Shown here: positions 1 to 45,290 of the stretch, piece by piece
How positions within the stretch are numbered: the first letter of the stretch is position 1
Layout of the letters: every line of letters starts with the position of its first letter
NCBI GenBank assembly: GCA_018883245.1
Contig: VEQL01000023.1
Span: 1-45,290, forward strand
Direction: 5' to 3'
Source: Chthoniobacterales bacterium
GTDB taxonomy: Bacteria > Verrucomicrobiota > Verrucomicrobiia > Chthoniobacterales > JACTMZ01
DNA length: 45,290 bases
Made by a program: the position numbers and the translations under genes
Notes under the pieces: model-generated
Told to the model about the DNA's origin: nothing
Databases searched by the model: none
The model's input: the letters and a program-made list of their open reading frames with translations, nothing else

Positions 1-1
1 G

Positions 2-247
2 TTCGAAGCGCTGCTTGCCGGGCATGAAAAGTTCCTCGCCGGCCGGGGAGTGGAGCGCACGACTTTGCAGGCGGTCGATCCCGATTCGGTCCGTGTGTGC
101 GTCGAGCGCGACATGGAATCCCAGATGCAGCACAACCTCCGCGAGGGGCTTCTCCAGCGGGAAGGGGAAGAGCACGGACGCTATTCCTGGCGCGGAATGC
201 TTTTCTTGTGGTTCCAAGTGCTGCGCGATATCTTCCGGTTCTCGTGA
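2..247 (+). CDS. C-terminal fragment of an unknown protein (5' end outside window)
   Basis: The frame is open from the first complete codon to a TGA at 245-247, so the start lies before the window. The 81 visible residues are polar and charged, then end in an aromatic, hydrophobic stretch (WRGMLFLWFQVLRDIFRFS). That could be a membrane-associated or packing helix. I do not recognise the family. A GTG at 244-246 overlaps the stop and is in frame with the deoC-like gene, which suggests co-transcription with that gene. Confidence 0.55.
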   Translation, partial: FEALLAGHEKFLAGRGVERTTLQAVDPDSVRVCVERDMESQMQHNLREGLLQREGEEHGRYSWRGMLFLWFQVLRDIFRFS

Positions 248-261
248 GCGCCCTGTTCCCC

Positions 262-1158
262 ATGACGCGCCAATCACCGTCCTTCGGGCGGGTCGACCAG
301 ATTATGGTCGAAGAACGCGCGGCCACTTTCACCAAACGCAGCATCAAGACCGAATCGAAGCTGCAAGGTCTGCGCATGGTTTTCTCCATGCTCGACCTCA
401 CCACGCTGGAGGGGCGCGACACGCCGGGGAAGGTGATGACCATTTGCCACAAAGCCATGCATCCCGCGCCCGACCGCTACAAAGTCGGCCCCGTCGCCGC
501 GGTCTGCGTTTATCCGAACCTCGTTCCGGCGGCCAAAGCTTTCCTCCGCGGCTCGAATGTCAAAGTCGCCGCGGTGGCCACTTATTTTCCGAGCGGACAG
601 TCCTCGATGAAAACCAAACTTGAGGATACGCGCGTCGCGCTCAATGCCGGCGCCGACGAAATCGACATGGTCATCGATCGCGCCGCTTTCCTCCGTGGCG
701 AATATGCCAAGGTCCATGATGAGATCGCCGCAGTGAAACAGCTCTGCGGTGACGTCCACCTCAAGGTCATCCTCGAGACGGGCGAACTCGTCACCTACGA
801 CAATGTGCGCGCCGCGAGCATGATTGCCATGCAAGCGGGCGGGGATTTCATCAAGACGTCGACCGGCAAGGTCAGTCCGGCGGCCACGTTGCCTGTCACA
901 CTGGTCATGCTTGATGCCATCCGCGAATTTTTCTTCGCCACCGGCGTGCGCATCGGCATGAAGCCGGCCGGCGGAATCCGCACGGCCAAGCAGGCCCTGC
1001 AATATCTGGTCATGGTCAACGAAACCCTCGGTGACGACTGGCTCACGCCCGATCTCTTCCGCCTCGGCGCCAGCACGCTGGCCAATGACATCCTTCTCCA
1101 GATCGCCAAGTCCGTCGACGGACGCTACCAAAGCGGCGACTACTTCTCCCTGCCATGA
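262..1158 (+). CDS. deoC: Deoxyribose-phosphate aldolase
   Basis: A class I aldolase that cleaves 2-deoxyribose-5-phosphate to acetaldehyde and glyceraldehyde-3-phosphate in deoxynucleoside breakdown. The 298-residue product shows the family motifs. DEIDMVID supplies the active-site Asp region, DFIKTSTG carries the expected Schiff-base lysine (K198), and MKPAGGIRT carries the second conserved lysine. The N-terminus is longer than in the short bacterial DeoC form and fits the larger subfamily. The ATG at 262 was chosen. A GTG at 244 that overlaps the preceding stop would add six residues and is a real alternative. Its stop overlaps the start of the aldehyde dehydrogenase by 4 bases (ATGA), so the two are probably translated together. 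Confidence 0.93.
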   Translation: MTRQSPSFGRVDQIMVEERAATFTKRSIKTESKLQGLRMVFSMLDLTTLEGRDTPGKVMTICHKAMHPAPDRYKVGPVAAVCVYPNLVPAAKAFLRGSNVKVAAVATYFPSGQSSMKTKLEDTRVALNAGADEIDMVIDRAAFLRGEYAKVHDEIAAVKQLCGDVHLKVILETGELVTYDNVRAASMIAMQAGGDFIKTSTGKVSPAATLPVTLVMLDAIREFFFATGVRIGMKPAGGIRTAKQALQYLVMVNETLGDDWLTPDLFRLGASTLANDILLQIAKSVDGRYQSGDYFSLP

Positions 1159-2690
1159 GCAAAAAAACGAAGAAACTCGTCACCCGCACGGCGTCCATCA
1201 CAGCGCCCGCCCACGCCGCACCCGTTCCGGTTCGCGACCGCCATCTGCGCTTCAACGAGCGCTGGAACTACTCGCCCGCGCCCGAAGTTCACACCGACAT
1301 CACGATCAAGCCGCGTTACGAACTCTTCATTGGCGGCAAATTCGTCAAACCGTCCTCGGGCAAATATTTCCCGTCGATCAATCCGGCCACGGAAAAGCAG
1401 CATGCAGAGATCGCCCAAGGCACCGCGGCCGACGTGGACAAGGCGGTCAAGGCCGCGCGCCGGGCGTACGAAAAAACGTGGGGCAAGATGCCCGGACGCG
1501 AACGCGGCAAATATCTCTTTCGCATCGCGCGCCTCCTGCAGGAAAAAATCCGCGATCTCGCCGTCCTCGAATCGCTCGACGGCGGCAAAACCATCCGCGA
1601 GAGCCGCAACATCGACTTGCCGCTTGTCGCCGCGCACTTCTTCTACCATGCGGGCTGGGCCGACAAGCTCGACTATGCGTTCCCCGGTCGCAAGCCGCGC
1701 CCGCTCGGAGTGGCCGGCCAGATCATCCCGTGGAATTTCCCGCTGCTCATGGCCGCATGGAAGCTCGCGCCCGCTCTGGCTTGCGGCAACACCTGTGTGC
1801 TCAAACCGGCCGAAACGACATCGGTCACCGCCATGCATCTTGCGGAGATCCTCGCAGAAGCCGATTTGCCCGGGGGCGTGGTGAATATCGTCACCGGTTT
1901 CGGCGACACCGGCGCGGCCATCGTCAATCATCCGGACATCGACAAGCTCGCCTTCACAGGCTCGACCGAAGTCGGGAAAATCATCGCCAAGTCCGTGGCC
2001 GGAACGCGCAAGAAGCTGACGCTCGAGTTGGGCGGCAAGGCGGCGAACATCATTTGCGAGGACGCGCCCATCGACCAGGCCGTCGAGGGTGTCATTCAGG
2101 GGATCTATTTCAACCAAGGCCACGTTTGCTGCGCGGGTTCGCGCTTGTTCGTGCAGGAAAGCATCGTCGAGCCGGTCATCCGCCGCCTGCGCAACCGTCT
2201 CGCAACGTTGCGTGTCGGCGATCCGCTCGACAAAAACACCGACATCGGCGCGATCAACAGCCGCGAGCAACTCGGCAGGATCCGCGAGTTGGTCGAGAGC
2301 GGACAAAAGGAAGGTGCCGAACTTTACCAGCCGCCGTGCAAACTCCCGTCGAAAGGTTTTTTCTGCGCGCCGGGCTTTTTCACCGGCGTGACCGATTCTC
2401 ATCGCATCGCGCAGGAAGAGATTTTCGGACCCGTCCTCAGCGTGATGACCTTCCGCACACCGGAAGAAGCGCTGGAGCGTGCGAACAACACATCTTACGG
2501 CTTGAGCGCGGGAGTTTGGACCGACAAGGGCAGCAAAGCTTTCAAACTCGCCACGCAGCTGCGTGCCGGGGTGGTTTGGGCCGAGACCTACAACAAGTTC
2601 GATCCAGCCAGCCCTTTCGGCGGCTACAAGGAAAGCGGTTTCGGGCGAGAAGGCGGGAAGCAGGGACTTCTTGCCTACCTCAGGACCTGA
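1155..2690 (+). CDS. NAD(P)-dependent aldehyde dehydrogenase
   Basis: A 511-residue ALDH-superfamily enzyme. Visible motifs are the PWNFP segment, the FTGSTEVGK nucleotide-binding loop, the general base Glu in LELGG (E291) and the nucleophile Cys in GHVC (C325). The 34-residue E-to-C spacing is typical of the family. An N-terminal extension of about 50 residues, rich in Lys, Thr, Ala and Pro, precedes the catalytic fold. Coupling to deoC suggests that it oxidises the acetaldehyde released by the aldolase, giving a two-step deoxyribose salvage unit. That substrate is inferred from context only. The gene converges with the GGDEF gene, with 34 bases between them and no clear terminator. Confidence 0.93.
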   Translation: MSKKTKKLVTRTASITAPAHAAPVPVRDRHLRFNERWNYSPAPEVHTDITIKPRYELFIGGKFVKPSSGKYFPSINPATEKQHAEIAQGTAADVDKAVKAARRAYEKTWGKMPGRERGKYLFRIARLLQEKIRDLAVLESLDGGKTIRESRNIDLPLVAAHFFYHAGWADKLDYAFPGRKPRPLGVAGQIIPWNFPLLMAAWKLAPALACGNTCVLKPAETTSVTAMHLAEILAEADLPGGVVNIVTGFGDTGAAIVNHPDIDKLAFTGSTEVGKIIAKSVAGTRKKLTLELGGKAANIICEDAPIDQAVEGVIQGIYFNQGHVCCAGSRLFVQESIVEPVIRRLRNRLATLRVGDPLDKNTDIGAINSREQLGRIRELVESGQKEGAELYQPPCKLPSKGFFCAPGFFTGVTDSHRIAQEEIFGPVLSVMTFRTPEEALERANNTSYGLSAGVWTDKGSKAFKLATQLRAGVVWAETYNKFDPASPFGGYKESGFGREGGKQGLLAYLRT

Positions 2691-2724
2691 CTCTGCGCCA
2701 CCACGCGAGGTTTTGCGATAGGTT

Positions 2725-3285
2725 CTAATCCGTCCGGCGCTTGCGTTCCGGATCCTCCTTTTTGGGAAACAACTCGCGCAAACGGTCAATGAGACCCTTC
2801 GGAGCGGGGGCGGTGTTTGTTCCCGCGGCGATCCCGCCCACACACCGGTCCCCGCCGTTGTTGCGCGCAGCTTGGAGGGCGCTTTCCGCCCTGCGCATCA
2901 AGTCTGCCGCGGCGCGATGCTCGTCCGGAACAGCCACAGCCAAGCCGACCGAGACGCGGTGCGTGTGATTGTCGTCCGCCGCCCGCATGGCCTCCACGAT
3001 CTGCTCCCCGACACGCCTTGCGCCGGGCGGGGGCGTATCGGGCAGAATGGCGACGAATTCATCGCTCGAACGGCGCAGCACGATGTCTCTGGACCGCGCG
3101 CAGTGGACTTGCAGCGCTCGCTGCAGGATCTGCACTCCGACCTGGGTTTCCGGCGTGTCAAAAGAAACGACGGCCACGGTCAAAGGGCTGCTTTCCGCCG
3201 ACCCGCGCACCCATGCTTTTTCCAGCGCCTCCGTGATGCGTGCTTTCGCCTCAAGTGCGGATGCAGGCTGCGAGGCGTGATTCAT
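2725..3285 (-). CDS. Degenerate GGDEF-domain protein with retained I-site
   Basis: A 186-residue soluble protein that is mostly one GGDEF-like domain. The signature is RRSSDEF, so both catalytic-loop glycines are serine. The usual D-x-D-x-F-K segment is also not recognisable (VSFDTPETQ). Diguanylate cyclase activity is therefore unlikely. RSRD lies exactly five residues before SSDEF, the position of the RxxD I-site that binds c-di-GMP in this family, so a receptor role is possible. The downstream VSVGLAV strand and the C-terminal helix are recognisable. The tail is basic (KKEDPERKRR). It is divergent from the sensor kinase at 3391 and shares a 105-base intergenic region with it. Confidence 0.8.
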   Translation of the reverse strand: MNHASQPASALEAKARITEALEKAWVRGSAESSPLTVAVVSFDTPETQVGVQILQRALQVHCARSRDIVLRRSSDEFVAILPDTPPPGARRVGEQIVEAMRAADDNHTHRVSVGLAVAVPDEHRAAADLMRRAESALQAARNNGGDRCVGGIAAGTNTAPAPKGLIDRLRELFPKKEDPERKRRTD

Positions 3286-3303
3286 TTGTCCGGTAAGATC
3301 GGC

Positions 3304-3336
3304 CCGATTCGGCGCCTCCGCAAGTTTCCGATTCGG
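3304..3336. repeat. Two direct copies of CCGATTCGG in a divergent promoter region
   Basis: CCGATTCGG occurs at 3304-3312 and again at 3328-3336, 24 bases apart. Each copy is itself an odd-centred palindrome (CCGA-T-TCGG). The pair lies between the divergent GGDEF and sensor-kinase genes, so a regulator-binding role is plausible but not shown. Confidence 0.45.
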
Positions 3337-3390
3337 TAATCACGTCTTTTGCAGTTTGCCGGGGCAAGGCACCGCGGCTAGCGTTCACGG

Positions 3391-5877
3391 ATGAAGTCTG
3401 CCCCGTTGCCGTCCGATGAATTGGCCCGACAGCGTGCGCTCCAGGATCTGCACCTGCTTGATACGCCTGCGGAGCAGGAATTCGACGACATCACGCTGCT
3501 TGCTTCTTTCATCTGCGAGACGCCCATTGCGCTCATTTCGCTCGTGGACAAGGACCGCCAGTGGTTCAAGAGCCGGGTCGGCCTTGATATTCCGGAGACG
3601 CCCCGCGACATCGCCCTCTGCGCCCATGCCATTCTCGGCGACGAAATTTTCGAGGTGGTAGACGCCGCGGCCGACGAGCGCTTCAAAGACAATCCAGTTG
3701 TCACCGGCGATCTGCACCTGCGTTTCTACGCCGGGGTGCCGCTCAAGACCTTGGACAACCACAACGTGGGCACGCTCTGCGTGATCGACCGCAAGCCGCG
3801 CCAACTCACGGATGCGCAGCGCGCCGCCCTCAAGGCCTTGGGGCGGCAGATCATGAGGTTGGTCGAGCTGCGCAAATCGACGCGCTTGCAAGACGAACTC
3901 CGCCGCAAGCTCTCGGCCGAGACAGCCCTCACCCGGGCGATCATCGAGAACGCCGGCGCTGCCATCATTTCCACGGATCTCGATTCGACCATCCTCACTT
4001 TCAATCCGGCGGCGGAACAAATGCTCGGCTACAGCGCCGACGAGGTTATCGGGAAAGTTTCGCCCGTTTCGTTCCACGACCCTGGTGAAGTTGCTGAACG
4101 AGCCGCCGAGCTTTCCGCGCACTACGGCGAGAAGGTCAGCGGCCTCGATGTCTTTCTACGTCCGCTGCGCGACCAAGCGGCGGACACGGTGGAGTGGACG
4201 TATATTGCCAAGGACGGACGGCGCATCCCCATACTTCTGACCATGTCGGTGTTGCGGGACGAGGCCGGCCAGCCGTTCGGTTACCTCGGGATCATCCGAG
4301 ATCTGGGCGAAGCGAAAGCGCGGACCCACAGGTTGGAAGCCGCCGCGCGGTTGGGAGACATTGTCCGTCGCAGCCAGGAATCTTTCATCACGGGCGGGCC
4401 CACCAATCAAATGTTCGACCGTCTGCTCACCGACATTCTCGAATACACGCGCAGCGAATACGGGTTCATCGGCGAAGTGCTCTACGACGAGAACGGTGCG
4501 CCTTTCCTGAAGACGCATGCCATCACAAACATTGCTTGGAACGAGGCTACGAGAAAGTTGTATGAGGAAAGCAAGGCGACAGGTTTCATTTTCCGCAACC
4601 TGCACACGCTTTTCGGCGCGGCCCTGACCACGGGCGAGCCGGTGATCGCGAACCGTCCCGCGACCGACCCGCGGCGCGGCGGCCTTCCCCAAGGCCACCC
4701 GGCAATGCACGCCTTTCTCGGTCTGCCCATCCACTACGGCGGCAACCTCGTCGGCTTGGTCGGTGTGGCGAACAGGCCCGGGGGTTACGACGACGAGTTT
4801 GTGCGCGAGCTGGCGCCTATGGCGGCTTCCTGCGCGGCGCTCATTCACGCGATGCGGCTCGATGTCGAACGCTCCGCGACGCGTCAGTCGCTGGTCCGCG
4901 AACAAGACCGCTTCCGCCTCATTGTCGACACGGCGACCGAGGCCTTCATCGAGGTTGCAGAGGATGGAACGGTCACCGAGTGGAATCAGCACGCGGCGGA
5001 AGCGTTTCGCGCCCCGGTCGCCGATGCGGTCGGGCGGCAAATCGACGACCTTGTCATGCTCCGCGGCGAGGACGGGCACGACTCCGGTTTGCGTGACCAC
5101 GTTCCGACCGAACTCGAGCGGCCCGGCCAGCCGCGCGAGTTCACTTTCCGCTGCGCCGATGGCACGCAATTCCAGGGGGAGCTTGTCATGTGGGCCATGC
5201 CCGAGGGCTCGGAACGCCGCTATTGCGCATTCATCCGCGACGTGACCGAGCGCCGGGAACTCGAGAAGCAGCAGCGCTTGCGTTTCGAGTCCGAGACTCT
5301 CCTCAAGGAAATCCACCACCGCGTTAAGAACAACATGCAGGTCATTTCGAGTCTGCTCAGCATCCAATCCTCGCAGCTTAAAGATGACCAGCGCGACGTT
5401 TTCCTCGAGTGCCGCGAGCGCATAAGAGCCATGTCCCTCATCCATGACCGCCTTTACTCCACGGGCAAGTATGCCGGGATCGACTTCGCCGATTATTTGC
5501 GAGAAATGGTCGCGTTGATCACGTCCTCCAACCGTCCGGCCGGTGCCGAGGTGCATGTGGACCTTCAACTGCAGCCGGTGGAGGTTGAATTGGACAAAGC
5601 TGTGCCGCTGTCGCTCATCGCAAGCGAGCTTGTCCTCAACTCGTTGAAGCACGCCTTCCGCGACCGTAGCGAGGGCACGTTGACCGTGCGGCTCGGCAAC
5701 AAGGACGGGACTTGCCGGCTGTTTGTCGGTGACGACGGCCCCGGAATGCAACCGGCGAGCACCGAACGTGCCGGCGTCGGGCTGCAGCTCATCGAGGGTT
5801 TGGCCAGGCAGATCAAGGCGCGCCGCGAGGTGTCCGCCGGTCCCGGTCTGGGCACGACGATTCTTTGGGAACAATGA
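3391..5877 (+). CDS. GAF-PAS-GAF-PAS sensor histidine kinase (HisKA_2 type)
   Basis: An 828-residue cytosolic kinase with no membrane segment. Approximate layout: GAF 1-165, PAS 180-305, GAF 320-487, PAS 505-625, HisKA_2 635-710, HATPase 735-828. The phospho-acceptor region is EIHHRVKNN (H642/H643), typical of the HisKA_2/HWE-like group, and ELVLNSLKHAF is the N box. The first GAF domain has the usual N-terminus of this kinase class (LLDTPAEQEFDDIT). The stop overlaps the start of the REC-GGDEF gene (ATGA at 5874-5877). The kinase therefore probably phosphorylates that regulator and so controls c-di-GMP. The input signal is unknown. GAF and PAS domains would fit a small molecule, redox or light signal. 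Confidence 0.92.
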   Translation: MKSAPLPSDELARQRALQDLHLLDTPAEQEFDDITLLASFICETPIALISLVDKDRQWFKSRVGLDIPETPRDIALCAHAILGDEIFEVVDAAADERFKDNPVVTGDLHLRFYAGVPLKTLDNHNVGTLCVIDRKPRQLTDAQRAALKALGRQIMRLVELRKSTRLQDELRRKLSAETALTRAIIENAGAAIISTDLDSTILTFNPAAEQMLGYSADEVIGKVSPVSFHDPGEVAERAAELSAHYGEKVSGLDVFLRPLRDQAADTVEWTYIAKDGRRIPILLTMSVLRDEAGQPFGYLGIIRDLGEAKARTHRLEAAARLGDIVRRSQESFITGGPTNQMFDRLLTDILEYTRSEYGFIGEVLYDENGAPFLKTHAITNIAWNEATRKLYEESKATGFIFRNLHTLFGAALTTGEPVIANRPATDPRRGGLPQGHPAMHAFLGLPIHYGGNLVGLVGVANRPGGYDDEFVRELAPMAASCAALIHAMRLDVERSATRQSLVREQDRFRLIVDTATEAFIEVAEDGTVTEWNQHAAEAFRAPVADAVGRQIDDLVMLRGEDGHDSGLRDHVPTELERPGQPREFTFRCADGTQFQGELVMWAMPEGSERRYCAFIRDVTERRELEKQQRLRFESETLLKEIHHRVKNNMQVISSLLSIQSSQLKDDQRDVFLECRERIRAMSLIHDRLYSTGKYAGIDFADYLREMVALITSSNRPAGAEVHVDLQLQPVEVELDKAVPLSLIASELVLNSLKHAFRDRSEGTLTVRLGNKDGTCRLFVGDDGPGMQPASTERAGVGLQLIEGLARQIKARREVSAGPGLGTTILWEQ

Positions 5878-6803
5878 GCACCGGATGCCAGCCCCCATGC
5901 CCGCGCATCCTCGTCGTGGAAGACGAGGCCATCACGGCCATGGATCTGGCTGCCGAGCTTCGCAACTTGGGTTACGAGGTGTGCGGCATTGTCGATACGG
6001 CGGATGCTGCGGTCGAAGTCGCGGCACGCGAGAAACCGCAGCTCGTGCTCATGGATATCCGCCTCGGGGACGGTGGTGATGGGGTGGACGCGGCACGCCG
6101 CATTTACGAAACCAACGACACGGCGCTCATTTTTCTCACCGCGCACTCGGACGATGCCACGCTCGCTCGCGCACTTTCCGTTTCCCCATACGGCTACATC
6201 GTCAAGCCTTTCCACGCTCGCGAACTTAAAGTCGCAGTCGAAGTCGCCCTTTCGAAACACGCCCAAGAGCGGGCCGAAACGGAGAAGATATCGGAGCTGG
6301 TCCTTACGGATCCGCTGACCGGACTGGCTAATCGCCGGCGTTTCGACCAGGCGCTGGCCTCCGAGTGGGACCGCGCAATGCGCGAGCAACATGCGCTCGC
6401 CGTTCTGATGATCGACATCGATCACTTCAAAAAATTCAACGACAGCCGCGGTCACGCTGCCGGCGACGAATGTCTCAAGTCCGTGGCGCGCGCTCTTCGC
6501 GAACGCTGCGTTCGTGCCGGGGATCTCGTTTGCCGGTGGGGAGGGGAGGAGTTTGCGGTCATTCTGCCCGGGACCGACCAGGCTGGCGCCATCCATGTTG
6601 CGCGCGAATTGGTTGCAGCCGTCCGGTCGCTTGGCATCGAACACGGCAGTCCCGGCGCTGCATCGCACGTCACCATCTCGGCGGGTGCGTGCTCCGCTTT
6701 GGCCTCGGGCGGCGATACCGCGGAGAGATTGGTGGAGCGGGCCGATGCCGCGCTTTATGCGGCCAAACAAGCCGGACGCGATCGCGCGCTCGAAGCGGCC
6801 TGA
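5874..6803 (+). CDS. Response regulator with GGDEF output (diguanylate cyclase)
   Basis: A 309-residue REC-GGDEF protein. In the receiver domain, the acidic pair VVEDE, phospho-acceptor D61 (VLMDIR), T (FLTAH) and K (YIVKPF) are all present. The GGDEF domain has DPLTGLANRR, IDIDHFKKFND and an intact GGEEF at 223-227. RAGD lies five residues upstream as an I-site, so product inhibition is likely. It should make c-di-GMP when phosphorylated by the coupled kinase. The ATG at 5874 within the ATGA overlap was chosen. A TTG nine bases earlier is less likely. The exopolysaccharide operon that follows is a reasonable, unproven target. Confidence 0.93.
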   Translation: MSTGCQPPCPRILVVEDEAITAMDLAAELRNLGYEVCGIVDTADAAVEVAAREKPQLVLMDIRLGDGGDGVDAARRIYETNDTALIFLTAHSDDATLARALSVSPYGYIVKPFHARELKVAVEVALSKHAQERAETEKISELVLTDPLTGLANRRRFDQALASEWDRAMREQHALAVLMIDIDHFKKFNDSRGHAAGDECLKSVARALRERCVRAGDLVCRWGGEEFAVILPGTDQAGAIHVARELVAAVRSLGIEHGSPGAASHVTISAGACSALASGGDTAERLVERADAALYAAKQAGRDRALEAA

Positions 6804-6840
6804 TCCGCGCCGCTGTGCCTCTGCGCGGTTTGGGCCCTGC

Positions 6841-7680
6841 TCAAGGACTTGCGGGAGCGCCCGATACCGGTTCGATGCAAATCCAATCCACAAGCATCGT
6901 CTGGGAGTCGTCCCAATCCGCCTGTCCGGCCCACGGCATCTGGCGCATGCCGAAGATCACTTCCGCAGGGTGGTCGGGAACGACGTCGTCGATTGTCTGC
7001 TGCAGCACCCCGTCGACGTAGAAACGCACGGCCTCGGGCTTCCATTCGATGGTGTAAATATGGAAGCGCCCGTCGCGGTGGGAAACGCGGCGCCCGTCGG
7101 CGTCGGTGACCGGCATGCGTATGGTGTGCTTCGGGTTCAGGTCGGTCCCGCTCGCGTTGGCCCACGTGTTGAGGCGGATATCGGTCCATCCTCCCACGGT
7201 GCCGGTGGGATGCCCGGCTTCCGCGCCTTCGGTGTCATCGGCCACCATCTCGATGTCGATCTCGTCCACTTCGGGTTCTTCGCGGTAGGTGAAAAGAATG
7301 CACGCCACCCCGGGAATCGCCGTGTTTTTTGCGCGCATGCTGATGCGGTGGTTGCTGCGGACCGGTCCGAACGAAAGCGTCTGGAAGGGCCATGCGGTGA
7401 AGTTGCACGGGCGTTTTTTGAGAAATTCCCTCTCGGCGGTCAGGTAAGCGAAGCCGTCGCCGGGGATGAGATCATTCCATCCGGAAACCGGCGACAGGTC
7501 CGCTTGGTATCGCCATGTCATCGCCGGGGTTCCATCCGGCTTTCCGTGCTCGTCGAAGTCCTCGAAGTATTCCTCCGCGCGAGAATGTGCGGGCATGGAA
7601 AGGCATAGCGCGAATGCAGCGCGGACGACCAGCGTTTCAAGCCGCGACCACGCGCGCCTTCTTGTCCTTGGGCACGACAT
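6841..7680 (-). CDS. Secreted glycoside hydrolase family 16
   Basis: A 279-residue protein with an Arg-rich N-terminus, a short hydrophobic core and a PAHSRA/EE cleavage-like site, which looks like a Sec signal peptide. The catalytic signature of GH16 (E-x-D-x-E) appears as DEIDIEMV. FHIYTIEWKPEAVRFYVDG is the typical following strand pair. It should hydrolyse or transglycosylate a beta-linked glycan outside the cytoplasm. The start at 7680 lies 44 bases inside the upstream dehydrogenase gene. This overlap is longer than others in the operon, but a later start would remove the signal peptide. As the last gene of the polysaccharide operon it may trim or release the polymer. Its exact specificity cannot be read from the sequence. 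Confidence 0.85.
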   Translation of the reverse strand: MSCPRTRRRAWSRLETLVVRAAFALCLSMPAHSRAEEYFEDFDEHGKPDGTPAMTWRYQADLSPVSGWNDLIPGDGFAYLTAEREFLKKRPCNFTAWPFQTLSFGPVRSNHRISMRAKNTAIPGVACILFTYREEPEVDEIDIEMVADDTEGAEAGHPTGTVGGWTDIRLNTWANASGTDLNPKHTIRMPVTDADGRRVSHRDGRFHIYTIEWKPEAVRFYVDGVLQQTIDDVVPDHPAEVIFGMRQMPWAGQADWDDSQTMLVDWICIEPVSGAPASP

Positions 7681-8938
7681 TGCATGCATCGACGATGAGG
7701 GGGACGGTTCCCGCAAGTTTGGCGTAATCGACATCGCGATGTGCGGTGCAGACGACGGCGGCGTCGAATCCGCGCAGTTCGTGTTCGCTCCATGGTATCG
7801 AATGGCGTCCCGCCCAATGGTTGTGACCGGGAGCGATGCGCGGCACATGGGGATCGTAATATTGCACATCGGCGCCTTTGCCGCGGAGGAGGTCCATGAT
7901 CGCGTAGGCCGGCGATTCGCGGTCGTCGGAAACGCCCGGCTTGTAGGCCACCCCGAGCACCAGGACACGGGTGCCGCGGAGCGAGCGGCCCGCCGCGTTC
8001 ATCGCTTCGAGCAGATGGTTGACGACGTAGTAGGGCATCGAGCGGTTGATTTGCCCCGCCAGTTCGATGAAGCGTGTGTCGGTGTTGTATTCGCGCACCT
8101 TCCACGTGAGGTAATAAGGGTCGATAGGGATGCAATGTCCGCCGACGCCCGGCCCGGGGTAGAAAGGCATGTAGCCGAAGGGTTTGGTCTTGGCGGCTTC
8201 AATCACCTCCCAAATGTCGATGCCCATGAGGCCGAAGATGCGCTTGAGTTCGTTGACAAGTGCGATGTTGGCGAAGCGGAAAATATTCTCCGTGAGCTTG
8301 ACCGCCTCGGCCGTATCGCAGTTGCTCACCGGGATCATTTGCTTCACGACGCGACCGTAAAGCTCGAGACCGCGTTCGAGGCAGGCCGGGGTCAGGCCGC
8401 CGATCACTTTGGGCATGTCGCCCAGCACGCTTTTGCTGTTGCCCGGATCTTCCCGCTCGGGGGAAAACACGAGGGCAAAATCCCGTCCGGCTTCGAGGCC
8501 GGAGGCCTTCTCCAAAACGGCGCGGAGTTCCTCGCGCGTGGTGCCGGGGTAGGTGCTGGATTCGAGCGAAACGAGCATGCCTTTGCGCAAGTGCGGGCCG
8601 ATCTCGCCGCCGGCGGCAAGGATATGCGAAAGGTCCGGGTCCTGATGTTTCCGCAGGGGCGTCGGGACGCAGATGATGACGGCCTGCGATTCGCTCAAGC
8701 GCGTGTTGTCTCCGGTGAACTCGAGGTGTCCGTCCGCCGCGGCCCTGGCGATTCTTTCCGAGGCGAGGTGCGTCAGGGGGGAGTGGCCCTGCTGAAGTTC
8801 AAGGACGCGCCCCGCATCCGAGTCGAGTCCCAGTGTGCGGCAACCCGCGCGGGCAAAAGCGAGCGCGAGGGGGATTCCCACGTAGCCGAGTCCCACCACG
8901 GCGACTTCGTAGCGGGCGTTTTCCGGCTTGGGGATCAT
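7637..8938 (-). CDS. Nucleotide-sugar (UDP-sugar) dehydrogenase
   Basis: A 433-residue UDP-glucose/GDP-mannose dehydrogenase-family enzyme. The N-terminal Rossmann motif is VVGLGYVGIPLA. The nucleophilic Cys is in GVGGHCIPIDPYYL, and the C-terminal domain carries VLGVAYKPGVSDDRESP. The GGHCIPIDPYYL form is more like the UDP-HexNAc 6-dehydrogenase group (WbpA/TviB) than plain UDP-glucose dehydrogenases, so the product may be a UDP-HexNAc uronate. The start codon overlaps the GT2 stop (ATGA at 8935-8938). It probably supplies an acidic sugar donor to the neighbouring synthase. Confidence 0.92.
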   Translation of the reverse strand: MIPKPENARYEVAVVGLGYVGIPLALAFARAGCRTLGLDSDAGRVLELQQGHSPLTHLASERIARAAADGHLEFTGDNTRLSESQAVIICVPTPLRKHQDPDLSHILAAGGEIGPHLRKGMLVSLESSTYPGTTREELRAVLEKASGLEAGRDFALVFSPEREDPGNSKSVLGDMPKVIGGLTPACLERGLELYGRVVKQMIPVSNCDTAEAVKLTENIFRFANIALVNELKRIFGLMGIDIWEVIEAAKTKPFGYMPFYPGPGVGGHCIPIDPYYLTWKVREYNTDTRFIELAGQINRSMPYYVVNHLLEAMNAAGRSLRGTRVLVLGVAYKPGVSDDRESPAYAIMDLLRGKGADVQYYDPHVPRIAPGHNHWAGRHSIPWSEHELRGFDAAVVCTAHRDVDYAKLAGTVPLIVDACNVVPKDKKARVVAA

Positions 8939-10350
8939 GCGGGTCTCGTCTGCGGTGTGATGCGTTTCATCTGCGCGCCAAGGTCCCGGCGGCGCAGGAA
9001 AATGTATTCGATCGTTCCGAGCACGGAGTTCACCAGTCGGAATTGGTGGAAGCCGAGATTGTCGAGGAAGATCGCGGCGATCATCTTCCAGAAATCCTTC
9101 CACGAAGCCGCGCGCAGGCGCGTGGTTTCGGTGATGAGCACCGCGAGCAGCGTGAGGAAAATGCCGGTGATGTAGGCGAGGAAAAAGAAGATGGCGACTT
9201 CCTTCAACGTGGCCAGACCGGCGACAAGAAGAGTGATCGCCAGGATGTAAGCGGCGATTTCCACGACGGGGGCGAGCGCCTCGAAAACGATGAAGAAAGG
9301 CATGCCGAAGAGGCCGGTCATCCCGTAGCGGGGGTTCAGGATCATCCTCCAGTTGCGGAAGAGCGCCTGCAATGTGCCGCGCTGCCAGCGGTTGCGCTGC
9401 GACGCGTAGAGCAGATATTGCTCAGGCACCTCCGTGTAGGAAACCGCATCCGGGGCGTAGGCCAAACGTTGCTGCTGCTTGTTGCGCCGGTCGTAAATGT
9501 GGCGGTTTATCCGGATGGCAAACTCGATGTCATCGGTGATCGCCTTGGGCCAAGGGCCTCCGACCGCCTCGTAAACCTGCCTTTTGATGAGAAGCAGCGC
9601 ACCGGAAATGCACAGCATGCTCTGCAGCCGGCTCAAGCCCGTGCGCGCCCACTGGAAGCTGCGCGCGTATTCGACTTCCTGGTTCAATCCGAGGAGCGTC
9701 TGCGGCAGCCCGCGCCCGACGATGACGCCGTTTTCCAGGGTGAGACCGTTGGACGGACGGACGACTCCGGCCGAAGCGGAAAGGCGCGAATCGACAAGGA
9801 ACGGTCGCGCCATGTGCAGCAAGCCGTCCGGTTCTATGACGCAGTCCGCGTCGATGATGCACAGCAGCGGGTAGCGCGTCATGGGAACGGCCGCGTTGAT
9901 GGCGTCGGCGCGCCGGCCGTTCTCCTTGGCGACCACAACCAGATTGGGATGTTCGGCCGACTCGTAAACGCCGAGAATCCGCTCGGTCGGGATCCGCTTC
10001 GATCCGTATTTGTCCACGCGGTGCATCGTAAAGCGGCGCACCAGCGCCTCCACCGTCCCGTCGGTCGATCCGTCGTCCACCACGACCACCTCGTGTTGCG
10101 GATAGTTGAGCTTGAGGGCGTTTTCCACCGTGTTGACGATGATCGACTCCTCGTTGTGCGCGGGTATGACAATGGAGACCGGCATCGACAGCTCCGATTT
10201 CGCGATGCGTTCGAATTCCGCGAAGGTGATCGCGCGTCCGTAGCGACGTATCTGCGCGGCCCCGAGCAGCACGAGCACTAGGTAGATCGCGTGCAGCGCG
10301 ATGAAGTAGATGAAAATGATCCAGATCAGGGTATGGATGAAGCACATCAT
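8935..10350 (-). CDS. Membrane family-2 glycosyltransferase (processive polysaccharide synthase)
   Basis: A 471-residue inner-membrane GT2. An N-terminal hydrophobic stretch (residues 1-30) is followed by a cytosolic catalytic domain with VVVDDGSTDGT, IDADCV, an acceptor-side TDD and the processivity motif QRNRW. Several C-terminal transmembrane segments lie between about 320 and 430. This architecture matches PgaC/cellulose-synthase-like enzymes, but there is no PilZ domain. Any c-di-GMP control would need a partner protein. The HEAT gene stop overlaps its start (ATGA at 10347-10350). It is the likely polymerase of the operon. The sugar is unknown. Confidence 0.92.
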   Translation of the reverse strand: MMCFIHTLIWIIFIYFIALHAIYLVLVLLGAAQIRRYGRAITFAEFERIAKSELSMPVSIVIPAHNEESIIVNTVENALKLNYPQHEVVVVDDGSTDGTVEALVRRFTMHRVDKYGSKRIPTERILGVYESAEHPNLVVVAKENGRRADAINAAVPMTRYPLLCIIDADCVIEPDGLLHMARPFLVDSRLSASAGVVRPSNGLTLENGVIVGRGLPQTLLGLNQEVEYARSFQWARTGLSRLQSMLCISGALLLIKRQVYEAVGGPWPKAITDDIEFAIRINRHIYDRRNKQQQRLAYAPDAVSYTEVPEQYLLYASQRNRWQRGTLQALFRNWRMILNPRYGMTGLFGMPFFIVFEALAPVVEIAAYILAITLLVAGLATLKEVAIFFFLAYITGIFLTLLAVLITETTRLRAASWKDFWKMIAAIFLDNLGFHQFRLVNSVLGTIEYIFLRRRDLGAQMKRITPQTRPA

Positions 10351-11438
10351 GGCCGGGCCTCCTTGGTTTCAAGAACGCGCTGCTCCTCGAGCATTTGACG
10401 GCTGATGTCGCGGGCGTAGCGGTCGGTTGATTTGTTCATGGCGTCGCGCAGGGCGTCGAGTCCGTGGTCGCCGAGCGAATGGAGGGCCGAGGCCGCGGAG
10501 TAACGGACCCACCACGCCCCGTCGGCCAGAGCCGCGGTGAGCGCGGGGATGCATTGCGAGGCCCGCAGTTTGCCGAGTGCCTGCACCACCATGTTGCGGA
10601 CTTCCCAGGACGGGTCGTTGGCAAGGGCGGCGATGTCCGGGATGACTGTGCGGTCGCCGAGCAGTCCCAGTGTCCTCACCGCATTGAGGCGCACGCGGAA
10701 TTCCGGACTCTTGAGTAGCGAGGCCACGGGGCCGACGGCCTCGCGGGCGCGCAGCATCCCGAGGACCCGCACCGCGGTATTGAGGACACTGTCGGAATAT
10801 TTTTCCCCGTTGCCGCGCAAAATTTCGAGCAAGGCGCCCGCTGTCTCCGGACCGAAGTCGCGCACGATCTCGGCGACGCGCCGCTGGTTCATTTCGCCCG
10901 GCACATCGAAGGCCAGAAGCACCGGTTCGACGTGTGCGGGGTCACCGAGGCCGGCGAGGGAGCGCGCGGCGGCGAACCGCACGGCAAGAACATCGTCGTG
11001 CAGGGCGTCCAGCAGCGCGGGTGCCACGCTCTTGTCCCCGAAGTATCCGAGGCGTTCGGCGGCCCGCAGGCGGATCTCCCAGCGGCGGTGCGTGAGTGCG
11101 GCTTTCTCCGATTCCAGCTGCGGCAGTCCCGCGAACAACGGGTGAAGACGCGTGCGATCCCTGGGTTCGAGGCGGTCGGAGAGTTCCATCAGAAGCGCGA
11201 GAGCTTCCTCCGGATCCTTGCGCATTTGTGCCGCGGCCTCGTCCTTGGCCGTGCGGCCTGCGAGGTAACTGGTGACCACGGGTTCCGAAATGTGGCGGAA
11301 GCGGGACGCGTGTTTGATTTTTCTGCCCGCCCCGAGCCTGACGGCGACGATGGCAAGCAGGGCGGCAATGCTCAGTGCGGCGAGCACGAGCGCGACGCGC
11401 AGGGCGATTTCGAGGAATGTTGGACCTAGAATTTCCAT
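10347..11438 (-). CDS. Membrane-anchored HEAT-repeat protein
   Basis: A 363-residue protein with one N-terminal transmembrane helix (about residues 10-33, rich in Ala, Leu and Val). A long cytosolic array of HEAT/PBS-lyase-like repeats follows from about residue 100 to 350. Repeated phrases such as VRFAAARSLAGLGD, VRLNAVRTLGLLGD and VRNMVVQALGKL mark the repeats. It lies between the barrel gene and the GT2 gene with short overlaps on both sides (13 and 4 bases). It probably scaffolds or regulates the synthase complex at the inner membrane. That role is inferred from position only. Confidence 0.85.
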   Translation of the reverse strand: MEILGPTFLEIALRVALVLAALSIAALLAIVAVRLGAGRKIKHASRFRHISEPVVTSYLAGRTAKDEAAAQMRKDPEEALALLMELSDRLEPRDRTRLHPLFAGLPQLESEKAALTHRRWEIRLRAAERLGYFGDKSVAPALLDALHDDVLAVRFAAARSLAGLGDPAHVEPVLLAFDVPGEMNQRRVAEIVRDFGPETAGALLEILRGNGEKYSDSVLNTAVRVLGMLRAREAVGPVASLLKSPEFRVRLNAVRTLGLLGDRTVIPDIAALANDPSWEVRNMVVQALGKLRASQCIPALTAALADGAWWVRYSAASALHSLGDHGLDALRDAMNKSTDRYARDISRQMLEEQRVLETKEARP

Positions 11439-12304
11439 ACGGCTCCTATCGTCGGGACCCATTGCTGGTAGAGCTGGCCCGTGTTGTTTTCCTTCAGGCG
11501 GTAGATGTATTGCGTGCCGGCGATGATGCTGAAGTCCTTGGTGATCGGCTGCTGGTAAAAGAGCGTGCCTATGTAGGCGTTCGAAAGGCTCGGGTCGGCC
11601 GTTCCGAAATCGATGTCGGGGTCGGTGCCGTAGGCGAAGCCGACCGTGAGTTTTCCGCCGCCGGGCATGTTCGCGATATTCAGCGACCCGCCGTAGTAGT
11701 TGTATTGGTTTTCGCCGAACCCCCATCCGTGCGCGTAACGGAACGTGAGCCAGATATCGTCGTTGAAATAATAGGTCAGCCCCGGACGGATCTGCTCGAG
11801 GGACCCGGTCCCGAGAGGCGCGACGCTCGAGAAGTTGTATTGCGTGTAATCGAAGAGCGCGACGAGGCGCGGCGCGATCCAGTATTCGAAGCCGCCATTG
11901 TAAATCTGGTTGGGAGCGAACTGCGGGTCGGGGCAAAAAGACAGCTTGGTGTGCAGTTCGAGGTATTTCACGGGATACCAGGAAGCGAGGCCGCTGTAGA
12001 GGATGTCCGTGCCCGAAGGCGGGCGCTGCATGATGTCGATCTCCGCACCGACCATGAACTGCGGGTTGTGCTGGTAGAAGATCTGGATCAGTTCCTCCTG
12101 CCAGGCCGACCGGTCGTTGTTGAACGGCCCGTAGCTATACATCGGCACGATGGTCCAGTGCTTGAACGGTTCGGCGGGTTCTTCGACTTCCGTCCGCTGC
12201 TGACGGATGAGGTCCTGGTCTGTCGGGCGTTCGATCTCCGCGGCATGCAGCGCGTGCAGGAACAGCGCGGCGATCGGGATGATGGTGATATGGCGTGGGT
12301 TCAT
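11426..12304 (-). CDS. YaiO-like outer-membrane beta-barrel protein
   Basis: A 292-residue secreted protein. A short signal peptide ends near LHAAEI. The rest is made of alternating aromatic beta-strands (for example LFDYTQYNFSS, WLTFRYAHGWGF, GTQYIYRL) and the terminal residue is Phe (GAVWKF), as in outer-membrane barrels. The pattern resembles the YaiO family. The gene overlaps the epimerase stop by 4 bases and the HEAT gene start by 13. It is a plausible outer-membrane exit or anchoring component for the polysaccharide. The family name is a pattern-based call. Confidence 0.75.
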   Translation of the reverse strand: MNPRHITIIPIAALFLHALHAAEIERPTDQDLIRQQRTEVEEPAEPFKHWTIVPMYSYGPFNNDRSAWQEELIQIFYQHNPQFMVGAEIDIMQRPPSGTDILYSGLASWYPVKYLELHTKLSFCPDPQFAPNQIYNGGFEYWIAPRLVALFDYTQYNFSSVAPLGTGSLEQIRPGLTYYFNDDIWLTFRYAHGWGFGENQYNYYGGSLNIANMPGGGKLTVGFAYGTDPDIDFGTADPSLSNAYIGTLFYQQPITKDFSIIAGTQYIYRLKENNTGQLYQQWVPTIGAVWKF

Positions 12305-13293
12305 GAAAGTCGTTCCTCCGAAGCCGGCTGGTTGCGGTTGCGCGCGATCAAGTCGTCCACCGTCTTTTCCAAAGACCATTTCGGGTGGAATCCCGTGAGG
12401 CTTTCGAGTTTTTCCTCCACCGGGCGTCGCTGGGTGATGTGTTCGAAGTGCTCCCCGTAGGCACGGTCGAACGGAATGAATTCGATCTTGGAGCTGCTGC
12501 CCGCGCGTTCGATCACCATTTCTGCCAGATCGAGAATGCTGATCTCACGCGTGTTGCCCACGTTGACCGGCTCTCCCCAGTCGGCCGGATTTCCCGCGAG
12601 CATGTCGAGCGCGGCGACCGTGTCCCGCACGTCGCAGAACGACCGGGTTTGCGTCCCGTCGCCGAAAACCGTCAACGGTTTGCCGGCCAGCGCCTGCTTG
12701 ACGAAGCGCGGGAGAACAAAGCCGTAGTTTCCCGTCTGGCGCGGGCCGACGGCGTTGAACAGGCGCGCTATGACAACCGGCAATTCGTGCTGCCGGCGGT
12801 AGGCGCGGGCCTGCACTTCGTTCATCAGTTTTCCCAGGGCATACCCGGTGAGTCCTCCCTTGTGCGGCACGAAGACAAGCTCCGCGTCTTCCCGAAGCTC
12901 CGTGGTTTGGCAATGGCCGTAAACCGACGAACTCGACGCGATGACAGTTTGCGGTTTGTGGCCGGCCCTTGCGGCGGCCCGCAGCAGGCGCTCCGTGCCG
13001 CAGACGTTCACTTCGGTGACGCGAACCGGCTCTTTGAGAACGCGGAACATGCCGACCACGGCGGCCATGTGGTAAATGCGGTCGGCCGCCGCGACTTCTT
13101 TGTCCAGGTCGGGCCAAGTCAGGATGTCGGCTTGCGCGAAGCGATAGCGCGCGTTGTCCCGGAAAATGGCGACATTTGCTTCGCTGCCCGTGGTCAAGTC
13201 ATCGACGACCGAAACGCTGTCGCCGCGGCCGAGATGAAATTCCGCAACATGCGAACCGATGAATCCCGCACCTCCTGTGACGAGAATATTCAT
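12301..13293 (-). CDS. NAD-dependent nucleotide-sugar epimerase/dehydratase
   Basis: A 330-residue extended short-chain dehydrogenase. TGGAGFIGSH is the NAD-binding glycine motif, SSSSVYG holds the catalytic Ser, and YALGK is the YxxxK pair. RLFNAVGPRQ and VFGDGTQTRSF are the usual UDP-sugar epimerase segments. It probably makes a C4 epimer or a related UDP-sugar for the downstream synthase. It is the first long gene of the polysaccharide operon. Its ATG overlaps the stop of a 28-codon ORF (see 13290-13376). Confidence 0.93.
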   Translation of the reverse strand: MNILVTGGAGFIGSHVAEFHLGRGDSVSVVDDLTTGSEANVAIFRDNARYRFAQADILTWPDLDKEVAAADRIYHMAAVVGMFRVLKEPVRVTEVNVCGTERLLRAAARAGHKPQTVIASSSSVYGHCQTTELREDAELVFVPHKGGLTGYALGKLMNEVQARAYRRQHELPVVIARLFNAVGPRQTGNYGFVLPRFVKQALAGKPLTVFGDGTQTRSFCDVRDTVAALDMLAGNPADWGEPVNVGNTREISILDLAEMVIERAGSSSKIEFIPFDRAYGEHFEHITQRRPVEEKLESLTGFHPKWSLEKTVDDLIARNRNQPASEERLS

Positions 13294-13376
13294 GGGTTGC
13301 CCCCGTTCCTTGGCGCCCGCTTCGTCGAAGTATCAAGCTCCGAATAGGCGGTTTGTTTGGCGCTGTTTGCTCTCAT
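13290..13376 (-). CDS. Possible 28-residue leader ORF coupled to the epimerase
   Basis: An ATG at 13374-13376 opens a 28-codon frame that ends in TGA overlapping the epimerase ATG (ATGA), the same junction used elsewhere in this operon. The start context ACCGGACAAATGA is a 13-base match to the start of the GGDEF gene at 3285. The peptide is hydrophilic, with no recognised motif. It could be a translational-coupling leader, or the true 5' end of the unit. It could also be chance. Confidence 0.3.
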   Translation of the reverse strand: MRANSAKQTAYSELDTSTKRAPRNGGNP

Positions 13377-13417
13377 TTGTCCGGTGGTATTTGAGCAGCC
13401 CGGTGCCGCCGTGTGTA

Positions 13418-13458
13418 TGGGGTCAATGCCCCAGGTGCGGCGTCTTCTGGGGTCTTTT
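13418..13458 (+). other. Hairpin-forming segment between the epimerase and PEP-CTERM genes
   Basis: TGGGG/CCCCA arms at 13418-13422 and 13429-13433 nest with CCCCAG (13429-13434) and CTGGGG (13447-13452). The second hairpin is followed by TCTTTT. Two mutually exclusive stems are therefore possible. No plus-strand gene lies upstream, so this is not an obvious terminator. It may act in the 5' region of the PEP-CTERM transcript. The rest of 13377-13513 shows nothing clear. Confidence 0.3.
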
Positions 13459-13513
13459 GCCGGGAGGCTTACACCCGATATCGGCATGACGCGTGGCTCC
13501 GCACCGTGTGCCC

Positions 13514-14749
13514 GTGAAAAATCACGGACTTGCAGCATGTGTGGCTGCGGCTTGGGCGCTCGCTCTGTTCCTGACGCCGGCGCGATCGCAGACCGTTTAC
13601 CTCTGGACCGGCGGCTCGGGAGGCAGCGGTGACGCTTGGAGAAACGGCAACCACTGGTCGCCAGCCGCGCCCGCCTCCGGACCCGGCGCGGCAGCTATCG
13701 CGGCCTTCGCTACAAACGGCTCAGCCTCCGTCATCGGCATCAACCTCAACGACGGGCGCGGCAACACCCAGGAAATAGGATGCATCGAGTTGCTCTCGGG
13801 GCCCGACCGCATCATCAACAACAGTTCGGTCAGTGCGGGCGGAATGCTCATGCTCAACGGCACCGGAGGAAAATTGCTCGTCAATGCCGGCGAGACCAGC
13901 ACGTTGGCGTTGTCCGACGGTCCGAGCCGGACGATGAGTGTGCACTTTGCCACAGCTGGTGAGGTGAATGTTGTGCATGCCGGAGCGCGTGTTCTCCTCT
14001 CCACAAAGCTCGACGGGACGAACGGTTTTACCAAAACCGGGCGCGGCATGTTCGAATTGTCGGCGTCCAACGCGATCGGAGGGCCGGTTGTCGTCGCGGG
14101 AGGAGCGCTGCTTCTGGCATCAGCCAACGGTCCGGCACTTGGTTCCGCTTCGAGTGTGCGCATCGATGCAGGCGCGGAGCTTCGTCTCGGCGCTTCGGAT
14201 CAACTCGGCAACGGCACCGGCCTTATCCTCAACGGCGGAACTTTTCTCGCGGGGACCGCCACGGCCGGCTTTGCGGAGACGCTGGGAACACTCACTCTCA
14301 GTGCAAGCTCCACGATCGATCTCGGTGCCGGCTTCGCGCAGCGTTCCTTGAGCTTCGCGGACAGCTCGGCCATCGCCTGGGAGGAGGGAGCGGTGCTGAC
14401 AATCACAAATTGGCGCGGGGTTGCCGGCGACGAGGGAAGCGCGGCGCGATTGCTCTTCGGCGCGGGCGGGCTCAGCACCGCGCAGCTCGCGCAGATTCGT
14501 TTTGCCGACCAAGGGGTCACGGGGGCTGTGTTGACAGGGCCCGACGGCGCCCTGACTCCCATTCCCGAAGCGCCGGTGCGCTCCGGCGCCCTCGCGCTGC
14601 TGGCGTTCATCGCCTGGCGGGAGAGGAGGCGTATCGCCAACCTCCTGCGCTGGCGAACTTCTCCCCGTGCATCCGGCCGGAATTCCCGGTCAGGAGATTG
14701 CCGCTGGGGTCGCGTGCCGAGCGGTAGGATCCGAAATCCGGCCAGATGA
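13514..14749 (+). CDS. PEP-CTERM surface protein with beta-strand repeats
   Basis: About 411 residues. A signal peptide (hydrophobic core AACVAAAWALALFLTPA, cleavage near ARSQ) precedes a Gly/Ala/Ser/Thr-rich region. That region resembles autotransporter-associated beta-strand repeats (LILNGGTFLAG, LTLSASSTIDLG). Near the C-terminus PIPEAP, a hydrophobic helix and the cluster WRERRR form a PEP-CTERM sorting signal, normally read by exosortase. The protein then continues about 38 more residues, which is unusual, and runs 143 bases into the convergent lipoprotein gene. A GTG at 13514 was chosen to fit the signal peptide. GTG at 13508 or 13493 are alternatives, and no ribosome-binding site decides between them. 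Confidence 0.75.
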   Translation: MKNHGLAACVAAAWALALFLTPARSQTVYLWTGGSGGSGDAWRNGNHWSPAAPASGPGAAAIAAFATNGSASVIGINLNDGRGNTQEIGCIELLSGPDRIINNSSVSAGGMLMLNGTGGKLLVNAGETSTLALSDGPSRTMSVHFATAGEVNVVHAGARVLLSTKLDGTNGFTKTGRGMFELSASNAIGGPVVVAGGALLLASANGPALGSASSVRIDAGAELRLGASDQLGNGTGLILNGGTFLAGTATAGFAETLGTLTLSASSTIDLGAGFAQRSLSFADSSAIAWEEGAVLTITNWRGVAGDEGSAARLLFGAGGLSTAQLAQIRFADQGVTGAVLTGPDGALTPIPEAPVRSGALALLAFIAWRERRRIANLLRWRTSPRASGRNSRSGDCRWGRVPSGRIRNPAR

Positions 14750-15314
14750 AATGCCAGCCCCAAGTCCGCTCGAGACCGCTGGCGCGGTCGATGATGTTGT
14801 CCCAGTTGTTCAACACCCACCAATCATTGCCTTCGGGAACAGCGAGCACCGTGTGGCGCCATGTCTGCCCCTGCAGTCTGATCAGCGCGGTCGCACAGAA
14901 AAGCCGGGTCTGGTCGATGCCTCTTTTCACGAGGCGGTGTTTTTTGGTCAGCGCGTAATCTTCGCAGTCGCCGTATCGTTTGCGGGGCATTCCGAACACT
15001 GCGGGCTTGCGGACGTCGGGCTCGGTCACCTGACGGTCCCAGATGCCGTAGTTGTCCAGGTCGGTGAGATAAACAATGTCCTCGTTCACTTCGCGGTTCA
15101 CCTTGCGCACGAGCGTGCGTTCTTCCGGCGTCAATCGCGGGAAGACCGTCCGCTGCAGGTGGGCCATTTGCCGGTGATTGACCCCGCCGCTGTATTGCAC
15201 GTTGTGCGCGTCGCGCGGCGCGCGGTAAGGCGCAACGACTGCGTTGTCCGCGGGCGAGGCGCAACCCGCGACGAGCATCGCGGCCAGCGCCCATGGAAGC
15301 AGATGGCTTTTCAT
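14607..15314 (-). CDS. LapG-family transglutaminase-like cysteine peptidase, lipoprotein
   Basis: A 235-residue protein. The signal peptide has a lipobox (LVAGC), so it is probably a lipoprotein. The core matches the bacterial transglutaminase-like cysteine proteinase family (PF06035, the LapG family). Cys lies in YGDCEDYALTK, His in HTVLAV and Asp in NNWDN. In Pseudomonas, LapG cleaves a surface adhesin under c-di-GMP control through LapD. No LapD-like gene is visible here. The ATG at 15314 is preferred over a GTG nine bases upstream. The 3' end overlaps the convergent PEP-CTERM gene by 143 bases, so one of the two ends may be misplaced. The substrate is unknown. A surface protein is the natural guess. 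Confidence 0.82.
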   Translation of the reverse strand: MKSHLLPWALAAMLVAGCASPADNAVVAPYRAPRDAHNVQYSGGVNHRQMAHLQRTVFPRLTPEERTLVRKVNREVNEDIVYLTDLDNYGIWDRQVTEPDVRKPAVFGMPRKRYGDCEDYALTKKHRLVKRGIDQTRLFCATALIRLQGQTWRHTVLAVPEGNDWWVLNNWDNIIDRASGLERTWGWHFIWPDFGSYRSARDPSGNLLTGNSGRMHGEKFASAGGWRYASSPARR

Positions 15315-15493
15315 TGCCACCACGATTTCCGCAACACGCCGCGGATCCCATGGGGCGTAGTCCGCAAACGCGGTGTGCGAGCGTTCCGATCATGCGGCGT
15401 ATGCAGGAGAGAAGGCTCATGCCCCGGGGAAACACCCCATGGTTCCGCATGGAACGCCGGATCAAAGTGGCGCCATCAAACCGAACCACTGCC

Positions 15494-16012
15494 ATGAAAC
15501 ACTTCATCATCACCATCGTGTGCATCGTGTGCGCCGCCTTCGGAATTCTCGCCCTTGCGGAACTGACCACGGCACAGGGGGAAATGCCGCCCGCACCGCC
15601 GGCGGGACCGGACCTCGCGGAGCGCGTCAGGGCCGACCGCAACCTGACCACGTTTTCGTCCGCGTTGCGTGCCGCGGACCTCGAGCCGCTGCTGAAGTCC
15701 CGGGGCCCGTTCACCGTTTTCGCTCCGGACAATGCAGCCTTCGCAAAACTGCCGGCAGGTGCGCTGGAGGATCTGCTCAAGCCGGAGAACAAGAAGAAGT
15801 TGGCGCGCACGATAAAGCTTCACCTGCTCGGAGGAAAACATCCGGCTTCGAATTTCAAGGCCGGCAAATACCGGACCGAGGAGGGCGGCAAGGTCCGGAT
15901 CTCCTCGGACAAAGGGGTTGTTTGCTACGGCGATGCGAAGGTCATCGCCGCGGATATCGATGCTTCCAACGGCGTGCTTCACGTCATCGACACCGTGATC
16001 GTGCCGGACTGA
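15494..16012 (+). CDS. Secreted fasciclin (FAS1) domain protein
   Basis: A 172-residue protein with an N-terminal hydrophobic signal or anchor segment (residues 3-27) and one FAS1 domain. Typical FAS1 phrases are GPFTVFAPDNAAFAKLP near the N-terminal side and the closing NGVLHVIDTVIVPD. FAS1 domains act in adhesion or matrix contact, so it is probably periplasmic or surface exposed. The 179-base upstream region holds small inverted repeats (GTTCC/GGAAC at 15442-15455 and GGGG/CCCC at 15426-15438). A strong terminator follows the gene. Confidence 0.9.
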   Translation: MKHFIITIVCIVCAAFGILALAELTTAQGEMPPAPPAGPDLAERVRADRNLTTFSSALRAADLEPLLKSRGPFTVFAPDNAAFAKLPAGALEDLLKPENKKKLARTIKLHLLGGKHPASNFKAGKYRTEEGGKVRISSDKGVVCYGDAKVIAADIDASNGVLHVIDTVIVPD

Positions 16013-16067
16013 TTGTGCATGGGCGCGCGGTTCCCTTGCATTCGCAATACGGAGCCGCGTTTGCACG

Positions 16068-16108
16068 GGGCCACCCTGCTTGTGGGGGCGGGGTGGCCCA
16101 CCTTTTTT
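16068..16108 (+). terminator. Rho-independent terminator after the fasciclin gene
   Basis: GGGCCACCC (16068-16076) pairs perfectly with GGGTGGCCC (16091-16099) across a 14-base loop. A run of six T follows at 16103-16108. It ends the fasciclin transcript. It also lies only 5 bases before the GTG chosen for the next gene. Confidence 0.8.
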
Positions 16109-16113
16109 CTTCC

Positions 16114-16404
16114 GTGAAAAAGCTGCTGTTGCTCTTGCTGGCATCGGCGTTCTTGCCTGGCTGCCTGACGGTCGAGCCCGATGGCGGTGCCGTCGAATGC
16201 AGCGCCTGCGAGATGATCTGGCTCCGCCTCGATCCCTCGACCGGTATTCCCGGAACTTACCTTGTGGCCCACGGTAAAAAGCGTCGTCCCTGCCGCTCCT
16301 GCGCGAGAATCGCGGAAGCTTTCTTCGGCGGTGCAGAGCTGCAACCGCGCTGCCAACGCTGCGGGGGCGGCCTCGCCTACCGCGCTGTCAACATCCTCCG
16401 CTGA
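16114..16404 (+). CDS. Small Cys-rich lipoprotein with three CxxC motifs
   Basis: A 96-residue ORF. A Lys-Lys then poly-Leu signal segment ends in LPGC, a lipobox. The mature part contains CSAC, CRSC and CQRC, suggesting a zinc ribbon or another metal or redox site. No family is recognised. The GTG at 16114 sits directly after a terminator hairpin. An in-frame GTG at 16093 inside the hairpin is an alternative. The signal peptide plus patterned cysteines make a real gene likely. Confidence 0.6.
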   Translation: MKKLLLLLLASAFLPGCLTVEPDGGAVECSACEMIWLRLDPSTGIPGTYLVAHGKKRRPCRSCARIAEAFFGGAELQPRCQRCGGGLAYRAVNILR

Positions 16405-16440
16405 AAAAACAACGCCCCGCCGGTTTCATCCGGCAGGGCG
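16404..16440 (-). terminator. Terminator for a minus-strand transcript
   Basis: CGCCCCGCCGG (16413-16423) pairs with CCGGCAGGGCG (16430-16440), with one mismatch and a 6-base loop. On the minus strand it is followed by TTG and six T (complement of 16404-16409). It should terminate transcription of the small minus-strand ORF at 16501-16683. It overlaps the end of the Cys-rich lipoprotein gene. Confidence 0.7.
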
Positions 16441-16500
16441 TCCTCGGCGGTGACTTGCAATTAATCGATGTTGCCTTTCATCCAGCCGAAGTTTTTTTCG

Positions 16501-16683
16501 CTATGCATCCATGCTGCGGCCTATGCGTGCGGGTCGTTTGATCGACTTGCCGCTATGATGCGAGATCCGGCGCTCCTCCTGCGCGATCGCCTGTTTCATC
16601 ACCGGATCGCGGATGCCACTGGTGCCACGCGGGACTTCCGCAGGCTTGGCCGGAACGGCCGTTTGCGAAAGGTTGGTTTTCAT
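16501..16683 (-). CDS. Small basic hypothetical protein (60 residues)
   Basis: An ATG-started ORF of 60 codons. The product is hydrophilic with a basic C-terminal half (SGKSIKRPARIGRS). It has no signal peptide or recognised domain. Support comes mainly from the downstream minus-strand terminator at 16404-16440, which needs a gene on this strand. Its start is back-to-back with the candidate starts of the ThpR gene, leaving little room for separate promoters. It may be a chance frame. Confidence 0.35.
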   Translation of the reverse strand: MKTNLSQTAVPAKPAEVPRGTSGIRDPVMKQAIAQEERRISHHSGKSIKRPARIGRSMDA

Positions 16684-16717
16684 GACGCCATTCGACAATA
16701 TGCGCGGGTCTGATGCC

Positions 16718-17305
16718 ATGGGGGGAAAGCCCCAGCCGTTCGCGGGGGAGTCTACGGCGGCACCGCATGTCCACGCGCGGAATGCACGGCTGTTTCTCGC
16801 GCTTTGGCCCGATGCCGGGGCGCGTGACGCGCTCGTGGACTACGTTTCCTCGTGCCCCTGGCCGGAGACTGCACGGCTTGTGTCGCCGGAGAAATTTCAC
16901 CTCACGCTCCACTTCATCGGCTTGTTTCCCGAGGATCGCATCGAGGAACTGGTTCGCACCATGCCCGGCGGATTTGAACCGTTCGAGCTGTGCTTGAACC
17001 GCATGGAGGTATTGCGCCGCGGCACTGTGGCCTTGGTGCCGGATCCGGTTCCGCGGGAGCTTCTGCGTTTGCACCGACTTGCCGCGCGCTGTCTTGCGGG
17101 CGTCGGTGTGCCGTCGTCCTCCGGGGAATTTTGTCCGCACCTCACGCTCGCCCGCAGGGCGCGGGGAATGCATCCCGTCCGTTCAGCGGCGGCACTGCAG
17201 CGCGTGCGTTGGAACGTGCGCAGCTACGACCTTGTGGAATCCGTCGCTGGCGGACATGCCTATCGCGTGATTTCGCACCACGAAGCTGCAAAGGGCGGTG
17301 GATAG
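16718..17305 (+). CDS. thpR: RNA 2',3'-cyclic phosphodiesterase (2'-5' RNA ligase family)
   Basis: A 195-residue 2H-phosphoesterase. Both catalytic HxTx motifs are present (FHLTLHFIG and CPHLTLAR) at the expected spacing, and the N-terminal RLFLALWPD strand is typical. The enzyme opens 2',3'-cyclic phosphates on RNA to 2'-phosphates and can ligate tRNA halves in vitro. The ATG at 16718 was chosen because family members start close to the first strand. In-frame ATGs at 16682 and 16700 would add 12 or 6 residues. It is convergent with the TIM-barrel gene, with only 3 bases between the stops. RtcB, another enzyme of RNA ends, lies about 3 kb away. Confidence 0.9.
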   Translation: MGGKPQPFAGESTAAPHVHARNARLFLALWPDAGARDALVDYVSSCPWPETARLVSPEKFHLTLHFIGLFPEDRIEELVRTMPGGFEPFELCLNRMEVLRRGTVALVPDPVPRELLRLHRLAARCLAGVGVPSSSGEFCPHLTLARRARGMHPVRSAAALQRVRWNVRSYDLVESVAGGHAYRVISHHEAAKGGG

Positions 17306-17308
17306 TTT

Positions 17309-18169
17309 CTACACATGCGGCACGGTCGTTGGTGCGGACAGCGTGAGTCTCCGCGCGCGGCCGCGCAGGTAGGAGCGTCCGCGTCGAGCGCGCGCCATCA
17401 CGGATGCCGCATCGCCGGCGCCGCTGATTTCCAGCATCAGCGCGCCGTGGAATCTCACCGCCGCAAGTTCCTTGAACAGCGCCGTCCAATCGATCCTGCC
17501 ATCGCCGGGCGCGAGGTGATCGTCGGCATGGCCTTTGTTGTCGTGGACATGGAGCAAGCGCAGGTAGGGCGCCATTTTGTAAACGAGCGCGTAAAGGTCG
17601 CCCGAGAGGAAAGCGTGTCCGGTGTCGAGGCAGGCGCCGACCTCGTTTGTTTCGAGCGCCGCCAGGATCCAAAGCAAGTCGCTCGGGCTGCCGAAAAGCA
17701 GGTGCGGCAACTTGTTTTCGAGCGCGCAGCGGATGCCGAGTTCCGTGCAGCGGGCGGCGACGCGGTTCAAAACAGCAGCCACGTTTTCGATGCGAACCAC
17801 GCGCTCGTCGCGCGACGGGATGTCGGTATGTTCGGGCCCCGGATGGATCACGACATAGTGGACACCGAGCACCGCAGCCGCCTCGACGGCCCGCAGGATC
17901 TCGTCTGTCGCGTATTCCCTCCGCGCGAGATCCGGCGAGGAAATGTCGATGTCGTCGGCGAACGGCGCATGGAACGAATATGCCTCCATCCCGAGCGCCT
18001 CGATGTGCAACGCGGCCTCGCGCACGTCCTTCATTTCGCGGTAATTCAGGTGCTCGGGTGCAAACACGACCTCGATCATGCTGAAGCCGCTCTCGCGGAT
18101 GGTCTCGAGGCAATCGACCAGACGCGTCTGGTGGAAGCATCCCGTGGACAATCCGATCGGCCAGTTCAT
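17309..18169 (-). CDS. Sugar phosphate isomerase/epimerase-like TIM-barrel protein
   Basis: A 286-residue AP-endonuclease-2/xylose-isomerase-like barrel. Metal-site segments are visible: VVIHPGPEHTD, CALENK, ACLDTGHAF, LLHVHDNKG and LMLEISG. The exact substrate cannot be told; it may be a sugar, a sugar phosphate or an abasic DNA site. The start overlaps the stop of the primase-like gene by 4 bases (ATGA at 18166-18169), so the two products probably work together or are at least co-translated. The C-terminal 25 residues are Arg-rich (ARARRGRSYLRGRARR), which is unusual and may bind nucleic acid. Confidence 0.85.
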   Translation of the reverse strand: MNWPIGLSTGCFHQTRLVDCLETIRESGFSMIEVVFAPEHLNYREMKDVREAALHIEALGMEAYSFHAPFADDIDISSPDLARREYATDEILRAVEAAAVLGVHYVVIHPGPEHTDIPSRDERVVRIENVAAVLNRVAARCTELGIRCALENKLPHLLFGSPSDLLWILAALETNEVGACLDTGHAFLSGDLYALVYKMAPYLRLLHVHDNKGHADDHLAPGDGRIDWTALFKELAAVRFHGALMLEISGAGDAASVMARARRGRSYLRGRARRLTLSAPTTVPHV

Positions 18170-19566
18170 CGGGCGGCGGCTCCTTCCGCCAGTGAATGGA
18201 TGCGGTGCGGTGCGGCGGCCGCGGACCGGTGTTTCCGTCCAGGTGCGCCGTGTTTTTCCGAGTCGAGAATTTCCTCCGCCTCGACGGACACCGTTGTGCC
18301 CAGCCCCGCGAAGATGCGCGTGTAGTAATCCGCCCGCATGGACGGCGAATAGTCCTTCCATTCTTCTCCCCAGCGGTAGTCGCGCTCGAACTTGGAACGG
18401 ATCAATCCGGCGATGTGCCGGGGATGCCAGTTTTTTTGCAAGAGCGCCATCGTGACATTTTTCATGCCGATCGGGCGCAGCAGCAGATCGTTGGGGTGGC
18501 GCAGCGCTTCGCGGGCGGGCGCCGGCAGCTCGTGCAGCGGCGTGCGATCGTAGGTCTCCGGCCAGCGGCGCGGATCGTCATGCGCTGTGGAGTGGAAAAA
18601 ATCGTGGAACTTCCTCAGTCCCGAACCCAAGTAGTGATGCAACAGATGCTCGGTTCCGGGGGTCTGGTCGGGGATCCTGCACTCCGAATCGCGCGCCATT
18701 TCGGCGGCGAGATCCGGATCGCGCATGGCGCCGATACTTTCGCGCAGGTCCGCACCGTCGGGCGTGACGAATATGATCGGGCCGATGCGCTGGAGGTTTG
18801 CGCGACCCACCGCCCACGGTTGCTGCCAAGGCTTGAGGTAGCCGCTGAAAGGAACACGGACCGTTCGCATGGGCAGCGGGTCGGCATATTCGGAAAGGTC
18901 GATGGATATCATCTCGCGTCCGCGCTGCGAGGGGGCCACCTCGACCGCCGTCATTTCCACGGGAATCACATTTTCCGTCGCGGAAAGCTCGGCTGCGAGC
19001 CGAGCGACGAATTCCATCAGCAGGCCCATCCCGGCGAAGGCGCAGGTGATCGACGGTGCATCGAGTCCGTCGCGCCTGCGCATCACGTAGCAATCCTGCA
19101 GCTGCGTGGCGCGTCCGATCTCCGCCAACCGGGCGAAAACCTTGGATGTGCGGCAGACACGCCACACGAAATGATGGCCGCGCCCGCTCAGAACGTGCAG
19201 CGCCTCGATTCCGTAGTGCGCGAGCACGCGCTTGACGGATGTCTCCAGCGGTTCCTGCAGTGCGAAGGCGCGCGCGGGGTCGAGATAGACGTCCGCCGGA
19301 AAATCAAAATTCACATATTCGATGTCCAAGTGGGCGAGCAGCGACTCGCAATCGGCCAAGGACCGGCAGATATCGCGTCCCGCATCCAGTTGGGCGGGAA
19401 GTTCCCAAGGCAGCAGCGGTGTGCGCAGGGCCGTGTCCGTCCCGTCGGCCGTGATGTATTCGCAGGTGAAATCGCCCGTTTCGTCCCCGCCGAGAAATTC
19501 CTGCATGCGCGCGCGCACCGCGGGGCGGCGGTAATATTCGCGCAGTGTTTCGACGATGTCCGGCAT
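18166..19566 (-). CDS. Archaeo-eukaryotic primase-like protein of unknown role
   Basis: A 466-residue protein. LSGRGHHFVW (around 126-135) resembles the SGRGxH motif of archaeo-eukaryotic primases. YVNFDFPADVY (about 84-94) sits where the metal-binding D-h-D motif is expected but shows only one clear Asp. ISIDLSEYADPL lies in the position of the third motif. A separate C-terminal region (HPNDLLLRPIGMKNVTMALL onward) may be a helical primase C-terminal domain. Most of the resemblance is motif level. It could be a degenerate or distant primase used in repair. It is coupled to the TIM-barrel gene. The ATG at 19566 was chosen; an upstream GTG at 19617 is less likely. Confidence 0.5.
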   Translation of the reverse strand: MPDIVETLREYYRRPAVRARMQEFLGGDETGDFTCEYITADGTDTALRTPLLPWELPAQLDAGRDICRSLADCESLLAHLDIEYVNFDFPADVYLDPARAFALQEPLETSVKRVLAHYGIEALHVLSGRGHHFVWRVCRTSKVFARLAEIGRATQLQDCYVMRRRDGLDAPSITCAFAGMGLLMEFVARLAAELSATENVIPVEMTAVEVAPSQRGREMISIDLSEYADPLPMRTVRVPFSGYLKPWQQPWAVGRANLQRIGPIIFVTPDGADLRESIGAMRDPDLAAEMARDSECRIPDQTPGTEHLLHHYLGSGLRKFHDFFHSTAHDDPRRWPETYDRTPLHELPAPAREALRHPNDLLLRPIGMKNVTMALLQKNWHPRHIAGLIRSKFERDYRWGEEWKDYSPSMRADYYTRIFAGLGTTVSVEAEEILDSEKHGAPGRKHRSAAAAPHRIHSLAEGAAAR

Positions 19567-19672
19567 GGCAAAAATTCGGCGGCACCTTTTTCCGGCCGCC
19601 ACGTCATAAGAGAACACGAACGCGCAACGCGGAAAAATGGGGAGATTCCCGCAGGTGCCTCGGCGACTTGTC

Positions 19673-20338
19673 TCAAGTCTCTCCGGTTGCAGGCTCCGTC
19701 ACGTGGGCTTTCCTGCCCGGACGTTTTACCGGCAGGTGCAATGTGCTCGTCACGTGATTGCGAACCCTCGATCCCTTGTCACGGCGCTCGTAGTAGCGCA
19801 GGAACCGCTCCGTCTGCTCCGCGTGGAGGTAATAAGTGTCGAACACCTCGATGGCCGCGATCTTCGACAGGGGCATCAGGACGCGCTCCCCGTCCTCGTC
19901 GTCGAAGCCCACGAAATCCTGGTCTGTCTCCCGCAGCGTGAATTCGACCGATCGCCAATCAGCGTGGTCCACCTTGCGGTAAATCTTCGGCTTACCCTGC
20001 AGCGGCGTCCAGATGCGCAGGATCACCGGCTCGGAAGAAATTTCACGGTCTTCGGTCTGGCGTCCGTTTTCCTCGATCGGCCACGCGGGCGGCTGCGGGA
20101 AAAGAGTGCCGCCGAAATAGTCGAGGACATTGACGCAAAGGATGCATGCCAGGTTCACGTGGCATTCCAGTCCGTGCGGCAGGGCGAAGTTGTAGAAGGC
20201 GAGCGCCCCGTCACGCTCGCACTGCAGCGACGCCAGCAGGCGGCTGCGCTCTTCCGCGTCGATGTAGGTCACGAGGGGTTCGGTGAATCCCGCAAGCGCG
20301 GTGACCACCTCGAAGGAAGGTATGACTTTTGTTTTCAT
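19673..20338 (-). CDS. Hypothetical protein between rtcB and the primase-like gene
   Basis: A 221-residue soluble protein, acidic in the middle (FVGFDDEDGERVLMPL) and basic at the end (VKRPGRKAHV). I do not recognise a family. It is too long for archease, the usual RtcB partner, and lacks its pattern. It lies 56 bases downstream of the rtcB stop on the same strand, and 106 bases separate its end from the primase-like gene. The RtcB context suggests an RNA-related role, without direct evidence. Confidence 0.7.
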   Translation of the reverse strand: MKTKVIPSFEVVTALAGFTEPLVTYIDAEERSRLLASLQCERDGALAFYNFALPHGLECHVNLACILCVNVLDYFGGTLFPQPPAWPIEENGRQTEDREISSEPVILRIWTPLQGKPKIYRKVDHADWRSVEFTLRETDQDFVGFDDEDGERVLMPLSKIAAIEVFDTYYLHAEQTERFLRYYERRDKGSRVRNHVTSTLHLPVKRPGRKAHVTEPATGET

Positions 20339-20394
20339 GGTGCAGCAGCCTGGCGCATGGCGCGGCCCCGCTGCCATGGGTGCTTTCCCCAATC

Positions 20395-21606
20395 TCAATC
20401 CTCGGCACGGTGGCCCTCCGGACACATCTTGACGATCCTCGGATCGAACCGCGCCACGACATCCACGAGGTCGGATTGCGCGGCCATCACTTTGTTGATG
20501 TCTTTGTAGACCATCGGCACCTCGTCGATTCCCGCGCTGAGGAGCCTGACTCCGTGCTCCGCGAGCACCTTGCGGGCGTCGGACCATGTGAAAGTTCTTC
20601 TCGCCTGGTGACGGCTCATCACGCGTCCTGCGCCGTGGGCCGCCGAATGCAGCGATTCCTCGTTGCCTCTGCCCCGCACAAGGAAAGCCGGCGATGCCAT
20701 CGATCCGGGTATCACGCCGAGCACACCCTCCTGCGCCGGCGTCGCGCCTTTGCGGTGGACGATGACCTCGCGCTGCTCACCGTCGATCAGGTGGGTTTCT
20801 TTCCACGCGAAGTTGTGGTGGTTTTCCACATCGATGACCGGCGATTCGCCCAGAGCCCGCGACACGGCCCGGTGGATGAGGTCGTGGTTGGCCGACGCGT
20901 AGCGTCCCATGAGTTGCATGGCATCCCAGTATTCGCGGCCCGCGGGAGAATCGAGAGGGAGCCACGCGAGATGCTTCAATTCGGCCGGCAACGCGGGATG
21001 CATTTGCATGGCAAGCCGGCTGTAGTGCCGGCAAACCTGCGCGCCGGTGCCGCGGCTGCCGCTGTGGCTGAGAAGCGCGAGATATTCGCCCGCGGGAATC
21101 CCGAAACGCACGGCGTCCGCGGGCCCGATGCAAAACACGCCGAATTCGACGAAATGGTTCCCGCTGCCGCTCGTGCCGAGTTGTCCCCACGCCTTGTCGC
21201 GGCAGGCGGTTGTCACGGGGCTTACATTCCAGTTTTCGTCCAGCACGGCATGTCGCCTGCGTTCGCGGAACGCCGCCCCGACACCGAACAGCGTTTCGCG
21301 CTGCAGGATGTGCGCGAGACGGTCCGATTCCGCCGCGATCCGCTCGCCTTTGATGTCATAGACGGAAAGTTTCATGCGACAGGCGATGTCCACCCCGACC
21401 GCATAGGGGATCACCGCGTTCTCCACGGCCAGCACGCCCCCGATGGGAAGCCCGTAGCCGATGTGCGCGTCGGCCATCAGCGCGCCGCGCCGCGATACCG
21501 GAAGACTGCAGGCGTTTTTCATCTGCCGCACGGCTTGTTCCTCGAGGCCGGTGCCCCACTGCTTCCACGGAGCGTGCGGGGAGGGCGATGTCGTCAGTTG
21601 TTCCAT
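20395..21606 (-). CDS. rtcB: RNA-splicing ligase RtcB
   Basis: A 403-residue RtcB ligase, which joins RNA 2',3'-cyclic-phosphate or 3'-phosphate ends to 5'-OH using GTP and Mn2+. Metal-site residues appear in DAHIGYG, GVDIACRM (Cys) and GSGNHF. HGAGRVMSR holds the guanylylated His. The length is normal for the bacterial form. The ATG at 21606 was chosen over a TTG four codons earlier. It overlaps the capA-like stop by 13 bases, so it is likely in the same transcript. Its substrates here may be broken tRNAs or mRNAs. The nearby ThpR acts on the same kind of RNA end. Confidence 0.95.
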   Translation of the reverse strand: MEQLTTSPSPHAPWKQWGTGLEEQAVRQMKNACSLPVSRRGALMADAHIGYGLPIGGVLAVENAVIPYAVGVDIACRMKLSVYDIKGERIAAESDRLAHILQRETLFGVGAAFRERRRHAVLDENWNVSPVTTACRDKAWGQLGTSGSGNHFVEFGVFCIGPADAVRFGIPAGEYLALLSHSGSRGTGAQVCRHYSRLAMQMHPALPAELKHLAWLPLDSPAGREYWDAMQLMGRYASANHDLIHRAVSRALGESPVIDVENHHNFAWKETHLIDGEQREVIVHRKGATPAQEGVLGVIPGSMASPAFLVRGRGNEESLHSAAHGAGRVMSRHQARRTFTWSDARKVLAEHGVRLLSAGIDEVPMVYKDINKVMAAQSDLVDVVARFDPRIVKMCPEGHRAED

Positions 21607-22700
21607 CGCAGATGCCAATGTCCGTGCGGGTCAGTTTCCACCGTCGTCCCGGACGACAAGTTGTTGTTTCCCATCATTCGCAAAAGTTCGCGACGGTCGC
21701 TGTCGTCCGCGTGCTCGAGCCGGAATTTGCGCAAGCGCAACGGAATGATTTCCAGGTCCTCCAGCCGGCCGGTGCCGGTCTCAAGCGTCACGGCGTAAAG
21801 ACAAACCGCGTCCGATCGCGTCGTCCTTGCCGTCGTGATTCCCTCGTAATCGTTGATGAGGTCGCCGCAGCCGTAAAGGACCAGCTTTCCCCGGTGGACT
21901 TCCGCCGGGAGCGGGTGGTGCGAGGAATGGCCGTGAATCACGTCGGCCGCGCCCGAATCGATGAAACGCCGTGCAATGCGACGGTGGCTCGGGGGAATTT
22001 CCTCCACCCAATTTTCGCCCCAGTGGATCGAAACCACGACGATGTCCTCCTTGCGCCGCGCCGCGAGCACGCGTCCGATCGTCCTTTCCAGCGCGCCATC
22101 ATCCGGCGCAAGCATGTCCACGCCGGGAGATGCAGCCGCGACCCACGATGGCGGCACACCGCAATCGTCGGTTGCGAAGGAAAAAACCAGCAACCTTGAT
22201 CCTTCCCCGAGGTCCAGCACGGCAGGAGCTGCCGCCCCGGCGGCATTGCGACCCGCCCCCGCCGTGGCGATGCCGGCACGGTGCAGCGCATCCAGCGTGT
22301 CACCGAGCCCGCGCGCGCCCCAATCGAGCACGTGGTTGTTGGCCAGCACGCAAACATCGACGCCGGCCGCGGTGAGGCATGCGGTGTTATCCGGATGCAT
22401 GCGGTAATGGATGCCTTTCCCCGGCCAAGGCGTCCCGTCGGCAGTGATGGCTGTTTCCAGGTTGATGATCGTGCAGTCCGCCCCGATGCGATCGATATCT
22501 CCGAGCGCTTCGCCCCAGATGTAACCAGGCGCGATGGGCGCGGGGATGCGTCCGTTCGCCCGCTCGGCCAAGGCCACATATTCGCGCGCATCGCGCGCCC
22601 ACGTCTCATGCAGCTCCGGCGTGCAATGCCTGTGCATGACCTGATCGATACCGCGTCCGGTCATCACGTCGCCAGCCAGAAGCAGAGTAATCATGCGCAT
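21594..22700 (-). CDS. CapA/PgsA-family metallophosphatase-like protein
   Basis: A 368-residue protein of the poly-gamma-glutamate synthesis (CapA) metallophosphatase group. Metal-binding segments are visible: LAGDVMTGRG, INLETAI, VLANNHVLDWG, VSIHWGENW and VIHGHSSHH. There is no signal peptide, so it is probably cytosolic. CapB and CapC are not nearby, so capsule synthesis is unlikely. Genes of this family often sit alone, with unknown phosphoesterase activity. It is coupled to rtcB. The start is ATG at 22700 or two codons later at 22694. Confidence 0.85.
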   Translation of the reverse strand: MRMITLLLAGDVMTGRGIDQVMHRHCTPELHETWARDAREYVALAERANGRIPAPIAPGYIWGEALGDIDRIGADCTIINLETAITADGTPWPGKGIHYRMHPDNTACLTAAGVDVCVLANNHVLDWGARGLGDTLDALHRAGIATAGAGRNAAGAAAPAVLDLGEGSRLLVFSFATDDCGVPPSWVAAASPGVDMLAPDDGALERTIGRVLAARRKEDIVVVSIHWGENWVEEIPPSHRRIARRFIDSGAADVIHGHSSHHPLPAEVHRGKLVLYGCGDLINDYEGITTARTTRSDAVCLYAVTLETGTGRLEDLEIIPLRLRKFRLEHADDSDRRELLRMMGNNNLSSGTTVETDPHGHWHLRWNN

Positions 22701-22808
22701 CGTTTTCCGATCCGGGTTCGAGCATGGATCGCATCGCCGGGATTTCCACGGGCATTTCACCCACCGTGCAAGGGTCCGGGTAGCGCGCACAATTCGCCTC
22801 CGCCGTTG

Positions 22809-22842
22809 CATGGGGTGGATTGCCCGCGCTCTTCACCCCATG
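22809..22842. repeat. Inverted repeat CATGGGGTG/CACCCCATG in a divergent intergenic region
   Basis: CATGGGGTG at 22809-22817 and CACCCCATG at 22834-22842 form perfect 9-base arms around a 16-base loop. No T-run follows on either side. The site lies between the divergent capA-like gene and the small ORF at 22883, so it may be an operator rather than a terminator. Confidence 0.5.
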
Positions 22843-22882
22843 GAACGGCCGTGCCGACGCGTGCGATAGAAGATCCAGCAAA

Positions 22883-23056
22883 ATGAACCCGACAAAACAA
22901 ACCGATTGCGACGACGGCGTCTTTCACTTCGAAAATCTGAAGCTTCTGCTTCCGAGGGAAATCCTCAGACCGGACGACGCCGGTCGAGCGGCTTCCCCGG
23001 AAGAAGAGAACCGCTCCGACAGCGCGGAAGATCCGCCGTCCGAATCCGCGGGCTGA
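22883..23056 (+). CDS. Small acidic hypothetical protein (57 residues)
   Basis: An ATG-started frame of 57 codons whose product is strongly acidic at its C-terminus (PEEENRSDSAEDPPSES). There are no known motifs. It lies 6 bases before another ORF of the same length, as a possible two-gene unit. No ribosome-binding site is clear. Reality is plausible but unproven. Confidence 0.4.
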   Translation: MNPTKQTDCDDGVFHFENLKLLLPREILRPDDAGRAASPEEENRSDSAEDPPSESAG

Positions 23057-23062
23057 CTCCGC

Positions 23063-23236
23063 ATGGCCGCCATGACAAGACCACCAAGCGCACGCATCAA
23101 GCGCCGCAGGTTTTACGTGATCCGCGGACCCGAGAGCAAAAGACCTTTCGTCGATCCGGGATGGTGGACCGCGATGCAAAGGGAAATGCGCGCGCAGGAC
23201 GCGCAGAAAGCCGCGGCGCGGCGCCGGCACGCGTGA
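23063..23236 (+). CDS. Small basic hypothetical protein (57 residues)
   Basis: An ATG-started ORF of 57 codons. The product is basic with an aromatic centre (RRRFYVIRGPESKRPF, then PGWWTAM) and an Ala/Arg/Gln helical tail. An in-frame ATG at 23072 is an alternative. The mix of aromatic and patterned charged residues looks like a real small protein. The family is unknown. It pairs with the acidic ORF just upstream. Confidence 0.45.
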   Translation: MAAMTRPPSARIKRRRFYVIRGPESKRPFVDPGWWTAMQREMRAQDAQKAAARRRHA

Positions 23237-23311
23237 GCCGCAAGGGGCAGGTGGTTCTTCACCCCATTGTTGTGCGCGCATTCCCCCGATCCAATGAATT
23301 CACGCCGGATG

Positions 23312-23326
23312 TCCCGGATTCCGGGA
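23312..23326. promoter_or_regulatory. Perfect inverted repeat upstream of hsp20
   Basis: TCCCGGA and TCCGGGA are separated by a single T, 83 bases before the Hsp20 start. It may be an operator of the heat-shock gene. It does not match CIRCE. The rest of the region 23237-23408 shows no clear promoter. Confidence 0.4.
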
Positions 23327-23408
23327 AGCATCAGGCGGCGCGGGCAGCGGTTCCGGCGGACGCCGCTCGCGCGGAAAACACCGCCGGGAAAACAAACCAA
23401 ATCATCAA

Positions 23409-23861
23409 ATGAACGAACTCAGTATCTGGAATCCCATGCGGGAAATGGAGAGAATGTCCAACCGGTTCAACCGGATCTTCGGACGTTCGCTCTGGCCGCT
23501 GTCGAGCGGCGAGACCTTCACGACGGAGTCCCAGTGGGCGCCCGACGTGGATGTCATAGAGAACGACAAGGAATTCATCATCAAGGCCGACCTGCCCGAT
23601 GTGGAAAAGAAAGACGTCCACGTCTCGGTGCAGGACGGTTCGCTCTGCATCACCGGCGAGCGCAAGGGCGAAAAAGAGGAAAGGGGGCATCGTTTCCACC
23701 GTTTGGAGCGTTCCTACGGGAAATTCGAGCGTTCCTTCTATCTGCCCGACGCGGCCAAAGGTGTCACGCCCAAGGCCGAGTTCAAGAACGGCACATTGAC
23801 GGTGCATCTTCCGAAAGCGGAAGAGGCACAGGCCAAGACGCTGGAAGTCCCGGTGTCTTGA
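23409..23861 (+). CDS. Hsp20/alpha-crystallin small heat-shock protein
   Basis: A 150-residue small chaperone that holds unfolding proteins in a soluble state. The alpha-crystallin domain runs from about residue 43 to 140. DVDVIENDKEFIIKADLPDV marks its first strands, GSLCITGER follows, and NGTLTVHLPK carries the conserved G-x-L motif. A short N-terminal arm (NPMREMERMSNRFNRIF) is typical. The ATG lacks a strong Shine-Dalgarno site. An inverted repeat at 23312-23326 may regulate it. Confidence 0.95.
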   Translation: MNELSIWNPMREMERMSNRFNRIFGRSLWPLSSGETFTTESQWAPDVDVIENDKEFIIKADLPDVEKKDVHVSVQDGSLCITGERKGEKEERGHRFHRLERSYGKFERSFYLPDAAKGVTPKAEFKNGTLTVHLPKAEEAQAKTLEVPVS

Positions 23862-23914
23862 GGCGCAAGCCGCCGTGTGCGCCGCGCGACGGCGCGCACG
23901 GTGCAAGCCTCGCC

Positions 23915-24319
23915 GTGGTTTTTCACCGCCACACCTCGCTGTTTATTGCGGCGCTGATGCTCGCGGTTTCCGCGCCCTTGCAAGCGGAAATCAGCCGCCA
24001 CGGGTTTCTCACTCTCCATCCCGGCACCGATGCCGCGGTCTTCCGCAGCAATGTGGATGAAGCACGCCAACGAAGCGGGCCATTGCGCCTCGCTGTTCGT
24101 TTTGGCGCTGTGCAAAAGGGGATCCCCGAACTGGATGCCGGGGAATTTTTCAAATTGCTCGCCTATGCTCGGGCGTGCGGGGTGCGCGTGGTGCTCCGGC
24201 CGGGCTATGCGGATCTCACGGTGCGCTGCGGCTCTTCCGCGCCGCGCGAACTCGCGAGCATTCGGGGCCGTTTTAGCTCTTCGCCGTCTTCGATTTCGAC
24301 GGTGCGATTCCCCCGGTAA
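23915..24319 (+). CDS. Small secreted hypothetical protein
   Basis: A 134-residue frame from GTG at 23915. The start gives a clear signal peptide (HTSLFIAALMLAVSAPLQA, cleavage before EIS). The mature part has mixed alpha/beta character (ELDAGEFFKLLAYARACGV) with two Cys. No family is recognised. The 3' end overlaps the convergent response-regulator gene by 47 bases, and those last residues are low-complexity Ser. The signal peptide is the main support. Confidence 0.5.
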   Translation: MVFHRHTSLFIAALMLAVSAPLQAEISRHGFLTLHPGTDAAVFRSNVDEARQRSGPLRLAVRFGAVQKGIPELDAGEFFKLLAYARACGVRVVLRPGYADLTVRCGSSAPRELASIRGRFSSSPSSISTVRFPR

Positions 24320-24998
24320 GCACCGGGTGCATGGTGAGCTGGGAGGGATTTTCCACCAGACCGGCCGAGATCGCGTAGCGCGTAAGACCGGCGGTGTCAT
24401 GGATGTGCAGCTTGTTCATCGCGCTCTGCCGGTGTTTCTCCACCGTCTTCATGCTGATGCCGAGCTTGTCGGCCATCTGCTTGTTGGCATTGCCTTCGGC
24501 CACCAGTTGCAGCACCTCGATCTCGCGCTCGGTGAGCGTGTCGGTCTTCCGCCGCATCAATTTGCGTCCACCCTCGGTCTTCTCGTATTGCTCGAGCCGC
24601 TTTTTCACGGCGGGCGAGAAGGCCTTCATTCCTGCGGCCACTTGGCGCACAGCCCCCGCCAGCACGTCGGCTGCCGACTTCTTCGAGACAAAGCCGTCAA
24701 CCCCCGCTTCCAGCGCGTGTTGGATGAAGAGGTCGTCCTCATAGGCGCTGAGCAGGATGATGCGGGTCGAAGCCGAGCGCCTGCGGATGTGCCGTGCCGC
24801 ATCCAGCCCGTTGAGATTGGGCATCGCGATGTCGAGCGTGACGACATCGGGTTTGAGCTTCGCCGCCTTCTCCGCGCCCTCGCGGCCGTCGGAGGCCTGG
24901 CCGACAACTTTCAGGTCTTTCTGCTGCGAGATGATGGTCGACAATGCGTCGCGCATCATTTGGTGGTCGTCGATGATGAGTATGGTCGTCTGTTTCAT
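24273..24998 (-). CDS. NarL/FixJ-type response regulator
   Basis: A 241-residue regulator. In the receiver domain, LIIDDH is the acidic pair, VVTLDIAMPN carries the phospho-acceptor Asp and GFVSKKS the conserved Lys. The LuxR-type HTH follows (LTEREIEVLQLVAEG, then ISMKTVEKHRQSAMNKL). The ATG at 24998 overlaps the kinase stop (ATGA), so the cognate kinase is the preceding gene. The 20-bp palindrome upstream of that kinase is a candidate binding site for this regulator. The target genes are unknown. Confidence 0.93.
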   Translation of the reverse strand: MKQTTILIIDDHQMMRDALSTIISQQKDLKVVGQASDGREGAEKAAKLKPDVVTLDIAMPNLNGLDAARHIRRRSASTRIILLSAYEDDLFIQHALEAGVDGFVSKKSAADVLAGAVRQVAAGMKAFSPAVKKRLEQYEKTEGGRKLMRRKTDTLTEREIEVLQLVAEGNANKQMADKLGISMKTVEKHRQSAMNKLHIHDTAGLTRYAISAGLVENPSQLTMHPVLTGGIAPSKSKTAKS

Positions 24999-25855
24999 TC
25001 GTTTGTCTTGTTCATGGGGAAGAACGCCCTGACGGTCGTTCCCTGGTCGGGTTTGGCCTCGAGCATGAATGATCCGCCGAGCAGTTCGGCCCGCTCGCGC
25101 ATGCCCAGCAGGCCCAGATGGCCGTTGGCCTGCGCTTGCAGGACGCGTTCCGGCGTGAAAGAGCAGCCGTTGTCGCTGATCTCGAGCCGCAGCATCCCGT
25201 CGGATGCTTGCAGATGCACCCGTGCTTTGGACGCACCCGAATGCTCCTCCACGTTCTGCAGAGCCTCCTGCACCAGGCGGAAAAGGTGGGTCAGGTCGCT
25301 CTTGTCGAAATGCGCGACGGAGTCCAAATCCACGCGAACGTCGATGCTGATGGGGGTTCGGCTGCGGAATCCCTCGACGTGCTTTTCCAGCGCCACGGCG
25401 AACCCTGCCGTGTCCAGAAGATGCGGACGCAAGTCGCGCGCGAGCGTGCGCACGTCTTCGAGCGCGGTGTCCAGTTGCTCGCGCAGATCGACCAGTTCCT
25501 GGCGCAGCCAAGCCGGGATTTTCTGGTCCTGGGCCAGCGTGATGCGATTGGTCACGGAGCAGAGGATCTGCGCGATGTTGTCGTGCAACTCGCGACTCAC
25601 CATGCGCTTCTGGTCTTCCTGTTCGCGCAAAGATTGCTGGGCCAGCTTTCGCACCTCATCCAAATGCGCGCTGATCTCCGTATCGAGATCATGCGGATGC
25701 CGGCGATCCAAAGCGTAGGGATATTGCGGAGCAGGAATCTCCGAGCCGGCAGCTTCGCCCTTGCCGGTATCCGCGGAAGAGCCGTTCCCATTGGTCGATT
25801 TTTCTGGCTTGCCGGAGGGTCTCCGCAAGCCGGGGGAGCGGCGTTTCTTATTCAT
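24995..25855 (-). CDS. HisKA_3-type sensor histidine kinase without a sensor domain
   Basis: A 286-residue soluble kinase. A basic, low-complexity N-terminus (about 1-75) is followed by a HisKA_3 region with SRELHDNIAQIL holding the phospho-acceptor His. The ATPase domain contains VQEALQNVEEHSGA, DNGCSF and HLGLLGMRERAELL. No membrane segment or input domain is seen, so signal input may come through a partner. The ATG at 25855 was chosen because the N-terminal residues upstream of it would run into the insertion sequence. The IS lies about 130 bases upstream. Confidence 0.92.
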   Translation of the reverse strand: MNKKRRSPGLRRPSGKPEKSTNGNGSSADTGKGEAAGSEIPAPQYPYALDRRHPHDLDTEISAHLDEVRKLAQQSLREQEDQKRMVSRELHDNIAQILCSVTNRITLAQDQKIPAWLRQELVDLREQLDTALEDVRTLARDLRPHLLDTAGFAVALEKHVEGFRSRTPISIDVRVDLDSVAHFDKSDLTHLFRLVQEALQNVEEHSGASKARVHLQASDGMLRLEISDNGCSFTPERVLQAQANGHLGLLGMRERAELLGGSFMLEAKPDQGTTVRAFFPMNKTNE

Positions 25856-25893
25856 CGTCAACAACCCGATGCGATCGGTGGCTGAGAGCGAGT

Positions 25894-25913
25894 TCAGGAT
25901 ATTAATATCCTGA
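25894..25913. promoter_or_regulatory. 20-bp perfect palindrome upstream of the kinase gene
   Basis: TCAGGATATT is followed directly by its exact reverse complement, 38 bases before the kinase ATG. The length and symmetry fit an operator for a dimeric regulator, possibly the coupled NarL-type protein. Binding is inference. Confidence 0.6.
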
Positions 25914-25982
25914 TATCGCGAAGGTCGAGCAAGCCTTATTCTCTCTTTGGTGCCTTTCACAGGATCGGGAAGCATAGTGCTA

Positions 25983-25997
25983 GGGCCTGTTAACACT
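25983..25997. repeat. Left terminal inverted repeat of the IS element
   Basis: GGGCCTGTTAACACT, an exact reverse complement of the right end at 26801-26815. It lies 7 bases from the transposase stop. Confidence 0.85.
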
Positions 25998-26004
25998 ACC
26001 TCGT

Positions 26005-26762
26005 TCATCGCAGGGCTTCGACGATGAGCGCCAAAACGATGAAGCCGGCAAAGACGACATCAAGTTTGTCGAAGCGACAGAAGACGCGTCGGTAACCTTT
26101 GAGTCGCCGAAAGAGGCGTTCGATCTCGTTTCGCCGCCGATAAGCTGCGCGATCGTATGGCCAAGGCTTCAAGCGCTTGGGGTTGGGTGGAACCACCGGT
26201 TCGTAGCCCAACTCTCTGGCTAGTTCGCGTGTTTCATCGCCTTCGTAGGCGCAATCCATGAGGAGTTGGCAGCCCGGAGGGGCTGGGCCACCTGCTCGCA
26301 GCAGCTCGCGCCCGTGCGGCGCGTCTCCGGCTTGGCCCGGGGAAAGCTTGAGCATCAAGGCGCACCGAGCATTCGCGGCAACCAGATGAATCTTGGTGGT
26401 GCAGCCTCCACGGGAGCGTCCGATCGATTGCCGACCGTTTTTTTTAGCGCCCCGGTGCCGTCGGGGTGAACTTTGATCGTCGTGCTATCCAGGCTCACGC
26501 ATTCGATGCGGATGGCCAGGATTTGCTCGGCCTGCAACCGGGAAAAGACCCGGTCCAAGACCCCCGCTTTGCTCCAGCGGTTCATGCGGGTGTAGATCGT
26601 GTGCCAGTTGCCGAAGTGCTTGGGTAGTCCGCGCCACTTGCAGCCATGCTCTACCACATAGAGCAGGGCGTTGATCAGTTGCAGGTTGGTCAGGCTCACG
26701 TTGCCGCGCTGACGCGGCAAGCAATCGGCGATGCGATCGAACTGCTGCTGGGAGAGTTCCAT
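26005..26762 (-). CDS. IS5-family transposase (needs -1 frameshift)
   Basis: A DDE transposase of about 252 residues made by a -1 shift. The first frame starts at ATG 26762 (MELSQQQFDRIADCLP) and includes the DUF4096-like region and the first Asp (SLDSTTIKVH). It would stop at 26355. After the shift the frame continues NGRQSIGRSRGG, then the second Asp (LLMDCAYEGDETR) and the Glu (RRNEIERLFRRLK). GRSRGGCTTKIHLVA is typical of the IS427 group. The total length is consistent with exactly one -1 shift. Confidence 0.88.
26438..26445 (-). other. A8 slippery site for transposase frameshifting
   Basis: Eight consecutive A on the minus strand (T on plus) at the point where the two transposase frames must join. 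IS427-type elements are known to use such A-runs for programmed -1 frameshifting. Confidence 0.75.
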
Positions 26763-26800
26763 GCCCAACGAGCATACCGCATAGTAGCCGTAGGTCAATT

Positions 26801-26815
26801 AGTGTTAACAGGCCC
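26801..26815. repeat. Right terminal inverted repeat of the IS element
   Basis: AGTGTTAACAGGCCC, an exact reverse complement of the left end. TAG follows directly outside. Confidence 0.85.
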
Positions 26816-26869
26816 TAGATGACCAAAAGCGGTGCCGCTCAATGCCGGTGGGGGCTCATGACGCAAAAA

Positions 26870-27592
26870 TCACTTTTGCCAGACGGTGTAGCCTTTAGCG
26901 CGGAGTTCGGCGGCAAGTTGTGCTTCCTTGCACTCGGCTTCGGCGCGGACCATGAGCGGAATATCGCGATAGAGCGCCGGGACAAGTCGGACTCCGTAGC
27001 GCCGAACGATCGAGGAGCTTTGCTTTCCGCCAGCTTTGTGGATTTCGAATCTTTGCTCCGGAGTTCTGGCCGTGGATCCGACGTAAACACACTTCATCTT
27101 CGGATTGGCGTTGGGATTGGCTTCCTGGACTCTCCTGACGCTCCGCGCCTCGTCAGCCAGCTCGATTACGTAGAGGCAGCAGCACCTCGCCCTGTCGGCC
27201 GAGGTGAGGAGTCGTTCAGACCAGAATCCCACGTGCTGACGCTCCCCGGTGCTGCAGCTCACGACATCAAGTTTTCCACCTTCGATCCAGTAAATGGCAT
27301 TCTGCGCGAACTCACGACCGAGATTGAGCGCATCCTGCAACCCGCACCCCCAAACGGCAAAGCCGGGTTCGCGGTGCTTGCCGTCCGCCGACACACCGGT
27401 AACCCCGTGGCGTTTCAGGCCAAGCCGGCTGATGGTTTTCCTTAACCGAGTCGTTGCCAATTTATCAGCTTCCTCATTGGTGCCCTGCCCAAGCGGGTTG
27501 CAAGCAGTCGCGATCGCGAAGGCGTCGGGCCAGAGTGATGGCGCCGGTTCCTTGGGGACAAACCGCGTGTTGATATATTCCGGAAGGATCAT
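26870..27592 (-). CDS. DUF3293 - GIY-YIG-like nuclease fusion protein
   Basis: About 240 residues. The N-terminal part (about 15-115) resembles DUF3293, with FAIATACNPLG near its start and a C-terminal WIEGGKLDVV segment. The C-terminal part looks like a GIY-YIG nuclease: CLYVIEL for the first strand, CVYVGSTARTPEQRF for YxG plus the catalytic Arg, then a His and the YGVRL strand. The gene follows drmC, 39 bases beyond its stop and on the same strand, and may be a distal member of the defence operon. The ATG at 27592 was chosen; an upstream TTG at 27613 would add seven residues. The IS lies 55 bases downstream. Confidence 0.7.
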   Translation of the reverse strand: MILPEYINTRFVPKEPAPSLWPDAFAIATACNPLGQGTNEEADKLATTRLRKTISRLGLKRHGVTGVSADGKHREPGFAVWGCGLQDALNLGREFAQNAIYWIEGGKLDVVSCSTGERQHVGFWSERLLTSADRARCCCLYVIELADEARSVRRVQEANPNANPKMKCVYVGSTARTPEQRFEIHKAGGKQSSSIVRRYGVRLVPALYRDIPLMVRAEAECKEAQLAAELRAKGYTVWQK

Positions 27593-27631
27593 GATGCGGA
27601 ACTGGTCCGACAAGCCACTGAGAACTGCTGA

Positions 27632-28444
27632 TCAGCTAATTACCAGCACTTCACGCCGAGCGATAAGACCTTCGAAGTAAGTGCGCAGGCGTTTCACTTG
27701 GTGGCGATCCCGAAAGAGCACACCCGCCTCAATATTCCGCCGCTGAGCGGCAGCAGTGAAATTGGCTGACGTCACCAGTGCTGCGGCCTCGTCGATGATG
27801 ATGACTTTGGCATGCATGACTCCCCGTGTTTCCGGCTTCTCGGAGAATCCCCGCGGGTCGTGGTAGAGTTCGGGCACCCTCTCTCCGACCCAGCACATTT
27901 CGATAAACCTTTGGCGGAAGCGGTTGGCCGCGAGTGCCATTGGTTCGGTTTCGTCATGGCGTCCGTGGGTAACATCCACAATCAGACGAACTCGCAAAGT
28001 TAGATCGCTATCGTGTCGCTGAGCAAGCTCCGCGAAAAACTCCTCATCGAGGAAAATCACGTAACTACACACGATGACGTCACTCCGTGCTTCGCGGAAC
28101 AGGCTCCGGGCAACGGTTGCCGTATCGACAACGTGCACCCCGGGAACATCGGGTCCGCTTAGCACGAGATCCGTGCTGTCACGCTGCAATGCTTTGCTCT
28201 TTAGAACCCGGGCAAAAGCTTCACACATGTCGGCCAACACCCCCGTCGGACATCCGGCTGAGAAAGCGGCGGCCAGTGGCGGATAAATACGAGAGACTTC
28301 GGCTCCGACGACATTTTCAACCAGTCCGCGGGTGACCGATTGGCGTAATGGGCCTTCACGCAGGGCCACGGCTAGCGTGTCCAACACGCGGGGCGTGGAT
28401 GTGAGCAGGACTTCTAGGCTGGAGTCGTGCGACTCGGTGCTCAC
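27632..28444 (-). CDS. drmC: DISARM PLD-family nuclease DrmC
   Basis: A 270-residue phospholipase-D-like protein. The C-terminal HKD motif is intact: H211-x-K213-x4-D218 in MHAKVIIIDE, followed by LVTSANFT. The N-terminal half has a less conserved, probably second half-site (SDVIVCSYVIF). In class 1 DISARM, DrmC is the third core gene after drmA and drmB, and that is its position here. The start overlaps the drmB stop (ATGA at 28441-28444). DrmC was reported to be dispensable for protection in one DISARM system, so its exact role is open. Confidence 0.88.
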   Translation of the reverse strand: MSTESHDSSLEVLLTSTPRVLDTLAVALREGPLRQSVTRGLVENVVGAEVSRIYPPLAAAFSAGCPTGVLADMCEAFARVLKSKALQRDSTDLVLSGPDVPGVHVVDTATVARSLFREARSDVIVCSYVIFLDEEFFAELAQRHDSDLTLRVRLIVDVTHGRHDETEPMALAANRFRQRFIEMCWVGERVPELYHDPRGFSEKPETRGVMHAKVIIIDEAAALVTSANFTAAAQRRNIEAGVLFRDRHQVKRLRTYFEGLIARREVLVIS

Positions 28445-30261
28445 GGTTTGAAGAAAGCCGCGTTACCGCGATCGATCGTCGGCACGACCAAAGAACGATC
28501 GAGAAACTGGTTAAACCTCTCGCAGGAAGTCTCGGAGATAAATACGCACCCGTGGCAAGCGCTGCCGGAGAGCGAGCCGGCATCCTCATCTGCGTGAATC
28601 GAGCTGGAGCAAACCGGATCGTTGGAGCAAAGCGCCCCGAGTTCGAAGGCGCGAAGGGTATGCTTCCTGATGCTGCGTGACGCCTGCACCAGACTGCCAA
28701 GTGTTCCTTCCGCCCCGCTGGATGAGGTGTAGATCAGGATACCGTAGGAGTTGGCCATCTCCGCGAGGCCAAGCATTGGCGCGTAGATTCGCTCCCTGAG
28801 CGAGGAAAGAGGATAGCCGCATTCCAGGGATATAGCGCTGATGAGGAGGTGCGAAAAGGTGTGCAACATGATGTAAGCCGCTCCCGGGAACACCTGCTTG
28901 CTGTTGGGATGATTTGAGCGCCACAGCTGGAAAGACCGCTCCAACTCTTCGGCCCTTTGGATAACGGGGTCCGTGATCGCCCAAGCTGCGACCGCGTCTG
29001 CGCTGATCTTAAGAAACACGCCCTCACCGCGGTTTTCGACCGCTGGAATCCAATTGTTGTGCTTCGAGATCGCCGCCCTCTGCACATTAAGTTCCAACTC
29101 GCCCAGCAAATCGCTGGTAACCGGCTCAAATCTCGTGAAACCAATCAGAGCCGCCACCTCGCGCATCTTCTGCACCAGCACGACCTTCTCCAGTGCGGCG
29201 AGTCGTGGATCGTCCCACTTTGAGCGACTTAGTTCTCTGGCGAAGAAATCCCCCTCAGCCTTGTCACCAGCTGCTTCGCTGGACGATCCGCACAGGCGAT
29301 CGAACTCCAGTTCCTTGACTGGCTTTGCCACCGCGGAGACCGACTTGCCTTCGCGAATTGTCTGAATGACGGCGTAGACATCGCCATCGGACAGCTCGCC
29401 GAGCGCATTAGCCACGTCGGGCACGATGTCACGAGCCGTCCGCAGTTTTTCCAAGGAATCGATCTTACAAAAGTGGCTTTCCCACAAAGGCAGCACTTTC
29501 TCTTCGGCCTTGCTCATTGTGTCGGGGATCGAGATCACCGACATGACTTGAGCGAAATATGCGTTGCTCGCTGTGCGGATGAGCAGGCGGTTGTCCTCTC
29601 CGCAATTTTCGGAATCGAAATCAGCTAGCCATGGACGACTTCCATTGCATTTGCCCAAAGCGCCTTGATGCGTCGCCTCACGCACGCAGCGGTTCGCACC
29701 GCACTGGCAGACGATCCAGATGTCCGACAAATCTCCGGTTGTCCCACGCTCCTCCATCCACATGGGGAGAAAACACATGTCTTCCCCACGGTGGACGAAC
29801 GCTCGCCACTGGATGTCACCGACATGGCCCTTGCGACAGGCTCGCACGAAGCGCACAGGCACCACGGACCGGGCTTGGTCATCAACGAGGAATCTGGAAC
29901 GGTCGTTGAGTTCGTCTTTGTAGACCAACCTCCGTCTCTTGTGCTTGTTGGGGGAAAGCTCGACGTATTGCACGATAAACCAGTGAGGAAACACGTATCC
30001 TCCCACACCGGAGGGACGCTGGCCCTGCACAAAGACATTCTCCGGCGAAGGGGGCGGGCATTTCATCGGGAGAGACTTCCGCCCGAAAATTTTGCCGATC
30101 TTGGCCGAAAGCCTCGGCTCGATTACGTCGCAGACTTTGGAGTTGTCGTAAGACCACCGCTCCAAGCCCGCAACGATGATCGAGCTGGCCGGAAGGTCCA
30201 CCATCGAGCCGGGCCCGAAGGTGTGAATGAGTTGATTGGCGCGTAATTGCTGGCGGCTCAT
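28441..30261 (-). CDS. drmB: DISARM DrmB (DUF1998 protein)
   Basis: A 606-residue DrmB. The N-terminus RANQLIHTFGPGSMVDLP is characteristic, and the DUF1998 region carries MLHTFSHLLISAIS. A C-terminal Cys group (CSNDPVC, CHGC and a later Cys) probably binds zinc. DrmB forms a complex with the helicase DrmA that recognises and acts on incoming phage DNA. The gene overlaps both neighbours by 4 bases (ATGA), so translation with drmA and drmC is coupled. Confidence 0.93.
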   Translation of the reverse strand: MSRQQLRANQLIHTFGPGSMVDLPASSIIVAGLERWSYDNSKVCDVIEPRLSAKIGKIFGRKSLPMKCPPPSPENVFVQGQRPSGVGGYVFPHWFIVQYVELSPNKHKRRRLVYKDELNDRSRFLVDDQARSVVPVRFVRACRKGHVGDIQWRAFVHRGEDMCFLPMWMEERGTTGDLSDIWIVCQCGANRCVREATHQGALGKCNGSRPWLADFDSENCGEDNRLLIRTASNAYFAQVMSVISIPDTMSKAEEKVLPLWESHFCKIDSLEKLRTARDIVPDVANALGELSDGDVYAVIQTIREGKSVSAVAKPVKELEFDRLCGSSSEAAGDKAEGDFFARELSRSKWDDPRLAALEKVVLVQKMREVAALIGFTRFEPVTSDLLGELELNVQRAAISKHNNWIPAVENRGEGVFLKISADAVAAWAITDPVIQRAEELERSFQLWRSNHPNSKQVFPGAAYIMLHTFSHLLISAISLECGYPLSSLRERIYAPMLGLAEMANSYGILIYTSSSGAEGTLGSLVQASRSIRKHTLRAFELGALCSNDPVCSSSIHADEDAGSLSGSACHGCVFISETSCERFNQFLDRSLVVPTIDRGNAAFFKP

Positions 30262-33200
30262 GGCGTTGGTTGCGTTCCGATCGGTGACTTCTCCGGCATG
30301 ATGTCCACCGGCGTTTCAACCTCGCGCATCGAACGGTTGGCGCGGAAGCGAAGATAAATTTCTTCCTTCGAGGTTAGCTCGTGATCGAGGAAGTCGCGAA
30401 GTAGCACCGAGGAACTTACCCGGTCCTCATACTTTTGGTAATTCAGGTCGACGCCTTGGGCGGCTTGCTCTCTTGCGATTTGGCACCAATCCGCCAACAG
30501 GGCTTGGGCCTGATCGTCAACGCGGTCAGCAATCTCTTGAAGCTCGGCAGACGAGAGACTCGCGTCGTGGGCTGCGGCTCGAGCAGCAAAGACACGCACG
30601 ATTTCCTGTAAATCGGCATAGTATTGCTCGACTGCTCCAGCTCCAAGGTAGGGCTCTAAACGCATAATGCTATGACGGCAAAGCCCGACCAGTGCACCCG
30701 CCAAAGCGCGATCGAGTGCTCCAGGCGAGAACGGCGTGACGCTGGTTGATTCGACACTGCGGTAAAAAGTTCCGTGGTAGTGGGAAAAGCGCTCATAATG
30801 CGAACGGTCCCGGGGCTTGTGCGGGTTAAGCAGCGTGGCAACCAGTCCAGGCTTGTCGCGCAAGCGCCCGACACGGCTGGTGGCCTGAATGTATTCCGAA
30901 GTGGTCTTTGGTTGACCGAAGACGACCATCAAGCCGAGGCGACCAATATCAAGACCCACGGAGATCATGTTGGTTGCCAGAGCCATGTCCGTATGGCTTG
31001 GGTTATCGAAAGCCAGCGCCAGTTCGCGCCGCGCCCTGGCAATCTCGTCCGTTTCGACGCGAGAGGTCAGTTCAAGCGGCGTGCGTTTGATAGTCCGCGA
31101 GCAGAAGAGTTTGTCTTCGGGTTCGCGCCGCCGTCTCTTCCAATAGATCTGCAACCGCGAAGTGATTTCGTCCTCGGCAATACGGCGACTGCCACCCAAT
31201 TCACGCAAGCTGTTGAAGTAAGACAGCAGCGACATGTAGGGGTCCGCGGGATTATCGGCAGACTTTCCGCCCGCGGCGCGATAGAGAACCTCGCACCCAG
31301 AGAGGAGAGCCAGACAGGTTTTGAGGTAAGCCACCTTCATGCTGCGGCCTTGTGCTGCGATACCAAGATAGAGACGACCGGGATCCTTCTCGGTGACCGG
31401 CACCGTGCGGGCGAAGAACGAATCGTTGCGATCCGGTCCCTGCGGGGGAAAGATCGAGGTGCTTTCGCGGCCGAACAGGGCACGTATCTGCCGCGCCGCC
31501 TGACGAACCGTCGCCGTGGAAGCCACGATCTTGGGCACCTGTGTCTTGCCTTCTCCCAGATCCCGCTGGCAAAGCTGCTCGATGACCGTCTCGTAGATCC
31601 CGGCCACGGTGCCGAGTGGTCCGGAAATTAGGTGCAACTCGTCCTGGATGATGAGGTCCGGGGGCAACAAGGAACGATTCGGCAGGGGCTTACCTTGGTT
31701 GGGGTCGCATGGTCCGAAGAATCCCTTCTTGTCGTCGTAGCGCTCGACCTTGCCAAACAATGCACCGGAGCGCCCTGTCCACGGGAGCGCGGCAAATTTG
31801 TCCACCGTCGCGATCAGAAAGCACGGCAACCGGCGATAGATCGGCTCATCTACGCCGACAATTGGCAAGCGAGCGCCACGGGCCGCGGAAAACTCACACC
31901 GCATATTGTGGCAGGCGACCAAAAGATTATCTGGATTCCGTGACCCCGGAGGATCGAGCTGAAAGGAATCGGGCACAAACGGTGTTCCGCACCATGGGCA
32001 CTCCTCCAGCGGGATCGGCGAAGAGTATTTCGCGGCGTTGTTGTGAAATTGCGTCAGCTTGGAATACGCCGAATTAGCCGCCCCCGGTGAAGTGTCATTG
32101 GCTCTCCCCATGCGATTGGGTGTGGCCGCCGACCCGACCCAAAGCCCGATTTCGAAGGGCCAAGTCCCCAGTTGCTTGTTCTTCTCGCGCTCCATTTCCA
32201 GCGCGCACATGAGGGCTGCGGCGCGGCCGAGCTGGTCGAGGGTCAGCAGGCGCAGTGTGTAGCGCATGATGATCGACACGCCGGCCGAAGCGATGCCCGG
32301 ATTTTTCAGACGCCGGAGGACGAGGGTGAAGGCTGCGAGTCCAAGGTAGGCCTCGGTCTTGCCGCCGCCGGTCGGGAAAAAGAGAAGGTCGACCGTCCTC
32401 CGATCCCAGTTCGCCGGATCGTCCATGCCGCGGAGATTCATGAGCAGAAAGGCCAACTGAAAGACGCGCCACTTTGGTCGGTCCACGTCCTTCGGATCCT
32501 TACTTTGTTGCACCGCAAAGCGCTGCCGCGCTGCCCGAGCCATGGCCCGGTTGGCGATGCGGAATGCTTGAAGACAAGACGGATTGTTTGGGTCCTTGAG
32601 CGTCTCGATACCGGCCTCGATCCGCTCGGATGCCGTGTTGGCAAGCTGAAGCAAATCGTTGGCCGTCTCCCGCTGGGAATCCGTGAGCGATTCGTGCGCG
32701 AGGCTGTTCCTCTGCTGCTCAATCCAGCCTCGGTAGCTTGCCACCAAGCCACCGAGCTTGACCTGCACTTCATCCGGAGTGGCCATCTCAGCCAGAGCTT
32801 CCATACCAAGTTCCACGTCACCTATCGTTTCCGATCCGGCGTGATCCATGCGCGGAACCTGTTCCATCGGGATAAAAGTCGTGCGCGCTAAGCGACAGAC
32901 ACCATCCAGGCCGAGTTCAGTTTCGACCGAGACGCCGTGCCCAACCGCATATTCCAGCGCATCGCGATAGTGGAGGTCAGCGATACGGTCGTCCGCGTCA
33001 GCCTCCAGTCCGCGGGCTGCACCGCGCAGATCGGGCCGACCGAAGAAACCCTTGGCCGTCTTGAGTTCGAGTTCAGCTTGGAAAACGGTTTCCTTGTAGG
33101 TCACGCGGCCTGACGTAGGGCGATCATTCACCAGAAACACCGAAACGGTGCGGGTGCCGTCGGGAATACCGTTTGCGGCCAGTCCGTGGAGCGCTTGCCA

Positions 33201-33872
33201 GCTACCCACAACCTTGAGCCCTACGCTGTTGGGCAGGTCCAAGTCAACACGTCCGCTGTCACCCTCGAGGATCAATGTCGTTTGTTCCTCGCGCGACTCG
33301 CGCCGGAAACCCTTCCACTGGCCTTGGTCGCCCTTCGTTTCCTCGGCTTTACTGACCTCGTGCTCTACCAACGCCAAGTCTTTCGCCAATTCCTCCTCGT
33401 AAGCCTTATCGATGACTTCCTCATCGACCTCCTTCTCGGAGGCTTTCCCGCCGGATTTCTCCACGTAGTAATCGCCCCAGCGGCAGGTCACTTCGATTTC
33501 GTTCTGCCCAGGAGGTAACATGACACTCATCCCCATCGAACACGCCAACAGGCTTGTCTCCGCCACTTTGTCCGTAGCATCGCCTTGATCGTCGCCTTCC
33601 TTCTTGAAGCCTTGCTCTTCTTCAAGTTCCTCGTCCTTGGAAGCGCGGTGCTCGCTCGATCCCTTGCGCGGAACGAGGAAGCCCGTGAGATACCAACGTC
33701 GCGGCGACTGCGGGAGCAGCTCGTGCGCGAAGGCGTGAGTATTTGATGGCCCGACCAGATCGAGGAGCAAAGCTTCAACAAGCTTCTTGCGAATATCCGT
33801 CGCGCTGGCCCCGGCCAGAGGCGGCGCTTCGGGCGGCGCGGCCTGATATTCGGGGGGTTTGCGTTTGGCCAT
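30258..33872 (-). CDS. drmA: DISARM helicase DrmA
   Basis: A 1204-residue superfamily-2 helicase. FFPTGGGKTEAY is motif I and IIQDELHLISGPLG carries DELH. ISVGLDIGRLGLMVVFGQ and SEYIQATSRVGR are the motif V and VI region. A Cys pair set (ECPWCGTPF, CHNMRCEF) is inserted between motifs and may bind zinc. The N-terminal third is acidic and is probably a DNA- or partner-binding part. The ATG at 33872 was preferred. A TTG 27 bases upstream would overlap abiEii by 16 bases. Its stop overlaps the drmB start. Confidence 0.93.
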   Translation of the reverse strand: MAKRKPPEYQAAPPEAPPLAGASATDIRKKLVEALLLDLVGPSNTHAFAHELLPQSPRRWYLTGFLVPRKGSSEHRASKDEELEEEQGFKKEGDDQGDATDKVAETSLLACSMGMSVMLPPGQNEIEVTCRWGDYYVEKSGGKASEKEVDEEVIDKAYEEELAKDLALVEHEVSKAEETKGDQGQWKGFRRESREEQTTLILEGDSGRVDLDLPNSVGLKVVGSWQALHGLAANGIPDGTRTVSVFLVNDRPTSGRVTYKETVFQAELELKTAKGFFGRPDLRGAARGLEADADDRIADLHYRDALEYAVGHGVSVETELGLDGVCRLARTTFIPMEQVPRMDHAGSETIGDVELGMEALAEMATPDEVQVKLGGLVASYRGWIEQQRNSLAHESLTDSQRETANDLLQLANTASERIEAGIETLKDPNNPSCLQAFRIANRAMARAARQRFAVQQSKDPKDVDRPKWRVFQLAFLLMNLRGMDDPANWDRRTVDLLFFPTGGGKTEAYLGLAAFTLVLRRLKNPGIASAGVSIIMRYTLRLLTLDQLGRAAALMCALEMEREKNKQLGTWPFEIGLWVGSAATPNRMGRANDTSPGAANSAYSKLTQFHNNAAKYSSPIPLEECPWCGTPFVPDSFQLDPPGSRNPDNLLVACHNMRCEFSAARGARLPIVGVDEPIYRRLPCFLIATVDKFAALPWTGRSGALFGKVERYDDKKGFFGPCDPNQGKPLPNRSLLPPDLIIQDELHLISGPLGTVAGIYETVIEQLCQRDLGEGKTQVPKIVASTATVRQAARQIRALFGRESTSIFPPQGPDRNDSFFARTVPVTEKDPGRLYLGIAAQGRSMKVAYLKTCLALLSGCEVLYRAAGGKSADNPADPYMSLLSYFNSLRELGGSRRIAEDEITSRLQIYWKRRRREPEDKLFCSRTIKRTPLELTSRVETDEIARARRELALAFDNPSHTDMALATNMISVGLDIGRLGLMVVFGQPKTTSEYIQATSRVGRLRDKPGLVATLLNPHKPRDRSHYERFSHYHGTFYRSVESTSVTPFSPGALDRALAGALVGLCRHSIMRLEPYLGAGAVEQYYADLQEIVRVFAARAAAHDASLSSAELQEIADRVDDQAQALLADWCQIAREQAAQGVDLNYQKYEDRVSSSVLLRDFLDHELTSKEEIYLRFRANRSMREVETPVDIMPEKSPIGTQPTP

Positions 33873-33883
33873 GAGGTAAACGG

Positions 33884-34777
33884 TTATTCGGCCGGCCAAT
33901 GCTTCCGCAAAGCTGCGGCCAGATTCTCCAGTGTTGCGACAGATCGGGTGAAATCAAAAGCCGCAAATGTGTCGGGACGCAGCACCGGGCGCAGTTCGCC
34001 CTCGATCAGCCGCTGAAAGGTCTCGAGGCGTTCCGCCGCGAGCCAATCCATGTCCTTTTCCATCGCGACCTTGCGGGCGGCCAGACGAAGGAACTCCGCG
34101 TCCTCCCAATCAAGCACGCCCTCCTGCACGGCATAATCGAGATCGAACAAATCCCGCGGCGCCGGCTCGTCGCGCGTCAGCGCCGCCCGCACCTTTTCTG
34201 CATACGCTTCCTCGCGGGACAGGCTCGCCGCCATCACGGGCTGCACACCCTCTTCGTCGAAGAGCGGATCCCGCAACAAGGTGGCCAGCGGCACCGCAGC
34301 AATCTCACGCATCGGTTCCTCGCGCTGTCCGACCTCCAACTTGATCGAACCCTCGCCGCCGAACACCGAGGGATACCAGAGCGTGATGCGATGCTGGGTC
34401 GAGCTGTTGAAGCTCTGCCATCCTTTCTCATCGGTCCGCAGCAATCCGACCGTTGCTGTTTCCACCAACGCACCGACTTCCCGCGCCCGCTTGCTGCGCA
34501 CTCCGCGGGTGATGCCCGGCGCGGTCGGCAAGGTGAAATCCAAATCCTCGCTCATGCGATTGAAGGCCACGTAAGCCTTGCTCAGCAAGGTGCCGCCTTT
34601 GAACACCAGCGGACATTCCTCCGTCGCGTAGAGCCGTCCAAGCACGACCGAGCACCAGAAATCTTTCTCGACCAATGCCGGTTGGAATCCGGTTTTCGCC
34701 GCGGTGAACTCCACCGCCGCCTGCAATTCGCCGCGGCTGCCGAGCCAGCGCTCGAGCGATGGCATCCACTCACTCAT
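33884..34777 (-). CDS. abiEii: AbiEii-type nucleotidyltransferase toxin
   Basis: A 297-residue AbiEii/AbiGii-family protein. The nucleotidyltransferase signature is complete: FKGGTLLSKAY followed by MSEDLDF, matching GS/GG-x-SEDxD with the catalytic acidic residues. Type IV AbiE toxins act on phage infection by blocking growth of the cell. The ATG overlaps the abiEi stop by 8 bases and has a strong GGAGGT site 6 bases upstream, better than most genes here. Its stop lies 11 bases before drmA. Confidence 0.92.
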   Translation of the reverse strand: MSEWMPSLERWLGSRGELQAAVEFTAAKTGFQPALVEKDFWCSVVLGRLYATEECPLVFKGGTLLSKAYVAFNRMSEDLDFTLPTAPGITRGVRSKRAREVGALVETATVGLLRTDEKGWQSFNSSTQHRITLWYPSVFGGEGSIKLEVGQREEPMREIAAVPLATLLRDPLFDEEGVQPVMAASLSREEAYAEKVRAALTRDEPAPRDLFDLDYAVQEGVLDWEDAEFLRLAARKVAMEKDMDWLAAERLETFQRLIEGELRPVLRPDTFAAFDFTRSVATLENLAAALRKHWPAE

Positions 34778-35579
34778 CGAGCCACCTCCGGTCGTTCACG
34801 ATGATGCCCCAGTTGCGCAATGTTGATCCCTTCGTGCCGCGCCCCGGCACGAGCGGAATGAAAGTCCGCACCGGCGACACCGCGCGTTGCAGCTTGCGCC
34901 GCGCCACGGCACCCGCATCCAGCAATTCCATCACCGCACCAATGCGCCGGCAGGTGCCCGCATCCCCATGTGCCACGGCGCACGCCGCCAAGTTGTCGAG
35001 AAAGCGAGGTTCGTCTTTGCGCTCGCGAATCCAACGGTAAGCCGCGGGCAAAGTCCCGAAACGCGCCGCATCGTAAACCGCATCCATGATCACCCGCGGC
35101 AAAGATCCCACGCGCCGTTGCGGCAGCGCTTTTTTGTCCAGCGCGCCCAAGCGCTCCGGCGCCACCTCGATGAATTGAAAAGGCAGCCCGCCGATCGTGC
35201 GGCGCCCGGTGAAGAGCGTGTTGTAAACCGTCATCACATTGGCGACCTGGTCGGTCAGCCCCTGGTATTGCAATGCCCCGAGTCCGGTCTCCTGATAGTC
35301 ACCGCCTTTCGCGTCGAAAAGATGACGCAGGATCACGTCCGGCGGCACCGACCAACGTCCGCCCGGCGGAAGTTTCGGCGGCAGCAACCACAGGCCGCGT
35401 TGCAGCAGAATCGCCAAGCCCTTGCGGTTCAACCGCGTCATGAGCTGGCGCACTTGATCCGTAGTCAGACGCAAAGCGGCACGAATTTCCTCATTCGTGG
35501 CCCGCTCGATGCCTCGCATTTGGACCCAAGCCAAAAGCCGGCTGATCGACGGGCCGAACTTGATCGATTGGGATTTCAT
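34770..35579 (-). CDS. abiEi: AbiEi-type antitoxin/transcriptional regulator
   Basis: A 269-residue AbiEi-family protein. The N-terminal winged helix (about 10-65) contains TNEEIRAALRLTTDQVRQLM. The larger C-terminal domain (about 75-265) is the part that serves as antitoxin in this family. AbiEi proteins are known to repress their own promoter through inverted repeats, and one is present at 35592-35612. The ATG at 35579 was chosen. A TTG at 35615 would add 12 residues and run across that repeat. Confidence 0.9.
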   Translation of the reverse strand: MKSQSIKFGPSISRLLAWVQMRGIERATNEEIRAALRLTTDQVRQLMTRLNRKGLAILLQRGLWLLPPKLPPGGRWSVPPDVILRHLFDAKGGDYQETGLGALQYQGLTDQVANVMTVYNTLFTGRRTIGGLPFQFIEVAPERLGALDKKALPQRRVGSLPRVIMDAVYDAARFGTLPAAYRWIRERKDEPRFLDNLAACAVAHGDAGTCRRIGAVMELLDAGAVARRKLQRAVSPVRTFIPLVPGRGTKGSTLRNWGIIVNDRRWLDE

Positions 35580-35591
35580 ACCACTCTTCTT

Positions 35592-35612
35592 AAAGATTTT
35601 TTTGGAATCTTT
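35592..35612. promoter_or_regulatory. Inverted repeat before abiEi, possible AbiEi operator
   Basis: AAAGATT (35592-35598) and AATCTTT (35606-35612) are perfect 7-base arms around a 7-base spacer. They lie 13 bases upstream of the abiEi ATG. AT-rich sequence further upstream could hold a promoter (a TATAAC-like box on the minus strand), although the -35 is weak. It lies in the only sizeable gap inside the defence operon. Confidence 0.5.
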
Positions 35613-35695
35613 CAATGGAATGTTATAAAATGCTTTGCGTTTCCTTGAACACTGTTATTCGGGCGGAGTGGATCCCGCCAACCGAAACAGAGCCT

Positions 35696-37246
35696 TTAGC
35701 GCCTCCTGTGCCGGGGACGCTGGGTTGGCGCAGACTCTTCAAATCTTTGCAAATGATACTCAAACTGTTGATCAACGAAATCCTTGTCCGTGGTCATGTA
35801 ACTGATCTCTTCTCTGAACTGTCTTTTCTTGTCGCCCTTGAATGACATCCAATTGAAGCTCCCGGCCACCGCAAACGTGGAGTCCATCAGGAGCAGTTTG
35901 GCGTGGGTGTTGCCCAGCCTTACCAAATGAAGGGTCGGATATTTGCGGCTGAGTTCCTTAAGCTCTTTATAGGCTCTTGTGTCTTCGGGATCCTTGTCCT
36001 TGCCCGCCCTCCTATCGTTTGTATCGTCGATTCCGTAGCCGATGTAGACTTCAACGTTTCGGGAAGCGAGGACGTGAATGGCCTCTATCCGGCGGTCGTT
36101 CATGACATCGTCGGAAATCCACGGCGAAACCAGCATCATTCTCTTGGAGGTGTCTCTCAAGGCTCGATCGAGCACCGCGGGATGCTCGTATACAGTCAGC
36201 CTGCGCAGATCGGTCTTGGATTGCTGCTTTTGCACCACGGCTAGCTGCTCTCTCAGTTGCTCGACTTCTTTTTTCAATGACTGAGCTTCCGTTTCAGTCT
36301 CGGGATCCTTCAGCTTTTGCTCCGCCTCGCCAATCTTGGAGGCAAGCAGCGTGTTGTCCCTCGCTGCCTCTTCGGCTTTCCGCTTGGCAGCCGGAGTGAT
36401 CCGTTGTTCGGCCGCAATACCGGCGCTGACAAGGGGATCTTTGGCCAGATGAGCCAGCGCTTCGCGAGAATCGTTGATTTGCCTCGGCAAGTTGAGCCTC
36501 TGGACGCCTCCCTTCTTGGTGAACGCCGCATCGATTTCAGGCAGCGGCCTGCCATGAACCGAGAAAAAGGAAACTTTCAGGTCCTCGCCACTGGAGCCTT
36601 TGTAAACAAGCATTCGTGCCTCGCGAAAATACTTCTGCCGCTGGCCAATACGTTCGAGCGACAACACTTGGTGAATGCGCGACCTCTTTCGTATTTGCGA
36701 GGGAATGCATGAATTGAAATCCTGGGCTCGCAACGTCTCGTCGGTAGGCGGCGTTCCAGGCAGAGGGGGAACCTCGACCAAGCCCCACGCCTGAATTTCT
36801 TTCGGCCTCCTCAAGACCTCTCCGCCCCTCGGTAGAGTTATGAGATGACGCGAAATTCCGTCATAGAGGTAAGCGAGAACCTCGCGCCGCGCCGTCTCTT
36901 CTCTAAGGGTGGAGAGAGATTTGACCCCCTTTGCTGTTAAAGACAAGGAAGCTCCGCCCGCCCCTGCCACACGCCCGTAGAGCACACAATCGGAAGACAT
37001 CAGGCCGCTCAATCTACGACGCAGAAACTTCTCGTTGAGCCCAAGGAATCCACTTAACTGAGATACGGACGAGAGACCTGCGCCGATGCTGCGCAAAATA
37101 AACTCATCAACGAGCGCGACTTCCTTTTTGGCAATGACAAGTGCTTCGACCTCAATGCGCCAAATAGGCAAAGCCACTTCGGCTACATCGATCAAGGTGT
37201 AGCCCGGCACGCTTGAATGTCGCGCGGCAATTTCTTCGGTTGTCAT
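35696..37246 (-). CDS. mkoB: PLD-family protein of a Mokosh-like pair (MkoB-like)
   Basis: A 516-residue protein. A winged-helix-like N-terminal region (about 35-115) is followed by a middle domain of unknown fold, a coiled coil (about 285-350, rich in Glu, Lys and Gln) and a C-terminal PLD domain. That domain has one clear HKD motif (H448-x-K450 in THAKLLLMDS, then VAGSFNW). With a single motif it probably works as a dimer. The start overlaps the kinase-helicase stop by 4 bases (ATGA). A helicase plus PLD pair matches the published type I Mokosh defence system. The match is by architecture, without a database search. Confidence 0.75.
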   Translation of the reverse strand: MTTEEIAARHSSVPGYTLIDVAEVALPIWRIEVEALVIAKKEVALVDEFILRSIGAGLSSVSQLSGFLGLNEKFLRRRLSGLMSSDCVLYGRVAGAGGASLSLTAKGVKSLSTLREETARREVLAYLYDGISRHLITLPRGGEVLRRPKEIQAWGLVEVPPLPGTPPTDETLRAQDFNSCIPSQIRKRSRIHQVLSLERIGQRQKYFREARMLVYKGSSGEDLKVSFFSVHGRPLPEIDAAFTKKGGVQRLNLPRQINDSREALAHLAKDPLVSAGIAAEQRITPAAKRKAEEAARDNTLLASKIGEAEQKLKDPETETEAQSLKKEVEQLREQLAVVQKQQSKTDLRRLTVYEHPAVLDRALRDTSKRMMLVSPWISDDVMNDRRIEAIHVLASRNVEVYIGYGIDDTNDRRAGKDKDPEDTRAYKELKELSRKYPTLHLVRLGNTHAKLLLMDSTFAVAGSFNWMSFKGDKKRQFREEISYMTTDKDFVDQQFEYHLQRFEESAPTQRPRHRRR

Positions 37247-40200
37247 TGGATTCCCTCCTTGATCGCACAGGTCTCGGGATTGGCTGCAATGTGGGTCAGC
37301 ACCTTTCCGAAAGATGGCGCCGCAGTGAGATTGGCGCAGAATGCAGAGTCGCCGACGATGAGCAAGTAGTCCCGCGCACGCGAAAGCGCGACGTTGATAC
37401 GCCGTTTGTCAGTGAGAAACCCTGGTTTGCCAGAGTTGTTCGAACGTGTGACCGAGAAGATAACAATGTCGGCTTCCCGACCTTGATAGTTGTCCACTGT
37501 GTGGCACTCGAGATGAAGATTGTTTAGACGCAAACTGTTGAGTTTGCCGAGAATGTGGTCCCGCTGTGCCGCGTAGCCCGAGAGGACGGCAACGTGCGGC
37601 TTACTGCGCACCCCCTTCGAGTTTCCGCAGACAAAATCGATCCTCTCGAGGAGTTTGGCTATCCAACGCGCCTCGAGAACATTCAGGACGCTCGTTCCGG
37701 ACTGCTGCTCGCGACGACCGTCCTCACCGGAGGTGGAGAACCATGTCACGGGCTTTGGTATCGCGATGGAAAGATCGACACTGCTCTCCGTCCTCACGCT
37801 CTCCAATTTGCCCTCGTAAAAGACTTTGCTCACCAAATCGCCGATCGCTGGCATCATCCGGTGCTGCCGCGTAAGGATCGACTGGCAATCCTCAGGAATG
37901 TTGTGCTCGAGCAATCTCTCGAGAAGGGTCTGCTCGAAGACATCCATGCTGACTTCGTTTTCTTCGAGGAATCTGCGATTTCTGAACTGCGCGTCGATGA
38001 AGGGTGAAAGCTGCAGGCGGTCTCCCACCAGGATCCATTTGGAGCAGCGTTTCAGCGGGACGAGCGCCTCCGTCACGGTCGCTTTCGAAGCTTCGTCCAA
38101 AATACACAAACCAAACTCGTCCTCATCGGCCAAAGACGACTCCACACCGATGCAGGTCCCGGCAACGACATCCGAATCAGCCAAGATCGCACCTTGACAG
38201 TCCTCTTTGAGGAAGAAGCGCTGGATCCATTCGGAACTCAACTCGAACAGTCTGCGGAACTTGGCAGTTCTTTCATCCTCTCCGGAAAGATCTTTCTGCC
38301 ATACCGCCAGTTCAGCGTCCGGCAATTCGGCCAGCTCAGCCCAATCCGGATGCATCTTGATAAATTTTTCTTTGTTGGACCGCATGATTTTCGAGCGCTC
38401 CTGACGCATTTTGCGGCGCTCCTCCAAGTCCATCTCCACCTGTTGCAGCTCGGCTCGTTTCTCATCAGCAGCTTCTCCTTGGCACCGCGGCACACCGTTT
38501 TCATCGGCGTCGTCCAGCTCGTAACGAAGAACACCGGCATGCTCCGTGAGCGCGTCCTCGGCCTCCTGAACTTGCTTGAGACTCTTGCGGTCAGCTAGCA
38601 GCAGTGAGAGACCAAGCCATAATTGTATTTTTGCTATGTCTACGCCCTCTGACTTCGCTGTTTCTTTCAGGAAAGAGGCAGCCTGCTCCCTCACCCGCTT
38701 ACTCCACTCCTCCACCCGCTTCTGCAGCAGATAGCCTTGCGCCGTCTCCGACACCTTCTTTTCCGCATATCCGATGCGCACGATTTTCAGATCCGGGCGA
38801 AGTTGCGCCACGCGCTCGATGGCATTATCGACGGCAAGGTGCGTCTGTGATGTGACCAGAATCCTTTTTTCCGGCCACTTCTTGAGGTGTTGCAGGATCA
38901 ACTCCGCGATGAAGGTTGTTTTGCCCGTGCCGGGGGGACCTTCCACGACGAAGAGATCGTTAGCCGCGAGAGCCTTTGAGATTGTCTCTCTCTTGTTCTC
39001 GTCGATCTGCGGGTTGAACCATTTGGGCGCCTGGGTCGGCACGGCCGCGGCTGTGCAGCCGGCGGGATTGAGAATGAGCGCCCGGAGCCGGGATGCGTTC
39101 TCGGCCTTGGGATCACGGATTGCCTCAAGAGCTTGCTGTTGCTTTCTGATCTGCCGCTCGGTCGCACCCGCGTCGATTGTCAATCGTCCCTTTTTATTCT
39201 TCGGAGCGGTGTAATCCTCGCCCAGCGGCAGAAGGGTGAGAGACCTTTCTCCCACAGACTCGACGAGGCCGGAAACTTTAGACCCGACGACTTTCCAGAT
39301 CTCCTCGATTTCGTTTCCGTCCGGATTCTCTTCCAACTGAAAGGTGATCCGATCGCCGTCCAGCTCGTAGCCGGAGTAGTGGTAAGTGCGCCCTTTCCGA
39401 CTGTGATCGAGGCGCAAGTCCAAAACTTTCTTCCAGGTCCAAAAGAACTCCTCGGCTTTCTTGCCTAGCCGGTCGCTGGCGATTCGCCGCTCGTGGTCAT
39501 CAAGCGCTTCCTCGAGAGCTTCGATGAACGACTTTCCTGCAGATCGGTTGGCCCATTCACCGGCTTGCAGCTGAAAAGGCGCTGACCACGCCTTGTTTCT
39601 CGATTGCTCGAGTTGGTCAAAGGAAGAGTCGCGATAGCACGCGAGAACAAGGAGCTTGGCCCGGGTCTCGTCATCCGCAACGACCATGAGAGTGAGCGTC
39701 TCACCGTAGAATCTGTATCTATGGGGCGTCCTCCCGCGCGGTGCACCATCCCTACGCGCGTCCTCTTTCATCTTTTCTATGCAAGTGATCTCGGTGAAAT
39801 CCCTCTCCAGACGCTCGCATACTTGAGCGGCGCTGAGGCGTTCTCCGAAAATGGCGCGCAAGTCGGCTTCAGCTTTCTTGGTCAGGATGAAATGGCATGT
39901 TTTCTTCGGCTGTTGTTTTTGTGCATCGGCCAAGGCATTGCGCAGCTTCGACTGCAGCACCAAGGCGCTCCCCGGCCGTTCATTGGCATGCTTGGCCAGG
40001 CACTCCTCGATAACATCCCGCACATTTGCGGGGGCTGTGCAAAGCTTCAGGGCGGAGTAGAGCTGGTCCCAAGTTTCAACCTTCAGGCCGTCCATGAAGG
40101 CGATGGCAATCGCGCCGAACGCAAACACATCCGTCGCGTATGAAAAGTTGGCATCGTAGCCATCAATCGGCGCGAAAGGCTGCTTGTCCTTGAGAAAGGC

Positions 40201-40716
40201 ATCGATATCCAGCTCGGTGTCGAAGAACTCGGGAAACTTGGCGATGCCGAAATCCGCCAGACGGATGCGCCCGTTGTCATCGCGCAAAATGTCCGACGGC
40301 TTCAACTCGCGGTGGACTGTTTCCCGCGAGTGGGCAAACGCCAATGCTTCGAGCAGCGGCCTTCCGATCTCCGCGTAGAAATCGTCCCATTTTACCCGTC
40401 CGGGCCTGTTCTTTTTCCACCAATCCCCGATAGGGTCTCCCGCCCACTCGAGGACCAAAAACGGCCGGCCGCTCTCTTTGTCGATCCCGTAGTCGAGCAT
40501 CTTGACGATGTTCTCGTGCATCAGCTCGACAAGACGCCGACTCTCCCGATCGAAGCTCTCACGGATCAGGGCATCGTCCGGCATGCCGTTGCGGAAAAAC
40601 TTAACTGCCACCACTCTGCCGTCTCCCTGCAGGTCGGATGCACGATGGATGTCGGCAAACCTTCCGGCTCGCGGGTTGGCCATCAGTGCATAGCGGTCGT
40701 TGATGATCGTAGGCAT
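37243..40716 (-). CDS. mkoA: Protein kinase - superfamily-1 helicase fusion (MkoA-like)
   Basis: A 1157-residue protein. The kinase-like domain (1-265) has K39 (VAVKFF) and DFG at 155-157. Its catalytic loop is HRE at 135-137 instead of HRD, and the glycine loop is poorly formed. Residues about 274-375 look like a RelE/ParE-type fold (FILTKKAEADLRAIFGERL). The helicase part starts near 560. Walker A is GPPGTGKT (593-600), motif II is ILDEASKA, and motifs V/VI include YQGREADIVIFS and NVALSRARDYLL, as in COG1112/DNA2-like enzymes. The combination with a PLD gene fits type I Mokosh. It starts 12 bases after drmMI. Confidence 0.8.
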   Translation of the reverse strand: MPTIINDRYALMANPRAGRFADIHRASDLQGDGRVVAVKFFRNGMPDDALIRESFDRESRRLVELMHENIVKMLDYGIDKESGRPFLVLEWAGDPIGDWWKKNRPGRVKWDDFYAEIGRPLLEALAFAHSRETVHRELKPSDILRDDNGRIRLADFGIAKFPEFFDTELDIDAFLKDKQPFAPIDGYDANFSYATDVFAFGAIAIAFMDGLKVETWDQLYSALKLCTAPANVRDVIEECLAKHANERPGSALVLQSKLRNALADAQKQQPKKTCHFILTKKAEADLRAIFGERLSAAQVCERLERDFTEITCIEKMKEDARRDGAPRGRTPHRYRFYGETLTLMVVADDETRAKLLVLACYRDSSFDQLEQSRNKAWSAPFQLQAGEWANRSAGKSFIEALEEALDDHERRIASDRLGKKAEEFFWTWKKVLDLRLDHSRKGRTYHYSGYELDGDRITFQLEENPDGNEIEEIWKVVGSKVSGLVESVGERSLTLLPLGEDYTAPKNKKGRLTIDAGATERQIRKQQQALEAIRDPKAENASRLRALILNPAGCTAAAVPTQAPKWFNPQIDENKRETISKALAANDLFVVEGPPGTGKTTFIAELILQHLKKWPEKRILVTSQTHLAVDNAIERVAQLRPDLKIVRIGYAEKKVSETAQGYLLQKRVEEWSKRVREQAASFLKETAKSEGVDIAKIQLWLGLSLLLADRKSLKQVQEAEDALTEHAGVLRYELDDADENGVPRCQGEAADEKRAELQQVEMDLEERRKMRQERSKIMRSNKEKFIKMHPDWAELAELPDAELAVWQKDLSGEDERTAKFRRLFELSSEWIQRFFLKEDCQGAILADSDVVAGTCIGVESSLADEDEFGLCILDEASKATVTEALVPLKRCSKWILVGDRLQLSPFIDAQFRNRRFLEENEVSMDVFEQTLLERLLEHNIPEDCQSILTRQHRMMPAIGDLVSKVFYEGKLESVRTESSVDLSIAIPKPVTWFSTSGEDGRREQQSGTSVLNVLEARWIAKLLERIDFVCGNSKGVRSKPHVAVLSGYAAQRDHILGKLNSLRLNNLHLECHTVDNYQGREADIVIFSVTRSNNSGKPGFLTDKRRINVALSRARDYLLIVGDSAFCANLTAAPSFGKVLTHIAANPETCAIKEGIQ

Positions 40717-40728
40717 GGGTTGTGTCGT

Positions 40729-43700
40729 CTAAATAAGTTCAAGATCCTGTTGGCCGGACGACGCCTTGGCTTTTGGCTTTGCTTTCTTTTGCTTTGTCGC
40801 TTTCGGCTTCTCCATTCCCGGGGCGAGGCCGGCGGCGACTTCTTCGGCGTGGCGTTGGGCGTTGAGGGCGAGGAGGCGGGCGAGGACTTCGTCGCGCACT
40901 TCGTCGGGCCAGCGGTAGCGCCACGGTTTTTTCTTTTGCCGGCCGTGGCCGGTGTCGTTGCTGTTCTCTTCTTCCTCTTCGTAGTCGAGCAGGAATTGGC
41001 AATCGGTCGGGATGTCGCTCCATCCGTAGGCATCGAGCACGGCGCGGTCCATCGCGGCATGAAGTTCGCGGAGTTTTGTGATGTCGGGCGATTGCTCGTC
41101 GGGGTCGTGGAAGCGGTTGTAGGTCTTGGTAAGGCCTTCGTTGTTGCGCACCATCAAGTCGGCGCGGAACTCGTAGTAGCGCTTGCCGGTTTGCTCTAAG
41201 GAATCGCTGGCATCCCAATCTGCGGGGAAAGCGAAAGTTTCGAAGCAATCGGACGGGGTGTAGCGTTGGCGATCTTCTAATGATGAAGCAAAAAACCTTG
41301 TCCACGTTTCGTGACTACGACATTGAAGAATCGCAAAAGCAGCCCATTTGCTTGTTGTGAAGCCAATCAGCGACTGAGAAAGAATTCTGCCCGCTTTCAC
41401 CTTGGAAAGTGCAAATGTGCTACTGGTCTTCGCGATACAAAAAATAGATCCGTTTTGCTCGAGGAATTCGTGCAGTTGTGATGATGGATAGTTGAACTGC
41501 CACCACTTCGTGCTTGCTTGTCCTTCCGCAGATTTGGCTGTCAGCGAATGCCGATACGGCAGAACTTTGTCTTCGAGAATTCTAAATGCTGCCGGCCACT
41601 TCTCCGCATCTGGCTTCTCCCAATTAGAAAAGTAGATTGCGTATTTGGGAGCCGGCTGCTGGTCATCGTAAAAATAATCAACTGATATGATTTGGGGTAT
41701 CACGCGTTCGTAGCTCGGGTCTTCCTCTAGGATTTTTTCGCGTAGAGAAACCGGCGACGCATCGTCGTTCGCGTCGTCAAATAAGAAGCCATTGCCTCGT
41801 AATACACAGCCCTGGAAAGATGTGAACGAGCGATAGCCCGCAATGTGTTTTGGGTCTTCGTCGATCGGAAAGTCTTTTAAAAATGCACTTATTCGTCTCA
41901 CGACGACTCCGTCGAGGATTGGTTGAATTTGCAGGATGCCCTTGGACACACAGACGGTAGAAACCTGAACCGCAGCATCCCCAGGCCAAGGCACGCGCGA
42001 TCTGGCTGCATAGATTTCTCCGCGCATAAGAGAAATCTGCGTGAGTCCTGAATAGCGTGTGTCACCTTGCGCAATGGTATTGGTAGCAATTAATCCAAAG
42101 CATCCATTGTCTCTCAAGAGAGCAAACGCAGCTCGAAAAAAGAATGCTACGAGATCACACTTGCCAGAAGTGGCCGGGATAATTGCTCGGAGGTAGTTAG
42201 GATAATTTGTGTGGTTTCCTAAAGACAAAGAGTAATGCCCTGCAAACGGTGGATTTCCCACGATTGCATCAAACCCAGGGTTCGCTCGTGAGAAGACCTC
42301 TGGAAACTCGATCTCCCAGTGAAACGGCCGAACCGGATGTTGCCCGCCATAAAGCACGTTGAGCGTCTCGACTTTCCACTTGAGCTGCTGCGCATCTCCT
42401 TTAAGCAGCTCGAGGTAGTTCTGCAAATATTCATCGCGCAGTTGCTGTCGTTCCCGCGGTTTGCTGCCAGCAAAGAACGCGGCAATAACAAGATCGCCGA
42501 TATGGCGCAACTGTTCCGCAGCACCATCCGCCGCTACGAGGAAGTCCCGTTTCTTCAGCACCGCAGCCTCTGTGTCCTCGGGAAAATCCAAGATGCGTTT
42601 GCGCTCTTCAGACACCTTGGAGATCTGTGCCTCGAGTTTGTCCTGCCCGAGCACGCGGTCTTTGGCTGCATCGAGATCCCAGTGGAACGCAGCAATCTGC
42701 TTGTTGGTCAGTCCGACGAGCGAATCTCCGCACTTGATCGCATGATCGAGAAAAGTGAACGGATGGTCCTTGGCCATAGTGGCGAGCCAAAGCGAGAGCT
42801 TGGCCAGATCGACTGCCATCGGATTGCGATCTACCCCATACAAACAGCGCTGTGCGATGAGCCGCCGCGCATAGAGCAGTTCATCCTCATCCGGCGGAAT
42901 CCTCGGAACGCATTTGTGGAAATGCCACGAGGCGACCAGTTCGTCGGCCAGCTGACGCGCTGTTTCAACGAGAAACGCTGCGGAACCTACTGCAATGTCG
43001 GCTACTTTGAGATCAAGGATATCCTCGGGCTTGGGATGACGCCCCAACCGATCGAGCACCGGCTCGAGCGTCTTGCGCACGATGGGTTCGGTGAACGACC
43101 GCGGCGTGTAATGTGAACCAGAACGTCGGCGTTCATCGGTCGGTTGCAGAATGATCGATCCCGCGGCCACAGGATGAGGTGTGGCGCGCACGTCAATGCG
43201 CTTGCCCAATGCCGCCAACAATTCCTCGGCGGTGCCTGCATCCTTCAATGCCGTAGCGGCTTTGTCCGCGATCTTGGCATCGGCCACCTCGGCCAGAAAC
43301 TTGGCGCGGTCGGCTGGTTTGCTTTCGAGCAAAGCCTCGAGGGACACATGCACCGGCGCGCCGTGGGCCTTGGCCGGCTTGAGTGCAATCATGCGAGCCG
43401 GCGCCTTCTGCACCTCAAAGCCCATGATCGTCTCGTAAACAGAGCCAATCTGTTCCACATCGAGCGTGCGGTAACTCAGGCGCTCGCCATCTAGATACAG
43501 CAGCAAATTGAGGATGCGATAGATGGCCCCGTCGGAGAGCCGCGGCAATTGCTCGGGCAAGGCATCTGTCCTCGATGCACGCCCTTCGAGGTATGGATAA
43601 CGGTCGTAATCGAAAAGATGCCCGCGGCGGGCAGGCAATCGCATGGAGGGATGCCGCGAGCCTTTGTGCACAGCACGAAAAAGCGTGAGCAAACGCGGCC

Positions 43701-44724
43701 AAGCAACGAAGCGATTATCCATCGTGTCCGGGTGCTGTTGATGGTCCGCCCGTAGTTGGTCGAAGAGTCCACCGACAGAATAGTTGCGCTGGTAAAGTTC
43801 ACCGGAAGGCATGAGACCGCGGTCCTCGGCGTAGAGCAGGAAGACGAGACGCAGCAGTGTCGAGACGAGGCCGCCGTAGATTTCCTGCGGATCACGCTCC
43901 CAGACAGCGGAGAGCAGCTGCCCGTTGGATTTCTCATCGGCGGCTTGGAAACCGCGGGCCAATTCGTAGAGCGCCTCGAGCACTTGGCCGGATAGCTCGG
44001 TTGAGACATTGGCTTGGTAGTCGCGGCTGCGCTTGAGCAAATCGGGAAGACGCACGCCCGCGGGCACAGTGATCAAGCGACGATGCGAAAGCAGCATCTC
44101 GAGCGCCACCGCAGCCACGCGCCCGGGCAAGTCGGCAAGAAAGCCGATCGGAAAAGTGATCGAACCGGCGTTCTCGCCCTTGGGCACATAGACGAGACGG
44201 AGTTGGTCGCCATTGCAAAGAATCCCGATGGGCACACCCGTCTCGCGCAACAAACGCTCGAACTTCTGCTGCGGCGTGGCCGACCATCCGCGGGTGCTCT
44301 CCGGCACCGCATCGAGGTCGGTGCCCGGCGGAAGTTGTTTCGCCAGAAGGAGCCACGGGCTCTGGTCCTCGGCAGGCTGAAAGAAACGGTAGGCCGCAGT
44401 AGGAGCGAGCAACTCTCCCTCCTCGCCCGTGCTGACCTTGAGCGCATCAGGCACTTCATCGGAAACCGAGAAAATCGAGAGCAGTTCGTCCTCCCATCCC
44501 AAGAACTCACGAGCGAATTTGACGAAGTCCGCAATGACCGGCCGCCCATCAATTTCATCGAGACTCTCCAGCAAGCGCGCATGGATTGCATTGAGCTGGC
44601 CCTGATCGATCTGCACCTGCGAATCCACCAAAGCCACCGGCGAAACCACCAATCCCTCTGGCTGCAAATACCCCAGCCAGCGCTGATGCTCGGAGATGGC
44701 GATTTTGCGGGGATCGGCGCTCAT
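40729..44724 (-). CDS. drmMI: DISARM class 1 adenine methyltransferase DrmMI
   Basis: A 1331-residue Eco57I-like N6-adenine methyltransferase. Motif I is DIAVGSAAFL (about 578) and motif IV is NPPF with N824. The C-terminal region (about 830-1150), downstream of the catalytic NPPF, is expected to hold the target-recognition part. The DNA there is clearly lower in GC than the flanks. The last 100 residues are basic and Lys/Ala rich. It should methylate a host motif so that self DNA is spared. The ATG at 44724 overlaps the drmD stop (ATGA at 44721-44724). A longer upstream frame exists but lacks support. Confidence 0.92.
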   Translation of the reverse strand: MSADPRKIAISEHQRWLGYLQPEGLVVSPVALVDSQVQIDQGQLNAIHARLLESLDEIDGRPVIADFVKFAREFLGWEDELLSIFSVSDEVPDALKVSTGEEGELLAPTAAYRFFQPAEDQSPWLLLAKQLPPGTDLDAVPESTRGWSATPQQKFERLLRETGVPIGILCNGDQLRLVYVPKGENAGSITFPIGFLADLPGRVAAVALEMLLSHRRLITVPAGVRLPDLLKRSRDYQANVSTELSGQVLEALYELARGFQAADEKSNGQLLSAVWERDPQEIYGGLVSTLLRLVFLLYAEDRGLMPSGELYQRNYSVGGLFDQLRADHQQHPDTMDNRFVAWPRLLTLFRAVHKGSRHPSMRLPARRGHLFDYDRYPYLEGRASRTDALPEQLPRLSDGAIYRILNLLLYLDGERLSYRTLDVEQIGSVYETIMGFEVQKAPARMIALKPAKAHGAPVHVSLEALLESKPADRAKFLAEVADAKIADKAATALKDAGTAEELLAALGKRIDVRATPHPVAAGSIILQPTDERRRSGSHYTPRSFTEPIVRKTLEPVLDRLGRHPKPEDILDLKVADIAVGSAAFLVETARQLADELVASWHFHKCVPRIPPDEDELLYARRLIAQRCLYGVDRNPMAVDLAKLSLWLATMAKDHPFTFLDHAIKCGDSLVGLTNKQIAAFHWDLDAAKDRVLGQDKLEAQISKVSEERKRILDFPEDTEAAVLKKRDFLVAADGAAEQLRHIGDLVIAAFFAGSKPRERQQLRDEYLQNYLELLKGDAQQLKWKVETLNVLYGGQHPVRPFHWEIEFPEVFSRANPGFDAIVGNPPFAGHYSLSLGNHTNYPNYLRAIIPATSGKCDLVAFFFRAAFALLRDNGCFGLIATNTIAQGDTRYSGLTQISLMRGEIYAARSRVPWPGDAAVQVSTVCVSKGILQIQPILDGVVVRRISAFLKDFPIDEDPKHIAGYRSFTSFQGCVLRGNGFLFDDANDDASPVSLREKILEEDPSYERVIPQIISVDYFYDDQQPAPKYAIYFSNWEKPDAEKWPAAFRILEDKVLPYRHSLTAKSAEGQASTKWWQFNYPSSQLHEFLEQNGSIFCIAKTSSTFALSKVKAGRILSQSLIGFTTSKWAAFAILQCRSHETWTRFFASSLEDRQRYTPSDCFETFAFPADWDASDSLEQTGKRYYEFRADLMVRNNEGLTKTYNRFHDPDEQSPDITKLRELHAAMDRAVLDAYGWSDIPTDCQFLLDYEEEEENSNDTGHGRQKKKPWRYRWPDEVRDEVLARLLALNAQRHAEEVAAGLAPGMEKPKATKQKKAKPKAKASSGQQDLELI

Positions 44725-45290
44725 GATTTCTCCGGCCAGAGGTAAACGAGTCCCACGGGTTCGATGCGGTGGGATTTGACGGTGTAGAAATCGCGGATGC
44801 GTGCCGGCTCGCGGGCCAAGTCTCCATCGACATTGTCGAGCCACTCCTGCCAGTAGCGGATGTCAGCTTCCTTCTGACGCTGTTCGTCGTCATTGAGGCC
44901 AAGCTCTTGCTGGCGCCAGTTCTTGTTGCGGTCCAATTCCTTGAGCACGCGCTTGCGCTGGTCTTCGAGCAGCTTGATCAGTTCTTTGGCCTCGCCCTCA
45001 CCGCGGGCGCCGAGCTTTTCCACCACTTCCTTCATGATTTCCTCGGCACGCGGCTGCAGGTGGGATTGCAGTTCCTCGATATCCTGCGCGATCGAGGACG
45101 AGATGCGTTTGAGCACATCGGCCGGAGGTTCTTTCTGTTGACCCGGGGCCAAGTGCTCGCGCAGGAGCTGCATGGTGCGCGCCTCGTCATCACGACCGTG
45201 CGGCGTTAAAGGACCGTTGCGCTTGTCGGGCGGAGTCCAGCGAGCCGTGACCGTCAGGATCTCCTCGTGCAGGCGTGATGCACCCGGTCC
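44721..45290 (-). CDS. drmD: C-terminal part of DISARM class 1 helicase DrmD (gene continues beyond the window)
   Basis: The frame stays open from its TGA at 44721 to the window edge, so the 189 visible residues are only the C-terminus. The helicase motifs would lie outside. The visible part is helical and charged: LKRISSSIAQDIEELQ and later KELDRNKNWRQQELG suggest a coiled segment, and a final TVKSHRIEPVGLVYLWP strand region follows. The position before drmMI, with an ATGA overlap, and the class 1 order support the DrmD (SNF2-type) call. The name depends partly on context. Confidence 0.75.
   Translation of the reverse strand, partial: GPGASRLHEEILTVTARWTPPDKRNGPLTPHGRDDEARTMQLLREHLAPGQQKEPPADVLKRISSSIAQDIEELQSHLQPRAEEIMKEVVEKLGARGEGEAKELIKLLEDQRKRVLKELDRNKNWRQQELGLNDDEQRQKEADIRYWQEWLDNVDGDLAREPARIRDFYTVKSHRIEPVGLVYLWPEKS

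Follow-up and report, generated by a model that had tools for sequence, protein, structure and literature searches.

The drmMI-drmA joint of class 1 DISARM operons is a recurrent cargo slot for other defence genes, filled by type I Mokosh and AbiE in a Chthoniobacterales genome

The joint between drmMI and drmA in class 1 DISARM operons is a recurrent cargo slot that is refilled with differing defence genes. In the Chthoniobacterales locus analyzed here, it is occupied first by a type I Mokosh pair and then by AbiE, a toxin-antitoxin pair. We consider it probable that this boundary between DISARM modules is a tolerant place for other defence modules, such that Mokosh and AbiE would serve as independent, co-expressed backup layers. 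The original prediction described a nesting of defence modules within this one operon; that nesting is indeed present, but it is not unique to the locus, since the drmMI-drmA interval is a general cargo slot.

Organization of the DISARM locus

The window, that is, the whole stretch of DNA analyzed (45,290 nucleotides), is the complete sequence of C23, one of 84 contigs in an assembly of 2.9 Mb. All open reading frames of the locus lie on the minus strand from position 45290 to 27632, with the same coordinates as in the original prediction, and their order in the direction of transcription is drmD, drmMI, mkoA, mkoB, abiEi, abiEii, drmA, drmB and drmC. PADLOC and Pfam profiles back each of the predicted gene names, and the PADLOC matches are strong for every gene of the locus except AbiEi, for which the match is moderate. 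The features are as follows, with the profile or other evidence in parentheses.

44721..45290, minus strand: drmD, C-terminal 189 residues only, the contig ending within the gene (PADLOC DrmD, 3.8e-28, profile positions 859-1036 of 1040)
40729..44844, minus strand: drmMI, adenine methyltransferase of class 1 DISARM (PADLOC DrmMI, E = 0 over 50-1363)
33873..40728, no strand: cargo slot, the 6.9 kb drmMI-drmA interval with Mokosh and AbiE
37243..40716, minus strand: mkoA, protein kinase-SF1 helicase fusion, large subunit of type I Mokosh (PADLOC MkoA, 1.8e-205, profile positions 5-1108 of 1112)
35696..37246, minus strand: mkoB, phospholipase D (PLD)-family protein, small subunit of type I Mokosh (PADLOC MkoB, 1.7e-62)
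35616..35695, minus strand: intergenic gap between mkoB and abiEi, 80 bp, with the AT-rich stretch TTTTATAACATTCC (sequence)
34770..35615, minus strand: abiEi, AbiE antitoxin, likely start ATG at 35579 (PADLOC AbiEi, 5.5e-20)
33884..34777, minus strand: abiEii, AbiE nucleotidyltransferase toxin (Pfam PF08843, 1.3e-26, above cut-off; PADLOC, 2.4e-25)
30258..33899, minus strand: drmA, helicase, likely start ATG at 33872 (PADLOC DrmA, 2e-277)
28441..30261, minus strand: drmB, DUF1998/MZB protein (PADLOC DrmB, 2.8e-75; MrfA Zn-binding domain)
27632..28444, minus strand: drmC, PLD-family protein (PADLOC DrmC, 4.9e-58; motif HAKVIIID)

The class 1 DISARM core of drmA, drmB and drmC is present, and drmD, the SNF2 helicase gene of the class, and drmMI lie upstream, so that the profiles and gene order agree with the predicted class order drmD-drmMI-drmA-drmB-drmC, interrupted at the drmMI-drmA joint by the four genes mkoA, mkoB, abiEi and abiEii. 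The drmD C-terminus is 53% identical to that of the DrmD of locus L088, and the N-terminal part of the gene was not found anywhere else in the assembly. DrmMI comprises 1371 residues when counted from an upstream GTG; the ATG at 44724 may be its true start. The protein matches the Eco57I/MmeI methylase Pfams and carries an NPPF motif at 864, while the sequence of its motif I, DIAVGSAAF, is rare: one other DrmMI among those compared has it, and most have DPAMGSGAF. DrmA has the class-typical motifs MRYTLRLLTLDQ and QDELH.

The spacing of the genes bears on whether the three systems share a transcript. The mkoA-mkoB, drmA-drmB and drmB-drmC pairs each overlap by 4 bp and abiEi-abiEii by 8 bp, while 12 bp separate drmMI from mkoA and 11 bp separate abiEii from the drmA ATG at 33872. 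The sole loose joint of the operon is mkoB-abiEi, whose length depends on the abiEi start: 80 bp if this is the TTG at 35615, and 116 bp if it is the ATG at 35579, the likelier of the two. The predicted tightness of most junctions (overlaps of 4-8 bp or spacings of 11-12 bp) is confirmed with this one exception. A single transcript for the whole operon is plausible on this arrangement. However, since abiEi is preceded by a gap of 80 bp or more, AbiE may be the part of the operon likeliest to have its own promoter, which this gap could hold, and it may not share the transcript; the original reading of one transcription unit is weaker for AbiE for this reason. A sigma-70 consensus scan of the cargo, including the mkoB-abiEi gap, gave no minus-strand promoter above threshold, terminator counts in the cargo were at chance level, and folding of the gap revealed nothing unusual (z -1.3).

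The Mokosh and AbiE pairs

Both large inserted genes match Mokosh profiles along their length, and the suggestion that they form a type I Mokosh pair is thereby upheld: a kinase and SF1 helicase gene adjoins a PLD gene, and the active-site motifs of the helicase and of the PLD protein are present. MkoA contains Pfam Pkinase and AAA_11/AAA_12 domains with intact helicase motifs (Walker A GPPGTGKT and DEA), and the HKD motif of MkoB is likewise intact (HAKLLLMD...GSFN, for HxKx4D...GSxN). The catalytic loop of the MkoA kinase reads HRELKPSD, as opposed to the HRDLKPSN type (HRD...N) in six of six plasmid relatives compared. This HRD...N loop is common to all six, but it is not a known requirement for Mokosh membership. 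Protein kinases that lack the catalytic Asp and the metal-binding Asn are usually crippled, and on this general knowledge the HRE...D loop suggests that the MkoA kinase may be weak or dead, in which case the Mokosh layer may not be working here in the standard way. At E<=1e-60, no close MkoA relatives were found in the 388 genomes searched from the phylum, where the MkoA profile gives chiefly partial helicase or kinase matches, and a search of viral contigs found no MkoA relative. The relatives of MkoA and MkoB form a stand-alone pair on plasmids, with no adjoining DISARM.

One question is whether such cargo acts through DISARM itself. The C-terminus of DrmA wraps DrmB in the solved complex, and DrmAB responds to unmethylated DNA; DrmC is dispensable, and it was proposed that DrmAB recruits another PLD nuclease (PMC9142583). 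One hypothesis is that the cargo genes are DISARM effectors, such that DrmAB would recruit the embedded nuclease, here MkoB, to replace or supplement DrmC. MkoB as a PLD-family protein with an intact HKD motif would suit this role, and no drmC was detected in several filled alphaproteobacterial loci. However, drmC is present in the window with its HKD motif kept, MkoA and MkoB occur as a stand-alone pair on plasmids, and the cargo of other loci is mostly not PLD, so that we regard this hypothesis as very unlikely.

The AbiE assignment drawn originally from sequence is supported by profiles, gene order and the 8 bp overlap of the adjoining genes. AbiEi has no Pfam match, and AbiEii contains the expected nucleotidyltransferase motifs (KGGTLLSK...SEDLDF and RDLFDL). 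AbiE is a toxin-antitoxin pair; AbiEi would be expected to neutralise AbiEii and to bind its own promoter, for which the gap upstream of abiEi could provide the place.

The drmMI-drmA interval across class 1 DISARM loci

How general is the insertion seen in the window? We examined 86 further loci, obtained from a profile search of the window's phylum and from a single scan of GTDB that used an alignment of DrmMI; from the latter the best 80 of 559 DrmMI matches, closest to the window's clade, were taken, and the slot rate therefore applies to that part of class 1 DISARM. Joints were measured between genes defined by blastp, and a joint was counted as filled when its insert exceeded 300 bp. The drmMI-drmA joint is filled in 41 of 59 loci other than the window, with a median interval of 1.9 kb and a maximum of 9.0 kb, compared with 7 of 75 loci for drmD-drmMI, 1 of 52 for drmA-drmB (median, a 4 bp overlap) and 0 of 31 for drmB-drmC. 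With loci treated as independent, Fisher p values for drmMI-drmA against these three joints are 3e-13, 7e-15 and 2e-11, respectively. Correction for relatedness by grouping drmMI at 60% identity preserves the pattern, the slot being filled in 26 of 33 groups versus 2 of 30 for drmD-drmMI, 1 of 30 for drmA-drmB and 0 of 18 for drmB-drmC. Among complete annotated plasmids, five of the nine records with a readable interval are filled and four are compact with 4 bp overlaps; a tenth record ended ahead of drmA. Foreign defence modules are thus found at a preferred place in the core operon, and they recur there across lineages.

The short drmMI-drmA joint of the remaining loci (18 of 59) indicates that DISARM does not need the cargo. 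Conversely, none of the four inserted genes of the window was detected in the drmMI-drmA interval of the 59 other measured loci, and for this reason they are not regular DISARM members. No second slot filled by Mokosh or AbiE was found by blastp in the other loci, a search that a diverged AbiE could escape.

These inserts also bear on whether the metagenome-derived contig is chimeric, with misassembly having placed the four genes inside DISARM. The locus is known from one assembly only, and the contig end cuts drmD. However, the joints on both sides of the insert are tight, and inserts of like size occupy this joint in dozens of other, independent genomes as well as in complete plasmids, which leaves misassembly with almost no likelihood.

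Contents appear to turn over at a fixed joint, in that compact and filled loci co-occur within drmMI groups of >60% identity. Loci L093 and L095, with a 44 bp joint, share 88% drmMI identity with L178, which has a 480-residue gene in the joint; similarity between them picks up again at the drmA start, and no target-site duplication was seen in this comparison. Cargo might, for instance, be exchanged when the conserved genes on either side recombine.

Contents of the slot

A recognized defence family is present in about 33 of the 41 bounded slots by our own count, or in about 23 of 41 when the HTH-IrrE group, a possible clade-specific accessory gene, is left aside. Identities in the following list come from direct profile scans unless marked as by clustering. 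In L106, L108, L111 and L143, drmA lies beyond the available sequence, so that the genes listed are downstream of drmMI with the drmA-side bound unseen.

L128: DarT and DarG (direct scan), with DarT in L106 and DarG in L111
L162, L104, L131: GmrSD-type enzymes (direct scan), with L117 and L141 by clustering
L142: HTH-IrrE gene like CapH/CapP or RmrA (direct), with ten more by clustering, mostly in alphaproteobacteria
L114: Menshen NsnA and NsnB, plus PDC-M30
L112: PDC-M66B
L039: class II pAgo with SIR2
L038: PDC-S39
L041: HATPase gene whose C-terminal part matches the spbK profile (direct), with L037, L038 and L040 by clustering
L143: IetS
L147: PARIS-like AriA/AriB
L108: reverse transcriptase UG19
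L090: PDC-S02
L103: PDC-M56A
L097: PDC-M36A and a PRTase-type effector
L134: SIR2-STAND
L120, L138: HEC-01A-like OLD ATPases (direct scan)

The C-terminal region of the HATPase genes is read as TIR-like, a putative assignment. Clustering had suggested that the ATPases of L120 and L138 were NsnB-like, and this was ruled out by the direct scan. For several further cargo genes the profile libraries searched gave no match, and these are candidate components of new systems.

An alternative view of the AbiE of the window is that it is no defence layer but serves addiction, keeping the operon, or the mobile element to which it belongs, stable. The established toxin-antitoxin nature of AbiE and the presence of DarTG, another toxin-antitoxin pair, in the slot are in keeping with addiction. 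However, most slots are filled by defence systems that are not toxin-antitoxin pairs, and the slot of the window is unmarked by any element or repeats, the signs of mobile elements there being just short, imperfect repeats, none of which flank it. We therefore consider an addiction role unlikely.

The main rival to our preferred reading is neutral hitchhiking, in which defence genes insert at many positions in defence islands and survive at drmMI-drmA only since they do the least damage there, with no functional link to DISARM. Cargo is unrelated between loci, compact loci are common, 19 of 111 cargo ORFs of at least 120 residues lie on the opposite strand, and the GC content of AbiE in the window (0.61-0.63) is unlike that of mkoAB (0.54-0.57), all of which speaks for this rival. 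However, the recognizable cargo consists mostly of defence genes and not of random ones, most of it is co-directional (92 of 111 ORFs), with often no more than tens of bases between genes, and some families recur across distant hosts, namely GmrSD in five loci and DarTG in three with a partial match in a fourth. On balance, hitchhiking is possible but somewhat doubtful. Since contents are unrelated across slots, no single logic of cooperation is implied.

Discussion

Why would this joint open when the others stay closed? We hypothesize that the boundary lies between a modification half (drmD-drmMI) and a restriction half (drmA-drmB-drmC) of the operon, and that the slot between them tolerates defence modules. 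The drmA-drmB and drmB-drmC joints would be kept closed by translational coupling of their genes and by the assembly of DrmA and DrmB into one complex, and selection for drmA-drmB coupling would leave drmMI-drmA as the tolerant place, where opening would be harmless. DrmMI would methylate host DNA, and DrmAB would sense and act on DNA that is unmethylated, as is known from the Serratia DISARM. The cargo modules would then be further defence layers expressed with DISARM: in the window, Mokosh, through its helicase and PLD protein, and AbiE, through a nucleotidyltransferase toxin held by AbiEi, would act once DISARM is blocked or evaded.

A more far-reaching proposal, which we offer tentatively, is that class 1 DISARM could be a modular chassis with drmMI-drmA as a dedicated dock for exchangeable backup systems that are functionally coupled to it. 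Phage proteins able to block DISARM might trigger some of these, just as Ocr triggers PARIS.

The analysis turns an odd locus into a rule, in that a search of class 1 DISARM for defence genes that are new or that cooperate should be directed at the drmMI-drmA interval. Moreover, since the same DISARM core exists with and without cargo, the layering of systems that share an operon becomes a testable question.

Each module of the window resembles a known system. All five class 1 DISARM genes are present in class order, but here drmMI is split from drmA by the 6.9 kb insert. The kinase-helicase and PLD genes overlap by 4 bp, as in most plasmid relatives of type I Mokosh, and the locus differs from these in its HRE...D kinase loop and in being embedded in another operon. 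AbiE retains the order AbiEi then AbiEii, the 8 bp overlap and the nucleotidyltransferase motifs of AbiE toxin-antitoxin systems, but sits inside DISARM.

No description of a drmMI-drmA slot was found in a literature search that covered open-access papers. About 70 homologues of ShdA (Shield) are reported inside DISARM-like operons of Pseudomonas, which makes ShdA, like the cargo described here, a defence gene embedded in such operons; in the sections of that report drawn on here, it is one gene family in Pseudomonas only, with no general slot reported and the joint unnamed (PMC10270631). The closest parallel in principle is BREX, likewise a modification-based operon with other defence modules in its core locus, in which backup effectors have been described at scale (NAR 2026, PMC12839542, where DISARM is unmentioned) and with which the type IV enzyme BrxU occurs (PMC8565348). 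GmrSD-type and PARIS-like modules are common to BREX and the DISARM slot. However, BREX is a different core system. In DISARM the slot lies at one specific joint of the class 1 operon, and what it carries includes complete systems of several genes (Mokosh, AbiE, DarTG and pAgo-SIR2). The principle of nesting is therefore known, and the class 1 DISARM slot with its Mokosh and AbiE cargo appears to be new.

Variation within and around class 1 DISARM operons

Ten of the loci compared with the window, mostly alphaproteobacterial (L130, L133, L142, L144, L145, L150, L157, L161, L163 and L166), combine an HTH-IrrE gene in the interval between drmMI and drmA with the absence of any drmC that blastp could detect. 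A family of ~172 aa is also present in six of these ten loci, and the one member scanned gave no profile match. At a further locus (L039:5699-8796), class 1 DISARM encloses a class II pAgo gene and its SIR2 partner. The drmD-drmMI joint is a second, rarer insert site (L117, L118, L129, L138, L147 and L169); the loci that use it are cyanobacterial in most cases, and the genes inserted in L169, an annotated plasmid, lie on the opposite strand. A compact DISARM operon itself interrupts a type I-E CRISPR-Cas locus in L177 (NZ_CP155757.1 108964-132833), with cas3 upstream of DISARM, on the opposite strand, and the part of the locus from casA on downstream of drmB.

Within the window, motif I of the DrmMI adenine methyltransferase (40729-44844) reads DIAVGSAAF in place of the usual DPAMGSGAF, a variant that is rare among the loci compared. 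Just downstream of drmC lie two features that may mark where a mobile island or a defence island ends:
26005-26358, transposase DDE fragment, 117 aa
26870-27613, DUF3293 gene

Mokosh-like pairs are found in two rhizobial records (L083 and L085), where a PP2C phosphatase forms the third gene and MkoB is without the HKD motif. These pairs with PP2C perhaps constitute a separate variant of Mokosh.
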